Assembly (NCBI GenBank): GCA_030650395.1
Contig: JAUSDY010000074.1
Location: 62,001 to 126,000, forward strand
Length of the DNA stretch: 64,000 bases
From: Acidobacteriota bacterium
GTDB taxonomy: Bacteria > Acidobacteriota > Vicinamibacteria > Vicinamibacterales > UBA2999
Direction of reading: 5' to 3'
Both the position numbers and the translations under genes were made by a program. The stretch's first letter is position 1. Each line of letters starts with the position of its first letter. Below are positions 1 through 64,000 of the stretch, piece after piece. Under the pieces are notes generated by a model that ran no database searches, was not told the origin of the DNA, and worked only from the letters and a program-made list of their open reading frames with translations.

Positions 1-2
1 CG

Positions 3-650
3 GAGTGGGAGGTCGTTGGCGTGACGGATGATCTGCGGCCGGGGCCCCTTACCGAGCCAATCGGCCCGGAGTTTTTCGTCTCGACGCGCCAAAGGCCAAA
101 CAGCATCGCGTTCGATCCCGTGCTGCTGGTGCGAACTGCGGATGACCCCGCCAATCACGCCGCCGCGCTCCGTGATTTTGCGCGCGAGATCGATCCGGCG
201 GCCGCGATCGACTCAATCATGACGATGGACGAGCGGCTGCAACGCAGCCTGGGCCGGCCCCGTGCCTATGCGCTGGTGCTCGGCGGGCTCGCCGCCTTGT
301 CGCTGGCGATCTGCGCGGTCGGCGTGTTCGGGTTGCTGTCCTATACCACCGCGCTTCGCACGGCCGAGATCGGCCTTCGGGTCGCAGTCGGAGCCGCCCC
401 GGGGCAAATCGCCGGCCTGATTATCCGCCAGGCGCTCCGGCTTGTCGCCATCGGGCTGGCTATCGGTCTCACGGTCACGGTGCTGCTGGCTGAGTCGATG
501 TCACGCTTCGTCTACGGCATTGCGACGCGCGACTTTGTGAGCTTTGCGGTGGCGCCGCTCGCAGTGGGCGCGCTCGGTCTAATCGCCGCCGCCTGGCCGG
601 CCCGGTCTGCCGCTAGGCTGGATCCCCTTCGCGCATTGCGCGCCAGGTAA
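3..650 (+). CDS. ABC transporter permease, MacB/FtsX-like, 3' part
   Basis: The frame is open to the left edge, so this is the last 215 residues or so of a longer gene. It begins in the periplasmic domain with the usual 'EVVGV..D' strand and ends with three hydrophobic segments of the FtsX core. The hydrophobic segments are preceded by a conserved stretch matching 'RTAEIGLRVAVGA', and the protein ends 'ARSAARLDPLRALRAR', the normal end of the acidobacterial orphan permeases. The full gene at 44110-46569 in this window is a relative. These proteins are inner-membrane permeases usually lacking an adjacent ATPase. Substrate cannot be told. Confidence 0.85.
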   Translation, partial: EWEVVGVTDDLRPGPLTEPIGPEFFVSTRQRPNSIAFDPVLLVRTADDPANHAAALRDFAREIDPAAAIDSIMTMDERLQRSLGRPRAYALVLGGLAALSLAICAVGVFGLLSYTTALRTAEIGLRVAVGAAPGQIAGLIIRQALRLVAIGLAIGLTVTVLLAESMSRFVYGIATRDFVSFAVAPLAVGALGLIAAAWPARSAARLDPLRALRAR

Positions 651-710
651 GATGTTGTCAGCCAACCTGGCGATCCGGTAGGGAGACAGACCGCATCAAC
701 CGCGCGCGTG

Positions 711-742
711 TGGTACCGCTACGGGGTTCTGCGAAAGGTTGG
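711..742 (-). repeat. tRNA-Glu 3'-end fragment, copy A
   Basis: The first 16 bases are identical to the 3' end of the tRNA-Glu at 1891-1965, including CCA. The following bases (TTCTGCGAAAGGTTGG) do not continue as tRNA but are shared with copy B at 1304-1335. It looks like a displaced attachment-site half. See the finding on this locus. Confidence 0.7.
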
Positions 743-773
743 AACATTCCGTTCACGGGCATCACGGCGTGAT

Positions 774-869
774 TCAGTTCAACGTGATGATGTGTTCGAC
801 TTGCAGGCCATCGGCTTGCAGGACTCGAATCGAGCGCAGCGGGAAGTTCTCGTCGAGCAGAACCTTCAC
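774..869 (-). pseudogene. DUF5615-type PIN-like toxin, truncated N-terminal fragment
   Basis: A GTG start at 869 overlaps the antitoxin stop codon (GTGA). The first residues read 'VKVLLDENFPLRSIRVLQAD', a clear DUF5615 start with the conserved LLDEN acidic motif. The frame stops after 31 residues, whereas the family is around 110. The sequence to the left is the tRNA-fragment repeat, so the rest of the gene is gone. In intact modules this protein is the toxin of a DUF433/DUF5615 pair. Confidence 0.7.
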
Positions 870-1096
870 GATGCCTGGCGAACGGCTGGCGGCTGATGTG
901 CGGCAACGTGCGCCGCGTACGCGAGTGCGGTTTGAACCTGAGCGATGCTCAGGGAGTACTCGGCGGCAACTGTCTCGGCGGTCTCGCCAGCGGTTAGAGC
1001 ACCGACGACGGTCGCGACATCGATGCGCGTGCCGGTGAGGCAGGGCTTCCCAAAGCGCACGTCCGGGTCCATCGAGATACCGGGAAACACTTCCAT
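866..1096 (-). CDS. DUF433 family antitoxin-like protein
   Basis: 76 residues. Residues 8-60 match the DUF433 pattern: 'DPDVRFGKPCLTGTRIDVAT', then a helix-turn-helix-like 'GETAETVAAEYSLSIAQVQ'. DUF433 proteins are winged-helix antitoxins paired with DUF5615 toxins. Here the partner is present only as a 31-residue stub overlapping the stop codon, so the module is probably a remnant and the antitoxin may now be free-standing. It lies between two copies of the tRNA-Glu 3' end, which suggests it arrived as a small cassette. Confidence 0.8.
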   Translation of the reverse strand: MEVFPGISMDPDVRFGKPCLTGTRIDVATVVGALTAGETAETVAAEYSLSIAQVQTALAYAAHVAAHQPPAVRQAS

Positions 1097-1133
1097 GCCA
1101 CGACTCTAGGCTAGCACTTCGACGCGTTTTATG

Positions 1134-1319
1134 GACGATGCCATCGTCGTCATTGACGAAGCAAGATGAGCGACCAGTCCTTCGATGCGCCAACGTCCAG
1201 CCTTCGGCTCGCCGTCGGCTTACTCAGGACATTCGATGTGTGTTGAGTGGCCTGCCATGAGGGAGCCTTCGGCCTGCCGTAGGCAGGGTGAAGGCGAATC
1301 GAATGGTACCGCTACGGGG
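1134..1319. repeat. Direct repeat ending in tRNA-Glu 3' fragment, copy 1
   Basis: About 186 bp closely matching 1722-1906. It starts with a palindrome (GACGATGCCATCGTC), continues through a shared block with 'CAGTCCTTCGATGCGCCAAC' and 'TTACTCAGGACATTCGAT', and ends in the 16-base tRNA-Glu 3' end (copy B, 1304-1319). Its right end is followed by the same TTCTGCGAAAGGTTGG extension seen at 727-742. This repeat fills the stretch between the DUF433 gene and the GIY-YIG gene, and no gene is seen in it. Confidence 0.85.
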
Positions 1320-1389
1320 TTCTGCGAAAGGTTGGGACCTCCCGTTCGGTGATATCACCGCATGATCGTTGGGTTGCGATTTCGCACCT

Positions 1390-1716
1390 TCAGGACCGGC
1401 GGTTCAGAAGATCGCGCCATGTGAATTCGGCCATCGATTTCGTCGCTCTTCGGCCCAGCGACCTAAGTGCCGCACGGTCGTCGAGGATTAACGCCTCTTT
1501 CTTCTTTTGGCTCCACCGTTTCAGTTGATGCTCGCGCGCGATCGCACTTGCAACCGAGGCGTGCTCCTCGGCGTAGACCATGCGGACGGGCCTTCGGGCT
1601 GCTGTGTACTTGGCGCCCTTTCCATCGTTGTGAGTTTGTTCCCGCAATGCGAGGTCCTCGGTGTGGCCGACATACAACGTGTCGTCAGCACAGCGAACGA
1701 TGTAGGTGAAGAACAT
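1390..1716 (-). CDS. GIY-YIG nuclease-like protein (UPF0213 type)
   Basis: 108 residues. The N terminus '[21 protein letters not shown]' gives the GIY-YIG pair as YIV...YVG, followed by the family's 'R...[14 protein letters not shown]' segment with the catalytic-region Arg, and a later Glu in 'REHQLKRWS'. The length fits UPF0213/YhbQ-like single-domain proteins (around 90-110). Such small genes often sit beside tRNA genes and are thought to act on DNA. It is bracketed by the two large direct repeats that carry the tRNA 3' end. The C-terminal 20 residues look like non-conserved read-through. Confidence 0.85.
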
Positions 1717-1721
1717 TCGAC

Positions 1722-1906
1722 GACGATGGCATCGTCATCAATGATGTTGCAAGATGAGCGGCAGTCCTTCGATGCGCCAACGTCCAGCCTTCGGCTGGCC
1801 ATCGGCTTACTCAGGACATTCGATTGGTGTCAGTGGCCTGCCATGAGGGAACCTTCGGCCTGCCGTAAGGCAGGGTGAAGGTGAATCGAATGGTACCGCT
1901 ACGGGG
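1722..1906. repeat. Direct repeat ending in the intact tRNA-Glu, copy 2
   Basis: Second copy of the 1134-1319 repeat, with a matching starting palindrome (GACGATGGCATCGTC) and only scattered differences. It ends inside the real tRNA gene, covering its last 16 bases (1891-1906). The tRNA then continues normally, whereas copy 1 diverges at exactly this point. Confidence 0.85.
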
Positions 1907-1965
1907 ATTCGAACCCCGGTATCCTGACTGAGAATCAGGTGTCCTGACCCCTAGACGATAGCGGC
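1891..1965 (-). tRNA. tRNA-Glu (anticodon CTC)
   Basis: 75 nt including an encoded CCA. The acceptor stem is GCCGCTA with TAGCGGT (first pair G-U). The anticodon stem CCTGA/TCAGG encloses loop TTCTCAG, giving anticodon CTC. The T arm is CGGGG-TTCGAAT-CCCCG. The 3' end is reused in the repeats on the downstream side. Confidence 0.95.
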
Positions 1966-2034
1966 ACTAGGGACTACGAACCTCCAATTGTAGTGACGCC
2001 CGCCCCAGGAGGTCAATCCTGAGATAATGAAGCG

Positions 2035-2829
2035 ATGCGCCGCGTTCGGATTTCATTTCTCATGGCAGTGTTCGTCGTCTCGCTCGCGTGCGGGGGCAGT
2101 GGCGGCGTCGGTGGCACGGTCGGTTGCAGCGCGGGGGGCCCGGCGCCCGACATGGTGACGGGACCGGCGGTCGATCCGGCGACCGCGGCGGCGATCACCG
2201 CCTCGGTCAAGTTCGAGGGACCGGTGCCCGCGCCGGCGATGATCCGGATCGACGGCGATCCGAAATGCGTGGCCGAGAACGGCGGCGTCAGCCAGCGCGC
2301 GTCGGAATCGATCGTGATCGGCAACGGCCAGTCGCTGCAGAACGTCTTCGTTTACGTCAAGGACGGCCCGACGGCCAATTACGCGTTCCCGATTCCGGCC
2401 GAGCCCGTGGTCCTCGATCAGCAGAAGTGCCGCTACTCGCCGCGTGTGCTGGGCGTCCGCGTCGGCCAGCGGGTGTCGATTCGCAACAGCGATCCGCTGC
2501 TGCATAACGTGCGGGCGGACGGCAAGATCAATCAGCCGTTCAACATGTCGACGCCGCTGCAAGGGATGAGCTTCGATCGCACCTTCGCGACGCGCGAGGT
2601 GATGGTGCCGGTACGCTGCGATGTGCACAACTGGATGAGCGCGTGGATCGGCGCGATCGATCACCCGTTCTTCGGGGTGACGGGCGCGGACGGCCGCGTC
2701 GCCCTGACTGGGCTGCCGCCGGGCGACTACTCGATCGAAGCGTGGCACGAAGAGCTCGGGGCGAAGACGCAGCAGATCACCGTGGGCCCGAAAGAATCGA
2801 AGGATGTCAGCTTCACCTTCTCACGCTGA
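2035..2829 (+). CDS. Cupredoxin-like lipoprotein with carboxypeptidase-regulatory domain
   Basis: 264 residues. A signal peptide with a lipobox-like 'VVSLAC' (Cys around residue 19) predicts a membrane-anchored periplasmic protein. Residues around 55-215 form a plastocyanin-like fold: a His in 'NSDPLLHN', then 'RCDVHNWM', which supplies Cys, His and Met with the spacing of a type I copper site. The last 50 residues ('GVTGADGRVALTGLPPGDYS') are a carboxypeptidase-regulatory beta sandwich. The gene overlaps the heme O synthase start by 26 bases, so a role in copper or electron delivery to a terminal oxidase is a reasonable inference. Confidence 0.8.
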   Translation: MRRVRISFLMAVFVVSLACGGSGGVGGTVGCSAGGPAPDMVTGPAVDPATAAAITASVKFEGPVPAPAMIRIDGDPKCVAENGGVSQRASESIVIGNGQSLQNVFVYVKDGPTANYAFPIPAEPVVLDQQKCRYSPRVLGVRVGQRVSIRNSDPLLHNVRADGKINQPFNMSTPLQGMSFDRTFATREVMVPVRCDVHNWMSAWIGAIDHPFFGVTGADGRVALTGLPPGDYSIEAWHEELGAKTQQITVGPKESKDVSFTFSR

Positions 2830-3718
2830 CGCCGACACGCCGGCTGTCGTATCGCCGCATTTCAGTGCGGCCGATTACGTCACGCTGACGAAGCCACGCC
2901 TGAACTTCCTCGTTCTGCTGACCACCGCAGCGGCGTACTCACTCGGCAGCGGGCCTGGCTCCGCCCTCACCGATCTCCTGCACACCCTCGCCGGCACGTT
3001 CCTTGTGGCCGCCGGAGCGTCGGCGCTCAACCAGGTGTGGGAACGAAAGACCGATCGCCTGATGCGGCGGACCCGCCTTCGTCCGCTCGCCGACATGCGC
3101 ATGACGCCACTCGCAGGCACGCTGTTCGGCCTCGTGCTCACCGCGATCGGCACCGCCGAGCTCGCCTACTTCGTCAACCTGCTGTCGGCCGCGGTCGCGC
3201 TCTTCACCGCCATCAGCTACGTGCTGCTCTACACGCCGCTCAAGCTGCGGACGTCGTTGTCGACGATCGTCGGCGCGCTGCCGGGCGCGCTGCCGGCGGT
3301 GATCGGGTGGGCGGCCGCGACCAACACGCTGTCGATCGAAGCGTGGGTGCTGTTCGGCATCGTCTTTATGTGGCAAATGCCGCACTTCCTGGCGATCGCG
3401 TGGATGTATCGCGACGAGTACGCCGGCGCCGGCATGCCGCTGCTCCCGGTGATCGAGCCGGACGGGCGCTCGACCGGGCGCCAGGCCGTGCTCTACACGG
3501 CGGCGCTCATTCCGATGAGCATGTTACCGACCGGTGTGGGACTCGCGACGGCGTGGTACCTCATCGGCGCGCTGACGCTTGGGACCATCCTGATGGTGTT
3601 GAGCCTGGAATTTTCCTCGAAGCGCACCATCGCCACGGCTCGCCGGCTGTTCTTCGGATCCGTTCTTTACTTGCCAATTCTTTGGGCAATACTCGTCTTC
3701 GATCACCGGGCACACTAG
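2804..3718 (+). CDS. cyoE: Protoheme IX farnesyltransferase (heme O synthase)
   Basis: 304 residues, the normal length, with about nine hydrophobic segments. It transfers farnesyl diphosphate to heme B to make heme O for heme-copper oxidases. The UbiA-family motif is seen as 'NQVWERKTDRLMRRTRLRPL' (around residues 74-93), the form typical of CtaB/CyoE. A second conserved motif includes 'YTPLKLRT' and 'FMWQMPHFLAIAW'. The start at 2804 lies inside the preceding gene, so the two are probably translationally coupled. The oxidase subunits themselves are not in this window. Confidence 0.95.
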   Translation: MSASPSHADADTPAVVSPHFSAADYVTLTKPRLNFLVLLTTAAAYSLGSGPGSALTDLLHTLAGTFLVAAGASALNQVWERKTDRLMRRTRLRPLADMRMTPLAGTLFGLVLTAIGTAELAYFVNLLSAAVALFTAISYVLLYTPLKLRTSLSTIVGALPGALPAVIGWAAATNTLSIEAWVLFGIVFMWQMPHFLAIAWMYRDEYAGAGMPLLPVIEPDGRSTGRQAVLYTAALIPMSMLPTGVGLATAWYLIGALTLGTILMVLSLEFSSKRTIATARRLFFGSVLYLPILWAILVFDHRAH

Positions 3719-3767
3719 ACCAATAAACAGGAGATCAGGAGACCAGGAGTCACTCCTGTTTGAATTT

Positions 3768-4694
3768 ATGACAGCTCAGGCCCTCGAAGTAACCGACCTG
3801 CGGCACCGCTACGGCGAACGCGAATCGCTGCGCGGGCTGGGGTTTTCGGTCGCGCCCGCCGACTTGTTCGCGCTGCTCGGACCCAACGGCGGCGGCAAGA
3901 CAACGCTGTTCCGGATCATCAGCACGTTGATCGCACCGACTTCGGGAACACTCGAAGTCTTCGGCGTTGACGTCGTCGCACGTCCTGCTGAGGCGCGCCG
4001 GTCGATGGGCGTGGTGTTTCAGTCGCCGGCCGTCGACCCGTGGCTCACGGTGATCGAGAACCTCCGCCACCACGGCTACCTCTATGGCATGTCGGGCGCC
4101 GCGCTCAACCGCGGCATCGAACACGCGCTCGAGCGCTTCGGCCTGAGCCCGCGCGCCTCCGATCGCGCCGGCGCGCTCAGCGGCGGCCTGCGGCGCCGCG
4201 TCGAGCTGGCCAAGGCGCTGCTGCCCGAGCCGCCATTGCTCGTGCTCGACGAGCCGAGCAGCGGCCTTGACCCCACCGCCCGCCGCGAGCTGCTGCAGGA
4301 GCTGCGCCGGTTGCGGGACGATGCGGGGACCACCATTGTGCTGACGACCCACATGATCGAGGAAGCCGCCGTCGCGGATCGCGTCGGCATTCTTCACGAG
4401 GGCCGGCTGGTCGCGATCGGCACGCCCCGCGACCTGGTCGATGCGATCGGCGCGGACATCCTGACGATCGATCCGGCCGGCAACGCCGCTGCGCTCCAGC
4501 AGAAGGTCAAGGAGCGTTTCGATCTCGACGTCACGATTGTCGGCGCCACGTTGAGAATCGAGCGGAAGCGCGCGCACGAGTTCGTGCCCAAGCTGGTCGA
4601 GGCGTTTGGCAACGACATCGCCAGCGTGTCGGTTGGCAAGCCGACGCTCGAAGACGTGTTCACCCACCACACTGGAACGCGGTTGAGCTCATGA
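3768..4694 (+). CDS. ABC transporter ATP-binding protein (ABC-2 exporter type)
   Basis: 308 residues. Walker A 'GPNGGGKT' at residues 38-45, signature 'LSGGLRRRVELAKALL' (around 140-155), Walker B 'LLVLDEPSSGLD' and the switch His in 'TTHMIEEA'. The C-terminal 80 residues form the extra domain found in DrrA/NatA-like exporters. It pairs with the permease gene that begins 43 bases after its stop. In related genomes such pairs sit next to oxidase-assembly genes, where they are inferred to move a lipid, heme or copper ligand; the substrate here is unknown. Confidence 0.9.
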   Translation: MTAQALEVTDLRHRYGERESLRGLGFSVAPADLFALLGPNGGGKTTLFRIISTLIAPTSGTLEVFGVDVVARPAEARRSMGVVFQSPAVDPWLTVIENLRHHGYLYGMSGAALNRGIEHALERFGLSPRASDRAGALSGGLRRRVELAKALLPEPPLLVLDEPSSGLDPTARRELLQELRRLRDDAGTTIVLTTHMIEEAAVADRVGILHEGRLVAIGTPRDLVDAIGADILTIDPAGNAAALQQKVKERFDLDVTIVGATLRIERKRAHEFVPKLVEAFGNDIASVSVGKPTLEDVFTHHTGTRLSS

Positions 4695-4737
4695 CGAGCG
4701 ATCCCGGAGCCCGGAGCCCGGCGCCCGGAGCCCGCCT

Positions 4738-5472
4738 ATGATGCTTGCCGTGTACTCGCTGTGGCGTCGCGACGTGGTGCGATTCCTGCGCCAGCCCAGC
4801 CGAATCGTCGGTGCGCTGCTGACGCCGGTGATCTTCTGGTTCGTGATCGGTTCTGGCGTGGGCACCTCATTCGAGGGTGGCTTTCTGTCGTACTACTTTC
4901 CCGGATCGCTCGCGCTGATCGTGCTGTTCACGGCGATCTTCTCGACCATCTCGATCGTCGAAGATCGCCAGGAAGGCTTCCTGCAGGGCGTGCTGGCGTC
5001 GCCGGCGCCGCGGTTCGCGATCGTGCTCGGCAAGGCGCTCGGCAGCACCACGCTGGCGGTGCTCAACGGCGTGTTGTTCCTGCTGCTGATTCCGTTCTCG
5101 GGCTTGACGCCGGGGGCCGGCAACCTGCTTGCCGCCGTGGCGTGCGTCGCGCTGCTCGCGCTGGCGTTGAGCGGGCTCGGCATCCTGATCGCGTGGCCGC
5201 TCAAGTCGACGCAGGGCTTTCACGCCGTCATGAACGTTGCGCTCGTGCCGATGTGGCTGCTGTCGGGCGCGCTGTTTCCCGCGACCGGCGCGTCGCCGTG
5301 GGTGCGGACGCTGATGCGCTTCAATCCGCTCACGCCCGCGGTCGAGATCCTGCGCGCGGTCCTGACCAATACGCCCGCCGCCAACCTCGCATCGGCGGCC
5401 GGCAGCGTTGCCCTCTTTGCGCTGGTCACCCTGTCGATTGCGACCCTGCTTGTGAGCCGTCCATCACGATGA
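4738..5472 (+). CDS. ABC-2 type transporter permease
   Basis: 244 residues with six hydrophobic segments and the ABC-2 pattern ('SLALIVLFTAIFSTISIVED' followed by 'REGFLQGVLASP'-like text). It is the membrane partner of the preceding ATPase. Two adjacent ATG codons (4738 and 4741) could serve as start. The short gap upstream holds a CCCGGAG-type tandem repeat (about 4703-4735). Its stop overlaps the next start as ATGA. Confidence 0.9.
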   Translation: MMLAVYSLWRRDVVRFLRQPSRIVGALLTPVIFWFVIGSGVGTSFEGGFLSYYFPGSLALIVLFTAIFSTISIVEDRQEGFLQGVLASPAPRFAIVLGKALGSTTLAVLNGVLFLLLIPFSGLTPGAGNLLAAVACVALLALALSGLGILIAWPLKSTQGFHAVMNVALVPMWLLSGALFPATGASPWVRTLMRFNPLTPAVEILRAVLTNTPAANLASAAGSVALFALVTLSIATLLVSRPSR

Positions 5473-5882
5473 CCGTTACGGACCTGCCCGCACTGAACGC
5501 CACGCTGAATGCGACGTCTGCCGTTCTGCTTGTGACCGGGTATGTTCTGATCCGCCGCGGCGAGCGGGCGAAACATAAGGCGTGCATGATCGCGGCGCTG
5601 GTGGTTTCCGCGCTGTTCCTGACGTCGTACGTGATCTACCATCTGCAGGTCGGCTCAGTACCGTTCCGCGGCACCGGGCTCCTCAGGACGGTGTACTTCG
5701 CGGTGCTGATTCCGCACGTGATCCTGGCCGCGGCGATCGTGCCGCTCGTGATCATCACGGTGTCGCGCGGCCTGTCGGCGCGATACGACAAGCATCGCCG
5801 CATCGCGCGGTGGACCTTGCCGTTGTGGCTGTATGTGTCGGTAACCGGCGTGATCGTCTATTTGATGCTGTATCAAATGTAG
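5469..5882 (+). CDS. DUF420 membrane protein (CtaM/YozB-like)
   Basis: 137 residues, four or five transmembrane segments. The start ATG at 5469 overlaps the permease stop (ATGA). The pattern of histidines ('AKHKACMIAAL', 'VIYHLQVG', 'LIPHVILAA', 'DKHRRIARW') is that of DUF420. Members of this family (CtaM/YozB in Bacillus) are needed for cytochrome c oxidase biogenesis, which agrees with cyoE and the cupredoxin-like gene upstream. Assignment to the family is firm; the oxidase role is from established knowledge of relatives. Confidence 0.85.
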   Translation: MTVTDLPALNATLNATSAVLLVTGYVLIRRGERAKHKACMIAALVVSALFLTSYVIYHLQVGSVPFRGTGLLRTVYFAVLIPHVILAAAIVPLVIITVSRGLSARYDKHRRIARWTLPLWLYVSVTGVIVYLMLYQM

Positions 5883-5958
5883 AGGCGGGTCTTCCGCCTT
5901 CGCGCCAAGCGCTTCGGCGAGACCGCCGTAGCCTTGGCGGAGGCGGTTAGACCCGCCT
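5883..5958. repeat. Long inverted repeat at the gene 3' end (GGCGGGTCT family)
   Basis: An outer stem of GGCGGGTCT with AGACCCGCC and a nested CCGCCT/AGGCGG pair give a large hairpin directly after the DUF420 stop. It could act as a terminator, although no T-run follows. A clearly related copy lies in frame inside qhpG (55112-55166), sharing the run that continues CCGCCTTCGCGC and later CGCTTCGGCG. Confidence 0.85.
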
Positions 5959-5983
5959 ATGCTTTCGACCCGCCTGACGCGAT

Positions 5984-7345
5984 ATGAGCCCACTCGGCCG
6001 TTTGACGCGCCTCTCATTGCTGCTCCTGTTGCTTGGAGCCGCCCCTCTCTTCGCGCAGACTGACGCCGCTACCGCCGGCGCCACGACTCAGCCTGCCACC
6101 AGCGGAGCGCAAGAACGCGTGGAAAACTGGTCGCTCGTCAGGCCGATGCCGGTCGTCACGCTGCAGATCAGGCGCGTTGTCGGGTACCTGATGCTCGCGC
6201 CCGCCGTCACGCTGTTCCTGCTCTATCTGTTCCGCCCGCGCCCCTACGTGCTGGCGTGGATTGCCGCCTGGCTCGCCGCGAGCGTGATGCTGCTCGTGCT
6301 CAGTTTCGACTCCGGAACCGTGCGGTCGGGTGACAGTCCTGCCCGGCTCGTGACCGGGCGGCCGGCGATGGCGGCGTGGGCGCTTGCCGCCATGACGTTC
6401 GGCGCAAGCCTGAGATTTGGCGCGCTGTGGTTCCGCAACCCGGCGACCCTGGGCCGCGCCACGGTGCCGGTCGCGGCGGCGCTGGTCGCGTGGGTCGCTC
6501 TGTCAGCGGCGTTCCTGCGCCCCGGCGCGGTGATCGTCTCGGGCTTCCTGCTGATGACGCTGCTGCAGATCCGGGCGGCAATGGAGTACGTGAAGGCCGC
6601 CCGCCGCTACCGCTTCATCGGCGCGCTGCATGCCGGCGCCGGCGTCGCCGGCATCGTGATCGTCAATAACGTTGCAGCGGGGGTGGCCATCGCCAATCGC
6701 GGCCTCGGTGACGCATCAACCACCGTCTCGTACTTCAACGGTCTGTCGGCCGCACTGCTCGTCCTCGGCATGCACCTGCTGATCTTCGAAGACCTGATCG
6801 ACGAGCTGCGAACCGCCGCCGCCGAACTGGCGCGCGGACGCGACGAGATGAAGGCGATGGCGGTCACCGATCCGCTGACGCGTTGCTATAACCGCCGGTT
6901 CCTCGACGAGATTGCCCACCACGAGCTGCAGCAGCACCGCCGCTACGACCTGCCGCTGTCGCTGCTCTATCTCGACATCGATCACTTCAAGGCGATCAAC
7001 GACACGCGCGGCCACCAGACCGGCGACACCGTGCTGGAAACGCTCGGCGCCATCCTGCGGGAGCGGACGCGAAAGGCTGACTATGTGTTCCGCTGGGGCG
7101 GCGATGAATTCCTGGTGCTGCTCTCGGCCGATGAAGCCGCGGCCAGGGAAAAGGCCCAGGCCATTCGCCAGGCCTTTCTCGAATCGCCCATCGTCAAGGA
7201 TCTGCCGGACGGCGTGGACCTGAGTATCGGCTGTGTCGCGGTGCCGCCGGAAACGGAAACGTTCGATCCGTTGATCCATCAGGCCGACCGCGAAATGTAT
7301 CGCCGCAAGCGCACGCTTAGCGGTAAAGTAAATACTTCGCTCTGA
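5984..7345 (+). CDS. Membrane-bound diguanylate cyclase (GGDEF)
   Basis: 453 residues. Signal-like N terminus ending 'LFAQ', an extracytoplasmic stretch, about seven hydrophobic segments (residues 50-265), a short coiled helix and a C-terminal GGDEF domain. The catalytic motif is intact (GGDEF, residues 372-376, preceded by FRW). An inhibitory-site RxxD (RKAD) lies five residues upstream, so feedback by c-di-GMP is expected. It makes c-di-GMP from two GTP; the membrane part is presumably the sensor. The last 29 bases overlap the 3' end of the convergent gene. Confidence 0.93.
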   Translation: MSPLGRLTRLSLLLLLLGAAPLFAQTDAATAGATTQPATSGAQERVENWSLVRPMPVVTLQIRRVVGYLMLAPAVTLFLLYLFRPRPYVLAWIAAWLAASVMLLVLSFDSGTVRSGDSPARLVTGRPAMAAWALAAMTFGASLRFGALWFRNPATLGRATVPVAAALVAWVALSAAFLRPGAVIVSGFLLMTLLQIRAAMEYVKAARRYRFIGALHAGAGVAGIVIVNNVAAGVAIANRGLGDASTTVSYFNGLSAALLVLGMHLLIFEDLIDELRTAAAELARGRDEMKAMAVTDPLTRCYNRRFLDEIAHHELQQHRRYDLPLSLLYLDIDHFKAINDTRGHQTGDTVLETLGAILRERTRKADYVFRWGGDEFLVLLSADEAAAREKAQAIRQAFLESPIVKDLPDGVDLSIGCVAVPPETETFDPLIHQADREMYRRKRTLSGKVNTSL

Positions 7346-9656
7346 GCCGCCGCCAGCGCGCTTCTGCCCCAGACCATGTGGCGGCGACCACCGCGGGGTC
7401 TTCACCGCGCGTCACGCGCTCGAGACTCTCGCGCGACCCGAGCAGCCGATCGGTATTCGCCAACTGGTAGTTGTCGCCGAACAGCGTCGAGAGTGCGGCT
7501 GCAACTTCGAGCCCGACGCGAACCGGCGCGAGCGCCGTGCGGTTGGTGACGATCATGAAGACACCCTGGCACTCTTGCCCCGAGTACTTGCTCGATGACG
7601 GCGTAAAGATAATCGGATAAAAACGAATCCCCGGCAAGCGGCGCGCGTTGAGCGCGGCCGCCAGGCGAGGGCCATCGATCCACGGCGCGCCGAGCTGCTC
7701 GAACGGCTGATCGGTGCCGCGGCCCACCGAGACATTCGAATACTCAATCGCGCCGATGCCCGGATAGAGCGTCGCCTGATTGAGGTTGCGCATGTTGGGC
7801 GAAGGGTTGATCCACGTGAGGCCCGTCTCGTCGTACCAAAGATCGCGGCGCCAGTTCTCGGCCGGCACGACGGTGAGGTCCGCAGAGATCTTCCTCTCCT
7901 CGTTCAGCAGCTTAGCCAGCTCGCCCATGGTCATGCCGTGGCGAACAGGCATCTGGTGATACGTGATCAGCGCGTCGCTCAGCGCATCGAGGTTCGGCCC
8001 TTCGATTTGCCAGCCGTTGACGGGATTGGGCCGATCGAGCACGACCACCGCGATCTTCCGCTTTGCCGCCTCCTCCATCACCAGGCCCATCGTCGCGTAA
8101 TAGGTGTAGAAGCGGACGCCGACGTCCTGCAGGTCGATGACGATGGTATCGAGTCCCTGGAGCATCGCTTCGGTCGGACGCCGGGTCGCGCCATAGAGCG
8201 AATGAATCGGCAGACCGGTCTTGTCGTCGCGAGACGAGGGCACGTCGGTATCGAGAATGCCGCGAATGCCATGCTCGGGGCTAAAGAGCGCGACGAGCTG
8301 GACGCCGGGGGCGCCGTGGATGAGATCGATCGTGGACTTACCGTCTTTTGCGCGCCCGGTGTGGTTCGTTACGAGACCAACCTTCTTACCTTTGAGTCGA
8401 GCAAAACCTTCTCGAGCCAGAACGTCAATGCCAGTAAGAACCGGGTTCCTCGCCGCCGTCGGTTCCTCACGGAGGTTCCTCACGACAGGTTCCACACGAG
8501 GGTTCTCGCGAAGGTTCGGACCGGACAGAGCAGCTGCCGCAACTGTGGCGACTCGTCCTCGTAACGCCGTGACGTCTCCGATGCCGTCGGGATGCAAGCG
8601 GCTGGAGAGAAAGATCACATACGACTTGGACGAGGGATCGATCCAGATGCTGGTGCCGGTGAAACCGGTGTGCCCGTACGATCCGATCGGAAAAAGATCG
8701 CCGCGGTTGGCGGAGAACGACGTGTCGATGTCCCAGCCGAGACCGCGGACGCTCGACATGCCCGGCGGCTGCGACGGCGTGGTCATTCTCGCCACGGTCG
8801 CGACGGACATGATGCGCGCGCTGCCCAACCTACCGTCGTTGATCAATGCCTGCGCGAAACGCGACAGGTCGCGCGCGGTGCTGAACAGGCCGGCATGTCC
8901 GGCAACTCCGCCCATGCGGCGCGCGGTCGGATCGTGCACGATGCCGCGCAACGGCGGCGCGTCTGGGCGCTTGCACGGCCAGGCATCGACATGGCTGCAT
9001 CGCTCGGTGGGCGCAGTGCGAGGCAGCAGCGCGGGCGCGGGCTGGAAGCCGGTGTCGCGCATGCCGAGCGGCTCGAACACGGCGCGCCGCGTGTACGCGT
9101 CCAGCGACTGCCCGGTGATTCGCGCCACGATGTCGCCGAGCACAAAAAAATTGATGTCACTGTAGACGAACTGCTCGCCCGGCCCCGACGTCGGCACTTC
9201 ATCCCTGGCGAGCTCGATCGCCGCGTCGTAGCCATTCCACGGATCGCCTAAATCGACATCAGGCCGCAGGCCCGACACGTGGGTCAGCAGATGGCGAATT
9301 GTGATCCCGCCTTTGCCATACCGCTCGAACCCGGGCAGGTGGCTCGCCACCGGGTCATTCAGCCGCAGCCTTCCCTGCTCGACGAGCGTCATCACGGCCG
9401 TGGTGGTAGCGACCACCTTGGTTAACGAGGCGAGGTCGAAGACCGTATCTAAGGTCATAGCCTCTTCAACGGGGACCGTGGCGCGGAAGCCGTAGGCCTT
9501 TTCGTAGACCGTTTGATTGCCGCGTCCGATGAGGACCACGGCGCCGGGCAGTTGGCGGGCTTTGATGGCGTCCTCGACCAATGAGTCGATTTGGGCGAAT
9601 TTCGACCCATCAAGTTGGCCGATGGCCAGGAGCAGCGCAACTAGCGTCAGACGCAT
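7317..9656 (-). CDS. Serine hydrolase (class C beta-lactamase fold) fused to NamZ-type exo-muramidase (DUF1343)
   Basis: 779 residues with an N-terminal export signal. Residues 20-370 are a PBP-like serine hydrolase with S77-L-T-K80, Y165-S-D and H329-T-G. Residues 405-779 are DUF1343/NamZ, with 'LFSPEHGIRG', 'VIDLQDVGVRFYTY' and 'LDRPNPVNG'. NamZ enzymes release terminal MurNAc from peptidoglycan, so the fusion suggests cell-wall fragment processing and recycling in the periplasm. The linker (residues 380-405, 'NLRENPRVEPVVRNLREEP') is encoded by a GGTTCCTCACG-type repeat array that is otherwise intergenic. It ends by overlapping the convergent GGDEF gene. Confidence 0.9.
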   Translation of the reverse strand: MRLTLVALLLAIGQLDGSKFAQIDSLVEDAIKARQLPGAVVLIGRGNQTVYEKAYGFRATVPVEEAMTLDTVFDLASLTKVVATTTAVMTLVEQGRLRLNDPVASHLPGFERYGKGGITIRHLLTHVSGLRPDVDLGDPWNGYDAAIELARDEVPTSGPGEQFVYSDINFFVLGDIVARITGQSLDAYTRRAVFEPLGMRDTGFQPAPALLPRTAPTERCSHVDAWPCKRPDAPPLRGIVHDPTARRMGGVAGHAGLFSTARDLSRFAQALINDGRLGSARIMSVATVARMTTPSQPPGMSSVRGLGWDIDTSFSANRGDLFPIGSYGHTGFTGTSIWIDPSSKSYVIFLSSRLHPDGIGDVTALRGRVATVAAAALSGPNLRENPRVEPVVRNLREEPTAARNPVLTGIDVLAREGFARLKGKKVGLVTNHTGRAKDGKSTIDLIHGAPGVQLVALFSPEHGIRGILDTDVPSSRDDKTGLPIHSLYGATRRPTEAMLQGLDTIVIDLQDVGVRFYTYYATMGLVMEEAAKRKIAVVVLDRPNPVNGWQIEGPNLDALSDALITYHQMPVRHGMTMGELAKLLNEERKISADLTVVPAENWRRDLWYDETGLTWINPSPNMRNLNQATLYPGIGAIEYSNVSVGRGTDQPFEQLGAPWIDGPRLAAALNARRLPGIRFYPIIFTPSSSKYSGQECQGVFMIVTNRTALAPVRVGLEVAAALSTLFGDNYQLANTDRLLGSRESLERVTRGEDPAVVAATWSGAEARWRRLRAKYLLYR
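8443..8520. repeat. 13-bp repeat array inside a coding linker
   Basis: Five degenerate units of GGTTCCTCACGRG (spacing 12-14 bp) in the linker of the serine hydrolase-NamZ gene. The same unit forms the intergenic array at 17669-17792. Confidence 0.85.
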
Positions 9657-9713
9657 GGGGACTAATATACTGAGTCGTTAAGGTTATTTTCCGCCTGCAG
9701 GGAGATTCAAGCG

Positions 9714-10664
9714 ATGCGTGACTCGAAGACGTTCCTTTCGGCGGCGGCCCTGCTCGTGGCGCTCGTCGTGTCGGCCGTCCCGGCCTCGGCGCAAATCGGC
9801 CGTATCGGCGGCACCATCAAGGACCCGAACAACCAGCCCCTGAAGGGGGCCACCGTGACCGCCGAGAACCCGAACGCGTCGCCGTCGTCTTTTACCGCGA
9901 CCACCGACGATAAGGGCCGCTACTCGATCATCGGCCTCAAGTCCGGTCCGTGGAAGATCACCGCCATCGCCCCCGGCTTTTCCCCCTCATCCGGCAGCGT
10001 GGTGGTGAGGACGGTCGGCGCCCCGATGCCCCCCGTGGACTTCATATTGGCGCCCGGCGCCACCGGCCCGGCGGGCGCGCTCGCCGGCGTCAACACCAAG
10101 GAGCTGCAGGCCGAGATCCAGAAGGCCATGGACCTTGCCAACAGCCAGCAGTACGACGCCGCCATCGTGGCGTATCAGGCGATCCTCACGAAGACGCCCG
10201 TGCTGACGATGATCAACGGGCAGATCGCCCAGGTCCAGCGCCTGCAGAAAAAGTACGACGAGGCGATTGCGTCGTACCAGAAGGTGCTCGCGGCCGACCC
10301 GAGCAACGACAAGTCGAAGATCGAAATCGGCATGACCTATCTCGAAAAGGGCGATTACGCCAACGCCGAGAAGTCCCTGCTGGAAGTGGCGACCTCGACC
10401 AGCGCGAACCGCGAAGTCTTCTACAACCTCGGCGAAGTGAAGTTTGCGAAGGGCGAGACCGACGAGGCCGTGAAGTACTACCAGCGCGCGGTCGACATGG
10501 ATGCGACGTGGGGCAAGCCGCTCTTCAAGATCGGCCTCGCCAAGCTGCAGAAGGCCGACATGCCCGGCGCGATCGAGATCATGCAGAAGGTGATCGCGGT
10601 CGATCCGAACTCGGCGGAAGCCGCACAGGCGAAGTCGCTCATCGAACAGTTAAAAAAAGGATAG
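9714..10664 (+). CDS. Exported protein with carboxypeptidase-regulatory domain and TPR repeats
   Basis: 316 residues. A signal peptide ends 'AVPASAQ' (around residue 25). Residues 26-110 form a carboxypeptidase-regulatory-like beta domain ('GGTIKDPNNQPLKGATVTAE'). Residues 125-316 contain about five TPR helices pairs ('AIVAYQAILTKTP', 'AIASYQKVLAADPSN', 'AVKYYQRAVDMDA'). It probably is a periplasmic scaffold; the binding partner is unknown. A Shine-Dalgarno-like GCAGGGAG lies upstream. It is divergent from the NamZ fusion, with a 57-base shared promoter gap containing TAATATACT. Confidence 0.85.
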   Translation: MRDSKTFLSAAALLVALVVSAVPASAQIGRIGGTIKDPNNQPLKGATVTAENPNASPSSFTATTDDKGRYSIIGLKSGPWKITAIAPGFSPSSGSVVVRTVGAPMPPVDFILAPGATGPAGALAGVNTKELQAEIQKAMDLANSQQYDAAIVAYQAILTKTPVLTMINGQIAQVQRLQKKYDEAIASYQKVLAADPSNDKSKIEIGMTYLEKGDYANAEKSLLEVATSTSANREVFYNLGEVKFAKGETDEAVKYYQRAVDMDATWGKPLFKIGLAKLQKADMPGAIEIMQKVIAVDPNSAEAAQAKSLIEQLKKG

Positions 10665-10669
10665 ATGTA

Positions 10670-10738
10670 GGTGAGAAGTCGGAAGTGAGAAGTTAGAAGC
10701 TTTCTCACTTCATACTTCTCACTTCTCACTTTCGCTTC
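10670..10738. repeat. GAGAAGT 7-bp array, two inverted halves
   Basis: The left half reads GAGAAGT-like units, the right half ACTTCTC units, so the region can fold into a hairpin between two convergent genes. The stop codon of the cytochrome (10726-10728) and its last residues lie in the right half. Confidence 0.85.
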
Positions 10739-12999
10739 TCGGCCTCAGCGATGAGCTGATCGATGTTGGGGTAAGAAGGCTCGATCGATCGAGCCTTCTT
10801 CCACATCTCCACCGCCTCCACAAACCGGCCTTCCCGGGCCAACAGCACGCCTTTCACCACCCACGGAAACGCATACTCCGGCTGCACCGCGACCGCCTTG
10901 TCGAGCGCGTCGCGGGCCTGGACGATGTTGCCGCGCTCGGCTTCGATCCAGCCTTTGGCGGCGTGGTTGGATGCCACGTCGGGGAACATGTCGAGGCTGA
11001 GGATGTATTCCTCTTGCGCGCGGCGCAGCGCCTGGCCGGCATTGCCCGGCAACTCGACGACGCCGAACAAGACGAGCACTTCGGCGGCGCGGGCGCGGAC
11101 CACGCGCGTTTGATCGACCAGGCGCGCCAGCACCGGGCCCAGCGCGCGCTCGCGATCGCCGATCGTGCCGAGCGCCTTCAACGCCGCGGCGCGCACCACG
11201 GGCTCCGGATCATCGGCGGCGCCGATCAGCGAGTTGACGATCACCGGCGTCACCTGCGGCGGAACCCTCGTGGGGAACCCCCGTGAGGAACCTCCGTCGA
11301 GAACCCCCGTCGAACCCCCGGCAAACGCTGTCTGCGCTTGCATCGATCCGCTGCGCTGCGCGCTGTCGGAGCGGCCTTCGAAAATCAGCCGCGCGATGAA
11401 TTCGGCGGCGCTCGCCCGCACCAGCAGGCCTTGCGATCGATCGACCGCCAGCCTCGCCAACCCCGGCAGCGTGGCCGGGTCGCCGGAACCGGCGCGATAC
11501 ATCGTGTCGGCGAGCGACACGGCCTTGCTGCGCCGATCGCCGTCGCCCCACCATTCGTTCATCTGCTTCGCCGCCCATTCAGGCGACTTGTTGTCGTGGC
11601 ACGTGGTGCAGGCGTTAGGCACGCCGAACTGCGCGGTGTTCTCAGGCACGGGCGGCTGGAACGTGTGATCGCGCCGGCGGATCAGCAGCCGCCAGTTCAC
11701 ATCACTCATGTGACAGCTGATGCAGCGGCTGCCCGCTGAGTCGGCGTTGTGATGCGTGTGTTGCTCGAGGGCCGCGCCGACAAATGAGGGCTTGAGGGCT
11801 TGCGGGCTTGAGGGCTTGAGCTCCCGGTTCCCCGCTCCCGGTTCCCGTCGCGATTCTGTATGACACTGCGTGCACAGCGAGTCGCCGTTGCGGCCCTGGT
11901 TGATGTTCACCTTCAATGAGAAATCATTTCTCGATCCGTGCGCGACGTGGCAATTGGTGCACACGATCGCGCCGGCCTTGAAGCAGCCGCTCAGCGTGAG
12001 CGCCTGCGGGCGGTTGAAGCGATTGGGCCGGCCGTCGGGCCAGAACTCGCCCTGTAGATCGTGGGGCGGGATCGGCTCGCTGATTAGCATCGGCAGCGCG
12101 TAGTCGGCAAACCGGTCGCCGCCCTTGAAGCCGACAAACACGTTGGTCTTGTTGCCATGGCAGTACGCGCACGTGTCGTAGACGCGCCGCGGCTCGGAGC
12201 TGCGGGTCGAGAAGATCTTCAGGATGTCGCTCAACTGCCGGTTCTTTGAGCTGTTGTCGTAGGCGGGTTTCGACGCCGGATCCTTCTCCCACCGCGCCAT
12301 CGTCGCCACGTGCTCGCGGCCGGGGCCGTGGCACGCTTCGCAGCCGATGCCCATCTCGGTCCACGATGTTCTGTAGGCCTTCGCGGCGACGTCGAAGCCC
12401 TGCACGATGTTGGTGCCGTGGCAGTTGAAGCAGTTGATGTTCCAGATCTGCCGGATGTCGTGCGGGGTGTCGGGGATCGGCGTGATCTCTTTCCAGTCGA
12501 TCCACCGCTTGGTCGCGATGTGCCAGAACGCGGGCAGCACGTAGATGCTGCCGTCGGGCAGCGTCGATAGATACCCCTGGTAACGCTTGGCGCCGAGCGT
12601 GTAGTCGATCGGAAACGTTTGCGGCGGCGCGGTGCCGAAGGCGACCGTCATGAACGGCTTGCCGTCTTTCATGCCGAGCGTGTACGAGCGATCGTGATCG
12701 GTGAAGCGCGTGCCGTCGCTGAAGTCGCCGGCGATGGCCGCTTCGGCGATCGGCTTGGTCATCTTGACGTGAAGCGAGTTGCGCCACTGCTGATGCTCGA
12801 CGTCGTGACAGCGCGCGCAGGACGCGGAACCAAGATAGTCGTCAGCCGCGGAACTAAAGTTCCGCGCTACAGGCACTTGGGCAATCGCGGCAGCAACGTT
12901 CCGCGCGACAGGCAAACGATCAGGCTGGGATGCGCGCACGGCCAGCGTGAGCAGCAGCATCGCGCTTGCGCCGCAGACGAGGCGGGCCCCGGAGGTCAT
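10726..12999 (-). CDS. Octaheme c-type cytochrome with HEAT and TPR repeats
   Basis: 757 residues. A signal peptide leads to eight CxxCH motifs: CARCH (residue 61), CFNCH, CEACH, CAYCH, CTNCH, CTQCH, CISCH and CTTCH, all in the first 480 residues. Residues around 490-650 form HEAT-like helices with a repeat-derived insertion, and the C-terminal 100 residues carry TPR-like helices ('GNIVQARDALDKAVAVQPEY'). It is a periplasmic multiheme electron-transfer protein; the redox partner and any catalytic role are unknown. Unusually, four regions of the protein are encoded by repeat elements found between genes elsewhere: residues 29-48, an insertion before heme 7, a Gly/Pro insertion in the HEAT part and the C terminus. 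Confidence 0.92.
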   Translation of the reverse strand: MTSGARLVCGASAMLLLTLAVRASQPDRLPVARNVAAAIAQVPVARNFSSAADDYLGSASCARCHDVEHQQWRNSLHVKMTKPIAEAAIAGDFSDGTRFTDHDRSYTLGMKDGKPFMTVAFGTAPPQTFPIDYTLGAKRYQGYLSTLPDGSIYVLPAFWHIATKRWIDWKEITPIPDTPHDIRQIWNINCFNCHGTNIVQGFDVAAKAYRTSWTEMGIGCEACHGPGREHVATMARWEKDPASKPAYDNSSKNRQLSDILKIFSTRSSEPRRVYDTCAYCHGNKTNVFVGFKGGDRFADYALPMLISEPIPPHDLQGEFWPDGRPNRFNRPQALTLSGCFKAGAIVCTNCHVAHGSRNDFSLKVNINQGRNGDSLCTQCHTESRREPGAGNRELKPSSPQALKPSFVGAALEQHTHHNADSAGSRCISCHMSDVNWRLLIRRRDHTFQPPVPENTAQFGVPNACTTCHDNKSPEWAAKQMNEWWGDGDRRSKAVSLADTMYRAGSGDPATLPGLARLAVDRSQGLLVRASAAEFIARLIFEGRSDSAQRSGSMQAQTAFAGGSTGVLDGGSSRGFPTRVPPQVTPVIVNSLIGAADDPEPVVRAAALKALGTIGDRERALGPVLARLVDQTRVVRARAAEVLVLFGVVELPGNAGQALRRAQEEYILSLDMFPDVASNHAAKGWIEAERGNIVQARDALDKAVAVQPEYAFPWVVKGVLLAREGRFVEAVEMWKKARSIEPSYPNIDQLIAEAEKRK
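11261..11322. repeat. 13-bp repeat array inside the octaheme cytochrome gene
   Basis: Five units of the GGAACCCTCGTGG type (reverse complement of the GGTTCCTCACG word). Translated on the minus strand it gives 'GSTGVLDGGSSRGFPTRVPP', a low-complexity insertion in the HEAT region. Confidence 0.8.
11785..11858. repeat. GAGGGCTT and CCCGGTTCCCG arrays inside the octaheme cytochrome gene
   Basis: Four units of GAGGGCTT followed by CTCCCGGTTCCCCG-type units. Encodes 'REPGAGNRELKPSSPQALK' between the sixth and seventh heme motifs. The GAGGGCTT word recurs at 26669-26710 and inside qhpG. Confidence 0.8.
12847..12916. repeat. GCGGAACTAAAGTTCCGC palindrome inside the cytochrome gene
   Basis: A perfect copy (12847-12870) of the palindrome found as an inverted pair at 46586-46654, followed by a degenerate copy. 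It encodes the two 'PVARN' segments just after the signal peptide. Confidence 0.85.
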
Positions 13000-13126
13000 C
13001 GAGGGACATTATCCACCTTCGCCCCGCACTCCTTGGGGGCTTCGGTGGACAGGTCCACCTTCGTAGGCAGCCTGCCTCGCCGTAGCCGCGGACATGAATG
13101 CTTTCTGCGGCGAAGGCGGGCGGAGC

Positions 13127-13155
13127 AAAAAAAAGGGCCCTCATTCTGAGGGCCC
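13127..13155 (-). terminator. Rho-independent terminator
   Basis: Hairpin GGGCCCTCA-TTC-TGAGGGCCC followed on the minus strand by eight T. It ends leftward transcription from the tryptophan dioxygenase remnant. The rest of 13000-13359 shows no gene. Confidence 0.85.
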
Positions 13156-13359
13156 CTCGAGCCAGCGGCCTAGTCAGCCTGGCTCAAAAAGTCGCTGACT
13201 CCTGTGGGGGACGGCAACTGTTTCACCCTCCATAGAGCAAGCGACGTGCCGACCGCTGCGGCGCTCACATCCGCTGAAATGGGCGGAAACCCGAGGGGGT
13301 GGGATGGTCCCAAAGCCCTGAATCCAAGCGATTGAAAGGCGCGACTCCGGGGGTATGGA

Positions 13360-13906
13360 TTACAGCTGCGAGCGGATCTCCCACAGGTCGGGAAAAAGCG
13401 GCGTCATCAGGGTCGTGAGCAGGTACTGCGCCCCGCTCGATCCGCCCGTGCCGATCTTGGCGCCGATCGTCCGCTGCACCATCTTGACGTGGCGATAGCA
13501 CCACTCCTGTAACCCTTCGTCGAGATCGACGAGCCGCTCGCACATCTCGGCGTGCTTCGGATCGTTGATCGGACTGAAACCCGCTCGCGGCTTCGAGCCG
13601 CTGGCGGAACGACTGGAACTCGAGCGGCGTCATGGTCTCGAGAATGTCGAGCTGCGCGACGAGCACCTTCAGGATGGTGAGCACCCGCTTGAGCGAATGC
13701 TGCGCGCGGTGTGCGTCGCGCGCGTCGAGCAGCTGGATGATGCGATCGACCTCGTGCAGCAGCTGCTTGAACCACAGCTCGTAGACCTGGTGAATGACGA
13801 TGAAGAGCATCTCGTCATGCTCGGGGCCCTCCGACCGTGGCCGCTGGAGGCCCAGCAGCTCATCGACGGCCAGGTAGCTTCCGTATGTGACGGTTGGATC
13901 GCTCAT
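13360..13906 (-). pseudogene. kynA: Tryptophan 2,3-dioxygenase, internal deletion and frameshift
   Basis: The N-terminal third is intact: 'TYGSYLAVDELLGLQ', 'HDEMLFIVIHQVYELWFKQL', 'ETMTPLEFQSFRQRLEAASG' and FQS. Immediately after FQS the frame changes and the sequence jumps to the C-terminal part: 'RLVDLDEGLQEW', then 'RHVKMVQRTIGAKIGTGGSS', which carries the heme-ligand His. About 100 residues of the middle, including the QFR substrate-binding region, are missing, giving around 182 codons where the family has around 280. It would not be functional for the first step of tryptophan breakdown. A misassembly is the alternative explanation. Confidence 0.85.
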
Positions 13907-13922
13907 CCAGACAGCTTATCTA

Positions 13923-13990
13923 GGTTCAGAAGGGTTCTGAAGGGTTCTGAAAGGTTCTGAAAGGTTCTGAAAGGTTCTGAAAGGTTCAGG
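13923..13990. repeat. GGTTCTGAAA 10-bp array
   Basis: Six to seven units of GGTTCTGAAA (first ones GGTTCAGAAG). It separates the dioxygenase remnant from the four-helix-bundle gene, whose stop codon (13986-13988) lies in the last unit. An inverted counterpart is at 14516-14554. Confidence 0.9.
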
Positions 13991-14375
13991 CCTTTTCCCT
14001 GGGTCGTGGCGGTTTCGCGGTTCGTAAGTAAGCGTGAAGCCTTGCGGCGGCGATGGCCGCCCGCGCCGCCAGTTTGGTCATCGTCGCATATTGGGTTTCG
14101 TCGATATGGCCTCGGTCCTTCGCGTCATAAAGGTGGTTCTTCATCTCCGCCAGGGAGGCCCGCGAATACTTTACGAACTGCGCGAACTCACGAGGGTTGA
14201 AACGCTTGAATCCTTCTGCGATGTTCGACGAGGCAGAGTTGGCCGCATCGCGTATCTGCGCGCAGAACTTGTAGTCCTTCGCAAACGATCCACGATCAGA
14301 AGCGGCGATGACTTGTTTCCGCAGTTGATCTGCCAATTGCCAAGCAACGATGTCTTCGAATTTCTTGAACGTCAT
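13986..14375 (-). CDS. Four-helix bundle protein (23S rRNA IVS-encoded family)
   Basis: 129 residues. 'FKKFEDIVAWQLADQLRKQV' and 'QIRDAANSASSNIAEGFKRF' are the signature parts of TIGR02436/S23-like four-helix proteins, first seen in intervening sequences of 23S rRNA genes. Biochemical role is not established. Here it is free-standing and bracketed by the same 10-bp repeat word in opposite orientations (13923-13990 and 14516-14554, with degenerate units at about 14419-14475). Confidence 0.9.
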   Translation of the reverse strand: MTFKKFEDIVAWQLADQLRKQVIAASDRGSFAKDYKFCAQIRDAANSASSNIAEGFKRFNPREFAQFVKYSRASLAEMKNHLYDAKDRGHIDETQYATMTKLAARAAIAAARLHAYLRTAKPPRPREKA

Positions 14376-14515
14376 GCGGAGGTGTAAGCATGGCTAATGC
14401 CGACAGCCCTCCGAAGGCGACTGAACCCTTCTGAGCGGTTCCTGAAAGTTCTGAGGGTTTCGGGAGTTCTGCGGTGGGCAAACGCTACCCAGGTGGGAAG
14501 TTGCTACTCGCGCCG

Positions 14516-14554
14516 GTTAGAACCTTTCAGAACCTTTCAGAACCTTTCAGAACC
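14516..14554. repeat. AGAACCTTTC 10-bp array
   Basis: Four units, the reverse complement of the word at 13923-13990. It lies just downstream of the terminator of the TonB receptor gene. Degenerate units (TTCTGAGCGGTTCCTGAAAG) are seen at about 14419-14475. Confidence 0.9.
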
Positions 14555-14595
14555 AAAAAAAATGGCGGGGGGCGCCGGCGTAGCGCCCTCCCGCC
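14555..14595 (-). terminator. Rho-independent terminator of the TonB receptor gene
   Basis: On the minus strand a GC-rich stem (GGCGGGAGGGCGC with GCGCCCCCCGCC, loop TACGCCG) is followed by ATTTTTTTT. It lies about 30 bases past the receptor stop codon. Confidence 0.85.
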
Positions 14596-14623
14596 TAAAC
14601 GACTCCCCCACAGGAGTCGAGCT

Positions 14624-17464
14624 CTAGAAGATGAACCGGAAGCCGACGCGCGCCGTGCGGGGCGCGAGAATGGCCGACGGCTTCAGATAGCCCAGACCGG
14701 TCGCGCGGCTGATCGTCTCAGACGCGTTGCTGTTGGTCAGGTTGAACGCATCGAAATACCCACGAAAGCGGATGCGGTTGGTGATGGTGAAGGTCCTCTC
14801 CGCGCGGATGTCGAACACCCAGATGTTGTCTTCGCGGTTGGCGTTGGCCGGCTCGGCGTAGCCGGTGCCGGTGGCGGTCAGTCCGAGGGCCGACGGCGCC
14901 GCGATGGCGACCGTCCGAGCGAAGTTCGCGCCGGACTGGTGACGGATCACCGGCGAGAGGCGGATGCCCCACGCCGCGTCGTACGAGCCCGAGGCCTTGA
15001 AGTTCCACAGCGTCCGATCTTCCAGACCGGGCTGATTCGGGTTCTGCGGGTAACCGGCCACGAAGTTCGTCAGCATCGTGTAGCCGAAGCCGGTCGACGC
15101 GGACCAGCGATTGCCGTAGCGCTTGTTCATCGAGACCTCGAAGGTCTTGAAGCGCGAGTAGCTGGGGACATTCATCACGACCTGGTTGTTCGGGAAGTTC
15201 GCCGCCTGCGAGTTCGGCATCCCCAACATCCGGATGATCTTGTCGTCGGCCGTGCCCGCGCGCCCGTCCACCCCGAGGTCGGTGAAGTTGAACGGCACCG
15301 TGAAAGCCGAGAGGCCGCGGTTGGGCTGATAGGTGTCGATCAGGTCGTCCTCCGTCTTGTAAACGAAGCCCGCGCGCGCACCCATCGTATCGGAGAGCTG
15401 CCGCTCCACCCAGGCGCTCGCCTCGTGCGTGTAGGGCGCCTTGATGTTCGGATCGATGGAGACGTTGCCCTCGAGCGACGCCGCCGTTTGCGTGCCCTGC
15501 TCGCCCGGCTGCCAGCGGCGGTCGCCGTTGGCGTCGTTCCACTGGTAGGTGGCCGACTTGGAGGCGGTGTTCGGGTTGCCGTTGCCGCCGGTGCCGACGC
15601 CGGGATTGTGCCAGTAGAGGCCGTAGTTGCCCTTGAGCACGGTCTTGCCGTCGCCCGTGAGGTCAAAGGTCAGGCCGATGCGCGGCGCCGCCACATTCCA
15701 GGTGTAGAAGTGGGTCTCGGGGAAGGTCTTCGCGACCGATGAGATCGGGCCCACCGATGCCGCGAGCTGATCCTGCTCCGGCAGCCAGCCATGGTAGCGG
15801 TCCCAGCGGAGACCGGCATTCAACGTGGCGCGGCCGAGCGACCACGTGTCGTTGACGAACAGACCGATGTGGTCGAGGGCGGTCTTCGAGTACAGCTTGT
15901 CGTGCGCGCTCAGCTTGCCGGCGTCGGTCGCCGTCGGCAGGTAGAACACGACGGTGTTCGACACGCCGTTGTTATAGTTGTGGCTGATGTTGCCACCCCG
16001 CTGCTGCAGGTAGCCTTCCCACGCACGCTCCTTCAGCATCTCGGCGCCCATCTTGAACGTGTGGCTGCCCTTGCCGGTGTCGAGGAAGTAGGTGGTCGCC
16101 AGGTTGTACTGCTTGCGATCGCGGTCGAGCTGCCAGATCTGGTGGGCGCCTTCCGAAACCGCGCGGCCGGTGTCGTTCCAGAAGAAGTTGGCCGACGAGT
16201 TCGTGAGCAGCGGGAAGTAGTAGCCGAAGTCGCCGTAGCGGGCCTCGACATACAGCTTGTCGCTGATCGTGCCGTTCCACTCACCCTTGTAGACCCAGCT
16301 GCCCGAGTCCTGCTTGAAGGTCTGCTCCGGCGAGGCATAGGTGTAGGTCGCGAAGGGCAGCCGGTTGGGCTGTTCCTTCTGGCCCCACTGGTAGTACCCG
16401 GTGAACTTGTTCTTCTGGTTCATCTGATACGACACCTTCGCCACGGGATTCCACAACTTCGTGTTGAACGTGCCGTCGAACTGGAAGTTGGGCTGCGCCA
16501 CCGCGTTGAACTGCTCGCGGTACGTCCCGAAGATCCAGACCTTGTCCTTCTTGAGCGGACCGCCAAAGTTGATGTCGTGGTCGTAGTAGCGATCGATCTC
16601 GTTGCTGTGCTCGCGGATCGGGCTGTTGTTGAACGCCGTCGGCACAATGTACTCCGACGGAAGGTTTGAGCCCTGCAGCGAGTTGTTGTACCAGTCGAGG
16701 TGATACTCGCCCTGAAACTGGTTGCTGCCCGAGCGCGCGATGAACTGGCTCTGCACGCCTGGGTTCGGCATTTCCGCCGACTGGCCCGACGTTCCGAGGA
16801 ACGCTTCCTCGAGCGAGGCGTAGTCGAAGTAGAAGCCGGCGCCGCCGGTGCCTTCCGTGGTGTTGATGCCTTCGATCAGCACGCGCACCTGGCCCGACAT
16901 GCCGTAGGCGCTGTAAGGGGTCTGCGTGCCGGCGCGATTGCCGCCCACGTCGATGCGGCCCATCTGCACCGACGGGGTCACGGCCAGCAGCGCCCACATG
17001 TCGCGCCCGTTCGGGAGCGACTGCAGCTGCTCCATCTTGAAGTTCTGCTGAATACGGGTGGCGGAGGTATCGATGACCGGTGAGGCGCCGCTCACCGTCA
17101 CGGTCTCCTGCAGCGTGGCCAGCGCGAGCTCCACGTTCACGTTGGCGGTGAAGCCGAGGGTGATGGAGATGCCCGCGCGCTTGAGGGTATTGAAGCCCGC
17201 CAGCTCGTAACTGAGCTCGTAGCTGCCCGGAGGTACCGCGGGGAAACGATAGTTGCCCGTCTCAGACGTCACCGTCGTCTGGGGCTGAATCAACGCGGGG
17301 CTGGTGGCCGTGATCGTAACGCCCGGAAGAACCGCGCTCTGCGCGTCGGCGACGCGGCCTTGAATGGTGCCGGTGCTGCTGGCGCCGCCGCCCTGAGCAA
17401 ACGCCGGCGCGCTAAACGACAACGCCACCAACAGGGTCAGAAGACCCGTAGTCCAACGGTTCAT
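14624..17464 (-). CDS. TonB-dependent receptor with carboxypeptidase-regulatory N terminus
   Basis: 946 residues from the ATG at 17464, which follows a strong GGAGGAGGAAAG ribosome site; a longer open frame upstream is not used. Signal peptide to 'APAFAQ'. Residues 30-115 are the carboxypeptidase-regulatory domain ('GTIQGRVADAQSAVLPGVTI'), residues around 120-240 the plug ('LQETVTVSGASPVIDTSATR'), the remainder the beta barrel, ending in Phe (IF). This is the acidobacterial form of SusC-like outer-membrane receptors; the ligand is unknown. The gene stands alone with its own terminator. Confidence 0.92.
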   Translation of the reverse strand: MNRWTTGLLTLLVALSFSAPAFAQGGGASSTGTIQGRVADAQSAVLPGVTITATSPALIQPQTTVTSETGNYRFPAVPPGSYELSYELAGFNTLKRAGISITLGFTANVNVELALATLQETVTVSGASPVIDTSATRIQQNFKMEQLQSLPNGRDMWALLAVTPSVQMGRIDVGGNRAGTQTPYSAYGMSGQVRVLIEGINTTEGTGGAGFYFDYASLEEAFLGTSGQSAEMPNPGVQSQFIARSGSNQFQGEYHLDWYNNSLQGSNLPSEYIVPTAFNNSPIREHSNEIDRYYDHDINFGGPLKKDKVWIFGTYREQFNAVAQPNFQFDGTFNTKLWNPVAKVSYQMNQKNKFTGYYQWGQKEQPNRLPFATYTYASPEQTFKQDSGSWVYKGEWNGTISDKLYVEARYGDFGYYFPLLTNSSANFFWNDTGRAVSEGAHQIWQLDRDRKQYNLATTYFLDTGKGSHTFKMGAEMLKERAWEGYLQQRGGNISHNYNNGVSNTVVFYLPTATDAGKLSAHDKLYSKTALDHIGLFVNDTWSLGRATLNAGLRWDRYHGWLPEQDQLAASVGPISSVAKTFPETHFYTWNVAAPRIGLTFDLTGDGKTVLKGNYGLYWHNPGVGTGGNGNPNTASKSATYQWNDANGDRRWQPGEQGTQTAASLEGNVSIDPNIKAPYTHEASAWVERQLSDTMGARAGFVYKTEDDLIDTYQPNRGLSAFTVPFNFTDLGVDGRAGTADDKIIRMLGMPNSQAANFPNNQVVMNVPSYSRFKTFEVSMNKRYGNRWSASTGFGYTMLTNFVAGYPQNPNQPGLEDRTLWNFKASGSYDAAWGIRLSPVIRHQSGANFARTVAIAAPSALGLTATGTGYAEPANANREDNIWVFDIRAERTFTITNRIRFRGYFDAFNLTNSNASETISRATGLGYLKPSAILAPRTARVGFRFIF

Positions 17465-17668
17465 GCTTTCCTCCTCCAATGTGGGGGCCGACCCGGGGGC
17501 CAGGTCCCTTTGACACAAATGCAAAAACGAACCTGCAACGATTAGCCGACAATCGCCAACGAACCTCAGTACAGAAGTGACGAACCCTGACGGGCGAGGT
17601 AACCGACACGATACAGAAAAGGAGGGACCGGATGCAAATAGAGACATTTGAACGAGCGTTCAAGACAA

Positions 17669-17792
17669 GGGTTCCCAACGAGGGTTCCTCACGAGGGTTC
17701 CTCACGGGGGTTCCTCACGAGGGTTCCTCACGGGGGTTCCTCACGGGGGTTCCCGACGGGGGTTCCCCACGCAGGTTCCGTACGAGGGTTCA
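17669..17792. repeat. 13-bp tandem array (GGTTCCTCACGRG)
   Basis: About nine units, best preserved at 17690-17745; three units make a 13-residue period if translated. It lies between the receptor gene and the EamA gene, and the EamA stop codon (17790-17792) is in the last unit. Confidence 0.92.
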
Positions 17793-18656
17793 GGCGAAAC
17801 GCGTGATGAGTAGCCCGGTGAGGATGGCCCCGGCCCCGATCATCTGGTTGCCCGATACCGGCTCGCCGAGCCAGAACGCCGCGACGATCATCGCCACGAT
17901 TGGCGTCAGATAGCTGTACATCGAGGTCCGCGTGCCGCCGAGTTTTTGCAGGCCGGTGTACCAGATCACGTACGAGACGTTGAGGGCGAGCACCGCCGAG
18001 AGAAACATCAACACCCAGCTCGCGCTCGAGATCGAGGTCCACTCGATCTTCACGAGCCACGGCGCGGTGAACAAGAGATACAGCAGGGCGCCGATCGAAA
18101 ACGACGTGCCGGTCACGGCCAGCGGCGAATGCCGCTTCAGCAGCGGCTGCGCGGCCACCGAATACGTGGCCCAGAACACCATGCTCGCGATCACCATGCC
18201 GTCGCCGAAGAGCGATTCCGCCGACCAGTCGGCACGGTGGCCGACGACGAAGTAGAGACCACCAAAGCCGAGCGCCACACCGAACCACCGCCGCGGCGGC
18301 ACCCGCTCGTGGCCGGCAAACGACGACATCAGCGCGATCAGGATCGGTGTGGTGCCGACAATCAGCGAGGCGTTGCCGGCGCTGGTCCGCTTCAGCCCGC
18401 CAACGAACAGGAACTGATACACGAACGTGCCGACGACGCCGAGGAAGACGAGGCGGATCCAGTCGGCGCGGGAGAACGACGGCCGCGTCCGCGACGCCCC
18501 GATCACCGCGACAAACACGACGGCGCTCGTCAGCATGCGCATCGCGTTGAAGGCCAGCTCGGGGAAATCTCTGAGGGCCACTTTCACCAGGGAAAAGTTC
18601 GTGCCCCAGATCAGCACCATCAATAAGAGCAGCCCGTCTAACGCGGTCAACGCCAT
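17790..18656 (-). CDS. EamA/DMT family transporter
   Basis: 288 residues, ten transmembrane segments in two EamA repeats. Conserved features: 'LIWGTNFSLVKVAL' near the start and 'YVIWYTGLQKLGGTRTSMYS' before helix 9. Drug/metabolite exporters of this type carry amino acids or related metabolites; substrate unknown. It has repeat arrays at both ends: the 13-bp array at its stop and the AAAGTTG array just before its start. Confidence 0.9.
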   Translation of the reverse strand: MALTALDGLLLLMVLIWGTNFSLVKVALRDFPELAFNAMRMLTSAVVFVAVIGASRTRPSFSRADWIRLVFLGVVGTFVYQFLFVGGLKRTSAGNASLIVGTTPILIALMSSFAGHERVPPRRWFGVALGFGGLYFVVGHRADWSAESLFGDGMVIASMVFWATYSVAAQPLLKRHSPLAVTGTSFSIGALLYLLFTAPWLVKIEWTSISSASWVLMFLSAVLALNVSYVIWYTGLQKLGGTRTSMYSYLTPIVAMIVAAFWLGEPVSGNQMIGAGAILTGLLITRFA

Positions 18657-18658
18657 CG

Positions 18659-18850
18659 CAAGTTGAAAGTTGAAAGTTGGAAGTCTAAAGTTTCAGTTTC
18701 AAGTTCAGTTTTAGGTTTTAAGTTTCCAGTTTCAAGTGCCAGAAATAGAAAGGGGCGCGACCGAAGGCCCCGCCCCGCCAACTTGAAACTTCAAACTGAA
18801 CTTAAAACTGAAACTTCCAACTTTCAACTTTCAACTTTCAACTTTAAAGT
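18659..18850. repeat. AAAGTTG array, long imperfect palindrome
   Basis: The left side reads AAAGTTG/AAGTTTCAG-type units and the right side CAACTTT/AACTTGAAAC units, so about 190 bases fold back on themselves around a GC-rich centre near 18765. It fills the gap between atpE and the EamA gene. Confidence 0.9.
18745..18776 (-). terminator. Probable terminator downstream of atpE
   Basis: On the minus strand GGGGCGGGGCC-TTCG-GTCGCGCCCC is followed by TTTCTATTTC. It forms the centre of the AAAGTTG palindrome. Confidence 0.55.
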
Positions 18851-18853
18851 CGC

Positions 18854-19213
18854 TCATCCACCAAACGGTTTCAGGAAGAACAGGATGAGCGAGATCAGCA
18901 GCACGTAAATCACGAGCGACTCGATCAGCACGAGGCCCAGGATCAGCGAGCCGCGAATTTCGCCAGCGGCGCCCGGGTTGCGCGCGATCGCTTCGGTGGC
19001 CGACGCCACGGCCATGCCCTGGCCGATTGCAGCGCCGACGGCGGCGATGGCCAGCGCGAAACCGGCGGTGACGATCGACCACTGAACCAGGCCGGAGTCG
19101 GCGCCCGCCGCAGCGGCTTCCTGGGCGTAGACCGGCGCGGCCAGGCCGAGGATCACGAATCCGAACATCAACGACAAAACGCACCGACTTGTTCTCACGG
19201 GAAACGCCTCCAT
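18854..19213 (-). CDS. atpE: ATP synthase subunit c
   Basis: 119 residues from the ATG at 19213. Residues 1-31 look like a signal/extension ending 'APVYAQ', a feature of several acidobacterial c subunits, and the two-helix hairpin follows. Helix 1 has 'GAAIGQGMAVASATEAIARN' with the polar loop 'RNPGAAG'; helix 2 has the ion-binding Glu in 'GLVLIESLVIY'. The Gln in helix 1 with Glu-Ser and a Tyr five residues after the Glu resembles sodium-binding c rings. It overlaps the atpI-like gene by 19 bases; no subunit a gene lies between. Confidence 0.92.
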   Translation of the reverse strand: MEAFPVRTSRCVLSLMFGFVILGLAAPVYAQEAAAAGADSGLVQWSIVTAGFALAIAAVGAAIGQGMAVASATEAIARNPGAAGEIRGSLILGLVLIESLVIYVLLISLILFFLKPFGG

Positions 19214-19572
19214 CGCAAACCCCTCAGCGCTTCGACCGCGACCGCGGCTCCGAGCGATGAAACGCCCATCAGCATGGCCACCGGGTCGACGCGCAAACGC
19301 ACCATCATAACGTAGGCTGCGAGAGCCAGAATAGCATGTCTTGTGAAAAACTTCACTAGCTGGAAACGGGCCTTTTTTCTGGGCGTTTCGCCGCCAGATC
19401 GGCTTCGGATCAACGCGTCGACTATGCCCTGTATCGCCCAAAATGCCAGTGCTATCAGTAGCCCGCCTCCAGCGACGCCTAAGGGTGTGGAGAGATCGCG
19501 CCTCCAAAAGGCTGCGAGCGCGATCATGACAACACAAATGATCGTCGCGTCGCGGGCGACTCTCTCGATCAT
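19195..19572 (-). CDS. ATP synthase subunit I-like membrane protein
   Basis: 125 residues with four hydrophobic segments, separated by a basic loop ('RSRSGGETPRKKARFQ'). The position between an AtpZ-like gene and atpE and the shape of the C-terminal hairpin ('DPVAMLMGVSSLGAAVAVEA') fit ATP synthase protein I, which helps assemble the c ring. The family match is by pattern and context, not by a strong motif. Confidence 0.7.
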   Translation of the reverse strand: MIERVARDATIICVVMIALAAFWRRDLSTPLGVAGGGLLIALAFWAIQGIVDALIRSRSGGETPRKKARFQLVKFFTRHAILALAAYVMMVRLRVDPVAMLMGVSSLGAAVAVEALRGLRWRRFP

Positions 19573-19589
19573 GCCGGGAGGGCACTGCT

Positions 19590-19760
19590 TGACGGGATCG
19601 CAATCCTTGACGGGATTGCACTACCTGACGGGATTGCAATCCTTGACGGGAAAACGCCTCTGGGCAGAAAGTATTTTCCCGACAAGAGGTTCCCTCCCGT
19701 CAAGAAGTGCGATCCCGTCAAGAGGTGCCTTCCCGTCAAGGAGTGGTGCCTTCCCGTCAG
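19590..19760. repeat. 18-bp array (GGATTGCAATCCTTGACG) in two inverted halves
   Basis: The left half repeats TTGACGGGATTGCA-type units, the right half has CCCGTCAAG units, so the array is a large inverted repeat between the atpZ-like and atpI-like genes. An open frame through it gives only repetitive protein and is not a gene. Confidence 0.9.
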
Positions 19761-19978
19761 GGTTTTTTCTGAGCGAGTTGCATGACCCGGTAGACATTCA
19801 AGATCCCCGCGGCGAGACCCAGGAAGAAACCCAGAAAGGCCAGCCACGGCGAGGTGCCGAACTGGATGTCGAGCCAGTATCCCGCGCCGAATCCGATCAC
19901 CAGCGCGAACACGAATGACAGGCCAATGGTGCTGAGCTGGCCGATGAGCTGCCACGTGTTAGGAGAAGTGGGCGGCAC
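19757..19978 (-). CDS. AtpZ/AtpI family protein
   Basis: 73 residues, two transmembrane helices with the family's Gly-rich pattern 'FGAGYWLDIQFGTSPWLAF' and 'LGLAAGILNVYRVM'. AtpZ-type proteins (PF09527) begin ATP synthase operons and are linked to Mg/Ca handling or c-ring assembly. Its 3' end touches the 18-bp repeat array, which separates it from the next atp gene by about 185 bases. Confidence 0.85.
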   Translation of the reverse strand: MPPTSPNTWQLIGQLSTIGLSFVFALVIGFGAGYWLDIQFGTSPWLAFLGFFLGLAAGILNVYRVMQLAQKKP

Positions 19979-20035
19979 CCGCCCAGTTTACGGCCAAACC
20001 CACCTCCGCCGCGTCGCGGCTTCGGTGGGTAAACG

Positions 20036-20084
20036 ACAAACCTGAAGGTTTGTCGCCACGATCTCTCAGGGTTTGTCGCCACGG
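20036..20084. repeat. ACAAACCT..AGGTTTGT palindrome
   Basis: ACAAACCTGAAGGTTTGTCG followed by a second half-copy (GGGTTTGTCGCCACGG). Same family as 24603-24672 and 42417-42503. It sits in the divergent gap before the VWA gene. Confidence 0.8.
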
Positions 20085-20142
20085 TATACTGCCGGTACGC
20101 TGCCCGATGCGCCTCGGCCGCAGCCTGGAAAGTCACTTATCG

Positions 20143-21036
20143 ATGCGGCACGACATGCTCGTTCGATTCGCAGCCGGGGCCCTCTTCGCCCTCAGTCTTT
20201 CGGTCGCTCTCGCCGCGGCGCAGGCGGCCGAGCGCGTGCTGTACGTCAGCGTATTCGACGAAAAGACCCGCGCCCCGATCACCGGCCTTCGCACCACGGA
20301 CTTCGTGGTGAGGGAAGACGGCGCCAGCCGCGAACTGCTCCGCGTCGGCCCGGCCACCACGCCGATGCCGATCGCCGTCATCGTCGACAACAGCCAGGCG
20401 GCCACCGACACGATTCCTGATTTGCGCAAGGCGCTCGCCGCGTTTCTTCGCGACATCGACGGCATCGGACCCGTCGCGCTCGTCACCGTGGCCGATCGGC
20501 CGACGATCGTGCGCGACTACACCACGGATCAGAAACAACTGCAGGATGCAGCCAAGCGGATCTTCGCCGTACCCCAGTCGGGCGCGACCCTGCTCGACGC
20601 CATCACCGACATCAGCAAGGGGCTCGAGAAACGGGAATCCGACCGCGCCGCGATCGTCATCGTGACGACGGAGAACGTCGAGCACAGCACCCGCTACTAT
20701 AAAGACGTCCTCGACGCGTTGAAGAAGAGTGGTGCAATGATGCACGCGCTGGTGCTGACGGGCGAGGGCGGTTCGAGCCTGGACGACGGGGCGCGGAACC
20801 GGGCGTCGGTGCTGGACCTGGGCCCGAAAAATAGCGGCGGCGTGCGCTTCGACGTCGTCACCAGCATGGGCTACGAAGGCCGGATGCAGGAGCTGGCGAA
20901 GATCCTCAAGTCGCAGCATCAGGTGGTCTACGCGCGTCCCGATCGGCTGATTCCTCCCGAGAAGATCGAAGTCACAGCCGCCAAAGCCGGACTCGCCGCG
21001 GTTGGCGCACCGGCCCGCGGCCAGGGGGTCAAGTAG
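20143..21036 (+). CDS. Exported VWA-domain protein, degenerate metal site
   Basis: 297 residues from the ATG at 20143; 20155 is an alternative and an upstream ATG at 20107 lacks a ribosome site. A signal peptide (to about 'AAAQAAE') is followed by 'YVSVFDEKTRAPITGLRTTD', the short beta domain that precedes the VWA fold in acidobacterial VWFA-related proteins (TIGR03436 type). The metal-binding DxSxS is reduced to 'DNSQA', so ion binding is doubtful. It is followed after two bases by a paralogue with an intact site, and the two probably form one transcript. Confidence 0.85.
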   Translation: MRHDMLVRFAAGALFALSLSVALAAAQAAERVLYVSVFDEKTRAPITGLRTTDFVVREDGASRELLRVGPATTPMPIAVIVDNSQAATDTIPDLRKALAAFLRDIDGIGPVALVTVADRPTIVRDYTTDQKQLQDAAKRIFAVPQSGATLLDAITDISKGLEKRESDRAAIVIVTTENVEHSTRYYKDVLDALKKSGAMMHALVLTGEGGSSLDDGARNRASVLDLGPKNSGGVRFDVVTSMGYEGRMQELAKILKSQHQVVYARPDRLIPPEKIEVTAAKAGLAAVGAPARGQGVK

Positions 21037-21038
21037 CG

Positions 21039-21959
21039 ATGCGCGCGCTCTTGATCGCGGTAGTCGTGTCGGCTGCAGCGGTGTCGGTGCCGACGGGCCA
21101 GGAGAAGAGCCAGGTCTTCCGCGCCGGCATCGACGTGGTGTCGCTCAACGTCACGGTGGTCGATAGCGCGAGCCATTACGTCACCGACCTCGAGCAAGGT
21201 GACTTCTCGGTGTTCGAAGACGGCGCCAAACAGGATCTGAACTTCTTCAACAAGACCAACCTGCCGATCGCGCTGTCGCTGCTGATCGATTCGAGCGCCA
21301 GCATGGAGCAACGGATGGAGACTGCGCAGGAAGCCGCGATCGGGTTTGCGCGGAAGATCCGGCAGCAGGACCTGGCGCAGGTCGTCGACTTCGACAGCCG
21401 CGTTGAGATCAGGCAGAGCTTTACGAATAATGTCGCGAGCCTCGAGACGGCCATCCGCAATACGTCATCGGGCGGATCCACCGCGCTGCACAACGCGGTC
21501 TACATCTCGCTCAAAGAGCTCGCGAAGGTCCGGGCGAAGAACCCCGACGAGATCCGCCGGCAGGCGATCATCCTCCTCTCCGACGGCGAGGACACCTCGA
21601 GCCTCGTCAGCTTCGAGGAAGTGCTGGAGCTGGCCAAGCGTTCCGAAACGGCGATCTACACCATCGGGTTGCAGCCGCGCGAGACGGGCGCGCTGCGCGG
21701 CTTCCGCGAAGCCGAGTTCGTGCTACGGCAACTGGCGCAGGAAACCGGCGGCCGCGCATTCTTCGCGCAACGGGTCGAAGAGCTGAAGGACGTCTACGGC
21801 CAGATCGCCGACGAGCTCTCGAGCCAGTACACGATGGGGTATGCGTCGAAGAATCCTCGCCGCGACGGCGCGTTCCGCCGCTTGGTCGTGCAGGTGGCGC
21901 GGCCGAACGTAACGCCGCGCACCAAGCGCGGCTACTACGCGCCGGTTGCTTCACGATAG
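21039..21959 (+). CDS. Exported VWA-domain protein (acidobacterial VWFA-related)
   Basis: 306 residues. Signal peptide, then 'VVSLNVTVVDSASHYVTDLE' and 'DFSVFEDGAKQDLNFF', the diagnostic prelude of TIGR03436. The metal site 'DSSASM' is intact, with a downstream 'LSDGEDTSS'. It ends with 'KNPRRDGAFRRLVVQVARP' and 'RTKRGYYAP', also family-typical. These secreted proteins are abundant in Acidobacteria; their role is unknown. It is the second of a tandem pair and ends at the TTAACTC array. Confidence 0.9.
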   Translation: MRALLIAVVVSAAAVSVPTGQEKSQVFRAGIDVVSLNVTVVDSASHYVTDLEQGDFSVFEDGAKQDLNFFNKTNLPIALSLLIDSSASMEQRMETAQEAAIGFARKIRQQDLAQVVDFDSRVEIRQSFTNNVASLETAIRNTSSGGSTALHNAVYISLKELAKVRAKNPDEIRRQAIILLSDGEDTSSLVSFEEVLELAKRSETAIYTIGLQPRETGALRGFREAEFVLRQLAQETGGRAFFAQRVEELKDVYGQIADELSSQYTMGYASKNPRRDGAFRRLVVQVARPNVTPRTKRGYYAPVASR

Positions 21960-21960
21960 A

Positions 21961-22074
21961 GTTAACAGTTAAGAGTGAAGAGTGAAGAAGGTAGCTGCAG
22001 AGCTACGCTAGAAATTCTTAACTCTTAACTCTTAACTCTTAACTCTTAACTCTTAACTCTTAACTCTTAACTCA
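21961..22074. repeat. TTAACTC 7-bp array, inverted halves
   Basis: The left part reads GTTAAGAGTGAAGAG, the centre is a small hairpin (GTAGCTGCAGAGCTAC), and the right part is about seven perfect units of CTTAACT. A shorter array of the same word is at 27681-27718. Confidence 0.92.
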
Positions 22075-22088
22075 GCTAGTATTCCCTG

Positions 22089-23201
22089 GTGCGCTCCACT
22101 GTTTATTTGATCGGCGCGGGCCCCGGCGCTCCCGATCTGATCACCCTGCGCGGCTTCCGCTGCCTGCAGACGGCCGACGTCGTGATCTTCGATCACATGG
22201 TCCATCCGCGCCTGCTCGACGCCGCGCCGGCCGCGGCCGAGCGGATCGACGTGGGGAGCGCCGCGCCGCAACCGACCGACCAGGAAGCGATCTGTTACTT
22301 GCTGGCGGAGAAGGCGCGCGAAGGCAAGACGGTGGCGCGGCTCAAGTGGGGCGATCCGTTCCTGTTCGATCACGGCGGCGAAGAAGCGCTGTTCCTTCAC
22401 GAACAGGGCATTCGCTTTGAAGTCATTCCGGGCGTGCCCGCCGCGATCGGCGCGACCGCGTATGCCGGCATACCCATCACCTATCCCGGCGGCGGCGACA
22501 CGGTCACGTTCATTCGCGGCCACGAAGACGAGGGCCGCGAGAAGGCCAAGGTCGACTGGGACAGCCTCGCCCGGCTCGAGGGCACCATCGTGTGTTACGC
22601 CGGGCCCAAGCAGCTGCCGAAGATGCTCGACGCGCTGATGTCGCACGGCCGCGCGGCGGAGGAATCAGCGGCGGTGATCGTCAACGGCACGCTGTCGTCG
22701 CAGCGCACCATCACCGGCACGCTCGCCGAGCTGGCGCAGACGTTCAAGGACCAGCCGGTCAGCGGGGCGGCGCTGCTGATCGTCGGCAAGGTGGTCAACT
22801 TCCGCGAGCACCTGCGCTGGTTCGACTCGCGCCCGCTCTACGGGCGTTGCGCGCTGGTGATGCATTCGAAGGAACAGCCCGACGACCTGGCGGAGCTGCT
22901 CGAGGCGCAAGGCGCCGAGGTCATCGTCGATACCGACACCAAGCTCGACATCTATCGCCAGCTGCTCGATCGCAAGATCGATGCGGTGACGTTCACCAGC
23001 GCATCAGCGGTGCTGAGCTTCGCGGCGAATTACGGTGTCGAGCAGGCGTCGGATCTGCTCGCGCACACGCTGGTGGCGACGCTCGGACCCGCCGCCGCGG
23101 ATGCCGCGGGCCGCGCCGGCATCACGCCGGCCATTCAGTTGCAGTCTGGATCACAGGCGTCGCTCGCCGACGCGATCGTGGCGCACTTCAGAGGTAACTG
23201 A
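22089..23201 (+). CDS. cobA: Uroporphyrinogen-III C-methyltransferase fused to a short HemD-like domain
   Basis: 370 residues, GTG start. Residues 1-245 are a SUMT: 'VYLIGAGPGAPDLITLRG', 'RLKWGDPFLFDHGGEE' (usually RLKGGDPF) and 'VIPGVPAAIGATAYAGIPIT'. It adds two methyl groups from SAM to uroporphyrinogen III, toward siroheme and cobalamin-type rings. Residues 255-370 look like the second half of uroporphyrinogen-III synthase ('DAVTFTSASAVLSFAANYG'); full HemD is around 250 residues, so this domain is short. The start lies only 15 bases after the repeat array. Confidence 0.88.
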   Translation: MRSTVYLIGAGPGAPDLITLRGFRCLQTADVVIFDHMVHPRLLDAAPAAAERIDVGSAAPQPTDQEAICYLLAEKAREGKTVARLKWGDPFLFDHGGEEALFLHEQGIRFEVIPGVPAAIGATAYAGIPITYPGGGDTVTFIRGHEDEGREKAKVDWDSLARLEGTIVCYAGPKQLPKMLDALMSHGRAAEESAAVIVNGTLSSQRTITGTLAELAQTFKDQPVSGAALLIVGKVVNFREHLRWFDSRPLYGRCALVMHSKEQPDDLAELLEAQGAEVIVDTDTKLDIYRQLLDRKIDAVTFTSASAVLSFAANYGVEQASDLLAHTLVATLGPAAADAAGRAGITPAIQLQSGSQASLADAIVAHFRGN

Positions 23202-23202
23202 G

Positions 23203-23265
23203 GGCTTGGGGCTTGGCCCCTTGGCACCCTTGGCACTGTACGCACCGTACGCACCCTGGCTCTAT
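23203..23265. repeat. Short mixed repeats between convergent genes
   Basis: GGGCTTGGGGCTTGG, then TTGGCACCC units and GTACGCACC units. It fills the whole gap between cobA and rseP, and the rseP stop is at its edge. Confidence 0.7.
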
Positions 23266-24599
23266 CGCCATGGCATCAGGTTTTCGATCCAGGTGATTCG
23301 CGTGAGGTCGTTGTAGATCACCGTGACCATCAGCGTCATCAGCAGCAGGAAGCCGACGAACAGCATCTTTTCCTTCATCTGAAGGCTGAAGTCGCGCCGC
23401 GAAATCGTCTCGACGGCCATGATGAAAATGTGGCCGCCGTCGAGCACCGGAATCGGCAGCAGGTTGAGCAGGCCGAGGTTGAGGCTGATGCCCGCCATCA
23501 GGCCGAGCAGCGCAATCCAGCCATTCTGGGCCGACTCGCCGGACAGTTGCGCGATGCCGACGGGCCCCATTAACTGTTTGGGTGACGCCTCGCCGGTGAC
23601 CAGGTCCCGGAGCGTGGCGAGGATCTGGCCGGCCATGTCGACGTTGCGCTGGATGCTCAAGCCAACTGCTTCGAGCGGTGTCGGCGTGAACGGGCGCGTC
23701 GCCTCGGTCATGTAGATCCCGATGCGCATGGCGTCGCCTTGCTTCACCGGCGTGACCGCGATGGTCTGATCGACGCCGTCGCGCCGCACCGTCATCTGTA
23801 CCGGCTCGCCGGGGTGCTTCGAAATCGCCTCGACGACCTGGGATCGAAACACCATGCGCTGGCCGTCGACCGCGCGGATCTCGTCGCCGGCCTTGAGGCC
23901 CGCCTTCTCCGCCGGCTCGCCCGCGATCACCGACGCCACGCTCGGGTAGACGTCGGGCAACACGCCAATCGTGCCCAGCTCGAACTTGGCGTTGCTTCTC
24001 GTCCGAAGCTCCGTCAGAGCGGGACGGATCTTGAAGCGCTCTTCCCTGCCCGCGCGCAGCACGACGACTTCGACCTCGCGCTCGGGCCGCGCCGCCACCG
24101 CCATGTCGAGGTGTTCCCACGTCTTGATGCCGGCCGTGCCGAGCTCGAGGATCTGATCGCCAGGCTGAATGCCGGCACGTTCTGCGGGCGAACCCGGCAG
24201 CACGGCGCCGACGACCGCAGGGCGATCGAGATAGGCGAGCACGTCCGCGCCCTGCATCAGCACGACGGCGAGCAGAACGACCGCGAGCACCAGGTTCATC
24301 ACCGGGCCGGCGAGCAGGATCTGGAACCGCTGCCACTTGCTCTTCGCCAGGAACTCGTCGTCGTTGCCGGTGTGCGGGTCGTCCGGATTTTCGCCCGCCA
24401 TCTTCACGTAGCCGCCGAGCGGGATGATGCTGATGCAGTACTCGGTGTCGCCGCGCTGGACCTTGAGGATCTTCGGGCCGAAGCCGAGCGAGAACGTGAT
24501 CACGCGGACGCCGTGCCAGCGAGCGAGAAGAAAATGGCCGAGCTCGTGGATGAACACGAGCACGCCGAGCACAAAGAGAAAGGCAAACAGCGTCGTCAC
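23262..24599 (-). CDS. rseP: RIP metalloprotease, site-2 protease family
   Basis: 445 residues. Zinc motif H18-E-L-G-H22 in the first transmembrane helix, two PDZ domains (around residues 115-190 and 205-290), and 'NLLPIPVLDGGHIF' with the third zinc ligand near residue 390. It cuts membrane-bound anti-sigma factors or signal peptides within the membrane. It is last in the operon uppS-cdsA-dxr-rseP, the common bacterial arrangement. About 60 bases with an ACAAACC palindrome separate it from dxr. Confidence 0.95.
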   Translation of the reverse strand: MTTLFAFLFVLGVLVFIHELGHFLLARWHGVRVITFSLGFGPKILKVQRGDTEYCISIIPLGGYVKMAGENPDDPHTGNDDEFLAKSKWQRFQILLAGPVMNLVLAVVLLAVVLMQGADVLAYLDRPAVVGAVLPGSPAERAGIQPGDQILELGTAGIKTWEHLDMAVAARPEREVEVVVLRAGREERFKIRPALTELRTRSNAKFELGTIGVLPDVYPSVASVIAGEPAEKAGLKAGDEIRAVDGQRMVFRSQVVEAISKHPGEPVQMTVRRDGVDQTIAVTPVKQGDAMRIGIYMTEATRPFTPTPLEAVGLSIQRNVDMAGQILATLRDLVTGEASPKQLMGPVGIAQLSGESAQNGWIALLGLMAGISLNLGLLNLLPIPVLDGGHIFIMAVETISRRDFSLQMKEKMLFVGFLLLMTLMVTVIYNDLTRITWIENLMPWR

Positions 24600-24602
24600 A
24601 AA

Positions 24603-24672
24603 AAACCTCGTGGGGATAAACCTTTGGTGGGGACAAACCCACTCGTGGGGACAAACCTTTAGGTTTGTCCTT
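24603..24672. repeat. ACAAACCT..AGGTTTGT palindrome array
   Basis: Three half-copies of GGGGACAAACC and one full ACAAACCTTTAGGTTTGT. The last codons and the TAA stop of dxr (24659-24661) are inside it. Confidence 0.88.
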
Positions 24673-25882
24673 TGACATTTGATTCTAACTCCCGGGCGAG
24701 CTCCAAGGCATGCGAGCGGGCCCAGGCGTCGACCCGCCGAACCTCGGCCAATGAAGCGGCCGGCTCAGGCGTGTGGGCAGCCATGGTTTGGGCAATGACG
24801 TCGGGAATGCCGGTAAAGCCCAGCCGTCCTTCTAAGAAAGACGTGACGGCGACTTCGTTGGCCGCGTTCAAGACGATGGGCAGGCTGCGCTGCACCCGGG
24901 GTCCCCGCGACGCGTTTTCTGCGTCGTGGGGTGGGGGTTCGAGCGCGCGGTAGGCCAGCTTCAGGCAGGGGAAATCGTCCCAGGCGGGCTCATGGAATTC
25001 GAGCGGACCGACCCGGGTGAGATCGAGAAACGGCACCGGCGCGTCCCAGCGATCGGGATACGCAAACGCGTACTGGATCGGCAGGCGCATGTCGGTGATG
25101 CCGAGCTGCGCGACGATCGATCCGTCCTTCAACTCGACCATCGAATGCACGATCGACTGCGGGTGGACCAGCACGTCGATCTGAGCGGCGGCGACGCCGA
25201 ACAGCCAGTGCGCCTCGATCACCTCCAGGCCTTTGTTCATCAGCGTCGCCGAATCGATCGTAATCTTCGGCCCCATCTGCCACGTCGGATGCTTCAGGGC
25301 GTCTGCGGCCGTCACTTCTCCCAGCGCCGCCAGCGACCGGCCGCGGAACGGGCCGCCCGATGCGGTCAGGATCAGCCTGCGGATCTCGCTCGACGAGCGG
25401 CCGTGCAGGCACTGGTGAATGGCGTTGTGCTCGCTGTCGACCGGCAGGATCGTGACGCCCTTGCGCTTCGCCGCATCCATGACGAGGCCGCCGGCCATGA
25501 CGAGCACTTCTTTGTTCGCAAGCGCGATGGTCTTGCCGGCTTCGATGGCGGCAAGCACGGCGTCGAGCGCGGCCGTGCCGGACGAAGCGCACAGCACCAG
25601 GTCGACGTCGGGATGGGTCGCGATCTGGATGAGGCCGTCATTGCCGGCTCCGCAAACTTCGGCCGGCGAGCCGCCGAGCGCGGCGACCAGCTTGTCCATC
25701 GCCTCGCCGTTGCCCATGGCCACCGCGCGCGGACGGAACTCGAGGACCTGCTTCGCCATCACGGCGACGTTGGTCGCCGCCGCCAGCGCCACGACTTCGA
25801 CACGATCGGCGTGCGTGCGCGCCACCTCGAGCGCGCTAGTGCCGATGGAGCCGGTCGAGCCGAGTATGGCTATGCGCGTCAC
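24659..25882 (-). CDS. dxr: 1-deoxy-D-xylulose 5-phosphate reductoisomerase
   Basis: 407 residues. NADPH-binding 'GSTGSIGTSALEVARTH' at the start, 'ANKEVLVMAGG', metal-binding 'LPVDSEHNAIHQCL' and 'GPKITIDSATLMNKGLEVIE'. It makes methylerythritol phosphate, the first committed step of isoprenoid synthesis, supplying substrate for uppS in the same operon. Residues 313-330 ('PPPHDAENASRGPR') are encoded by a palindromic element (24895-24943) absent from the family, and the final residues GQT come from an ACAAACCT repeat. Confidence 0.96.
   Translation of the reverse strand: MTRIAILGSTGSIGTSALEVARTHADRVEVVALAAATNVAVMAKQVLEFRPRAVAMGNGEAMDKLVAALGGSPAEVCGAGNDGLIQIATHPDVDLVLCASSGTAALDAVLAAIEAGKTIALANKEVLVMAGGLVMDAAKRKGVTILPVDSEHNAIHQCLHGRSSSEIRRLILTASGGPFRGRSLAALGEVTAADALKHPTWQMGPKITIDSATLMNKGLEVIEAHWLFGVAAAQIDVLVHPQSIVHSMVELKDGSIVAQLGITDMRLPIQYAFAYPDRWDAPVPFLDLTRVGPLEFHEPAWDDFPCLKLAYRALEPPPHDAENASRGPRVQRSLPIVLNAANEVAVTSFLEGRLGFTGIPDVIAQTMAAHTPEPAASLAEVRRVDAWARSHALELARELESNVKGQT
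24895..24943. repeat. Palindromic element inserted in frame in dxr
   Basis: Stem CCCCGCGACGC, loop GTTTTCT, stem GCGTCGTGGGG. A second copy (39045-39083) lies in a glycosyltransferase gene. The two differ at one paired position, G-C against C-G, keeping the stem. Confidence 0.85.
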
Positions 25883-26661
25883 ACGGTGCGCAGGAAAAAG
25901 TAGAACACCGGAGCGGCAAACAGCAACGCATCAATGCGATCGAGGACGCCGCCGTGGCCGGGAATCAACGCGCCGCTGTCTTTCATATCGGCCGCGCGCT
26001 TGAGCATGGATTCGAACAGGTCGCCGATGATGCCGGCCATGACAATGCCGAGGCCGAGCGCCGCCAGCCAGACCGGCGGGTAATTGGGCAGCCAGTAATA
26101 GCCCGCGACGGCGAGGAAGATCGGCGCGACCACGAAGCCGCCGAGCGCGCCTTCGCGCGTCTTCTTCGGGCTGCGAAGCGGCGCCAGCGGCGTTCGCCCG
26201 ATTGTGCGACCGACATAGAACTGTGCCGAGTCGCTGACCACGACCGTCGCGATCAGCAGCAGCACGGCCTCGCGTCCGCCAATGGCATGAATGCCGACCA
26301 GCGAGCCGAGCGGCAGGCCGATGTAAACCGGCGCCAGTATCGCGGCCGCGGTGTCAGCGAGCAGCGGCGGGCCGGTGCGAGCCGAAGTCAATACGTTGTT
26401 GGCGATCAGCGCCAGCGATACCGCCAGCACGAAAACGATGTCGACCCACTGGAAGGGTACCATCGCGCACGCCAGCAGTGTGGCGACGAGCGTCGTCCAG
26501 TACGGGATCTTTGCGCCGATTGCGGCGACGATGCGCTCGTACTCGATGAAGGCGAGGGCGGCGACGACGAGCGCGACGCCGAGCAGCGCGATCGAATTGA
26601 GGAACCAGATCAGCGCAAGGGCGACGGCGCCGAGCGCTAGGCCGCTTAGTAAGCGTGTCAT
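25879..26661 (-). CDS. cdsA: Phosphatidate cytidylyltransferase
   Basis: 260 residues, about seven transmembrane segments. The CdsA signature is near the C terminus: 'GDLFESMLKRAADMKDSGAL' then 'PGHGGVLDRIDALL'. It makes CDP-diacylglycerol from phosphatidate and CTP in the inner membrane. The stop overlaps the dxr start (ATGA), so the two are coupled. Confidence 0.95.
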   Translation of the reverse strand: MTRLLSGLALGAVALALIWFLNSIALLGVALVVAALAFIEYERIVAAIGAKIPYWTTLVATLLACAMVPFQWVDIVFVLAVSLALIANNVLTSARTGPPLLADTAAAILAPVYIGLPLGSLVGIHAIGGREAVLLLIATVVVSDSAQFYVGRTIGRTPLAPLRSPKKTREGALGGFVVAPIFLAVAGYYWLPNYPPVWLAALGLGIVMAGIIGDLFESMLKRAADMKDSGALIPGHGGVLDRIDALLFAAPVFYFFLRTV

Positions 26662-26668
26662 GGGCTAT

Positions 26669-26744
26669 CGAGGGCTTGAGGGCTTAAGGGCTCGAGGGCT
26701 TGGGGCTTGCGCGCGTTTTGCCTTCTGCCTTCTGCCTTCTGCCT

Positions 26745-26746
<2 letters not shown>
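26669..26746. repeat. GAGGGCTT array followed by GCCTTCT array
   Basis: Five GAGGGCTT-type units (26669-26710) then four GCCTTCT units (26719-26746) between uppS and cdsA. The second word returns in inverted orientation on the other side of uppS (27562-27635). Confidence 0.9.
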
Positions 26747-27533
<787 letters not shown>

Positions 27534-27561
27534 GGAGTCGGTCGTTCGATGTTACTCGTCT

Positions 27562-27635
27562 AGAAGGCAGAAGGCAAAAGGCAGAAGGCAGAAGGCAAAA
27601 GGCAGAAGGCAGAAGGCAGAAGGCAGAAGGCAGAA
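27562..27635. repeat. AGAAGGC 7-bp array
   Basis: About ten units of AGAAGGC/AAAAGGC upstream of uppS. Confidence 0.92.
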
Positions 27636-27672
27636 ACAAAAAGACCGGCCCGGAGACGTCTCCAAGCCGGTC
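27636..27672 (-). terminator. Rho-independent terminator of the NHL-propeller gene
   Basis: Stem GACCGGC (27666-27672 on the minus strand) with GCCGGTC (27643-27649), then TTTTTG. An inner GGAGACGTCTCC adds to the stem. It lies about 45 bases past the stop codon of the gene to its right. Confidence 0.85.
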
Positions 27673-27680
27673 ATTTCCCT

Positions 27681-27718
27681 GTTAACTGTTAACTCTTAAC
27701 TCTTAACTCTTAACTCTT
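27681..27718. repeat. TTAACTC 7-bp array
   Basis: Five units ending one base before the stop codon of the NHL gene. Same word as 21961-22074. Confidence 0.9.
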
Positions 27719-28963
27719 CTACTGTCCAGTAGGCCAGGCCGGAACACCCGACTTCGGCACCGCGCCCAGGCCCTTGAAGGTGAACTTCTGCAGGCGCCGG
27801 CCCGTGTAGGTTTCGGTCGTGTAGATGTTGCCCTTCGAGTCGACGGCGATGCTGTGCACGCCCAGGAACATGCCGGGCTGCCGGCCGCCGTAGCCGAAGT
27901 TGTAGAGCTCTTCCATCGACTGGCGGTCGAATACGCGCACGTGCTCGTTGACGCCGTCGGCCATGTAGAGAAAGCGCTGCTGCGGATCCTTCGAGAAGGC
28001 GACGTCCCAGACCGACCCGTCGGCGCGCGTGTCCTTGGCCACCCACACTTCCTTCACAAACTTGCCTTCGCTGGTGAAGATCTGGAGGCGGTCGTTCGGA
28101 CGGTCGCACACGTAGACCAGACCGTCGTTCGCCCTCTCCGCGCAGTGCACGGGCGTGCGGAACTGCTTCGCGATCGGCGCGGCCGGGTCGTAGGGTCCGA
28201 GGTTGTCGTCGGTCGGCGGATTGCCGTAGGCGCCCCAGAACCGCTTGATCTTGCCGTTGTCGAGGTCGATCACGGCCACGCGGTGATTGAAGTAGCCGTC
28301 GGCCACATAGCCTTCGTTCGCCTTCGGATCGATGAAGATTTTTGCGACGCGGCCGAAGTTGTTCATGTCCATGCTGTTGGCCACGAAGCTCGGCTTGGCG
28401 CCCGGCGCGCCGCCTTCCTTGAGTCGCGCGTTCTTCTTGCCATATTGCGCCACGAACTTGCCGTCGCGCGTGAACTTCAGGATGTGGGCGTCAGGGCCGC
28501 CGTTGCCGCCGATCCACACGAAGCCCTTGTGATCGACGACGATGCCGTGGTTGCTCTCCGGCCAGTCGTACGAGTTGTCCTTCGGCTGACCGCCCCAGCT
28601 GCCGACGAGATTGCCGGCCGCATCGAACTCGAGCACCGGCGGCGCCGCCGAGCAGCATTCGCCAACCCGGGGGGCGCCTTCCTTGCGGACGGCGAGCTCG
28701 GTGGGGGGCAGTTGCCCGGGATCGTTGCCGCGGTGAATGATCCACACGTGATCGTCGGCGGAGATGCCGACGCCGATGGTCATGCCCAGAAGCCAGTTGC
28801 TGGGCATCGCCTTGGGCCAGAACGGATCGGTCTCGAACCTCGGCGCCTGCGTGGTCTGAGCCGAGACGTTGTCGATGACCATCTGACCGACGCCCATTGC
28901 CAGCAGGATGGCGACAAACGCCGCACTTACGTAAAGCTTGCGATTCTTCGTTACCCGTTCCAT
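27719..28963 (-). CDS. Exported NHL-repeat six-bladed beta-propeller protein
   Basis: 414 residues from the ATG at 28963, which has a GAGGGGAG ribosome site; a longer frame upstream is ignored. N-terminal anchor/signal (residues 8-32). NHL blades are seen as 'SNHGIVVDHKGFVWIGGNGG', 'VAVIDLDNGKIKRFWG', 'LVYVCDRPNDRLQIFTSEGK' and 'VHSIAVDSKGNIYTTETYTG'. It resembles peptidylglycine-lyase-like propellers of Acidobacteria, with unknown function. It is divergent from the HupE-like gene, with a 61-base shared control region. Confidence 0.85.
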   Translation of the reverse strand: MERVTKNRKLYVSAAFVAILLAMGVGQMVIDNVSAQTTQAPRFETDPFWPKAMPSNWLLGMTIGVGISADDHVWIIHRGNDPGQLPPTELAVRKEGAPRVGECCSAAPPVLEFDAAGNLVGSWGGQPKDNSYDWPESNHGIVVDHKGFVWIGGNGGPDAHILKFTRDGKFVAQYGKKNARLKEGGAPGAKPSFVANSMDMNNFGRVAKIFIDPKANEGYVADGYFNHRVAVIDLDNGKIKRFWGAYGNPPTDDNLGPYDPAAPIAKQFRTPVHCAERANDGLVYVCDRPNDRLQIFTSEGKFVKEVWVAKDTRADGSVWDVAFSKDPQQRFLYMADGVNEHVRVFDRQSMEELYNFGYGGRQPGMFLGVHSIAVDSKGNIYTTETYTGRRLQKFTFKGLGAVPKSGVPAWPTGQ

Positions 28964-29024
28964 CGTGGCTCCCCTCTCAACAAGTGCCTTTGAGCGGGCG
29001 CCAGTATACTTGGGACCGTCCAGC

Positions 29025-30431
29025 ATGTCGAGCACGCGAATCACCAGCATACTGTTGATCCGATTGGGCGTGGTGACGGCCCTGCTCGTCGCCTTGGCGC
29101 CGCGCCTCGCGGCCCACGAAGTCCCGAACGAGGTCACCGTTTTCGGGTTCGTACGGCCCCAGGCTCAGACCCTCACGCTGCTGCTGCGCGTGCCGCTCAA
29201 GTCCCTCAGGGACATCGACATACCAACCTACAGCAACGGGTTTCTCGATTTCTCCCGGGTCGACCAGGCCCTGAAGGACGCCACGACTCTCTGGCTCCGC
29301 GACTACATCGAGCTGTACGAAGACGGCCGCCGCCTGGCCGCCCCCGTGACGACCGCGACGCGAGTCTCGCTGCCGTCCGATCGCTCCTTCGACTCGTTCG
29401 ACACCGCGCTTGCCAACCTCATCAGCGGACCGCGCCTCGGGCAGGAAACGCAAATCTACTGGGAACAGGGCATGCTCGACGTCGCGCTCGAGTACGCCAC
29501 CTTGTCCGACCAGTCGGACTTCGCCATTCGTCCGGGCCTGACGCGGCTCGGCCTGCGGGTGAACGTCATATTGCGCTTCTTGCAGCCAGGCAAGTCCGAA
29601 CGCGTCTTCGACGTCCACGCCGACACCGGCATCGTCCATCTGGATCCACGCTGGCACCAGGCGTTCTACCTGTTTGCGAAGGAAGGTTTCTTTCACATTC
29701 TCGACGGGATCGATCACCTGCTGTTCCTGTTGTGCCTGGTGATCCCGTTCCGCCGCTTTCGCCCGCTCGTGGTCGTGATCACGGCATTCACCGTGGCGCA
29801 TTCGGTGACACTCATCGCCTCCGCCTACGGGATGGCGCCAAACAGCCTGTGGTTCCCGCCGCTGATCGAAACGCTGATCGCGATCTCGATCCTCTACATG
29901 GCCTTCGAGAACATCATCGGCGCCAGGCTGGAGCGCCGCTGGGTCATGACCTTCGGCTTCGGGTTGATCCACGGCTTCGGGTTCTCGTTCCTGCTGCGCG
30001 AGCGGCTGCAGTTTGCGGGAGAGCATCTCGTCACGTCGCTGCTGGCCTTTAACGTGGGAGTCGAGATCGGCCAGCTGCTCGTGCTCGTGATCACGATTCC
30101 ACTGCTCACGCTGATCTTCCGGTTTGTCGTGGCGGAGCGGATCGGCACCATCCTGATGTCGGCGCTGGTCGCGCACACGGCGTGGCACTGGGCAACCGAG
30201 CGCGGCGCTCGGTTGCTGCAATATCGCTGGACCGGGATCGAAATGTCGGATGTCGCCGCCTTCTTGCGACTCGCGATGGTGATCGTCGCCGCGGGATTTC
30301 TGATGTGGCTGATGTCGCTCTGGATAGGCGGTTCCTCTTGGATAGGTGGTTCCTCACGGAGGTTCCGTACGGAGGTTCCTCCCGATGGTTCCGACGGCGG
30401 TTCTGCGAACCCTCGTAAAGAACCTTCGTAA
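29025..30431 (+). CDS. HupE/UreJ-like membrane protein
   Basis: 468 residues from the ATG at 29025. Signal peptide to 'LAAHEVPNE', a periplasmic domain of about 190 residues, then a seven-helix HupE/UreJ_2 domain: 'FHILDGIDHLLFLLCLVIPF', 'AFTVAHSVTLIASAYG', 'FGLIHGFGFSFLL' and 'AFNVGVEIGQLLVL'. Relatives are linked to nickel or other metal handling, but most members are uncharacterised. The final 35 residues ('WIGGSSRRFRTEVPPDGSDG') and the stop come from a GGTTCCTCACG repeat array, so the native protein probably ended near residue 430. Confidence 0.85.
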   Translation: MSSTRITSILLIRLGVVTALLVALAPRLAAHEVPNEVTVFGFVRPQAQTLTLLLRVPLKSLRDIDIPTYSNGFLDFSRVDQALKDATTLWLRDYIELYEDGRRLAAPVTTATRVSLPSDRSFDSFDTALANLISGPRLGQETQIYWEQGMLDVALEYATLSDQSDFAIRPGLTRLGLRVNVILRFLQPGKSERVFDVHADTGIVHLDPRWHQAFYLFAKEGFFHILDGIDHLLFLLCLVIPFRRFRPLVVVITAFTVAHSVTLIASAYGMAPNSLWFPPLIETLIAISILYMAFENIIGARLERRWVMTFGFGLIHGFGFSFLLRERLQFAGEHLVTSLLAFNVGVEIGQLLVLVITIPLLTLIFRFVVAERIGTILMSALVAHTAWHWATERGARLLQYRWTGIEMSDVAAFLRLAMVIVAAGFLMWLMSLWIGGSSWIGGSSRRFRTEVPPDGSDGGSANPRKEPS

Positions 30432-30465
30432 GGGAACCCTCGTCCGGAACGCTCGTGAGGAACTA
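30329..30465. repeat. 13-bp array in two inverted halves between hupE-like gene and truA
   Basis: The left half has GGTTCCTCACGGA-type units, the right half GGAACCCTCGTCC-type units. Both convergent genes end inside it (stop codons at 30429-30431 and 30463-30465). Confidence 0.9.
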
Positions 30466-31269
30466 GTAAGTGACCCTCCACAGCATCAAGCCGTGTGCGG
30501 GTGCCGTCTGTCCCGTACGCGCGCGATCCCCTGAACTGATGATTACCGCCATCTGCTCGGGCGGAATGTTGCCGCGGCCGATATCCACCAGCGTCCCGAC
30601 GATGGTGCGGACCATGTGCCGGAGGAATCCGTTGCCGGTGATCTCGAATCGCAGCAGCCGCGCGGCCGATCGGTCGGCGCGGCTCTCGAGATCTGGCAGT
30701 GCGACCGGCTGATCGGAATTGATGTCGACTTCCACAAGCTCCGCGGCGAGCATCCGTCTGACGGTGGTCTTCACGTCGCTGCCGCTGCCCTGGAATGCGG
30801 AGAAATCGTGCTGCCCGACGAGTGACGCGGTGGCCGCGACCATGCGATCCAGATCGAGCGCCTGCGGCACGTGCCACACGACGTGGCGGATAAACGGGTT
30901 GGGCGCCGGCCCGTTCCAGATCGCATAGCGATACGTCTTGGTCTTGGCGTGGACCCGCGCGTCGAAGCCGTCGAACGTCTCGTCGATGGCGCGGATGCGG
31001 ATGTCGCCCGCCTTCAGCCGCGCGTTGAGCGCGCGCAGCAGCTCGTCTAACGGGATTGGGTGATCGATCGTGACGCTCGCCACTTGCGCCGCCGCGTGCA
31101 CGCCGGAATCGGTGCGGCCGGCCGCGACAATGGCGTGGTGCGCGCCGAGGATCACCGCAAGCTCGTCTTCGATCGCCGCTTGAATGCTGTGCGCGTTGGC
31201 CTGCCGCTGCCATCCCGCGTAGGCGGCACCGTCGTACGCGATCGTGAGTTTCAACGTGCGCGGTGGCAT
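30463..31269 (-). CDS. truA: tRNA pseudouridine(38-40) synthase
   Basis: 268 residues. 'LTIAYDGAAYAGWQRQ' at the start and the catalytic Asp in 'AAGRTDSGVHAAAQV', with 'FLRHMVRTIVGTLVDIGRG' near the end. It modifies the anticodon stem-loop of many tRNAs. The stop codon is within the 13-bp repeat array. Confidence 0.95.
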   Translation of the reverse strand: MPPRTLKLTIAYDGAAYAGWQRQANAHSIQAAIEDELAVILGAHHAIVAAGRTDSGVHAAAQVASVTIDHPIPLDELLRALNARLKAGDIRIRAIDETFDGFDARVHAKTKTYRYAIWNGPAPNPFIRHVVWHVPQALDLDRMVAATASLVGQHDFSAFQGSGSDVKTTVRRMLAAELVEVDINSDQPVALPDLESRADRSAARLLRFEITGNGFLRHMVRTIVGTLVDIGRGNIPPEQMAVIISSGDRARTGQTAPAHGLMLWRVTY

Positions 31270-31317
31270 TGGCGGACAGGCTAACTGAATAGTGCCGCCG
31301 GTGCCAGAGCCCTCGCG

Positions 31318-32061
31318 CTAACGGCCGCCTGAGCGTTGGCTGGTGCGGTCGTAGATCCGCTTCTGCGTCATGGCCCGCGCCAGTCGGGAGCTCTCGACTT
31401 TCACCGTAACGTGGAGTCGGTCCTGCCCCGGAAAGATTGAAAGCGTCTCAGTGGCTTTGAGGCCGTCAGTAAACGCAATCTCTTTGTTGAGGCGGTCACC
31501 CGACCATTTGGTCCTTGTCTCGACCGTTTGGCCGGCCAATTGGTGCTTTTCCTTCTTGCCGTCGACCGCGAATGCCTGCGAGAGCCCGGTGCTGTCGGTA
31601 AACGTCACGGTCGCGGCCGATTGAATGATCGTAATCCGCGTTGGCGCCCGCATCGCCTCGATCATCGACGCTCGCATCTGTTTCATGCGCTCCCGATCCA
31701 TGCCCACCGCAGGACCGCCGCTCACGCCGCCGCGGCCGGCGCCGCCGCGACCCATGCCACCGCCACCTCCCGGCATTCCACCCCCACCCCCTGGTCTCCC
31801 GCCGCCGCCTCCAGGCGGCTGCCGGCGGCCCGCGCCCTTCTCGGCCGCGTTCTCCAATCCCTCGCTCAACTCGCTGTTAAGAGACCATTCACCAGTGAGA
31901 TCAGGCCCCACGCCAGTCTGTGCCTGTACTGCGCTGCCCGGCAAACCGGTCAGAATGACGGCCGTCGCAACGATCGCCAGCGGCCAGGGCAGGGTGCGGA
32001 CGCGCTTGAATCTCATGTGGCGGCTCTCGTTCTGTGACGCTTCAGTGTTCGTTTCGATCAT
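31318..32061 (-). CDS. Exported Gly-rich protein of unknown function
   Basis: 247 residues if translation starts at the ATG at 32061, which overlaps the preceding stop (ATGA); an in-frame ATG at 32016 would give 232 residues and a more compact signal peptide. Mature part: a short region with 'DLTGEWSLNSELSE', then a Gly/Pro linker of about 35 residues, then a beta-rich domain ('RITIIQSAATVTFTDSTGLS', 'TVETRTKWSGDRLNKEIAFT'). The 'GEWSLN' and 'TRTKWSGDRL' pattern recurs in acidobacterial exported proteins of unknown role. It is the last of four overlapping genes. Confidence 0.75.
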   Translation of the reverse strand: MIETNTEASQNESRHMRFKRVRTLPWPLAIVATAVILTGLPGSAVQAQTGVGPDLTGEWSLNSELSEGLENAAEKGAGRRQPPGGGGGRPGGGGGMPGGGGGMGRGGAGRGGVSGGPAVGMDRERMKQMRASMIEAMRAPTRITIIQSAATVTFTDSTGLSQAFAVDGKKEKHQLAGQTVETRTKWSGDRLNKEIAFTDGLKATETLSIFPGQDRLHVTVKVESSRLARAMTQKRIYDRTSQRSGGR

Positions 32062-32489
32062 GGATGGGTGAGCGCGACCGTGACGGTCACCAGCTCGGTA
32101 AGTGTGCCGCCGTCGAAGACCTTGACGCAGTAGTCGCCTGCGTCGACCGCTGTCGAGAGCTGGGCGGCAGGCCCTGCGGGCGTAATCACCGACTGTGACA
32201 GCAGACACCCGCCGCCGTCGCTGCGAGGAATGCCGACGCCCAATCCGAGAGCGACCGTGGACGGAGGGCCGGCGGCTGTCAGAGTGACGCTGACAACGCC
32301 CGCGCGAGAGGCCGTGAAGAGCCGGGCCGCCCCGCCTAGTGGCGCGAATGACGTCGAGTAGGTTATCGAGACCGGCGAGGTCGCGATGGCGGTTGCGGAG
32401 GTCGGCGCCTCTACGCCTGTGCATCCGGCGCTCGCTGTCGCAGCGAATAAGAGCAACTCGAGAATGGAGCGACCGATCACGCGTCTCAT
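32058..32489 (-). CDS. Small exported lipoprotein, tandem paralogue 3
   Basis: 143 residues. Signal peptide with 'ATASAGC' as lipobox (Cys near residue 23). The mature part shares a pattern with its two upstream neighbours: a sandwich strand 'FTASRAGVVSVTLTAA', then 'ALGLGVGIPRSDGGGC', and a C-terminal 'DAGDYCVKVFDGGTLTE'. Two conserved cysteines probably form a disulfide. The pattern resembles bacterial pre-peptidase C-terminal (PPC) domains. Starts by ATGA overlap with the previous gene. Confidence 0.75.
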   Translation of the reverse strand: MRRVIGRSILELLLFAATASAGCTGVEAPTSATAIATSPVSITYSTSFAPLGGAARLFTASRAGVVSVTLTAAGPPSTVALGLGVGIPRSDGGGCLLSQSVITPAGPAAQLSTAVDAGDYCVKVFDGGTLTELVTVTVALTHP

Positions 32490-32917
32490 GGAAACACGAT
32501 GCGGATGGCGAACGACACGGGTTCGGTCAGGCTTCCAACATCGGCGATCCGCGCGCAGTAGATGCCTGGTTGCAGGTCGCCGGTGATCTGCGCGGTGAGC
32601 ATGGCGCCCGTCGTGACCGATGACGTCATCGCGCAGTCTGCTCCGCTCGGTATCCCCAGGCCGAGCCCGACGGTTGCCGGCACCGCCGGACCGTTCGCAC
32701 CACGGGCGAGACTCGCGAGCGTGAGCGTTGCGGTGCCTGCTTGCGATGCGGTGAACGAATAGAATCGGGAGCCTCCGACCGAGAGGGTGCCCGAGAACAC
32801 CACGACCCGAGCCGTCACGACCTCCGTCGTCGTTGGACTCGTCGGCGTTTCGGCCGTGCCGCAGTTCACGCCGAGGCCGATCGTTGCAATGAGAGAGAAA
32901 TGCGCGACTCGTCTCAT
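32486..32917 (-). CDS. Small exported lipoprotein-like protein, tandem paralogue 2
   Basis: 143 residues from the ATG at 32917, which overlaps the preceding stop (ATGA). Signal peptide ends near 'GLGVNCGTAE'. Shared pattern: 'SFTASQAGTATLTLASLARG', 'TVGLGLGIPSGADC' and 'DLQPGIYCARIADVGSLTEP'. No recognised enzyme motif. See the finding on the three-gene family. Confidence 0.75.
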   Translation of the reverse strand: MRRVAHFSLIATIGLGVNCGTAETPTSPTTTEVVTARVVVFSGTLSVGGSRFYSFTASQAGTATLTLASLARGANGPAVPATVGLGLGIPSGADCAMTSSVTTGAMLTAQITGDLQPGIYCARIADVGSLTEPVSFAIRIVFP

Positions 32918-33363
32918 GGGTATGCGACGGTGACGTTGACGCTCGCCGGGGCGAACAGGTTTCCGATGTCGTGAACGCGGGCGCAATAGACCCCGGGGTT
33001 GAGCGTTTGGGTGACGTGGACTGCGCTGCCCGCGGCGGTCGTTACGCTAGCGGACGTCACGCAGTCTTCCGCGCTCGGAGTCCCCAAGCCAACCCCCAAC
33101 ATGACGGTGGCCGGCACGAATTGTCCCTGGACGGTGTTGAGTGTGACGTTGACGGTGCCGTATACGGTCACGGTGAATGAATAGAACGTGTAACCTCCGA
33201 CAGGCACCGTCGCATTGAAGGTGTCCGTGACGGTCGGCGCGGCAGCCGCCGCGGTGGTGGTCGTGGCGGTCGTCGTCGGCGAGGTCGGAGAAGTGAGTTC
33301 CGGCTCGCTGCACGCCGCCAAGGTCACCGTCAGTCCGCAGGCAATGAGGTGGACTATTCTCAT
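32914..33363 (-). CDS. Small exported lipoprotein, tandem paralogue 1
   Basis: 149 residues from the ATG at 33363 (an ATG at 33384 would add seven). Lipobox 'LTVTLAAC'. A Thr/Ala-rich tether of about 30 residues precedes the shared domain: 'SFTVTVYGTVNVTLNTVQG', 'MLGVGLGTPSAEDC' and 'TLNPGVYCARVHDIGNLFAP'. It lies 38 bases after the end of the broken TonB receptor, so the set was probably one transcript with that receptor. Confidence 0.75.
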   Translation of the reverse strand: MRIVHLIACGLTVTLAACSEPELTSPTSPTTTATTTTAAAAAPTVTDTFNATVPVGGYTFYSFTVTVYGTVNVTLNTVQGQFVPATVMLGVGLGTPSAEDCVTSASVTTAAGSAVHVTQTLNPGVYCARVHDIGNLFAPASVNVTVAYP

Positions 33364-33401
33364 TTCGTAAACTCGCAGGGACACATCTTGGGTTGTCCTT
33401 C

Positions 33402-36057
33402 CTAGAACCTAATCGACAAGAAGGCGGAGGGCGTGAGTTTTAGGAGGCCGATGTTGTTCTCGACAACCTCGCCCTCGACGCTCGTGAATTCCTTGTACCA
33501 AACGTTGCTGCGGTTATAGGCATTGAAGGCGCTGACGCCGATTGTTGCGCTGCGGCCGCCGTCGCCGAAGCGCCAGGAGTAGTTCGCCGCCAGGTCGAGT
33601 CGGTGGTACGCGGGCAACCGAACACCGTTCTTCGCACCAACGACGACCCGGTCGATCGTGATCTCGCCCAGCGGCCCCTGGCGGGTCACCGCCTCAGTTC
33701 CGATCGGCTCAGTGTACGGTCGTCCAGTGGAGAAGATCCACGTCCCGGAGAAGGTCCATCGGTTCAGTTGAAACGTGTCGACGAGCTTGAGCTCGTGCGT
33801 CCGATCGTGATCGGCGACGAAGGCGCCCGACAGGTCGGGGAAGTCGTAGGTGACGCGGCTCAGGGTGTAGCTGACCCAACCGGTGTGCCGTCCCACTTTG
33901 CGCTGCGCCAGCGCCTCGAGTCCCCTGACCCTTCCTTCCCCGTGATAGAAGAACTGCGACAGGTCCACGCCTTCGGTGGAACCCAGGACGCGGGGCGCGA
34001 GTTGTGACAGATCGGAGAGGTCGCGTGCGAAGAGCTCAGCGTCCACGAGCAGCCGGCTGGTCTCGTACGTGGCGCCCGCCGCCATGTTGGTGGACGAGGC
34101 GACCGGGACCGTCGAGTCGTCCGACAATGCCCAGAACTCACGATTGCCCTGAAGCACGTCTTCGCGGGCGAGCCGGCTGACAAACTGGTTGTAGCGGCCC
34201 CACGCCCCTTTGAAGCGAAGGGTATCGGTGGCGAGAAACGTGGCACTCAGTCGCGGTTCGATGTAGCGCTCATCGGTTCCCGAGAACTGGCTGAGTCGCA
34301 CGCCCGGCGTCGCAAAAAAACGCCGGCCAAACATCAACCGGTGCTGGGCGTACAGTGAGGTGACATCACCGCTGGTCGTGCGATTGAGCTGGCTGGTTAA
34401 CGCGTTTGCGGTGGACGCATCGGAACCGGGGGCGCCAACCTGGCTGTTTTCCAGGGTGTAGCCGACGCGACTACGCGTGCGTTGCACGCCTAAGGTGAGT
34501 TCCTGGGCCGTGCTGAACGTGATCGGCATGTCGACCTTGATCGTCGTATCGTCGACGACGTTGAGCTCGCCTGAATTACCTTGCCGGCCACCGAGGCTCG
34601 ATGCTCGCTGCGACAAGGAGTCGAAATCGGACCGGCCAAAGGTCGCGGTGGTTCTGACGCGGGATCCCCATTCGCGATTCCACCGCCCGCTGACGCCTGT
34701 GTTACGGAAATCACGGATGTCGGTGATGTTAAGGTTACCGCCGCCGCCCAACGTAATGCCTCGTGCGGCCAGCCGCTCGAGAACTAATGCAGGCAATTGC
34801 AGATCTCTCGAGTTGTCGAGGTCGTCGTTTCCCACGTACGCAGTAAGAGTCAACTAATCGCGGCTCGACGGACGAAATTCGAAGCGGCCATTCATGTCGT
34901 CGAAATTCGATCGCGGCTGCGAGTTGAAGGTCGCCGCAAACCGGCCGCAAACCGGCCGCCCGGCGGTCCGCCGCCAGGCGCTCCGCCGGCCGGCGAACGT
35001 TGCGTATTGACAAGGCCGAGAATGCGGTCGTACAGCGGGCTCTGAAACGACCGCGATGAGCGAAGAGAAGTGACGCGGCCGACCCGAGCGGGACTTCGAG
35101 CACGCCGTCGGCGCTCAATAGACTTGCACCGACGGTGCCGCGCACTTTGCCGGGCCGCGCGTTGCCACGAATTTCCGTCAAGCTGGACAGGCGCCCGCCA
35201 TAACGAGCTTCATAGCCGCCTTTGCTCAGTTCCACCGTGTCGATTGCGTCCATATTGAACGCGCTGAAGTATCCGAACAGATGGTCAACGCTGTAGACGG
35301 TGAAGCCGTCGTAGTCGACGAGGTTCTGATCGGGCGTCCCGCCTCTCACGAAGAGACCGGAGGACGTCTCGTTGCTGCTGACGCCTGGTAGCAACTGCAG
35401 CGCGCGGAAGATGTCGCGTGTGCCGAGACTCGGCAGCGCCGTGACTTGCTCCGGGGCCAGCCTGACCTTCCCGGCTTCCGTGGACGTGCTCATCATGGGC
35501 AACGTCGCAGTCACGGTGACTTCGGACGATACCGTCGGCGTGCCGTCAGCGGCATAGGTGACGAGGTCGGTCGTGCCACCACTGGAGGGTGATGCACCGG
35601 CGCGCGACGTCTCGGCCGGCGCGACCACGGCAGGTCGCGGCGGCGGCTCCGGCTGTGGGTTAGAGAGGGTCCCTGCGAGACTGACGTCAATCTGTTCAAC
35701 CCAACGCGTCACGAGGCTGTACGCGCGACCGAGAACCCGGGCACCCAGGGAGACATCGACCGCAACACGGATGCCGGGCTTCACGTCAACAAAGGCGTAT
35801 CGTCCGGCCTCGTCGGTCGTCGCTTTCAAATTGAGATCCGTAATCGCGACCGTCACTCCGGCAGCAGGACTGCCATCGGCCCAGCGTACGGTGCCTTCGA
35901 CCCGGACCTGTGCGCTGGCCTCGCCGCACCAGACCAAGGAAAGTACTAAGGTCAGCAGCAGCACGTGTCGCCGGCGACGACAAGCGTGAAGGACAGACGT
36001 CACCTGCGGAGGTCTGGAAGTGTGCGCAACAGGAGACAAAAGGGATGCTCGTGACAT
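33402..36057 (-). pseudogene. TonB-dependent receptor, broken by two frameshifts and a stop
   Basis: The N-terminal part (36057 to about 35060) has a signal peptide, a carboxypeptidase-regulatory domain ('VEGTVRWADGSPAAGVTVAI') and a plug with 'RDIFRALQLLPGVSSNETSS'. The barrel continues in other frames and finally from 34853 to 33402, ending in Phe. Three lesions are visible: a one-base-type shift near 35055 ('SLLFAHR' should continue into 'SRSFQSPLYDRIL'); an 11-base tandem duplication (GCAAACCGGCC twice, 34937-34958) that shifts the frame; and an in-frame TAG at about 34854-34858 between 'FEFRPSSRD' and 'LTLTAYVGN'. Everything else is well kept, so decay is recent or the assembly is poor here. 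Confidence 0.85.
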
Positions 36058-36105
36058 GGGTGCCACCGGCTCATGCAAGCATGCAGCCTCTGAGCGGTGA
36101 GCAAC

Positions 36106-36133
36106 GTTAAGAGCAAGTTAAGAAATTGTTAAG
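36106..36133 (-). promoter_or_regulatory. Three CTTAAC direct repeats at 11-bp spacing (PhoB/OmpR-type operator)
   Basis: On the plus strand GTTAAG occurs at 36106, 36117 and 36128, exactly 11 bases apart, about 50 bases upstream of the receptor start. This period is that of OmpR/PhoB-family response-regulator sites, and TTAAC(A)-type half sites are known for PhoP. The rest of 36058-36262 shows no gene. Confidence 0.65.
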
Positions 36134-36262
36134 CAGCCATTACATTCGCCACACGACTGCGAACTCATCGTCGTTCGACATGAAATGGCTACTTCGTCGG
36201 CGGCGTTGGCGATCTCAGCGTTTAGCTCGTGTCGAGGGGAAGGTGCGTTCGCTTACCGTGAG

Positions 36263-36835
36263 TTACCGAAGGCGCGATCCGGGCTTTACGACGGGAATGC
36301 CCTGCTTGCAGAGAGGGCACTCCTCCGCCTGGTAGCTCGGCACCGCCATCGAGAGCAGCGCGTGGAACGGCACCCCGAGGTCCTGCTTGCCGCCGCTGCG
36401 ATCGACGATCCCGCAGGCGCCGACGACAACCGCGCCGGCCGCGCGCGCGACGTCCATGGTTTCGCGCGTCGAGCCGCCGGTCGTGACGACGTCTTCGACA
36501 ACGAGCACTTTTTCGCCCGGGTCGAGCGCGAAGCCGCGCCGCAATGTCAGCGTGCCGTCCTGCCGCTCGGCGAAAATCGCGCGCACGCGGAGCGCGCGGC
36601 CGACCTCCTGGCCGATCACGATGCCGCCGAGCGCGGGTGACAGCACGGTCGCGGCGCCGAGCGATCGGACCCTGACACCCAGGGCGGCGCCGAGCACTTC
36701 CGCATCACGCGGATGCTGAAGGACGAGCGCGCATTGCAAGTAGCTGGGGCTGTGCAATCCTGATGAGAGGCGGAAATGGCCGTCGAGCAGGGCGCCGGAG
36801 CGGCGAAACAGGGCTAAAAGGTCGGCTTCGGTCAT
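36263..36835 (-). CDS. pyrE: Orotate phosphoribosyltransferase
   Basis: 190 residues. PRPP motif 'VLVVEDVVTTGGST', plus 'HFRLSSGLHSPSYLQCAL' at the start and 'LSPALGGIVIGQEVGRAL'. It converts orotate and PRPP to OMP in pyrimidine synthesis. The C terminus has 'EECPLCKQGIPVVKPGSR', a Cys pair found in the longer bacterial PyrE group. No pyrimidine neighbours. Confidence 0.95.
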   Translation of the reverse strand: MTEADLLALFRRSGALLDGHFRLSSGLHSPSYLQCALVLQHPRDAEVLGAALGVRVRSLGAATVLSPALGGIVIGQEVGRALRVRAIFAERQDGTLTLRRGFALDPGEKVLVVEDVVTTGGSTRETMDVARAAGAVVVGACGIVDRSGGKQDLGVPFHALLSMAVPSYQAEECPLCKQGIPVVKPGSRLR

Positions 36836-36979
36836 CGGACGGTAGTATAAGCGCCGCCAACCGAACCCTTGGCGGCCCTGCCACGTCTATGATGAAGGCT
36901 GAACTTCCCGGCTTGCGGCACCGCTTTTGCTGTTGCCCCGGTGCTGGCCAGCAATATCCCTTGATTGGAGTAATAGGTG

Positions 36980-38578
36980 ATGCGTTTTGACAAGCGATTT
37001 TGCGCCCGGATGGCCGTGGCGACCGGCCTGATGGCGTCGGTGGTGTCCGTTTTCGGGCTGTCGGCTGTTCACGCCCAGACAACGGCGGCAACAGCCCCGG
37101 GTGCCCAGGCGCCCGTGCGGCGCATGAGCATCGATGATGCGGTGGCGACCGCCCTGGAACAGAATCTCGACCTGCAGGTGCAGCGCATCAATCCGCAACT
37201 GCGCGACCTCGATACCAGTGTGTTCCAGGCTAGCTACACGCCGAACTTCGTGTCGACGCTCAGCACATCCGACTCGAGGCAGCCGTCGACGAGCGTCCTC
37301 TCGGGCGCGGCCACCGGCATCACCCTGGGCCAGTCGCTGGCCAACGCCGGCGTGAGCTCACTGACGTCCTGGTACGGTGGCAGCTACGACGTGCGGTGGA
37401 ACAACAACCGCAACACGACCAACAACCAGTTCTCGACGTTTAATCCGCAGTTGACCTCGTCGGTGAGCGCCTCGTACGTCCAGCCGCTGTTGCGCAACTT
37501 CAGGATCGACGGCACCCGCCAGCAGCTGCTGGTGAGCCAGAAGAACAAGGAGATTTCGGACGTTCAGCTGCTGCAATCGATCGCCGTCACGGTGCGCAAC
37601 GTCAAGAACGCGTACTACGACCTGATGTATGCGATCGGCAATCTCGGCGTGCAGCGGCAGTCGCTCGACTTGGCGCGGCAGTCGCTCAAGGACAATCGCG
37701 CCCGCGTCGAGATCGGCACCATGGCGCCGCTCGACATCGTGCAGGCGGAAGCCGAAGTGGCGACCCGCGAAGAATCGGTGATTCTCGCGGAAGCGGCGAT
37801 CGAGCGCGCGCAAGACACCGTCCGCACGCTCGTCTACAACCCCGCGCAGCCGGACTTCTGGAGCGCGCGCCTCGAGCCCACGGAAACGGTGACGTTCGTG
37901 CCGACCACGGTCGATGTCGACGCGGCGGTGAGAAACGCGCTCAGCCAGCGCACCGACATCACCGCGGCGCGCAAGTCGCTCGAGGCCAACGACGTCAACA
38001 TCCGCTACTTCCAGAACCAATCGCTGCCTGACGTGACCGCGCAGGTCAATTACAACGCGCGCGCCACCGGCGGTCTGCAGGTCACGCGAGGCCGCGACCC
38101 GGCCACGGGCTTTCCCAACGACCAGATCCTGTCGAGTGTTGGGAGGAGCTTCTTCAGCACGCTCGGCAACACGTTTGCGGGCGACTTTCCGGGCTGGTCG
38201 CTGCAGGTGGATATCGCCTACCCGCTTGGACGGTCGAGCACCGAGGCGCAGCTCACCCGCGCGCGGCTGCAGAACACCCAGGCCGAAAAGCAGCTGGCGG
38301 TCACCGAGCTGCAGGTCGCGTCGCAGGTGCGCGAGTTCGCGCGCCAGGTGCAGACCAACGCCAAGCGCGTCGACGCGACCCGGTCGTCGCGGGTGCTGGC
38401 CGAGCGCCGGCTCGAAGCGGAAGAGAAGAAATACCAGGCAGGCATGACGAGCAGCTTCTTCGTGCTGCAGGCGCAGCGCGACCTGAACCTCGCGCGCAAC
38501 AGCGAGCTGCTCGCGCTCGTCGAGTACGCGAAGTCGGTCGTCAACTACTCCGCCGTGCAACAGGCGCCGCTCTTCTAG
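36980..38578 (+). CDS. TolC-family outer-membrane channel protein
   Basis: 532 residues from the ATG at 36980 (a GTG sits directly before it); GGAG lies nine bases upstream. Signal peptide to 'AVHAQ'. Two TolC/OEP halves are seen as 'MSIDDAVATALEQNLDLQVQ', 'NAYYDLMYAIGNLGVQRQSL', 'APLDIVQAEAEVATREESVI' and 'FVLQAQRDLNLARNSELLAL'. It forms the outer-membrane duct of an efflux or export system, but the inner-membrane partner is not adjacent. The stop codon is followed at once by a 10-bp repeat array. Confidence 0.92.
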   Translation: MRFDKRFCARMAVATGLMASVVSVFGLSAVHAQTTAATAPGAQAPVRRMSIDDAVATALEQNLDLQVQRINPQLRDLDTSVFQASYTPNFVSTLSTSDSRQPSTSVLSGAATGITLGQSLANAGVSSLTSWYGGSYDVRWNNNRNTTNNQFSTFNPQLTSSVSASYVQPLLRNFRIDGTRQQLLVSQKNKEISDVQLLQSIAVTVRNVKNAYYDLMYAIGNLGVQRQSLDLARQSLKDNRARVEIGTMAPLDIVQAEAEVATREESVILAEAAIERAQDTVRTLVYNPAQPDFWSARLEPTETVTFVPTTVDVDAAVRNALSQRTDITAARKSLEANDVNIRYFQNQSLPDVTAQVNYNARATGGLQVTRGRDPATGFPNDQILSSVGRSFFSTLGNTFAGDFPGWSLQVDIAYPLGRSSTEAQLTRARLQNTQAEKQLAVTELQVASQVREFARQVQTNAKRVDATRSSRVLAERRLEAEEKKYQAGMTSSFFVLQAQRDLNLARNSELLALVEYAKSVVNYSAVQQAPLF

Positions 38579-38733
38579 GAAGGTTCAGAAGGGTTCAGAA
38601 AGGTTCCGAAGGGTTCAGAGGGGTTCGAACCTTTCAGAACCTTTCAGAACCTTTCAGAACCTTTCAGAACCTTTCAGAACCTTTCAGAACCTTTCAGAAC
38701 CTTTCAGAACCACTCAGAACCCTTCAGAACCGA
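38578..38733. repeat. 10-bp array (GGTTCAGAAG / AGAACCTTTC) in inverted halves
   Basis: Five units in GGTTCAGAA orientation then about eleven in TTCAGAACCT orientation, forming a very long hairpin of 150 bases. It fills the gap between tolC and the GT2 gene. Confidence 0.93.
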
Positions 38734-38748
38734 ACTAAACTGTCGTCC

Positions 38749-39585
38749 GTGCCCGTCACGGCCACAGTCATCGCCTTCAACGAATCCGCCAACCTGCGGG
38801 CCGCGCTCGAATCGGTGTCGTGGGCCGACGAGATCGTCGTGGTCGATAGCGAAAGCACGGACGATACCGCCGCGATCGCGCGCGGGTTTACCGACAAGGT
38901 GATGGTGCGGCCGTGGCCCGGCTACATCGCGCAAAAAAACTTCGCGGCCGAACACGCCGCGCACGACTGGATCCTCTCGCTTGACGCCGACGAGCGCATC
39001 TCGCCGGCGCTGGCAGAGGAGATCCGCGAGGTCGTGCGGCAGCCCGGGGCCCCCGCCACGCGGACTTTGCGTGGTGGGGTGGAGCCGCCGTCCGCGGCGG
39101 GCTATCGCATGCCGCGCGTCACGTTTCATCTCGGCCGGTGGATCCGCTCGACCGACTGGTATCCGGATTACCAGCTCCGCCTCTACGATCGGCGGCGGGC
39201 GCGGTGGGCCGGGCGCTACGTCCACGAATCGGTGAAGGCCGATGGCCCGGTCGTGGATCTGAAAGGCGAGATCCTCCACTACGCGTATCGCGACCTCGCG
39301 CACCACTTCCAGACCATGGACCGCTACACGACCTTGGCGGCGCGGCAGATGTTCGAGGACGGGCGTCGCGCGGGGCTGCTGGACCTGGCGGTGCATCCGC
39401 CGGCGGCATTTCTGCGCAACTATGTGCTGCGGGGCGGCTTTCGCGACGGCATCCCCGGATTGATCGTCTCGGCGATGAATGCCCGTTACGTGGGCCTGAA
39501 GTTTGCGAAACTCTGGGAGCTGTGTTCGCCCTCCACATCGACACCGCGCGCACCTGGCGCGGGGGACAACAACAAGTCCTTCTGA
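38749..39585 (+). CDS. Glycosyltransferase family 2 (WaaE/KdtX-like)
   Basis: 278 residues, GTG start 15 bases after the repeat array. 'VTATVIAFNESANLRAALES', 'EIVVVDSESTDDTAAIA', the metal-binding 'LSLDADERISP' and 'WYPDYQLRLYDRRRARW' fit the LPS-core beta-glycosyltransferase group. Residues about 98-112 ('QPGAPATRTLRGGVEP') are encoded by the same palindromic element as in dxr. Its last 64 bases overlap the next glycosyltransferase. Confidence 0.9.
   Translation: MPVTATVIAFNESANLRAALESVSWADEIVVVDSESTDDTAAIARGFTDKVMVRPWPGYIAQKNFAAEHAAHDWILSLDADERISPALAEEIREVVRQPGAPATRTLRGGVEPPSAAGYRMPRVTFHLGRWIRSTDWYPDYQLRLYDRRRARWAGRYVHESVKADGPVVDLKGEILHYAYRDLAHHFQTMDRYTTLAARQMFEDGRRAGLLDLAVHPPAAFLRNYVLRGGFRDGIPGLIVSAMNARYVGLKFAKLWELCSPSTSTPRAPGAGDNNKSF
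39045..39083. repeat. Palindromic element inserted in frame in the GT2 gene
   Basis: Stem CCCCGCCACGC, loop GGACTTT, stem GCGTGGTGGGG. Partner of 24895-24943, with one compensated base pair. It is inserted in the opposite orientation relative to its host gene. Confidence 0.85.
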
Positions 39586-40613
39586 CCGTGCTCGGCCTTC
39601 GGGCGCGGGGCCACCGGGCGGTGCTGGTCGCGCACCCCGAGGGCGAGCTCTATCGCCGCGCGTCGGAGGGCACCGACTTGCTGCCGCTCGCGCCGATCAA
39701 CGAGGTCGATCTCGCCACCGCCTGGCGCTTCTCCCGCATCGTCCGCCAGTGGTCGCCGGCGATCGTGCATGCGCACGATCCGCATGCGGTCGCGATGGCG
39801 GGGCTGGCGCTGTCGTTCGCGGCGCCGACGCCGCGGCCGAAGATCGTAGCGTCGAGACGTGTTGATTTTCACCTCCAGGCGCATGCGTTCTCGCAGTGGA
39901 AGTACCGCCAGGTCGACGGCTTCATCGCGGCGTCACACGCGATCCGCGACATTCTTGTGCAAGACAAGATTCCGGCGGGCCGGATCGCCGTCGTGCACGA
40001 CGGCATTGACATCGAGAAGATTGAGAACCGCCCGGTGATCGATATTCACGCGGAGTACTGGCTGCCTCACGGCGTGCCGGTGATCGTCAATGTCGGCGCG
40101 CTGGTCGGGCACAAGGGGCAGAAGCACCTGATCGATGCGATGCCGATCGTGGTGCGCGAAGTGCCGGATGCGCACCTGGTGATCTTCGGCGAAGGCGACC
40201 TGCGCGCGCCGCTCGAGCGGCAGGTCAAGCACCTCGGGCTCGAGAAGCGTGTGTTGCTGCCAGGCTTCAGGGAGGATGTGCTGTCGCTCGTGAAGTCGGC
40301 CGACCTCTTCGTGATGAGTTCGGTCACCGAAGGGCTCGGGTCGGCGGTGCTCGACGCGATGGCGATGCGGCTGGCTGTCGTCGGCACGCGCGCCGGGGGC
40401 ATTCCGGAGGCGGTGGTGCCCGGCGAGACGGGCGAGCTCGTCGAGCCTGGCGATGCCAAGGCTTTGGCAGCGGCGATGGTGAAGCTGCTGAAGAACAGGG
40501 AGCTGCGCCAGGCCTACGGTGAGGCCGGCTGCGCCCGGGTGAGAGATCTGTTCGGGGTTGATCGGTTAGTCGAAGGTACTCTCGCCGCGTATCACCGTTT
40601 CAGCGAGGGCTGA
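39522..40613 (+). CDS. Glycosyltransferase family 4
   Basis: 363 residues from the GTG at 39522 (GGGAG just before), inside the end of the GT2 gene. 'IDTARTWRGGQQQVLLTVLG' is the acceptor loop, 'NVGALVGHKGQKHLIDAMP' and 'LVKSADLFVMSSVTEGLGSA' the GT-B nucleotide-sugar side with the E-x7-E motif ('TEGLGSAVLDAM'). With the GT2 enzyme it probably acts in lipopolysaccharide core synthesis on the cytoplasmic face. Its TGA stop lies in the left terminal repeat of the RAYT element. Confidence 0.92.
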   Translation: MFALHIDTARTWRGGQQQVLLTVLGLRARGHRAVLVAHPEGELYRRASEGTDLLPLAPINEVDLATAWRFSRIVRQWSPAIVHAHDPHAVAMAGLALSFAAPTPRPKIVASRRVDFHLQAHAFSQWKYRQVDGFIAASHAIRDILVQDKIPAGRIAVVHDGIDIEKIENRPVIDIHAEYWLPHGVPVIVNVGALVGHKGQKHLIDAMPIVVREVPDAHLVIFGEGDLRAPLERQVKHLGLEKRVLLPGFREDVLSLVKSADLFVMSSVTEGLGSAVLDAMAMRLAVVGTRAGGIPEAVVPGETGELVEPGDAKALAAAMVKLLKNRELRQAYGEAGCARVRDLFGVDRLVEGTLAAYHRFSEG

Positions 40614-41745
40614 TTGGGGTCAGGTCAAGAAAATCACAGTTTGGGATGACTGGGGACAGGTCACACAGCCCGAATGACGTCACGAGCGCCGCAGATTCTT
40701 CCACGCCGTCGGCGCGACTCTGATTCAGTTTCTGCAACTCGGCAGACCCGTCATCTTGAATGTCGGCCTGTTTTTGATGATTTGGCAGCGGCCCGCCCTT
40801 TGAAGGTGTCGAGGCATGCCTCGACGACCTCGACTCCAACCTCCGGGCGCGATCCATCACGTAATGTCTCGCGGTAATCGCAAGTCCTCGATCTTCGAGG
40901 ACGATTATGACCGCGATCGCTTTCTCGATATCGTCAGGGACGCCTGTGAGAGTTACGCAGTTCTCTGCCTGGCGTATTGCCTGATGGGAAACCACTACCA
41001 TCTGGTTCTTGAGCCGCCGCGCTCCAATCTGTCATGGATGATGCGGGACGTGAACGGCGAATACGCGCAGTACTCGAATCGGCGGCATGGCCGCACCGGC
41101 CACGTCTTCGAGGGTCCATTCACGTCGATACCGGTCGAGAACGACCACTACTTACGAACGGTCGTGAAATACGTGGTCACGAATCCGATCGCCGCCGGTC
41201 TTGTGCAAGACGCCTCGGGCTGGGATTGGAGCAGCTATCGCGCAACCGCGGGACTGTCTGAACCGCCGGTATTTCTCAATCTCGATTGGATGGAAGTTAT
41301 TTTCGGAAGCCACGCAGGGCCTGAATGTCAAGCCAGGTACCGCACCTTCATCGACGAACCGTTCAACATCAATGATGAAAAGCAACTCGAACTGTTGATG
41401 GGATCGCCCGCCTTTGAAATCTCCGTTCGCTCTTACGTTGGGGCCTCCATGTACAGGATGGCGCTGCCGAAGGCCTACCGTGCGCTCGCCAGGCCCACCT
41501 TGGCGAATCTGTTCAGCACTGTTGGCTGGACGAGGCCGGAACGAGATCAAATGATTCGCCGGGCGCACGTACTGCACGGTTATCAGTTGTCAGAAATTGC
41601 AACCTACCTGGGAATGCATCCCAACAGCATGAGCAAGGTCCTGAGGCGCCTCAAGGACATCAGATCTGGAACCGCGAGGGCAAAGTCAAATGGGACCTGT
41701 CCCTAATCATCCCAAACTGTGATTTTCTTGACCTGACCCCAATCA
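40611..41745 (+). mobile_element. RAYT-type element with 52-bp terminal inverted repeats
   Basis: The left end (40611-40662) and the right end (41694-41745) are inverted copies: TGATTGGGGTCAGGTCAAGA, then AAATCACAGTTTGGGATGA, near-perfect, then a less exact GGGACAGGTC. They enclose one transposase gene. The insertion sits exactly between the ends of two convergent genes. Confidence 0.88.
40816..41706 (+). CDS. REP-associated tyrosine transposase (Y1 HUH family)
   Basis: 296 residues. HUH motif 'LMGNHYHLVLEPP' (H-Y-H) and the catalytic-Tyr region 'VKYVVTNPIAAGLV', with the family's 'PGAIHHVMSRGNRKSSIFED' at the start. The C-terminal 60 residues have a helix-turn-helix ('YQLSEIATYLGMHPNSMSKV'), a feature of the longer RAYTs. 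These enzymes cut single-stranded DNA at REP-type hairpins; the inverted repeats at its ends are the likely targets. It appears intact. Confidence 0.93.
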   Translation: MPRRPRLQPPGAIHHVMSRGNRKSSIFEDDYDRDRFLDIVRDACESYAVLCLAYCLMGNHYHLVLEPPRSNLSWMMRDVNGEYAQYSNRRHGRTGHVFEGPFTSIPVENDHYLRTVVKYVVTNPIAAGLVQDASGWDWSSYRATAGLSEPPVFLNLDWMEVIFGSHAGPECQARYRTFIDEPFNINDEKQLELLMGSPAFEISVRSYVGASMYRMALPKAYRALARPTLANLFSTVGWTRPERDQMIRRAHVLHGYQLSEIATYLGMHPNSMSKVLRRLKDIRSGTARAKSNGTCP

Positions 41746-41749
41746 TCAC

Positions 41750-42397
41750 TCAGCGGCGAGACATCCATTCCGCAAGATCGGTGTGTCCTTTCTCCCGCGC
41801 CAGATCGATGCTGCTCTGCCCTGCTTCATTGGCCTGATGCGGGTCGGCGCCGTGCTTGATCAGTAATTCTGCCAGCGCGCGGTTGCCGTTGGTGCCCGCT
41901 TCGTGCAGCGGCACAAACCCCTGCTGCTGCGGGACGTTGGGATCGGCGCCAGCCTCGAGCACCGCGCGCACGATGTCGAGGTTCCGGCTCGCCGCCGCGG
42001 CGTGGATCGGCTGTACCTTGAACGAATTCTTCGCGACCGCGTGCACATCAGCGCCGGCCGCGATCAGCGCGCGGACCGCGGCCAGCTGCCCGAAAAAGGC
42101 GGCCAGGCCGAGCGGATAGAAGCCATCCTGCGAGTACGCCGACACCCGCGACGGGTCCTCTCTCAACAACCCCGCAATGCGATCGACCTTGCCGAGCGCG
42201 CTGGCCTCGAAGATGTCGATCGGCGCGCCCTTCTCGACCAACAGCTGGGCGACGTCAGCCTTGCCGTGATACACCGCCAGCAGAATGGCCGACACGCCGT
42301 TGGCATCCCGCGCCGAGAGCTGCGTCCGGTCGCGTTCGACGATGGCGCGCACCTCGTCGAGGCGGCCGCCCTTGATCGCATCAAACAGTTCCTGCAT
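41750..42397 (-). CDS. Ankyrin-repeat protein
   Basis: 215 residues from the ATG at 42397. Five to six ankyrin repeats: 'DANGVSAILLAVYHGKADVA', 'QDGFYPLGLAAFFGQLAAVR', 'FKVQPIHAAAASRNLDIVRA', 'QQGFVPLHEAGTNGNRALAE' and 'AGQSSIDLAREKGHTDLAEW'. No signal peptide, so a cytoplasmic protein-protein adaptor is likely. Its stop codon lies four bases beyond the right end of the RAYT element. Confidence 0.92.
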   Translation of the reverse strand: MQELFDAIKGGRLDEVRAIVERDRTQLSARDANGVSAILLAVYHGKADVAQLLVEKGAPIDIFEASALGKVDRIAGLLREDPSRVSAYSQDGFYPLGLAAFFGQLAAVRALIAAGADVHAVAKNSFKVQPIHAAAASRNLDIVRAVLEAGADPNVPQQQGFVPLHEAGTNGNRALAELLIKHGADPHQANEAGQSSIDLAREKGHTDLAEWMSRR

Positions 42398-42416
42398 GTG
42401 CCTCGCCTGACCAATG

Positions 42417-42503
42417 GACAAACCTAAAGGTTTGTCCCCACCTGTCTCATGGGGCGGTTTGTCCCCACGGACAAACCTAAAGGTTTGTCCCCACCTGTCT
42501 CAT
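42417..42503. repeat. Tandem ACAAACCTAAAGGTTTGT palindromes
   Basis: Two nearly identical units of ACAAACCTAAAGGTTTGTCC followed by CCACCTGTCTCATGG, between the M28 peptidase and the ankyrin gene. The peptidase stop is at 42500-42502. Confidence 0.92.
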
Positions 42504-43501
42504 GGCGTGATCGACTTGTCTAGTTGCACGATCGCCTCGAGCACGGTCTCGGCGACATCCACGAAAAAGCCGCGATCGATCTTGTCGGCCGTGTCCGTCG
42601 GCTTGTGATAGTCGGCGTGATCCTCCACGCCGAAGTAGACAAACGGAATCTTCGCGGCATGGAACGGTCCGTGATCGGACTGGTTGGTCCAGTCCTCCAC
42701 CCCGCCAGCGACCGGCATCGGCTTGTCGTGGCCGAACAGCACCGTCACCGGCGCACGCTTCGCCACGCCATCCAGCGGCGGCCTGAGCTGCGGCCACGGG
42801 TAGGTGCCGGCAATGAAGATCTCGCGCTTGTCGTTGCGACTCACCATGTCGAGATTGACGTTGAGGGCGATGCGATCCTTCGCTACCGGCGGCGCGATCA
42901 TGAACGCCTTCGCGCCCTGCAGCCCCGCCTCTTCGGCGTCGAAGGCTGCAAACACGACGGAGCGGTGCAACGGCGTCTTCTGGCAGTACTCGGCAACCGC
43001 AAGCATCACCGCGACCCCTGATGCGTTGTCGTCGGCGCCCGGAAATAACACGCCGTTGCGGATCCCGAGGTGGTCGTAATGCGCCGACACCACGAACATC
43101 GGCGCCTTCGGATCGGTGCCCAGGCACAGGCCGAGCAGATTGGCGCCTTCGCCCTCGACCCGTCCGTTGACCGACATGCGCGTGAACTTGAATGGAAACT
43201 CGTAACTGCCGGAGACGGGCTGAAGGCCAATCGCCTTGATGCGCTCCAGGATCCAGGCGCGGGCGGCGACGCCGCCAGGCGATCCGGCGGCGCGGCCCTC
43301 GAAGCGCGGATCCGCGAGGGTTTGCACCGTGGCCATCAGCCGGTCGCTGTCGATGCGAAGCGACGCCGGCCTCGACGTCACCTGCGCGCGGGATTCGCGC
43401 TGCGCATCGCTGCGGCGCGCCTCGAAGCGCCCCGCCACCTGGAACCAGATGACGGCGGTCGCCACCACGCTCAGGCCTATTACTCTCCGGGTTTTCATCA
43501 C
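42500..43501 (-). CDS. M28-family zinc peptidase
   Basis: 333 residues. Membrane anchor or signal (residues 6-23), then the two-zinc aminopeptidase fold: 'VVSAHYDHLGIR' (His), 'GADDNASGVAVMLAVAE' (bridging Asp), 'FDAEEAGLQGA' (Glu-Glu), 'LNVNLDMVSRND' (Asp) and 'DHADYHKPTDTAD' (His). All ligands are in place. A periplasmic peptidase is expected. It starts by ATGA overlap with the acetyltransferase gene upstream. Confidence 0.93.
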   Translation of the reverse strand: MMKTRRVIGLSVVATAVIWFQVAGRFEARRSDAQRESRAQVTSRPASLRIDSDRLMATVQTLADPRFEGRAAGSPGGVAARAWILERIKAIGLQPVSGSYEFPFKFTRMSVNGRVEGEGANLLGLCLGTDPKAPMFVVSAHYDHLGIRNGVLFPGADDNASGVAVMLAVAEYCQKTPLHRSVVFAAFDAEEAGLQGAKAFMIAPPVAKDRIALNVNLDMVSRNDKREIFIAGTYPWPQLRPPLDGVAKRAPVTVLFGHDKPMPVAGGVEDWTNQSDHGPFHAAKIPFVYFGVEDHADYHKPTDTADKIDRGFFVDVAETVLEAIVQLDKSITP

Positions 43502-44007
43502 AGCTTCGCTTCCATGACCAGATCGCGTTGCGGATCGGTGCCGAACAAGAATACGTGGTCGCCGACGTCAACAAAACCACATTTCCGGTAGAACGCCTGG
43601 GCTCGGGGATTCTGATCCCACACGCCCAGCCACAGCGTGGTGGCGCCGCGAGCGGCGGCCTCGGCGCGGACCCTATCCATCAACACCTGCGCGATCCCTT
43701 GTCCGTGCCACTGGCGAAGCACGTAGAACCGCCACAGTTCGATTGCACGGGCTCCGGCCACACACTCGGGCACCTCGCCCTCACGCACTTGCGCGTAGCC
43801 GACCGCCTGGCCGTCCACCTCCACGAGCAGCGTGACGATGTGCGAATCGGCCAGTTCGGCGGCCTGCTGCGCGACGCCGTAGGCGCGCTCGAGGTGATTG
43901 GCCATGTCGCCGGCGTCATTCGTGGCGGCGAAGGTGTCGAAGAAGGTCTGCCTGGCGAGCGCCGCCAGCAACGGCGCATCGGACGCCACACCGTGACGAA
44001 TCTTCAT
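43498..44007 (-). CDS. GNAT-family N-acetyltransferase
   Basis: 169 residues from the ATG at 44007. Acetyl-CoA site: 'ELWRFYVLRQWHGQGIAQVL' (the Q/R-x-x-G-x-G/A loop as QWHGQGIA), then 'LGVWDQNPRAQAFYRKCGFV'. The substrate is unknown. It is coupled to the M28 peptidase gene. A very long open frame that continues upstream on the same strand is antisense to the permease gene and is not coding. Confidence 0.92.
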   Translation of the reverse strand: MKIRHGVASDAPLLAALARQTFFDTFAATNDAGDMANHLERAYGVAQQAAELADSHIVTLLVEVDGQAVGYAQVREGEVPECVAGARAIELWRFYVLRQWHGQGIAQVLMDRVRAEAAARGATTLWLGVWDQNPRAQAFYRKCGFVDVGDHVFLFGTDPQRDLVMEAKL

Positions 44008-44109
44008 CGACCGAATCGTAACCCGATGGGAACCTTGATGGCCGTCCGGCCGTAATTGGTGTCTAACGCCCTCAAGGTCTCTAAAGGGAGAAATAGGGAG
44101 AACTGCGTC

Positions 44110-46569
44110 ATGGGATTGTGGGAAGACGTCCGCTTTGCCGCCCGCCTGCTGGTGAAGGACAAGTGGTTCACCCTGGTGGCCGCGATCGCGCTGGCGCTCG
44201 GCATCGGCGTCAATACCACGGTGTTCACCTTCGTGAACGCGGTGCTGATCCGCGGCCTTCCCATCGAAGATCCCGATCAGGTCATGGCGCTCGATTCCCG
44301 CGATCCGGTGCGCAATCGCCAAATGGGCGTCTCGTACCTGGATTACCGCGACTGGAAGGATTCGGCTCGCACCTTCGAGTCGCTGGCCGCTTTCACCGGT
44401 AACACCGCGAACGTCAGCGACGAAGGCAAGCTGCCCGAGCGCTACAGCGGCGCGTTCGTCACGGCCAACACCTTTCACATCATGCGGCAGCGGCCCATCC
44501 TCGGCCGCGACTTCCTGCCCGAAGACGATCGCCCCGGCGCCCAGGCGGTCGTACTGCTCGGCCACGGCGTCTGGCAGAACCGCTACGGGCTCGATCCGAG
44601 CGTCGTCGGCCGAACCGTGCGGATCAACGACGTTCCGTCGGTCGTCATCGGCGTCATGCCGGAAGGGTTCAAGTTTCCACAGAACGCGGATCTCTGGCAG
44701 CCCCTCGCGGTCATCGTCGGCGTGCAGGAGCAGAAGCGCAACGCGCGCGGACTCCAGGTCTTCGGCCGCCTCGCCACCGGCGTGACGCGCGATCAGGCCC
44801 AGGCCGAATTGATCAACGTTGGCCAGAAGCTCACGGCCGACTACCCCGACACCAACAAGGACGTGCAGCCGAGAATCCAGACGTTCAATGAAAGCCAGAA
44901 CGGCGGGCCGATCCGCATCGTGTTCCTGTCGCTGATGGGGGCCGTCGGCTTCGTGCAGCTGATCGCGTGCGCCAACGTCGCCAACCTCCTGCTGGCACGA
45001 TCGACCCAGCGCGCCCGCGAGATTTCGGTGCGCATCTCGCTTGGCGCGACGCGGTGGCGGGTGATCCGCCAGCTGCTGATCGAGAGCGTGCTGCTGGCTC
45101 TGATCAGCGGCGTCATCGGCCTCGCCATCTCGCTGGTCGGCATCCGGCTGTTCGACCAGGCCACGCAGGACGTCGGCCGGCCGTACTGGATCCAATTCAC
45201 GATGGACCGCGCGGTGTTCGGCTACCTGGCCGCGATCTGCCTGGGCACCGGCGTGATCTTCGGGTTGGCCCCCGCGCTCCACGTCTCGAAGACCGACGTG
45301 AACGAGGTGTTGAAAGAAGGCGGGCGATCGGGCACCGCCGGCATTCGCGCGCGCCGCTGGACCAGCTCCCTGATCGTCGCCGAGCTTGCGCTCACCCTCG
45401 TCTTGCTCGCGGGCGCGGGCTTCATGATGCGCAACTTCCTGACCATGTACAGCATGGATCTGGGGATGGACACGTCGAAGCTGCTGGTGATGCGGCTGGC
45501 GCTGCCCGAACGCAAGTACCCGGCACTCGAACAGCGCCTGGCGTTCTATCAGCAGATCGAGGAGCGGTTGAAGGCGAACCCGCGCATCGAGGCCGTGACG
45601 ATCACGAGCAACCCGCCGATGCAGGGCGGCTTCATGCGGCGCCTGACGCTCGACGGCAAGCCGCTCGAGCAGGGCCAGCAGGCGCCCGAAGTCACGATGC
45701 TGACGATCGATCCGCGTTACTTCGACACCGTCGGCCTGCCGCTCATCCGCGGCCGCGGCCTCACCGATGAAGACGGCATGATCGGGCGCGAGAGCGCGGT
45801 CATCAACCAGCAGTTCGCCAGGCTGCATTTTCCCAATGAGGATCCGATCGGCCGCCGGATTGTGCTCAACATGGATCTGCAGGGCGGCGCGGCGCCAACC
45901 AACGGCATACCCACGTCGCTGACCGCCACCGTGGTCGGCATCGCACCCAACGTGCGGCAGCGCAATTTCCAGCAAGCGGAGACGGACGCTGTCGCCTATC
46001 TGCCTTTCCGGACGGATCCACGCGCGTTCATGACGCTGCTGGTCCGCAGCCAGGGCGACCCGAACGCGATGTCGCCGATCCTGCGCGAAGAAGTGCGCGC
46101 CATCGATGCCGACCTGCCGCTCTTCGGCATCAGGACGATGGATCAGGAGCTGGCGCAGGCGCGATGGCCATTCCGCATCTTCGGGACGATGTTTTCGATC
46201 TTCGCGTTCATCGCGCTGGCGCTGTCGGCGGTCGGGCTCTACGCGGTGACCGCCTATTCGGTGACGCAGCGCACGCAGGAGATCGGCGTGCGCATGGCGC
46301 TTGGCGCGCAAGGCAACCAGGTGGCCTGGCTGTTCCTGAAGCGATCGTTCATCCAACTGGCGATCGGGTTGACGCTGGGCATCGCGGGCGCGTTCGGCGT
46401 CGGCCAGTTGTTCGCGAGTACTCAGCTGTTGGTTCAGACGAGCTCGCGCGATCCGATCACGATCGGAGGCATCGCGATGCTGTTGGCGGTCGTCGCGGTC
46501 GCGGCATGCCTGTGGCCGGCGCGCCGGGCGACGCGGCTTGACCCGCTCGTTGCGTTGCGTCGTGATTGA
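44110..46569 (+). CDS. ABC transporter permease, MacB/FtsX-like (acidobacterial orphan type)
   Basis: 819 residues from the ATG at 44110 (GGGAG upstream). It has two copies of a MacB_PCD periplasmic domain plus FtsX three-helix core. Typical start 'LWEDVRFAARLLVKDKWFTL' and 'ALALGIGVNTTVFTFVNAVL'; 'ANVANLLLARSTQRAREISV' begins the first FtsX core and 'RTQEIGVRMALGAQGNQVAW' the second. These duplicated permeases are highly multiplied in Acidobacteria and stand without an ATPase gene, as here. The exported substrate is unknown. Confidence 0.93.
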   Translation: MGLWEDVRFAARLLVKDKWFTLVAAIALALGIGVNTTVFTFVNAVLIRGLPIEDPDQVMALDSRDPVRNRQMGVSYLDYRDWKDSARTFESLAAFTGNTANVSDEGKLPERYSGAFVTANTFHIMRQRPILGRDFLPEDDRPGAQAVVLLGHGVWQNRYGLDPSVVGRTVRINDVPSVVIGVMPEGFKFPQNADLWQPLAVIVGVQEQKRNARGLQVFGRLATGVTRDQAQAELINVGQKLTADYPDTNKDVQPRIQTFNESQNGGPIRIVFLSLMGAVGFVQLIACANVANLLLARSTQRAREISVRISLGATRWRVIRQLLIESVLLALISGVIGLAISLVGIRLFDQATQDVGRPYWIQFTMDRAVFGYLAAICLGTGVIFGLAPALHVSKTDVNEVLKEGGRSGTAGIRARRWTSSLIVAELALTLVLLAGAGFMMRNFLTMYSMDLGMDTSKLLVMRLALPERKYPALEQRLAFYQQIEERLKANPRIEAVTITSNPPMQGGFMRRLTLDGKPLEQGQQAPEVTMLTIDPRYFDTVGLPLIRGRGLTDEDGMIGRESAVINQQFARLHFPNEDPIGRRIVLNMDLQGGAAPTNGIPTSLTATVVGIAPNVRQRNFQQAETDAVAYLPFRTDPRAFMTLLVRSQGDPNAMSPILREEVRAIDADLPLFGIRTMDQELAQARWPFRIFGTMFSIFAFIALALSAVGLYAVTAYSVTQRTQEIGVRMALGAQGNQVAWLFLKRSFIQLAIGLTLGIAGAFGVGQLFASTQLLVQTSSRDPITIGGIAMLLAVVAVAACLWPARRATRLDPLVALRRD

Positions 46570-46585
46570 TCGCGCGTGGCGTCCA

Positions 46586-46654
46586 TCGCGGAACTAAAGT
46601 TCCGCGCTACGGGGTTCTGAGGTTTCGATGTAGCGCGGAACTTTAGTTCCGCGA
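46586..46654. repeat. Perfect 25-bp inverted repeat between convergent genes
   Basis: The left arm (46586-46610, TCGCGGAACTAAAGTTCCGC...) and right arm (46630-46654) are exact reverse complements, and each arm is itself a palindrome. The qhpE stop TAA (46643-46645) is within the right arm. It may terminate transcription from both sides. Confidence 0.93.
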
Positions 46655-47401
46655 TCCAACCGCGCGCATCAGCCGCTCGGCGGGAGACTCGTTGCCAGAC
46701 TCCAGCGCGAGCAAGCCGGCAAGCACCCCGGTGGCGTTGGCGACTGCGAAGCTCAGGCCTTTCAGATTCTTATCCGGAGGAACACCCGGGATTGGTCGCG
46801 GAAAGCCCGAGGCCTGAAAAGTCACAGAGCCGTCCGCTCCGAATATGACGTGCGCCTCTTCGCGCGGGATCGACCAATCGAGCGAGACGCTCCACACTCC
46901 GGGCAGCGATCCGGGCAGCCAGCGTCCGCCTCCGCTCGCACGGATTCCGGCGAGCTTCGGCGAGACCTCGCCGTAGCGGCCTTCGGCCGCGAAGGCGGGA
47001 GCGCCGTTTTCAGGACCGGCGGCGATCACAATCGCGCCGGCGGCTCGAAGCTTCCGAACGACATCAGCAAGCGCCGGCTCGTGATCAGTGTTGAGCGTGC
47101 CGAGGCTGAGATTGACGAGGTGCGCGCCTTCACGGAGCGCCCACTCGCAGGCCGCGACCAGCGCCACGCCAGTTGCCGCGAGCTCGCGATCGAAGACCTT
47201 GACGGCGAGGATCTGCGCGTCGGGCGCTTTCTCGCGAATGACGGCGGCGACCGCCGTGCCGTGCCCGAGCCGATCGACATAGTCGTCGTGCTCGTGCCCC
47301 TCTGAATCGATGCCAACTCCGCCGGCAACGCCGTTGACATGCGGATGCGATGCGTGCACGCCGCTATCGATGATGGCCACGCGTACGGCGCCGGCGGTCA
47401 C
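46643..47401 (-). CDS. qhpE: QHNDH gamma-subunit leader peptidase, subtilisin-like (QhpE)
   Basis: 252 residues with no export signal. Catalytic triad visible: D12 in 'IIDSGVH', H47 in 'RLGHGTAVAAV' and S217 in 'GLSFAVANATG' (in place of GTSxAxP). Established work on Paracoccus shows QhpE is a cytoplasmic subtilisin-like protease that removes the leader of the crosslinked gamma subunit before export. The small size and position after the exporter gene fit this. It starts by ATGA overlap with qhpF. The final residues and stop come from a palindromic repeat. Confidence 0.9.
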   Translation of the reverse strand: MTAGAVRVAIIDSGVHASHPHVNGVAGGVGIDSEGHEHDDYVDRLGHGTAVAAVIREKAPDAQILAVKVFDRELAATGVALVAACEWALREGAHLVNLSLGTLNTDHEPALADVVRKLRAAGAIVIAAGPENGAPAFAAEGRYGEVSPKLAGIRASGGGRWLPGSLPGVWSVSLDWSIPREEAHVIFGADGSVTFQASGFPRPIPGVPPDKNLKGLSFAVANATGVLAGLLALESGNESPAERLMRAVGSRN

Positions 47402-49125
47402 GCCCCGACGCTCGACGGGCGATCGATCTCGAAGAGCGTCGCGAACACGCCAGGCCGCGCCGCCAGCTCGTGCGGCCGCCCTTCGTCGACGACCCTCGCG
47501 CCATCGAGCACCACCACGTAATCCGCGGCCATCGCCAGCTCGCGCCGGTGCGTGATGAGAATCGTCGTCCGGCCGCGCATCACGGCTTGATAGCCGTCGA
47601 TCACCTGGCGCTGCGCCAGCGCATCAAGCGCCGCGGTGGGTTCGTCGAGCACGAGCACCGCGGGGTCGGCGAGAAACGCGCGGGCCAGCGCGATGCGCTG
47701 CCGCTCACCCGCCGACACCGCCAGGCCGCGCTCGCCGACGAGCGTCTGGTAGCCGTGCGGCAACGCGTCGACAAAGCGCGCGATGCCCGCGGCTTCGGCG
47801 GCCCGCCGCACCTCGGCATCACTCGCCTCCGGCCTGACGTAGCGGATGTTCTCGGCCACGGTCGCGTGCAGCAGCGTGGGTTCCTGCTCGACCAGCACGA
47901 CATGCCGTCGCAGATCGTCGAGCTTCAGCGTGCGCAGATCGTGGCCGTCGAGGCGGACGACGCCGCTGTCGGGGTCGAGCATGCGCGTCACCAGGTAGGC
48001 GATGGTGGACTTGCCGACACCGCTGCCGCCCACGAGCGCCACCGTCGTGCCGCGGCGCGCCACGAACGACACGGCGTCGAGCACGCGCAGATCTCTCTCG
48101 GTGGTGAGCGTCACCGACTCGCAAACAATGTCGCCACGCACGGACGGCAATGCCGTCGCATCCGGCGACTCGATCACGTCGACGGGGGCGTCGAGGATCT
48201 CGCGGACGCGGGCCCAGGAGACGCGCGCGGTGGCGAGGCTGGCATACAACCCCATCAGCGCCTGCGCCGGCGCGAAGACGCGCATCTGGTACGCGAGGAA
48301 CGCGCCCAGCGTGCCGAGCGTGAGCGTGCCGTCGATCACGCGCCAGCCGCCGTAGAAGAACGCGATCGACGAACCGATCGACAGCAGCGTGCCCGGCAGG
48401 CCGCCGGCGAAATACGTGACGCGCTGCATCTTCATCAACGCGTCGATGAAGCGGCCGTTCAGGCCGCGAAACCGCGCCCGCTCGCGCCCTTGCGCATTGG
48501 CCGCCACGACCATCGACATCGCTTGCAGTGTTTCGATCAGGAAGCTGCCGATGTCGGCGCTCCGCTGGCGCAGCTCCGCGACGCGGCCTTCGAGGCGGCG
48601 GCGATAGAACCCGAGCGCCAGCAGGCTGAGCGGCATCGGCGCCAGCGCGACGAGCGACAGCCGCCAGTCGAGCCAGACCATCATCACGAGGCTGCCGGCC
48701 AGGAACAGCACGTTGCCGACCCACGCCAGCGCCGCTTCCGCCGCGACCCGCTGGATCTCGCTGATGTCGTTGTTGAGGCGCGAGACGATGTCGCCGAGCC
48801 GCGTGCGCGCGAAGAAACGGGGCGACAGCCGCTGCAGATGTTCGTACACCGACAACCGCATGTCGAACAGGATCTCCGCCGAGACGCGCGTGTAACGAAG
48901 CCCGCTCACGACGTTGAGGAGGAAGCCGAACAGGCCAAGCGCGATGAACCAGCCGACCATGCGGCGCAAGGCGTCGAGATCGCGGCCGATCAGCGCGGTG
49001 TCGATCAGGTCCTTCGAGAGGTAGGGAATCGCTAACGTCGTCGCGGTGCTGATCAGGCTGATCAGCAGCACGAGCACCAGGCGCCGCCAGTACGGAACGA
49101 GATAGGCGAACGCGCGGCGGTCCAT
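47398..49125 (-). CDS. qhpF: ABC exporter of the QHNDH gamma subunit (QhpF)
   Basis: 575 residues, six transmembrane helices followed by an ATPase domain. Walker A 'VGGSGVGKST', signature 'AVSAGERQRIALARAF' (the usual LSGGQ is VSAGE), Walker B 'AVLVLDEPTAALD'. No peptidase domain, consistent with cleavage by the separate QhpE. In known systems QhpF moves the processed gamma subunit to the periplasm. It is the sixth gene of the qhp run, 44 bases after qhpB; that gap holds AAAGTTG and ACTTCTC arrays. Confidence 0.9.
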   Translation of the reverse strand: MDRRAFAYLVPYWRRLVLVLLISLISTATTLAIPYLSKDLIDTALIGRDLDALRRMVGWFIALGLFGFLLNVVSGLRYTRVSAEILFDMRLSVYEHLQRLSPRFFARTRLGDIVSRLNNDISEIQRVAAEAALAWVGNVLFLAGSLVMMVWLDWRLSLVALAPMPLSLLALGFYRRRLEGRVAELRQRSADIGSFLIETLQAMSMVVAANAQGRERARFRGLNGRFIDALMKMQRVTYFAGGLPGTLLSIGSSIAFFYGGWRVIDGTLTLGTLGAFLAYQMRVFAPAQALMGLYASLATARVSWARVREILDAPVDVIESPDATALPSVRGDIVCESVTLTTERDLRVLDAVSFVARRGTTVALVGGSGVGKSTIAYLVTRMLDPDSGVVRLDGHDLRTLKLDDLRRHVVLVEQEPTLLHATVAENIRYVRPEASDAEVRRAAEAAGIARFVDALPHGYQTLVGERGLAVSAGERQRIALARAFLADPAVLVLDEPTAALDALAQRQVIDGYQAVMRGRTTILITHRRELAMAADYVVVLDGARVVDEGRPHELAARPGVFATLFEIDRPSSVGA

Positions 49126-49131
49126 CGGTGA

Positions 49132-49200
49132 CAGTTGAAAGTTGAAAGTTGAAAGTTAGAAAATACTTCTCACTTCTCGCTTTTCACTTCTGACCTCTTC
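49132..49200. repeat. AAAGTTG array next to ACTTCTC array
   Basis: Four AAAGTTG units (49132-49158) then four ACTTCTC-type units (49164-49200). The end of qhpB ('RSEVKSEK' and its stop at 49170-49172) is encoded by the second array. Both words occur elsewhere in the window (18659, 10670). Confidence 0.9.
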
Positions 49201-50318
49201 GGAAGAACGAACAAGCCCGTCGTCTGATCCGCCGTCATCTCGATGGTGCGAAGCAGCTTGTAGGTGCCAGCTTCGTAGACATCGATAGTGGCGCCGGCCT
49301 GGAAGACGTAGAGCAGCTTGCCGTTCGACGAGACGCGCAGGCTCATGCGCGGTCGGCCGGCAAACTCGGTGCGGCCGATCAGCTTGCGCTGCTCGACGTC
49401 GAAGGCCCAGAACTCGTAGCGGCCGATTTGCTGCATCAGGCCGTAGCCGCGCTTGCGATCGGGTGCCATCGCGAAGCTGACGCCTTCGGCCGGCCCGATC
49501 GGCGTGAAGTCGACGGTCTTGGCCACGAGGTTGACGCGGCCGATGCCCATGATGCGGCGGTTCTGGACCGGATCCTGGGTGTTGAAGAGGCCGGTGAAGA
49601 ACCCGGGATCCTCGTTGAAGTCGTCCACCGATCCGAAGTTGATCCGCCCCATCCCCGACTCCAGCGGCCGGCTGAGCGCCCAGGTGTCGACTTCGGTGAA
49701 GTTCTGGGTCTCGAGAATCAGCACGTCATCGCCGAAGAAGTAGAGGAGCTTGCCGTCTGGCGAGAAGCGGATGTTGACGCCTTCGCGCTCTTCGCCGCGC
49801 GGCCACGGGATGGTGCGCGTGATCTTTTTCTGGGCGAGGTCGTACAACTGCAGGCTGATGTCGCCGATCTCCCAGCGATCGACGAGCTTGGTCGCCGAGC
49901 GGGTCAGCAGGATCAGGAACCGCTCGAGCGGGTCGACCTGCAAACCACGGATGCGCGTCTTCTTGTTGCCTTCGCTCAGCGTGAATGTGGAGAGGCTGGT
50001 GCGGGTCGCGATGTCGACCACTTCGATTTTTTCCAGGGTCGAGTCGAGCACGTAGAACTTGCTGCGGTTTTGCGACAGCGTCAGCGATCGCGGAATGCCG
50101 GTCTTGAGCGTGATGTCGCCGACCTTCTGCTCGGTGGCTTCATCGAAGATCTGGACCGTGCCAGCGTAGGTGCCGATGTAGAGCAAGTGGTCGCCGCCGG
50201 TCATGGCGAGACGCACGGGTTTTTGCGCGCCGACGACCACGACCGAGCACAAGACAGTAAGCAGCACTACGCGCGCTTGCCCTGAGCGACTCATGATGTG
50301 CCGGAGTCGAATGGGCAT
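49170..50318 (-). CDS. qhpB: Quinohemoprotein amine dehydrogenase beta subunit (QhpB)
   Basis: 382 residues from the ATG at 50318, which shares one base with the qhpC stop (TGATG); an ATG at 50294 is possible. Signal peptide to about 'VVVVGAQ'. Seven-bladed YVTN-type propeller: 'DHLLYIGTYAGTVQIFDEAT', 'SKFYVLDSTLEKIEVVDIAT', 'NIRFSPDGKLLYFFGDDVLI', 'GKLLYVFQAGATIDVYEAGT'. In the enzyme it packs against the alpha and gamma subunits and helps form the active site. The last eight residues derive from a repeat array. Confidence 0.92.
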   Translation of the reverse strand: MPIRLRHIMSRSGQARVVLLTVLCSVVVVGAQKPVRLAMTGGDHLLYIGTYAGTVQIFDEATEQKVGDITLKTGIPRSLTLSQNRSKFYVLDSTLEKIEVVDIATRTSLSTFTLSEGNKKTRIRGLQVDPLERFLILLTRSATKLVDRWEIGDISLQLYDLAQKKITRTIPWPRGEEREGVNIRFSPDGKLLYFFGDDVLILETQNFTEVDTWALSRPLESGMGRINFGSVDDFNEDPGFFTGLFNTQDPVQNRRIMGIGRVNLVAKTVDFTPIGPAEGVSFAMAPDRKRGYGLMQQIGRYEFWAFDVEQRKLIGRTEFAGRPRMSLRVSSNGKLLYVFQAGATIDVYEAGTYKLLRTIEMTADQTTGLFVLPKRSEVKSEK

Positions 50319-50692
50319 CACTTCTTCTCGTCGGGGAAGATGAGATCGATCTTGCGCCAGTCTTTCTGGGCGGCCGCGCACTTCGCGGTCCAGTCGGGCG
50401 CGTGATTGAGCTGATCGGGCACCTGCGCGGGCCAGAAACACCCCATGTGGCAATCGAACAGATCGCGCTCGACGGGCTGGCACAGCCCGGCGGTGCCGCC
50501 GTTGCGGTCGGCCTCCCATCCTGGCGAAAACACCAGCGAGCAGCCGTTGGGAATATGCGGCGGCTCCGGCTGCTGCGGCGGGCCTTGTTGCAGCGCTATC
50601 ACGTCTTTCGCGCCCTCCGGGCGCGAGGCGTCCGTTCCCGTCACTGCTTCCATTCGCGCGGCCTTGCGATTGATCGCCTTCAAATGTTTCAT
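50318..50692 (-). CDS. qhpC: Quinohemoprotein amine dehydrogenase gamma subunit precursor (QhpC)
   Basis: 124 residues. The catalytic peptide carries the CTQ cofactor and three thioether bridges. Residue pairs match the known spacing exactly: C51-E60 (9), C71-D77 (6), C85-D93 (8) for Cys-to-Glu/Asp thioethers, and C81-W87 (6) for the tryptophylquinone. Surrounding text is diagnostic: 'FSPGWEAD', 'GGTAGLCQPVERDLFDC', 'FWPAQV', 'QDWRKI'-like 'KDWRKIDLIFPDEKK'. Residues 1 to about 44 are a leader, longer than the 28 residues of Paracoccus. C105 has no partner in the known scheme. Start overlaps qhpD (ATGA). Confidence 0.95.
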   Translation of the reverse strand: MKHLKAINRKAARMEAVTGTDASRPEGAKDVIALQQGPPQQPEPPHIPNGCSLVFSPGWEADRNGGTAGLCQPVERDLFDCHMGCFWPAQVPDQLNHAPDWTAKCAAAQKDWRKIDLIFPDEKK

Positions 50693-52137
50693 GACACCCT
50701 CTCCGCCGGTTCGTCGTCGAATTGCGCGAGGAAGCCGGGGTTGCGCTCGGCCAGCTCGCCGTAGATTTCCAGGCAGGTGTGCGTCCACCCGCGAATCCAT
50801 TCGCAGTAATGCAGGTTGGGCCGCTCGGTCGAGCCGTATCGCGTGTTGGCCTCGTGATAGCAGCCGCCGGCGCAGATCGGGCGCGCCCAGCACGTCGCGC
50901 AATCGGTCTTGTTCGAGACGTGATGGCTGTCGAGAAACGCCTGCTGCTTGTCCCACGAGACACCGTCCTTGACGGTGCCCAGGCCGTGATCGTCGGAACC
51001 GGCAAAGCGGTGACACAGCGCGACACGGCCGTCGGTCGAGACGCCCATCAGACCGATGCCGGCGCCGCACGGGTACGCCTTGGCATGGCCCTGATGAATC
51101 TCCTGCAGCGTTTCACGGACGTTCGAGAAGCCGTGGTGCCGGTTGTTGAGCGATGCGTCGAGATACTCGGCGGCGAGAGCGCGGAACTGCTCCAGCAGGT
51201 GATCGAAGCCGCCGTCGGTGATTGCGTAGTCGCGGCCGGGCGCGGTCGTCACCGGCGCGAAGCCGACTTCCCAGAATCCGAGGTCGTCGGCGAGATGACG
51301 GTAGATGCGGCTGACGTCGAGCGTCTGCCGCGTCAGCGTGACGCGGGCGCCGATTGGCCGCGAGCGATGGCGTGACAGCAGCGCCTTGATCTTGGGCGCG
51401 GCCATCGCGTAACTGCCCTGCCCGTTGTTGAAGACGCGAAACTTGTCCTGCAGATCCTCGGGGCCGTCGATCGAGATGGTCACGCCGACGCGCTCGTCGG
51501 CGAGGAACTCGATGATGTCGGGCCGCAGCAGCGTGGCATTGGTGGTCAGGCTGAAGTCCACCTCCTTGCCGACTTCGGCAGCGCGGCGCCTCGCGTAGGC
51601 GATCGTCGACTTCAGCACCGGAAAGTTCATCAGGGTTTCGCCGCCGAAGAACGTGATGTGCGCGTGGGTGTTCTCGCGCGATTCGCGCAGCGCGAACTCG
51701 ACGCTGTCGCGCGCCGTCTCTTCGCTCATGAACTTCGGCTGCTGCCCGTTCTCGGTATCGACGATCTTGTCTTCGCCGTACTCGTAACAGTAGGTGCACG
51801 CCAGATTGCACTGGTTGGTGACGTTGATCACGAGCGTCTGAAGCGGGACGGGACGCAGCGGTACGATCTTCGGCATCGGCTGCTGCTTCGCTGCCATCTC
51901 GCCGACGACGCGCACGCGTTGCAACTCGGCGAGGGTGTCTGACACTTCTGCCTGATCGAACCGCGCCGACAGCTCGCGCGTCAGATCAGCCGCCGCGCGC
52001 GGACCGGCGCCGAGCTCTTTCATCACCGCTTCCGAGCAATCGTCGAGCGCGAAGACCGCCGCGCTCGGGACGAGGTACAAGAAGCGGCGGCCCGCCGCTT
52101 CGAACGAATGAAACTCGCGAAGGCCAAGCAGGCTCAT
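50689..52137 (-). CDS. qhpD: Radical SAM/SPASM thioether-forming enzyme (QhpD)
   Basis: 482 residues from the ATG at 52137, overlapping the qhpA stop (ATGA). Residues 1-90 are an N-terminal peptide-binding-like region. The SAM cluster is C110-N-L-A-C114-T-Y-C117, followed by 'FFGGETLMNFP' and 'SLTTNATLL'. The C-terminal SPASM region has 'YPCGAGIG', 'CHRFAG' and 'CATCWARPICAGGCYHE' for auxiliary iron-sulfur clusters. In known systems it makes the three Cys-Asp/Glu thioether bonds in QhpC on its leader. Length agrees with the Paracoccus enzyme. Confidence 0.95.
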   Translation of the reverse strand: MSLLGLREFHSFEAAGRRFLYLVPSAAVFALDDCSEAVMKELGAGPRAAADLTRELSARFDQAEVSDTLAELQRVRVVGEMAAKQQPMPKIVPLRPVPLQTLVINVTNQCNLACTYCYEYGEDKIVDTENGQQPKFMSEETARDSVEFALRESRENTHAHITFFGGETLMNFPVLKSTIAYARRRAAEVGKEVDFSLTTNATLLRPDIIEFLADERVGVTISIDGPEDLQDKFRVFNNGQGSYAMAAPKIKALLSRHRSRPIGARVTLTRQTLDVSRIYRHLADDLGFWEVGFAPVTTAPGRDYAITDGGFDHLLEQFRALAAEYLDASLNNRHHGFSNVRETLQEIHQGHAKAYPCGAGIGLMGVSTDGRVALCHRFAGSDDHGLGTVKDGVSWDKQQAFLDSHHVSNKTDCATCWARPICAGGCYHEANTRYGSTERPNLHYCEWIRGWTHTCLEIYGELAERNPGFLAQFDDEPAERVS

Positions 52138-53915
52138 TGCTTGGCCCCGAGCGAGCGAGGCGAGTCGAGGGGGGCCGACCCCACGGTCGGATCGAAGCGC
52201 ATGTAGAGCGGCACCGTCACCAGCAGGTGCGCGCGCGCCCGGATCGTCGAGGCGGGCTTGCCTGCGGAATCGGGCGTGTATTTCGCCACGATCCATACGT
52301 CGCCGATGTTGTTGCGACTGCCCTTGCGGCTTGGGTTTGGCCCGTCGACATTCGGCGTGAACCGCCCGGTTGCGGCGTCCAGCGTGCCCACGAACCTGGC
52401 GTCGTCATCATCGTAGGTGGCGGCGTACTCTTCCATGCTCCACGACGCGTCCACGAGCCCGAGATTGATGTCGTCGGCCGTGTCGGCGCGGCCGTCAACG
52501 CCGTTGTGGAACGCCCACGCTTCGAACTGCGCCAGCATCTTCGGGAAGGTGGCCCCGCCGACGCGGGCCATCGCCCAGTCGGGCTTCACCTTGATGCTGT
52601 CGATGCGATCGAACACGGCCAGCGCTTTTGGCCGTGACGCGCCCGCCACGAACAGATCACGGACGCCGACCGCGGCGCCGCTTGCCACATCCACGATAAC
52701 GGTAGCGAGATCCGGGGTCACCGACGCAATCCGCGAGACCGTGAGGCCCGGACCCAGATCGATATCCGCTGGACGCAGCGCCGCTGGCAGGTTGGCGCCG
52801 TAGATCTTCAGCTCCTGCCCGGTGGAGCCCGCACGGAGCGCGGCGCGATCGGTGCCAAGCAGCCGCGGCTCGGATCCGGCCCGTTCGAGCCGGATGTCGA
52901 GACCCACTTCGTCGTAGCCGCCCATGAACCAGCGCCCTTCCATCTGGCGCCAGTCGCGATCGACGAACATCACTTCGCGCAGCGCCGTGTCCTGGCTGCC
53001 GCCGGCCGTGGAGCGCCCGCGCCACTGGTATCCGGTATAGACGACCGAGCGGCCGGTGCGCGTGACGGTTTGCCCCGTGCGCGCGATGCGATAGGTCATG
53101 TTGGTCGTGAACTCGTCCGGCGCGCCTGTCACCGGCGCAATGACGACACTGCCGTAGATGGCGCCTTTGCCAAGGTCCCATCCACTGAGCGTCCACGTGC
53201 CTTCGAGCCGGGCGGGACGCATCGTCGCCGACCACGCCGTCCACTCCGGTGTCTTGAGCGGAAAAGTCCTGGCGAGGTGATCGACCGCCTTCTCAACCGG
53301 CTGGCGCAAGTCGGGAGGGCGTCCATCAGACGCGGGATCGCGCGGCGGCGGGCCGTTGCGGCGGAACGCCTGATTGTCGACCAGCGGATACCAGCCGCGG
53401 TGCATCGCGATCAGCAGGTCCCATTCACTCTTGGTGCGGCGCTGCGAGATGACGCGGCCCATCGAGTGGCACTTGATGCACACCGCCTCGGTGTCGGCGC
53501 TCGCGGTGTACTTGTAGTCGATGCCGCGCCGTTCCACTTCCCACGCGGCGGGCTTGGCCTCTTCAGGCGCGAGCCCGAGATTGTTGGCCAGGTACTTGAC
53601 CACTTCGCGCGCGGTCGCCGGATCGATCTGCAAGCCGTTCAACGCCGCCATGCGCTGCACGGTCGACTGCCAGCCTTCGGGCGTTTGCCGCTGGAACGAG
53701 ATCCGCGACATTTGACCTTTGTCGTCGGCGCGGTGGCACGACCCGCAGGCTTTCTGCACGGTTTGATTGGTGATCGGGATGCCGTCTTCCGGCTTCGCGG
53801 TTGGAGCCGCACCCGGGGCGGTCGGAGTTGCCGCCTGTTGGGTGGACACGGCATTGACGAGCAGTGTGACCAGCAGCAGCGTTATCCCGATGAGCGCACG
53901 GGTTGCAGTTATCAC
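52134..53915 (-). CDS. qhpA: Quinohemoprotein amine dehydrogenase alpha subunit, diheme (QhpA)
   Basis: 593 residues with a signal peptide. Two c-type heme motifs, C57-G-S-C-H61 and C146-I-K-C-H150, lie in the N-terminal domain, followed by three beta-sandwich domains ('GTWTLSGWDLGKGAIYGSVV', 'ELKIYGANLPAALRPADIDL', 'FEAWAFHNGVDGRADTADDI'). The last residue pattern 'IGDVWIVAKY' is family-typical. It takes electrons from the quinone cofactor and passes them to a soluble carrier. Oxidation of primary amines in the periplasm is the enzyme's known reaction. Confidence 0.93.
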   Translation of the reverse strand: MITATRALIGITLLLVTLLVNAVSTQQAATPTAPGAAPTAKPEDGIPITNQTVQKACGSCHRADDKGQMSRISFQRQTPEGWQSTVQRMAALNGLQIDPATAREVVKYLANNLGLAPEEAKPAAWEVERRGIDYKYTASADTEAVCIKCHSMGRVISQRRTKSEWDLLIAMHRGWYPLVDNQAFRRNGPPPRDPASDGRPPDLRQPVEKAVDHLARTFPLKTPEWTAWSATMRPARLEGTWTLSGWDLGKGAIYGSVVIAPVTGAPDEFTTNMTYRIARTGQTVTRTGRSVVYTGYQWRGRSTAGGSQDTALREVMFVDRDWRQMEGRWFMGGYDEVGLDIRLERAGSEPRLLGTDRAALRAGSTGQELKIYGANLPAALRPADIDLGPGLTVSRIASVTPDLATVIVDVASGAAVGVRDLFVAGASRPKALAVFDRIDSIKVKPDWAMARVGGATFPKMLAQFEAWAFHNGVDGRADTADDINLGLVDASWSMEEYAATYDDDDARFVGTLDAATGRFTPNVDGPNPSRKGSRNNIGDVWIVAKYTPDSAGKPASTIRARAHLLVTVPLYMRFDPTVGSAPLDSPRSLGAKQ

Positions 53916-54019
53916 GGCTTCCTCTCAGGTCAGACCATCACCACATCACCTAGCGGAGCGTATCAACGATTTCGCGCGTACGACCATCGTCGCTCGGCCA
54001 ACGTTTTGGATGGCGTGGG

Positions 54020-55522
54020 TCATTCTACGACAAGCCAGCGCCGTGCGACCGCCGTTGCAAGCGCGTACAGAAAGTCCGGTAACGCGACCGGGGACGAGCG
54101 CCGCAGATAGGCTTCGAACAGGTCGGGCACGTGGCTGTGCGACGGCGCCAGCTCCAGTAGCACGAGCAGATCGACGCCGCGCACGTGGCGGACGCCGGCA
54201 GACGGATCCGAATCCACGATTCGCTGTTCCATCACGATTTCCCGGCCGCTGACCGCCGGCCGGGGTTCTATTCGAATCGCCGGATTGGGACGGACGCTCA
54301 ACGACGGCGCGCGCCGCAACTGCTCGAACGCCTCGCTCACCTGCGGCGTGTCGTCGGCATCCTTCACGCTCTCGTCGGCGCGCTCGCTCCAGAACGGGTG
54401 CGGATGGCTCGGCGCGGCCTCGGTGAGAAAATGGCGGCTGGTCCTGGCATGCGCAGCTTCGACTTCGGCTTCTCTGGCGGAGAAGAAATCGAGCGCGTGT
54501 TGACGCATGGCCGGTCGAACGAGGCACGTATGCGTCACGATGGCAGCGAGCCAGCCCGAGGCGAGCGCTTTTTTCACGCCGGCCGACGACAACGGATCGA
54601 TGAACGAGCCGGCGTCGCCGACCAGCAGCCAGCCGTCGCCGGCGTACTGATCGGATCGGTAGGTGGACGCGTCCCACCCCCACGGTCCGGCCTCGAACGA
54701 TGCGGCCGCGATCAGTTCGCTGAACACGGCGGTCTTGGCGATCTCGGCCAGATAGACATCGCCTGCGGAACCGCCGCGTGCGAGATCCGAGCGTTGGGGA
54801 TCAACCATCACCGCAATGTGACGATCGAGGGCTTGAGGGCTCGAGGGCTTCCACCCCAGCGCGGCTACCGCGCTGGGGGCCCGGTCGAGGGCTTGAGCGG
54901 CCAGCACGGGGACCGACCATGCCCAGCCGGTTTCGTACGATTCGACGAGCGTGTGCGTCTCGTCGGGCACCGGCCACGGCTGGTCGCGGCGCCACGACGC
55001 CACCAGCGCAATCGTCCGCGGGCCATCGTCGTACTTGCGCAGGCCTTTCGCGCGAGCGAGCACACCGGATCGCCCGGTGCAGTCGAGCACGAACGAATGT
55101 AGATGCGGGTCTTTCTCGTCCGCCGAAGCGCCTTGCGCGAAGGCGGAAGACCCGCCTTGACCACCCGCGACGCGTTCGATCGCAACCCCCGCGCGCGCGG
55201 CCTCGTCGAGCATGACCGCCTCGAGCACGTCCGTCTCGACTTGCCAGCCGCGCGCGCCGGAGGCGAACGCCTCGACACGCGGCTCCCGGCTGCCCCACCA
55301 GACGGTGTTGCCGGTGGAGCGCACGAACCCGGCGCGCTCGATCGCCGCGCTGACGCCGATGGCGTCGAACAGTTTGTGGCAACTCGGTGGAAGCGACACG
55401 GCGAGGCGCGCGTCTCCCGCGGGGCGCGTGATGAGGCGCACGGCGTGACCCCACGTCGCCAACAATCGGGCCGCGCTCGATCCGGCGGGTCCGCCGCCGA
55501 TCACAAGGACTTCTGCGCTCAG
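54020..55522 (-). CDS. qhpG: FAD-dependent monooxygenase of QHNDH maturation (QhpG)
   Basis: About 500 residues. FAD motif 'VLVIGGGPAGSSAARLL' and second motif 'LLVGDAGSFIDPLSSAGVKK'. In Paracoccus QhpG hydroxylates the Trp of QhpC that becomes the quinone. No ATG or GTG precedes the first beta strand: GTG at 55504 would remove it, so a CTG at 55522 (Ser-Ala-Glu-Val next) is the best start, or there is a sequencing error. Two repeat elements are translated in frame (54827-54900 and 55112-55166). The 104-base gap to qhpA shows no obvious terminator. Confidence 0.85.
   Translation of the reverse strand: MSAEVLVIGGGPAGSSAARLLATWGHAVRLITRPAGDARLAVSLPPSCHKLFDAIGVSAAIERAGFVRSTGNTVWWGSREPRVEAFASGARGWQVETDVLEAVMLDEAARAGVAIERVAGGQGGSSAFAQGASADEKDPHLHSFVLDCTGRSGVLARAKGLRKYDDGPRTIALVASWRRDQPWPVPDETHTLVESYETGWAWSVPVLAAQALDRAPSAVAALGWKPSSPQALDRHIAVMVDPQRSDLARGGSAGDVYLAEIAKTAVFSELIAAASFEAGPWGWDASTYRSDQYAGDGWLLVGDAGSFIDPLSSAGVKKALASGWLAAIVTHTCLVRPAMRQHALDFFSAREAEVEAAHARTSRHFLTEAAPSHPHPFWSERADESVKDADDTPQVSEAFEQLRRAPSLSVRPNPAIRIEPRPAVSGREIVMEQRIVDSDPSAGVRHVRGVDLLVLLELAPSHSHVPDLFEAYLRRSSPVALPDFLYALATAVARRWLVVE
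54827..54900. repeat. GAGGGCTT array with hairpin, in frame inside qhpG
   Basis: GAGGGCTTGAGGGCTCGAGG, then a perfect hairpin CCCCAGCGCGG-CTA-CCGCGCTGGGG (54853-54877), then another GAGGGCTTGAG. It encodes the two 'QALDR' segments and 'GWKPSSPQ'. Confidence 0.87.
55112..55166. repeat. GGCGGGTCT hairpin element, in frame inside qhpG
   Basis: Copy of the intergenic element at 5883-5958. It encodes 'GGSSAFAQGASADEKDP' and keeps the outer GGCGGGTCTT / AGACCCGC stem. Confidence 0.85.
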
Positions 55523-55640
55523 GATGGCGAGATTATTTCACGTCGTCCACGACGCCTGACCTTCGGCTTTGTGATCGGCGGCGTCGGCTGGCAGCTTTTG
55601 CGCGCCTGCCTGTGGACACACCCGGTGCTACACTTCCGTT

Positions 55641-55862
55641 GTGCGGAAGCGATCTCCCCGACGGCGATCCCGAGGTACCCCTGGCGTGCCGGCCGCGGCC
55701 CCGCGGTCGGCGGCTGCGCGCCTGGCCGAGGCGGAGCGCCTGTACCAAGACTTCGTTGAGCTGACACCCCACCCGCGCCCAAAACCCTTTGCACGGTCGT
55801 TCGTGTCATGGGCCGAGTACGAACGGTGGCGCGATGCCCAGACGAACCCCTGGCTCCGATAA
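55641..55862 (+). CDS. Small basic protein, possible partner of the nucleotidyltransferase
   Basis: 73 residues, GTG start at 55641. The N-terminal 30 residues are Arg/Ala-rich; residues 30-73 look structured ('AEAERLYQDFVELTPHPRPK', 'SFVSWAEYERWRDAQTNPWL'). It overlaps the following nucleotidyltransferase gene by 29 bases, so the two are coupled; such small partners are often the antitoxin or regulator of MNT-type genes. No family recognised. Confidence 0.6.
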   Translation: MRKRSPRRRSRGTPGVPAAAPRSAAARLAEAERLYQDFVELTPHPRPKPFARSFVSWAEYERWRDAQTNPWLR

Positions 55863-56301
55863 CCGTGTCCTGCTCGTCTGCCGGTTGCTGAATCGGCGGA
55901 GGGCTCGTTACCTCATCACCGGCGGCGTGGCGGCCAACCTGCATGGGTCGGTCAGAGCGACCAAAGACGTTGACCTCCTCATACCGAAGGACGCGGCCAA
56001 CGCTCGGCGAGTGCTGGATGCCCTTGCAGATTTGCCCCTTGGCATCAGTCGTGAGCTTGATGCGGAGCAAGTCGCGTCCCGTCCATTCACCATCGTCGGG
56101 GACATGCCGCGGGTCAATCTCCTGACCGTCGCGTGCACGGTCACGTTCGAGAAGGCGTGGCCAAATCGCATCGTCCGTCGCATCAACGGGATTCGCGTGA
56201 AGTACCTGGGTCGGGCCGATCTGATCCGTTCGAAGCGGACAGGCAGGGCCTCCGATCGTGCCGACATCGAGGTCCTGTTGAGACTCAAGGGCGCCCCATG
56301 A
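55834..56301 (+). CDS. Nucleotidyltransferase-fold protein (MNT/AbiEii type)
   Basis: 155 residues from the ATG at 55834. The pol-beta-like active site is 'LITGGVAANLHGSVRATKDV' followed by DLL (Gly-Gly, then Asp-x-Asp). The C-terminal half has 'GIRVKYLGRADLIRSKR' and 'RASDRADIEVLLRL', as in UTP/ATP transferases linked to toxin-antitoxin systems. Likely a stand-alone or two-gene module with the preceding small protein. It marks the start of an accessory patch with broken genes and VapBC. Confidence 0.8.
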   Translation: MPRRTPGSDNRVLLVCRLLNRRRARYLITGGVAANLHGSVRATKDVDLLIPKDAANARRVLDALADLPLGISRELDAEQVASRPFTIVGDMPRVNLLTVACTVTFEKAWPNRIVRRINGIRVKYLGRADLIRSKRTGRASDRADIEVLLRLKGAP

Positions 56302-56362
56302 AGGCGCGCCCGACGGCGCTACCGAGGGGGTTTCCGGTTGTAGTTCGGATACGCAGGCCGCT

Positions 56363-56800
56363 TTGGCTTCGGCGCCGGGTTCTTCGCAAGCTCCGCCAGC
56401 ACAACCTCCACGGCCTTCTCGAGTCGGCATCACCATCGAAGCGTCCGAGGTCTCCTCGACGATCTGGGCCGACGCCGATCGGATCGTTCAGATCCTCGTC
56501 AATCTTCTGTCCAACGCCGTGAAGTTCTCACAGGCGGCTGGTCTGGTGACGATTGCGGTCCGGCCCGGCGAGAGCTGGGTCGAGTTCAGCGTCACGGACC
56601 ACGGCCGAGGCGTGCCCGTGGCCTACCGTCAGGCTATCTTCGAGCGATTCCGTCAGGTCGAGACGTCCGACGCGCGTGACAAGGGAGGCACCGGCCTGGG
56701 GCTCGCGATCTGCCGGTCGATCATCGATCAGCATGGCGGCACGATCGGCGTCGGGAGTGCGGCGCTGATTCGCGGCGCGGAAACCGTCACGCCATCATGA
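56363..56800 (+). pseudogene. Histidine kinase fragment (ATPase domain only)
   Basis: Only the HATPase_c part is present: N box 'QILVNLLSNAVKFSQ', G1 'VTDHGRGVP', F box 'IFERFRQVET', G2 'GGTGLGLAICRSII'. There is no dimerisation or sensor domain, and upstream in-frame text is low complexity. The last residues after 'GGTIGVGS' depart from the family. The TTG start is nominal. It overlaps the response regulator gene by four bases, as kinase-regulator pairs do. Confidence 0.8.
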
Positions 56801-57174
56801 AGGTCTTGATCATCGACGACGACGCAGACATCCGGTCGATTGTGCGGCTGAGCCTCAGTCGCCTGGGCGGCATGGCGGTGGTCGAGGCCGCCAGCGGCGC
56901 CGAGGGTGTGCGCAAAGCCCGGGACGAGAAGCCTGACGTGATCCTGCTCGACATGATGATGCCGGCGATGGACGGCTCTGCAACACTGGCGGCGCTCCGC
57001 TCGCAACCGGCCACCGCCACGACGCCGGTGATCTTCCTCACGGCCAAGGCCATGCGGACCGAGATCGAGCGCCTGATGGCTCTTGGAGCAACGGGCGTCT
57101 TGATCAAGCCCTTCGATCCCCGCACGTTATCAACGGACGTGCGAGCCCTCATTAAACGGCCGCTCGACTCATGA
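56797..57174 (+). CDS. Single-domain response regulator
   Basis: 125 residues, receiver only. Acidic pair in 'VLIIDDDADIRSIVRLSL', phospho-acceptor Asp in 'PDVILLDMMMPAMDGSATL', Thr in 'VIFLTAKAM' and Lys in 'VLIKPFDPRTL'. All switch residues are intact, although the adjacent kinase is a fragment. No output domain, so it acts by protein contact or as a phosphate relay. Confidence 0.9.
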   Translation: MKVLIIDDDADIRSIVRLSLSRLGGMAVVEAASGAEGVRKARDEKPDVILLDMMMPAMDGSATLAALRSQPATATTPVIFLTAKAMRTEIERLMALGATGVLIKPFDPRTLSTDVRALIKRPLDS

Positions 57175-57360
57175 CGCGACATTGGTACACGACGGCCCTG
57201 GCCGCAACCCTGATCCTCGTCCTGATTCCGCTCGTCGATTCGAGCTCCGCGATGGCGCCGATGATCAACAACTTCCGCGCGGCGCTGAATACTTTCATCG
57301 ACACGCTGCCGGCGGAGCACGAGATCACGAGCGACAACGGTGATTCGCGGTCAGACCTCA
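57171..57360 (+). pseudogene. Truncated gene, N-terminal signal/anchor only
   Basis: The ATG at 57171 overlaps the response regulator stop (ATGA). The first 24 residues form a membrane anchor ('YTTALAATLILVLIPLVD') and about 40 further residues follow, then the open frame runs on only through sequence antisense to vapC and vapB. It looks like the start of a sensor gene cut off where the VapBC module begins. Not recognised beyond that. Confidence 0.5.
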
Positions 57361-57362
57361 CC

Positions 57363-57761
57363 TTAGTAACTCTCGACTTCCAGTCCGGGCACGCGCCGGA
57401 AGTGGTCGACGTCCTTCGTCACAACCGACATCTGGTAGGCCAGCCCAGTCGCCGCGATCCAGAGGTCGTTCGCGCCGATGAGACGACCGTTGTCCTTGAG
57501 GTGGCGATAGGTTCGGCCGTAATGCCAACTCACCTCCGGCGTCGAAGCCAGCACGTAGAGCGGCGCGAGGAACGCCTCCCATTTGGTTCGCTCTCTCATG
57601 GAAGTGCCGGCGGCAAGCTCGCCGGCGACGACAAAAGGCAGATAGAGACGCGCCTCCTGATTCGCCTCGAGAAAGGCTACTGCCGGTCCAGGAGCGCCAC
57701 GCTCCTGCTCACGCTCGAGATCGATGAGGAAGGTGGTATCGAGAATCAGCTGCGTTCCCAC
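57363..57761 (-). CDS. vapC: PIN-domain ribonuclease toxin (VapC family)
   Basis: 132 residues. Acidic residues of the PIN site: Asp in 'LILDTTFLIDLER', Glu in 'VVAGELAAGTSM', Asp in 'IGANDLWIAATGL' and Asp in 'VVTKDVDHFRRVPGLEV'. Cleaves RNA in Mg-dependent manner and is held by VapB. Overlaps the antitoxin gene by 16 bases. Confidence 0.92.
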   Translation of the reverse strand: MGTQLILDTTFLIDLEREQERGAPGPAVAFLEANQEARLYLPFVVAGELAAGTSMRERTKWEAFLAPLYVLASTPEVSWHYGRTYRHLKDNGRLIGANDLWIAATGLAYQMSVVTKDVDHFRRVPGLEVESY

Positions 57762-57994
57762 TTGTCCTCCGGCGGCAGGTCGCCCTGTGTCACCTCCTCA
57801 ATTCGATCCAATTCGTGCGGCCGAAAATGCACTCGGCGTGAAGCGAGCAACGCGAGCAAGCCTCGCCCGGTAATCGTATCTTCCGGCCAGGTGGCGCGCA
57901 GAACAACCTCGCTGAATGACTCGTCCGGATACCGGCGGGCGGCCTTGAGGCGGTTGTAGGCTTCGTCCTTCAAGGAGATGGTCTTAGTGCCCAT
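57746..57994 (-). CDS. vapB: VapB-type antitoxin (DUF217-like)
   Basis: 82 residues from the ATG at 57994. 'KTISLKDEAYNRLKAARRYP' followed by 'DESFSEVVLRA' is the ribbon-helix-helix/DUF217 pattern of archaeal and bacterial antitoxins. The C-terminal part would wrap the toxin. The pair is intact and probably self-regulated through the antitoxin. Confidence 0.87.
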   Translation of the reverse strand: MGTKTISLKDEAYNRLKAARRYPDESFSEVVLRATWPEDTITGRGLLALLASRRVHFRPHELDRIEEVTQGDLPPEDKWERS

Positions 57995-58067
57995 GAACGT
58001 ACTATGCACATTGCACAGATGGACGTCAAGGTGTTTGAATTCAGTGGCTTAGGACCAAGCGCACAGA

Positions 58068-59480
58068 CTACCTGATGTCGGCGTCGAAGACGGCGGTCTC
58101 GACACGACCGGCCCGCTTCACTTGCACGAAAATCCGGTACGCACCCGCCTGAGGAAATCCGTACGGGAAAGTGACGGTCGACGGCGGCGCCGCTTCGTGG
58201 CTGGCGTGCGACGCGGCTTGGGGCATCGCGATGTTCATCGCGGCCATCGGCGCGGAGCCGGACGGATGCACATGCGCGAATACTTTCAGGTCGCGCCGCA
58301 CGACGATCGCGTGACCCGGCATCCCCATGTAGAGCTCGAGATCGCGCACCGGTTGCCCGCTCGCATCCTCCACTCGAAACGTCAAGATCGTCAGCCGCTT
58401 GGTGACGAGCGGTGTGTCGTCGCGCACCCACACGATTTTTCCAACTTCAGCCGCCGCACCTTCGGCCCATGCGCTGTCGTCACCCGACAGCGGAGCGCCC
58501 TGAATCGCTGCGGTCTTGAGCTGACCGGTGACCGTCTCCGAGACGCCTGTGGCATGCACGAGATCCGCGAACATCTCGTACTGACCCGCAGGCATCTCCG
58601 GCAATCGTTGTTCGAACGCCCCGGTCGCGGTTTCCGCGGGATGCAGATGCCAGAGGCGATCGAGCGCCGGCGATACTACGAACAGATGCATCGGGTGGCC
58701 GTGGTCGAGGACGAAGTCATCGAGACGACGGCTGCCGATCCATCCGGGATCGCGCAGATCGAGCCTGAGGCGCGCGTCGGCCGTCACCGACGGCGTGGCG
58801 ATGAGCGGCTTGTAAACGTAGCGCGCGTAACTCGATGCTTCCACTCCCCACCACATGTTGCCCAGGAACACGATCCCGCCGACAACGAGGGTCGCGACCG
58901 CACCGGCGATTCGTCCGCGCCACCGCGCGCGCCGATCGGTCGGCTCGCCGGCGCCAAGCCGCGCTTCGCGCGCCATTGCTGAAACGATGCCAACGAAGCC
59001 GGCAGCAAGGAGCAGCATCAGGGCGAACAGCGTTGCGCGAAGGCCGGTGCTCATCGCGAGCGTTGATTGCGGCAACGTGGGCACCGGCACAGACAACATG
59101 CCTTCGCCGCGATCGCCAGCGATCGTGACCCGCACCTGCCAGGCGCCCGCGCTCATCAGCCAGAGATGGCCGGTGAACAGCCGCGGATCCTCGGCGGATC
59201 GCTCGGCGCGATCCGCCACCGGCGCAAACTGCGCGCCGGGCCCCGTGAGCGGCAGCGGCACAATCCGCACCTCTCGAATGTCGTCGCTCGTCGTCAACAC
59301 TTCGACGTCGGCGACGCCGGGAATGGCATGCGGTGGCCGTACTGTCACGAGCAGGCGATACGGTCCGGCGTGGCTTTCAACGAACACATCCGGGCTGCCG
59401 ACGTGCGCGCTCGCACGCGGCTGCGGCGCGATGGCGGCAAGCAGCAGCGCAATCGCGATCCGCGATCGGCAAGACCTCAC
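58068..59480 (-). CDS. Exported membrane protein with His/Met-rich beta domains
   Basis: 470 residues from a GTG at 59480 that overlaps the preceding stop (GTGA); an ATG at 59537 is less likely. Signal peptide to 'PRASAH'. A periplasmic beta domain, two transmembrane helices (about residues 160-235), then two more periplasmic beta domains with 'DHGHPMHLFVVSPALDRLWH', 'LELYMGMPGHAIVVRRDLKV' and 'FAHVHPSGSAPMAAMNIAMP'. The His and Met clusters suggest copper or another metal, as in YtkA/FixH-like proteins. Function unknown; coupled to the next gene upstream. Confidence 0.7.
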   Translation of the reverse strand: MRSCRSRIAIALLLAAIAPQPRASAHVGSPDVFVESHAGPYRLLVTVRPPHAIPGVADVEVLTTSDDIREVRIVPLPLTGPGAQFAPVADRAERSAEDPRLFTGHLWLMSAGAWQVRVTIAGDRGEGMLSVPVPTLPQSTLAMSTGLRATLFALMLLLAAGFVGIVSAMAREARLGAGEPTDRRARWRGRIAGAVATLVVGGIVFLGNMWWGVEASSYARYVYKPLIATPSVTADARLRLDLRDPGWIGSRRLDDFVLDHGHPMHLFVVSPALDRLWHLHPAETATGAFEQRLPEMPAGQYEMFADLVHATGVSETVTGQLKTAAIQGAPLSGDDSAWAEGAAAEVGKIVWVRDDTPLVTKRLTILTFRVEDASGQPVRDLELYMGMPGHAIVVRRDLKVFAHVHPSGSAPMAAMNIAMPQAASHASHEAAPPSTVTFPYGFPQAGAYRIFVQVKRAGRVETAVFDADIR

Positions 59481-60691
59481 CGGCGGACCTTTCGCATCGC
59501 GCGCCCGGCGTGCAACCCGATCCACATCATGAAGCACGACACTACGGCGGCGATCAGCATGCCGCGCCAGAACTGCGCCGCGTCCGCCTCACGGTACACA
59601 AACACGTTGCGGGCCAGCGCTGATCGGGCCGGCGTGCTGAAGTCGACGTAGCCGGAGCCGAAGAACCAGTTGCGCGCCGAGGGCGTCAGCATGAACGTGG
59701 CGAACGGCCATTGCACGGCAACAAAGACCGCCAAGAAGGCCAACCCGGCCACCAGCGCGCGGACGATCGGCCGCCATCCGCCGGTTCGCTGAAGAATCAA
59801 ATCCGTCACGAATGCGGGAACGATGATCAGCAGTGGGAATTCCCATGGAATGAAGTGGGTCACCTGTTGATGCACCGGACCGAGCTTTGGCGATGCCGGG
59901 AACAGCGGCAGGATCCACAGGAACGCGAGCGCGAACGCGCTATAGATGCCCGCCATGATCGTGCTCGCCCAGCGCCGCTCCGACGCGATGGTCAGCGCCG
60001 CCAGGATCGCCGGCGTCCCGATGGCGACGGCGATGAAGAAGCGCGCGTTGTGTTGATCCGACTTGCTGATGGATTCGAGCTTGATCAGCAGCGACTCGCA
60101 GAGCACGGTGCCGCCCACGTACAGAAACAGGCGTTCGAGCGCCGGTCGCAAGCGTGCCTGGGCGCGGTTCATGAACGCCGCCAGCAGCATCACCGTGCCG
60201 AGCTGGATGCCGAAGAACCCCGCGGTGAGCACCATGTGCGGCGGGCTGATGATCCGGACGTCGAGGCCATACGCGTTGTGCCACCAGTCGTCGAACGGCG
60301 CCGACGACAGCATGGCGACGCCGCCCCAGGCCGCGATGAACGCGCCCAGGGGACCCGACAGCCCCCAGATGCGCACGCTGACGTCTTTCAGCGGGGCCTT
60401 CCGGCCAAACGTGGTCGTGAAAATCAGGTAGCCGGAGGAGATGCCGGCGAGGATGCCGCAGGCATAGATCGCCATGTGCGGCGCCGACCAGAACGAGTCG
60501 CGGCCGATCGAGCGGTGCCACGAGATGTCCCAGTAGCCGCCCACGTACGCGGAAGTGACGGCGAGGGCGGAGCACCAGAGGTACCACGGAACGCCCGCGC
60601 GACTTGTCTCGCCGTAGCCGGCCGGCGACGGCGGGGGCTCGGTCCCAGGATCAGCAGTCGCGGTGGCGAGGGACATGGGCAAGGCTACCAT
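59477..60691 (-). CDS. Polytopic membrane protein of unknown function
   Basis: 404 residues from the ATG at 60691 (60676 is an alternative). About ten transmembrane segments with conserved polar spots: 'GGYWDISWHRSIGRDSFWSA', 'PHMAIYACG', 'APFDDWWHNAYGLDVRIISP', 'PPHMVLTAG'. The repeated Trp/His/Asp motifs resemble metal or heme handling proteins, but no family name can be given. It is transcribed with the His/Met-rich protein and divergent from the glycosyltransferase. Confidence 0.7.
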   Translation of the reverse strand: MVALPMSLATATADPGTEPPPSPAGYGETSRAGVPWYLWCSALAVTSAYVGGYWDISWHRSIGRDSFWSAPHMAIYACGILAGISSGYLIFTTTFGRKAPLKDVSVRIWGLSGPLGAFIAAWGGVAMLSSAPFDDWWHNAYGLDVRIISPPHMVLTAGFFGIQLGTVMLLAAFMNRAQARLRPALERLFLYVGGTVLCESLLIKLESISKSDQHNARFFIAVAIGTPAILAALTIASERRWASTIMAGIYSAFALAFLWILPLFPASPKLGPVHQQVTHFIPWEFPLLIIVPAFVTDLILQRTGGWRPIVRALVAGLAFLAVFVAVQWPFATFMLTPSARNWFFGSGYVDFSTPARSALARNVFVYREADAAQFWRGMLIAAVVSCFMMWIGLHAGRAMRKVRR

Positions 60692-60732
60692 TGCCCCGGA
60701 GCCGATCGTCTTCTGGGTCCCAGGGGTGGTTG

Positions 60733-62001
60733 ATGTTGAGTATTCCCGAGCTGGTTGTGTTCGTCGTCCTGGCGTTCTTTCTGCTCTTGCCGATCTACTG
60801 GGACTGGCGCTTGATCCGCGTCCTCTGGCACCATTCCGTCCGCCCCATTGTGCTGCCAACGTATCTGCCACGTGCCACGGCTCTGCTCTCCCTCCGCGGC
60901 GCCGATCCTTCACTGATTGACTGCCTCAGCGGGTTGCTGAATCAGGATTATCCGCAGTATGCCGTCTGCATCATCGTCGATAGTGCAGCCGATCCTGCGT
61001 GGGAAGAGGTGCAACGCATCCTGGCGCGGGGACACCCCGCCAACGTGCAGGTTCGTGTCGCCGTGCTGGCCGAGCACCGGGAAACGTGCAGCCTGAAACT
61101 GAGCGGTACCCTTCAAGCCATCGCCGGCCTGGACGAACAGATCGAAGTGCTGGCGCTCATCGACGCCGATGTCATTCCGGCACGCAACTGGTTGCGCAGT
61201 CTGGTTGAGCCTCTGCACGATCCTTGCGTCGGGGCGACGACGAGCTTTCCTTGGTACGCGCCGACGGACACCAGTTGGGGCACCCTGGTGCGCTACGTCT
61301 GGATGGCCGCCGCCGTCACGCAAATGTTCTCCTTCCGGATTGCCTGGGCCGGTTCGCTGGCGTTCCATGCCAGGGTGTTCCGTCACCCCAGGGCGCTGGA
61401 GCGCTGGTCGCACAGCTTTTCCGAGGATACGGGTACGTTCGGCCTGGTGCGCGAACTGGGTCTGGCGTTGCGTTTTGTGCCGGAGGTCATGGCAGTGAAT
61501 CCGGAGAGCATCGATCTGCGGAGTTGTTATACCTTCATTCGCCGGCAATTATTCGTCACCCGCTTTCAGCATGTTTGGTGGACGCCTCTCTGGATGCTCA
61601 ATGTTGGAATCATCGCTGCCTTCCTGGGCGCGTGCGGGCTCCTGGCGGCGGGACTGTGGGCCGAAGACTGGACCTGGGTCATTGGCGCCGCAAGCTTGCT
61701 GGGGGCATACTCGTTGGCGTGGCTGCTGGCCTTGTTAGGCGCGGACAAGTGCATTCGCCGGATCGTGCGCCGGCAGCGTGCGGACGTTCCGGCCTTTCCA
61801 CTGTCCTGGAAGTGCTTGCTGGCAGGTCCGCTCACGCTGGGCATGCACTTCGGCTGCCTGATCGCGGCGCTACGGTTGAAGGAGATTGCCTGGCGCGGCA
61901 TCAGGTATGACATCTACGGGCCACATCAACTTCGGATGCTGGGATATCAGCCGTACCGGCCTGCTGATTCTGTCAGTCAGACGGGGCAATCCATCTTGTG
62001 A
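60733..62001 (+). CDS. Membrane glycosyltransferase, GT2/GT21-like
   Basis: 422 residues from the ATG at 60733. An N-terminal helix, a GT-A domain with 'LALIDADVIPARNWL' (DxD-type), 'FPWYAPTDTSWG', 'HSFSEDTGTFGLVREL' (ED catalytic region) and 'RRQLFVTRFQHVWW' (QxxRW analogue), then four C-terminal helices. This is the layout of ceramide glucosyltransferase-like and HpnI-like enzymes, which glycosylate membrane lipids. It is followed 63 bases later by a radical SAM gene, and both differ from their neighbours in codon use, with more A/T-ending codons. Confidence 0.8.
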   Translation: MLSIPELVVFVVLAFFLLLPIYWDWRLIRVLWHHSVRPIVLPTYLPRATALLSLRGADPSLIDCLSGLLNQDYPQYAVCIIVDSAADPAWEEVQRILARGHPANVQVRVAVLAEHRETCSLKLSGTLQAIAGLDEQIEVLALIDADVIPARNWLRSLVEPLHDPCVGATTSFPWYAPTDTSWGTLVRYVWMAAAVTQMFSFRIAWAGSLAFHARVFRHPRALERWSHSFSEDTGTFGLVRELGLALRFVPEVMAVNPESIDLRSCYTFIRRQLFVTRFQHVWWTPLWMLNVGIIAAFLGACGLLAAGLWAEDWTWVIGAASLLGAYSLAWLLALLGADKCIRRIVRRQRADVPAFPLSWKCLLAGPLTLGMHFGCLIAALRLKEIAWRGIRYDIYGPHQLRMLGYQPYRPADSVSQTGQSIL

Positions 62002-62064
62002 GCCTTCCGCCAGATAGGGAACACTTGTGGTCTACTGAGCTCTCAGGGACAAAGGGAAAGGACC

Positions 62065-63609
62065 ATGCCTGCCAAGAAGCTAAGGGTCGTGCTGATCAAG
62101 CCCAGCAAGTACGAGCCCGCTCATCGAGGGGGGTACGTGCAGCGGTTTCGAAAAGGCTTCATGCCCAACAGCACGCTTCCTTTTATCCGAAGCATGACGC
62201 CCGACGAGTTTGACGGAATCCCGCTCGAGGTATTCGCGATCGACGAGTATGTGCAGACCGACCTTGACTACCTCGAGCTTCTGAAAAAGGCCGACTGTCC
62301 TGTGCTCCTGGCCCTGGTGGGCACGCAGAGCCACCAGTTCCAACGGGCGCTCGATCTCGCGCTCTTTGCGAAGAGCCGCGGCGTGGACCACTGCATCATC
62401 GGCGGCCCGCACCCCATGACCTGTGACACGACACAGCTGCACGGGCGCGGCGTCAGCTTTGCGCTGGCCGAGGCGGAGCTGATCTGGCCCTCTATTCTCC
62501 ACGATGCGGTGCAGGGCGAATTGCGGCCGGTCTATGGCCAGAGCGAGCGCTGGCAACGGGAGCTTGATTCACCGGTCCTGATTCCTCCCAGCCGCAGAGA
62601 GTTGCGCCGCCACGTGGTGCCCATGCTCGGGATCTATCCGGCTCGTGGCTGCCCGTACACCTGCAATTTCTGCTCGGTGATAAAAATTGCGGGGCACAAG
62701 GTCCGGAGCCAGACGATCGCGACCACCATTGAAAGCCTGCGTGCGGCCAAGCAGGCAGGTGTGAAAATGATCATGTTCACCTCCGATAACTTCAACAAGT
62801 ATCCGGAGGCGAAGGCGTTGCTTCAGGCGATGATTGACGAGAAGGTCCAGCTACCCTTCTTCGTACAATGCGACGTACAGATAACGAAAGACGAGGCGTT
62901 GGTTGAGCTTCTTGGAAGAGCGGGATGCTTTCAGATATTCGTCGGGGTCGAGTCGTTCGATCGCGCGATCCTCAAAGCTGCGAAGAAATTTCAGAACAAG
63001 CCTGAAACGTACGGCGAGATCGTCAGACTCTGTGAGGCGCACGGCATCACGTCGCATTTTTCGAACATCATCGGGTTTCCTGAACAGGACGAAGCCATGA
63101 TCCTGGAGCATCTCAGCGTCCTCCGCAAGATGCGGCCGCTGTTTGCCTCCTTCTATATACTCGGGCCGATTCCGGGCTCTGAGCAGTACGATGACTTCTT
63201 GCGTGAGGGACTGATCACGGAAAACAATCTGGACCGTTTTGATACCGTGTCCTGCGTGTGGCGGCATCCCCGGCTCAGTGAATCAGAGCTGGAGGATCTC
63301 TGGCGCCGGTGCTATCGGGAATTCTTTACCGTGCGGGACATCGCGAGCAAGCACCTCAACCCCGCATGGCGGCATCTATCGTTATTCCTTCACATGATCG
63401 ATATCGGGGCGAGTATCTTTTCACGCTTCAGCGCCAGGCGGGGGATCCATCCCATGTCGGGTGGGATCGGCCAAGTGGGTGTCGATGCTGTGTCCGATTA
63501 CATCGGGTTGCGGAGGGCGTTCTGCGGCAGTGACCTGCTCCCCCTGCCGGCGAGCCTCTCTCTCTCGCAGGCCGACGAAGCGTTCAATCGGCAAGCCAGA
63601 GCACACTGA
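62065..63609 (+). CDS. B12-binding-type radical SAM protein
   Basis: 514 residues. Residues 5-180 look like a cobalamin-binding-type Rossmann region ('LRVVLIKPSKYEPAHRGGYV', 'GVDHCIIGGPHPMTCDTTQL') but without a clear DxHxxG. The SAM cluster is 'YPARGCPYTCNFCSVIK' (C-x3-C-x2-C), with 'MIMFTSDNFNKYPEAKALLQ' and 'FVGVESFDRAILKAAKKF' typical of Elp3-like folds. A C-terminal 110 residues are unassigned. The lipid glycosyltransferase next door suggests membrane-lipid modification; the reaction is unknown. Confidence 0.85.
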   Translation: MPAKKLRVVLIKPSKYEPAHRGGYVQRFRKGFMPNSTLPFIRSMTPDEFDGIPLEVFAIDEYVQTDLDYLELLKKADCPVLLALVGTQSHQFQRALDLALFAKSRGVDHCIIGGPHPMTCDTTQLHGRGVSFALAEAELIWPSILHDAVQGELRPVYGQSERWQRELDSPVLIPPSRRELRRHVVPMLGIYPARGCPYTCNFCSVIKIAGHKVRSQTIATTIESLRAAKQAGVKMIMFTSDNFNKYPEAKALLQAMIDEKVQLPFFVQCDVQITKDEALVELLGRAGCFQIFVGVESFDRAILKAAKKFQNKPETYGEIVRLCEAHGITSHFSNIIGFPEQDEAMILEHLSVLRKMRPLFASFYILGPIPGSEQYDDFLREGLITENNLDRFDTVSCVWRHPRLSESELEDLWRRCYREFFTVRDIASKHLNPAWRHLSLFLHMIDIGASIFSRFSARRGIHPMSGGIGQVGVDAVSDYIGLRRAFCGSDLLPLPASLSLSQADEAFNRQARAH

Positions 63610-63686
63610 CGTTAGGGTTGCAGTCCCTCTTGCCAGGCTATTAACCGAGCGGTTCAGGCCCGAATAGCAGGCGCGTCTGGGCATCC

Positions 63687-64000
63687 TTAGGGATGCCAGC
63701 CATAGCGAATGTCGCGACGGACGTTGGACACCGCCTGTTCGGCGTTGAAGGTCCAGTACTTGTCACCATGACGCCGAATCACATCTCGTGCCGCGAGCGC
63801 CAGAGGCAGCGCGCGCTTCGGCCGCCGAAGTTCGCGAAGGACAATCGCCATATTCACCTGCAATCGCGCTGCCCAAAGCGGATCTCCGTTCATCTCGAAC
63901 GCTCGGCTGGCCTCGCGGTACGCGCGAAGTGCCAGCGGATTACGGCCCGTCATACCGAGGAGCGAACCGTAGTTCAGCAGAGTCTTTGCTAGGGCAGCAA
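63687..64000 (-). CDS. TPR-repeat protein, C-terminal part
   Basis: The frame is open at the right edge, giving at least 104 residues. It reads as TPR-like helix pairs: 'NYGSLLGMTGRNPLALRAYR', 'AARLQVNMAIVLRELRRPKR' and 'ALPLALAARDVIRRHGDKYW'. It ends with 'RRDIRYGWHP'. The N-terminal part, possibly a sensor or transcription-factor domain, is outside the window. Confidence 0.75.
   Translation of the reverse strand, partial: AALAKTLLNYGSLLGMTGRNPLALRAYREASRAFEMNGDPLWAARLQVNMAIVLRELRRPKRALPLALAARDVIRRHGDKYWTFNAEQAVSNVRRDIRYGWHP

What the first reader, a model, noticed from the sequence alone, without database searches (positions are those of the whole stretch)
10670..49200. Most intergenic gaps hold a tandem word array, each with a different 7-18 bp unit, often as an inverted pair
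Units seen: GAGAAGT (10670), GGTTCTGAAA (13923, 14516, 38578), GGTTCCTCACGRG (17669, 30329), AAAGTTG (18659, 49132), 18-bp GGATTGCAATCCTTGACG (19590), TTAACTC (21961, 27681), AGAAGGC (26719, 27562), GAGGGCTT (26669). In at least six loci the first half is in one orientation and the second half in the other, giving a hairpin up to about 190 bases. The words are unrelated in sequence but share this architecture. I know of no named element class that behaves so. Replication slippage could spread a word within an array, but not make the matching inverted half or the same word at distant sites.
Basis: seen in the sequence. Interest (0 to 1): 0.8.

Follow-up and report, generated by a model that had tools for sequence, protein, structure and literature searches.

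The report
Swappable repeat-word hairpins at gene ends
In this Acidobacteriota genome about a quarter of the longer gaps between genes in the part sampled hold a short DNA word repeated head to tail, in a quarter of cases as two mirror halves predicted to fold into a hairpin, and related species carry different words in the same gap; the arrays likely grow by replication errors and likely serve, or are tolerated, as gene-end hairpins.

Summary
The arrays are real: a 464-kb sample of the genome, window included, gave 145 tandem-repeat rows against 11 in a shuffle. All named words are in place and six window loci are inverted pairs. 'Most gaps' just holds in the stated range (14 of 26 gaps of 40 bp or more) but not in the sample (61 of 226). 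Words recur: 44 heptamer entries use 17 words, giving 72 same-word pairs against about 0.8 expected. Arrays abut stop codons (median 4 nt), avoid divergent gaps (2 of 43) and fold better than array-free gaps. In eight genomes of the genus, of 43 species pairs with arrays in both copies of an orthologous gap, 9 share a word.

The class has known relatives: cyanobacterial STRRs, TAACTGA repeats, and Xanthomonas GGGAATC arrays, which also form inverted pairs (PMC4692102). New here are the many words and periods in one genome and word replacement at fixed sites. Slippage alone explains neither inversion nor dispersal. A reverse transcriptase, RAYT copy number and SbcCD loss were tested and not supported. 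Arms of one locus match no better than arms of other loci with the same word.

The parts
10671..10740 (.). GAGAAGT heptamer inverted pair (arms 10673-10699 / 10715-10740) between convergent genes
   Evidence: TRF; arms
13922..13987 (+). 10-mer array AGGTTCTGAA, 6.6 copies
   Evidence: TRF
14519..14554 (-). 10-mer array (GGTTCTGAAA on the minus strand); on that strand it follows a stem and T8 tract of the upstream gene
17668..17791 (+). 13-mer array GGTTCCTCACG.., 9.5 copies, no inverted half
18659..18848 (.). AAAGTTG heptamer inverted pair, arms of 65 nt at 88% identity, loop of 55 nt
19572..19759 (.). 18-mer (2 x 9) inverted pair, arms of about 85 nt at 77%
21958..22073 (.). GAGTTAA / TTAACTC inverted pair; in five sister species the same gap carries other words
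24607..24660 (+). 17-18-mer array containing GTGGGGACAAACC; may be a different, REP-like element
26670..26746 (.). GAGGGCTT octamer array followed by TGCCTTC heptamer array; gap is 6-10 nt and array-free in G003, G004, G006, G008
27562..27718 (.). AGAAGGC array, a terminator-like stem, TTAACTC array (two different words)
30348..30463 (.). 13-mer GGTTCCTCACGGA inverted pair
38573..38731 (.). 10-mer GGTTCAGAAG / GAACCTTTCA inverted pair starting 4 nt after a stop codon
49129..49191 (.). AAAGTTG array then ACTTCTC array (two words); the flanking genes overlap with no array in G001, G004, G008
8461..8517 (-). 13-mer array inside a gene, in the linker between beta-lactamase and NamZ domains
11261..11320 (-). 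13-mer array inside a gene, between the multiheme cytochrome part and HEAT repeats

Best explanation
These are families of short tandem-repeat words (7-18 bp) that sit mostly just after genes, often as mirror-image arms predicted to fold into hairpins, and that likely grow by replication slippage and likely spread between gaps by ectopic copying of array segments. Shown: excess over chance, recurrence of few words, position next to stop codons, avoidance of divergent gaps, outward strand rule, inverted pairing, and different words in the same orthologous gap of sister species. Inferred: units of 7 nt or more would escape mismatch repair (recalled: MutS acts on small loops), so slippage would expand and shrink the arrays; template switching at fold-back structures would make the inverted half; array-to-array copying would seed new gaps and replace words; and gene-end hairpins would be tolerated there, or kept as two-way terminators or 3'-end protectors. 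The copying step and the function are untested.
For: 145 rows against 11 shuffled. 72 same-word heptamer pairs against about 0.8 expected, with a composition-aware null maximum of 4 in 500 draws. Median distance to the stop codon 4 nt in the 56 of 85 arrays whose nearest gene edge is a stop; 2 of 43 divergent gaps against 59 of 183 others, Fisher p 9e-5. The purine-rich strand points away from the nearest gene in 57 of 85 arrays and in 35 of the 45 with clear skew. Gaps with arrays fold better than dinucleotide shuffles: median z -4.29, 26 of 41 below -3, against -0.86 and 17 of 111 in array-free gaps, plus strand only. 14 of 36 syntenic gaps hold an array in the window's genome; 11 of these lack one in at least one congener, 4 of them in a gap of 20 nt or less. 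43 species pairs with arrays in both, 9 sharing a word. Copying of segments: one identical 31-nt composite arm at two unlinked loci (L226, L227) and a 28-nt irregular composite at three (L229, L232, L233). MutS found in 10 of 10 genomes.
Against: Arms of one locus match no better than arms of other loci with the same word (0.58, n=16, against 0.57, n=38), so recent fold-back copying is not shown in general; only some loci mirror irregular units. Unit order along arms is weakly polar at best (13 against 4 loci, p 0.049; two of the other three comparisons run the other way or even, none significant). Arrays are not closer to terminator-like stems than random intergenic places. No transcription data. 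The same word in distant lineages is not explained by within-genome copying alone.
Confidence: 0.42

Rival explanations
1. Mobile palindromic elements (REP/BIME or MITE-like) moved by a Y1 (RAYT) transposase, later expanded by slippage.
For: A Y1_Tnp gene is in the window (40855-41178 match) and in 10 of 10 genomes searched. Families have recurring inner ends: GAGTTAAGAA at 20 places, then unrelated loops. Some composite arms are shared between loci.
Against: The window's genome has one Y1_Tnp match but 12.9 non-triplet clusters per 100 kb; G007 has 13 matches and 11.3, G004 6 and 4.4 (samples of 115-464 kb). Many different words would need one enzyme. No target-site duplication or element boundary was found by eye in the loci printed; this was not tested formally.
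Confidence: 0.15
2. Functional terminator or 3'-end hairpins under selection; words are interchangeable because only the fold matters.
For: Position after stop codons, avoidance of divergent gaps, strong folding. At gap 21959-22107 six of six species have arrays; three of them (G000, G006, G007) form inverted pairs with different words. Array presence co-occurs between species: 43 pairs observed against about 25 expected from prevalence (arithmetic, uncorrected for kinship or gap type).
Against: Half or more of the arrays have no inverted half. Some arrays sit in gaps that are 6-10 nt, or negative, in sisters, where a terminator between the genes is unlikely. Purely permissive sites would give the same co-occurrence.
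Confidence: 0.25
3. A dedicated writer, such as a telomerase-like reverse transcriptase of the DRT10 kind, adds the words.
For: DRT10 is reported to make tandem-repeat DNA (PMC12632851, search listing and start of abstract only). The window's genome has one RVT_1 match, G000:C113.
Against: RVT_1 is found in 1 of 10 genomes searched; nine have none, array-rich G001 and G007 among them. The one match was not studied further. A divergent RT below the Pfam cut-off is not excluded.
Confidence: 0.05
4. Assembly artefact.
For: The genome is a 180-contig draft; no reads were available.
Against: Arrays occur inside contigs, in independent genomes at orthologous gaps, and at similar density in G038, a single 7.48-Mb contig.
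Confidence: 0.03

Closest known systems
GGGAATC / GGGGA(C/T)T heptamer arrays of Xanthomonas and Nostoc (Rehm et al. 2015, PMC4692102; passages and discussion seen)
   Same: Intergenic tandem heptamers; inverted pairs (70 and 75 in two Xanthomonas genomes); few between divergent ORFs; G-rich strand on the coding strand after ORFs or the non-coding strand before them; no function shown.
   Different: One G4-forming word per genome there; here many words and periods (7, 8, 9, 10, 13, 18) in one genome. There most sites keep the repeat between two species (83% in the same gene context); here the word is usually replaced.
STRR sequences of cyanobacteria (passages of PMC2670836; the original 1990 paper was not held)
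   Same: Tandem, usually 7-bp units, intergenic, some forming hairpins.
   Different: Longer periods also occur here; another phylum.
TAACTGA direct repeats (MacGregor 2015, PMC4679880; abstract, introduction and one results section seen)
   Same: Intergenic heptamer arrays with patchy phylogenetic distribution and no known transfer mechanism.
   Different: There mostly just upstream of start codons and one word, one indirect repeat; here mostly next to stop codons, with many inverted pairs.
Borg tandem repeats (PMC9879509; abstract and passages seen)
   Same: Fast-evolving intergenic and intragenic tandem arrays.
   Different: Said to arise independently, with perfect units; here words recur across loci and inverted pairs are common.
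REP / BIME elements (PMC3733652, search listing only)
   Same: Intergenic, palindromic, many copies.
   Different: REPs are single 20-40 bp palindromes; here arms are tandem words of variable number.

Membership tests
STRR / intergenic heptamer arrays | Tandem units, usually of 7 bp, at many intergenic places | tested here: met
   46 of 129 TRF rows have period 7; 26 places for TTAACTC x3
STRR / intergenic heptamer arrays | Restricted to 7-bp units | tested here: not met
   8-, 9-, 10-, 13- and 18-mers also present; STRR membership therefore covers only the heptamer part
Xanthomonas-type inverted heptamer pairs | Two arrays of one word in opposite orientation in one gap | tested here: met
   17 of 68 clusters against 5 of 139 array-free gaps
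Xanthomonas-type inverted heptamer pairs | G/purine-rich strand pointing away from the ORF; divergent gaps avoided | tested here: met
   35 of 45 skewed arrays outward; 2 of 43 divergent gaps. 5' arm has G>C in 41 of 55 pairs, one G007 locus counted twice
Xanthomonas-type inverted heptamer pairs | G-quadruplex-forming word; site and word conserved between species | tested here: not met
   9 of 43 pairs share a word; most words printed lack GGG runs; quadruplex formation itself not tested
REP/BIME with RAYT | Y1 transposase in the genome | tested here: met
   10 of 10 genomes
REP/BIME with RAYT | GTAG or CGTC tag at the foot of a single hairpin | not tested
   No tag search was made
Telomerase-like RT product (DRT10) | Reverse transcriptase in genomes with arrays | tested here: not met
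   RVT_1 in 1 of 10 genomes
Functional transcription terminator | 3' ends or reduced read-through at the hairpin | not testable with these tools
   No RNA data

The most novel reading that the evidence does not exclude
Each word is a self-spreading DNA unit without genes of its own: a hairpin of repeat words that copies itself from gap to gap on host replication machinery, blooms in one lineage, is overwritten by another word in the next, and reappears in distant families (AGAAGGC in five scattered Acidobacteriota genomes with 25-216 hits, none in 25 intermediate relatives of the family and order that were sampled). It would be the smallest kind of selfish repeat, competing for gene-end niches.
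Probability: 0.2. Interest if true: 0.82.

Novelty: new variant of a known kind. Interest (0 to 1): 0.5.

Why it matters
Heptamer arrays were noticed in several bacterial groups, with no function and no spreading mechanism established in the papers seen. Here eight genomes of one genus hold the same gaps with and without arrays and with different words, so gain, loss and replacement can be followed site by site. If words replace each other while the gene-end hairpin stays, the fold rather than the sequence may be what counts; if not, the arrays are a tractable case of gene-less repeats spreading in a bacterium.

Tried and rejected
Telomerase-like writer: RVT_1 in 1 of 10 genomes. RAYT as driver: Y1_Tnp number does not follow array density. 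Loss of hairpin nuclease SbcCD: no SbcD match in 8 of 9 congeners, but G118 has SbcD over the cut-off and 4 of 5 clusters inverted, so loss is not needed. G038 has SbcD and 4 of 37 inverted, against 18 of 60 in G000, so a weaker role is open. Loss of MutS: found in 10 of 10, 9 over the cut-off. Arm-to-arm copying at each locus: negative in the general test. Arrays anchored to terminator T-tracts: stem energy of flanks no better than background; T-rich flank 18% against 5% for TTAACTC, n=28, but the word itself is T-rich. Recurring flanks around TTAACTC: small excess, explained at least in part by variant units next to the runs. Rfam: one tRNA only in the window. Literature: six searches; none listed a paper on such arrays in Acidobacteriota, which is not proof of absence, as most subscription papers are not held.

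Limits: counts rest on home-made gene calls and on a sample of about 9% of the genome, chosen as the window plus two long contigs that carry TTAACTC. The orthologous-gap calls use a lower TRF threshold (36) without a shuffle control of their own. Congeners are related, so pairs are not independent. The statement that only three of six species at 21959-22107 form clear inverted pairs comes; G004 is weak, G001 and G005 have none. In some searches the reversed-word control is clean in the window's genome but not elsewhere: the reversed TTAACTC word itself has 885 hits in G118 and 47 in G086.

Full report
What was checked. The window lies in contig C1 (62001-126000) of a 5.41-Mb, 180-contig draft. 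The best named matches of its UppS protein are MAGs called Acidobacteria; the genus itself is unnamed to me. TRF finds arrays at the stated places. In 464 kb (window plus twenty 20-kb stretches of two contigs) there are 145 rows at score 50 or more against 11 in a first-order Markov shuffle made in 1-kb blocks; period 7 gives 29 against 0. At score 40, periods 6-20 and at least 2.7 copies, 129 rows against 5 merge into 96 clusters.

How common. Arrays are in 14 of 26 gaps of 40 bp or more inside 10670-49200 and in 16 of 42 in the window, but in 61 of 226 in the sample. So the stretch read first is richer than average. 29 of 96 clusters are inside called genes; many of these have periods of 9, 12 or 15 and look like ordinary coding repeats.

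Words. 44 heptamer word-locus entries use 17 of 1172 possible classes; 72 same-word pairs against 0.79 on average, maximum 4, in 500 composition-matched draws. Frequent words are AACCAAT (7 clusters), AACTCTT, AAGGCAG and AACTCTG (6 each). Variants mix in one array (GAGTTAA, GAGTTCA, GAGTGCA). One 31-nt composite arm is identical at two unlinked loci and one irregular 28-mer occurs at three, which suggests that segments longer than one word are copied between places.

Position and strand. Of 85 single arrays outside genes, 56 have a stop codon as the nearest gene edge, at a median of 4 nt; 29 have a start, at a median of 17 nt. The purine-rich strand runs away from the nearest gene in 57 of 85 (p 0.002) and in 35 of 45 with clear skew (p 0.00025); the arrays are not all independent. 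Divergent gaps are avoided: 2 of 43 against 59 of 183 (Fisher p 9e-5).

Hairpins. 17 of 68 intergenic clusters reach an inverted-alignment score of 40, none of their shuffles on average, and 5 of 139 array-free gaps. Gaps of 60-300 bp with arrays have a median folding z of -4.29 (26 of 41 below -3) against -0.86 (17 of 111) for array-free gaps; Mann-Whitney p 1.7e-5 without divergent gaps. The 5' arm has more G than C in 41 of 55 pairs over eleven genomes and is purine-rich in 38 of 55, 20 of 21 in the window's genome but 1 of 4 in G038 and 2 of 7 in G007; one G007 locus is counted twice.

Are the arms copies of each other? Some loci say yes: irregular units are mirrored at L036 15018-15100, L032 6913-6998 and window 18660-18844, and in G003 at the gap orthologous to 18656-18854, score 99 against a shuffle maximum of 18. 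But over five families the arms of one locus score no better against each other than against arms of other loci with the same word, 0.58 (n=16) against 0.57 (n=38). So the inverted half may have arisen by fold-back copying, but later change is mostly independent, or both arms came from the same pool.

Orthologous gaps. The region is collinear in G001, G004 and G007, and in part in G003, G005, G006 and G008. Over 36 gaps with at least two species, 43 species pairs have arrays in both, 108 in one and 232 in neither; 9 of the 43 share a word within one mismatch. For the closest pair, G000-G001, it is 3 of 7. At 21959-22107 six of six species have arrays: GAGTTAA in G000, CAAGCCCC in G001, CCCAAGT in G004, CCCGGAT in G005, GGGCTTGA with CCAAGTCC in G006, and GATCAACA in G007. 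G000, G006 and G007 form clear inverted pairs there, G004 a weak one, G001 and G005 none. At 26661-26745 four species have 6-10 nt and no array while G005 has an inverted pair. At 49125-49170 the genes overlap in G001, G004 and G008. Two arrays lie in protein linkers, and other species carry other sequence there.

Across the phylum. (TTCTGCC)x3 is in 11 of 297 genomes, with 25 or more hits in five (G000 67, G007 25, G130 78, G299 43, G324 216); it is absent in three congeners (G002, G003, G008), five other genomes of the family and twenty of the order in that draw. (TTAACTC)x3 is in 3 of 297, more than once only in G000; the reversed word, meant as a control, has 885 hits in G118 and 47 in G086. 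Inverted pairs make 7 of 11 clusters in 40 kb of G324 and 4 of 5 in 20 kb of G118. Each lineage thus seems to have its own words, and one word can bloom in distant lineages.

Mechanism. Shown are the statistics above. Inferred: slippage changes copy number, helped by units too long for mismatch repair (recalled, not tested; MutS is present); fold-back template switching gives the inverted arm; copying between arrays moves words. Position, strand rule and folding fit gene-end hairpins that act in both directions, or sites where such hairpins do least harm; these two cannot be separated without RNA data. A reverse transcriptase writer, RAYT copy number and SbcCD loss were tested and are not supported as causes.

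Comparison with print. PMC4692102 reports the same position, strand rule, divergent avoidance and inverted pairs for one heptamer in Xanthomonas; PMC2670836 reports 7-bp STRR hairpins in cyanobacteria; PMC4679880 reports TAACTGA arrays with patchy distribution. Hence new variant of a known kind. The differences are the many words and periods in one genome and the replacement of words at fixed sites.

Noticed in passing
window 40864-41706: Y1_Tnp (RAYT-like) gene, the only Y1_Tnp match in this genome; a relative at 42-57% identity lies in the matching place in five congeners.
   Followed up: partly
window 42416-42494 and 24607-24660; L044 11425-11481; L049 3192-3246: GTGGGGACAAACC palindromic repeats, one set about 0.7 kb from the Y1_Tnp gene; they look REP-like and may be a separate element from the word arrays.
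   Followed up: no
window 46585-46655: Perfect 26-bp inverted repeat with a 19-nt loop.
   Followed up: no
window about 39.0-39.1 kb: A repeat shared with L033 and L048 (CACGCGGACTTTGCGTGG...) lies inside a glycosyltransferase-like coding stretch and is absent from the sister sequences printed.
   Followed up: no
window 8461-8517 and orthologous linkers: The beta-lactamase/NamZ linker holds a 13-mer array here and other sequence in sisters, including RLKADAT / RLKPDTT-like peptides in G004.
   Followed up: partly
G118 and G086: The word CTCAATT, used only as a reversed control, has 885 and 47 hits in these genomes; L240 shows it as inverted pairs.
   Followed up: partly
gap orthologous to window 25879-25882 in G001, G004, G005, G006: About 180-300 nt with GCAGATT-type 9-mer words at both ends around an inner hairpin, where this genome's genes overlap by 4 nt.
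   Followed up: no
G000:C113:127-528: Single reverse transcriptase (RVT_1) match in the genome.
   Followed up: no
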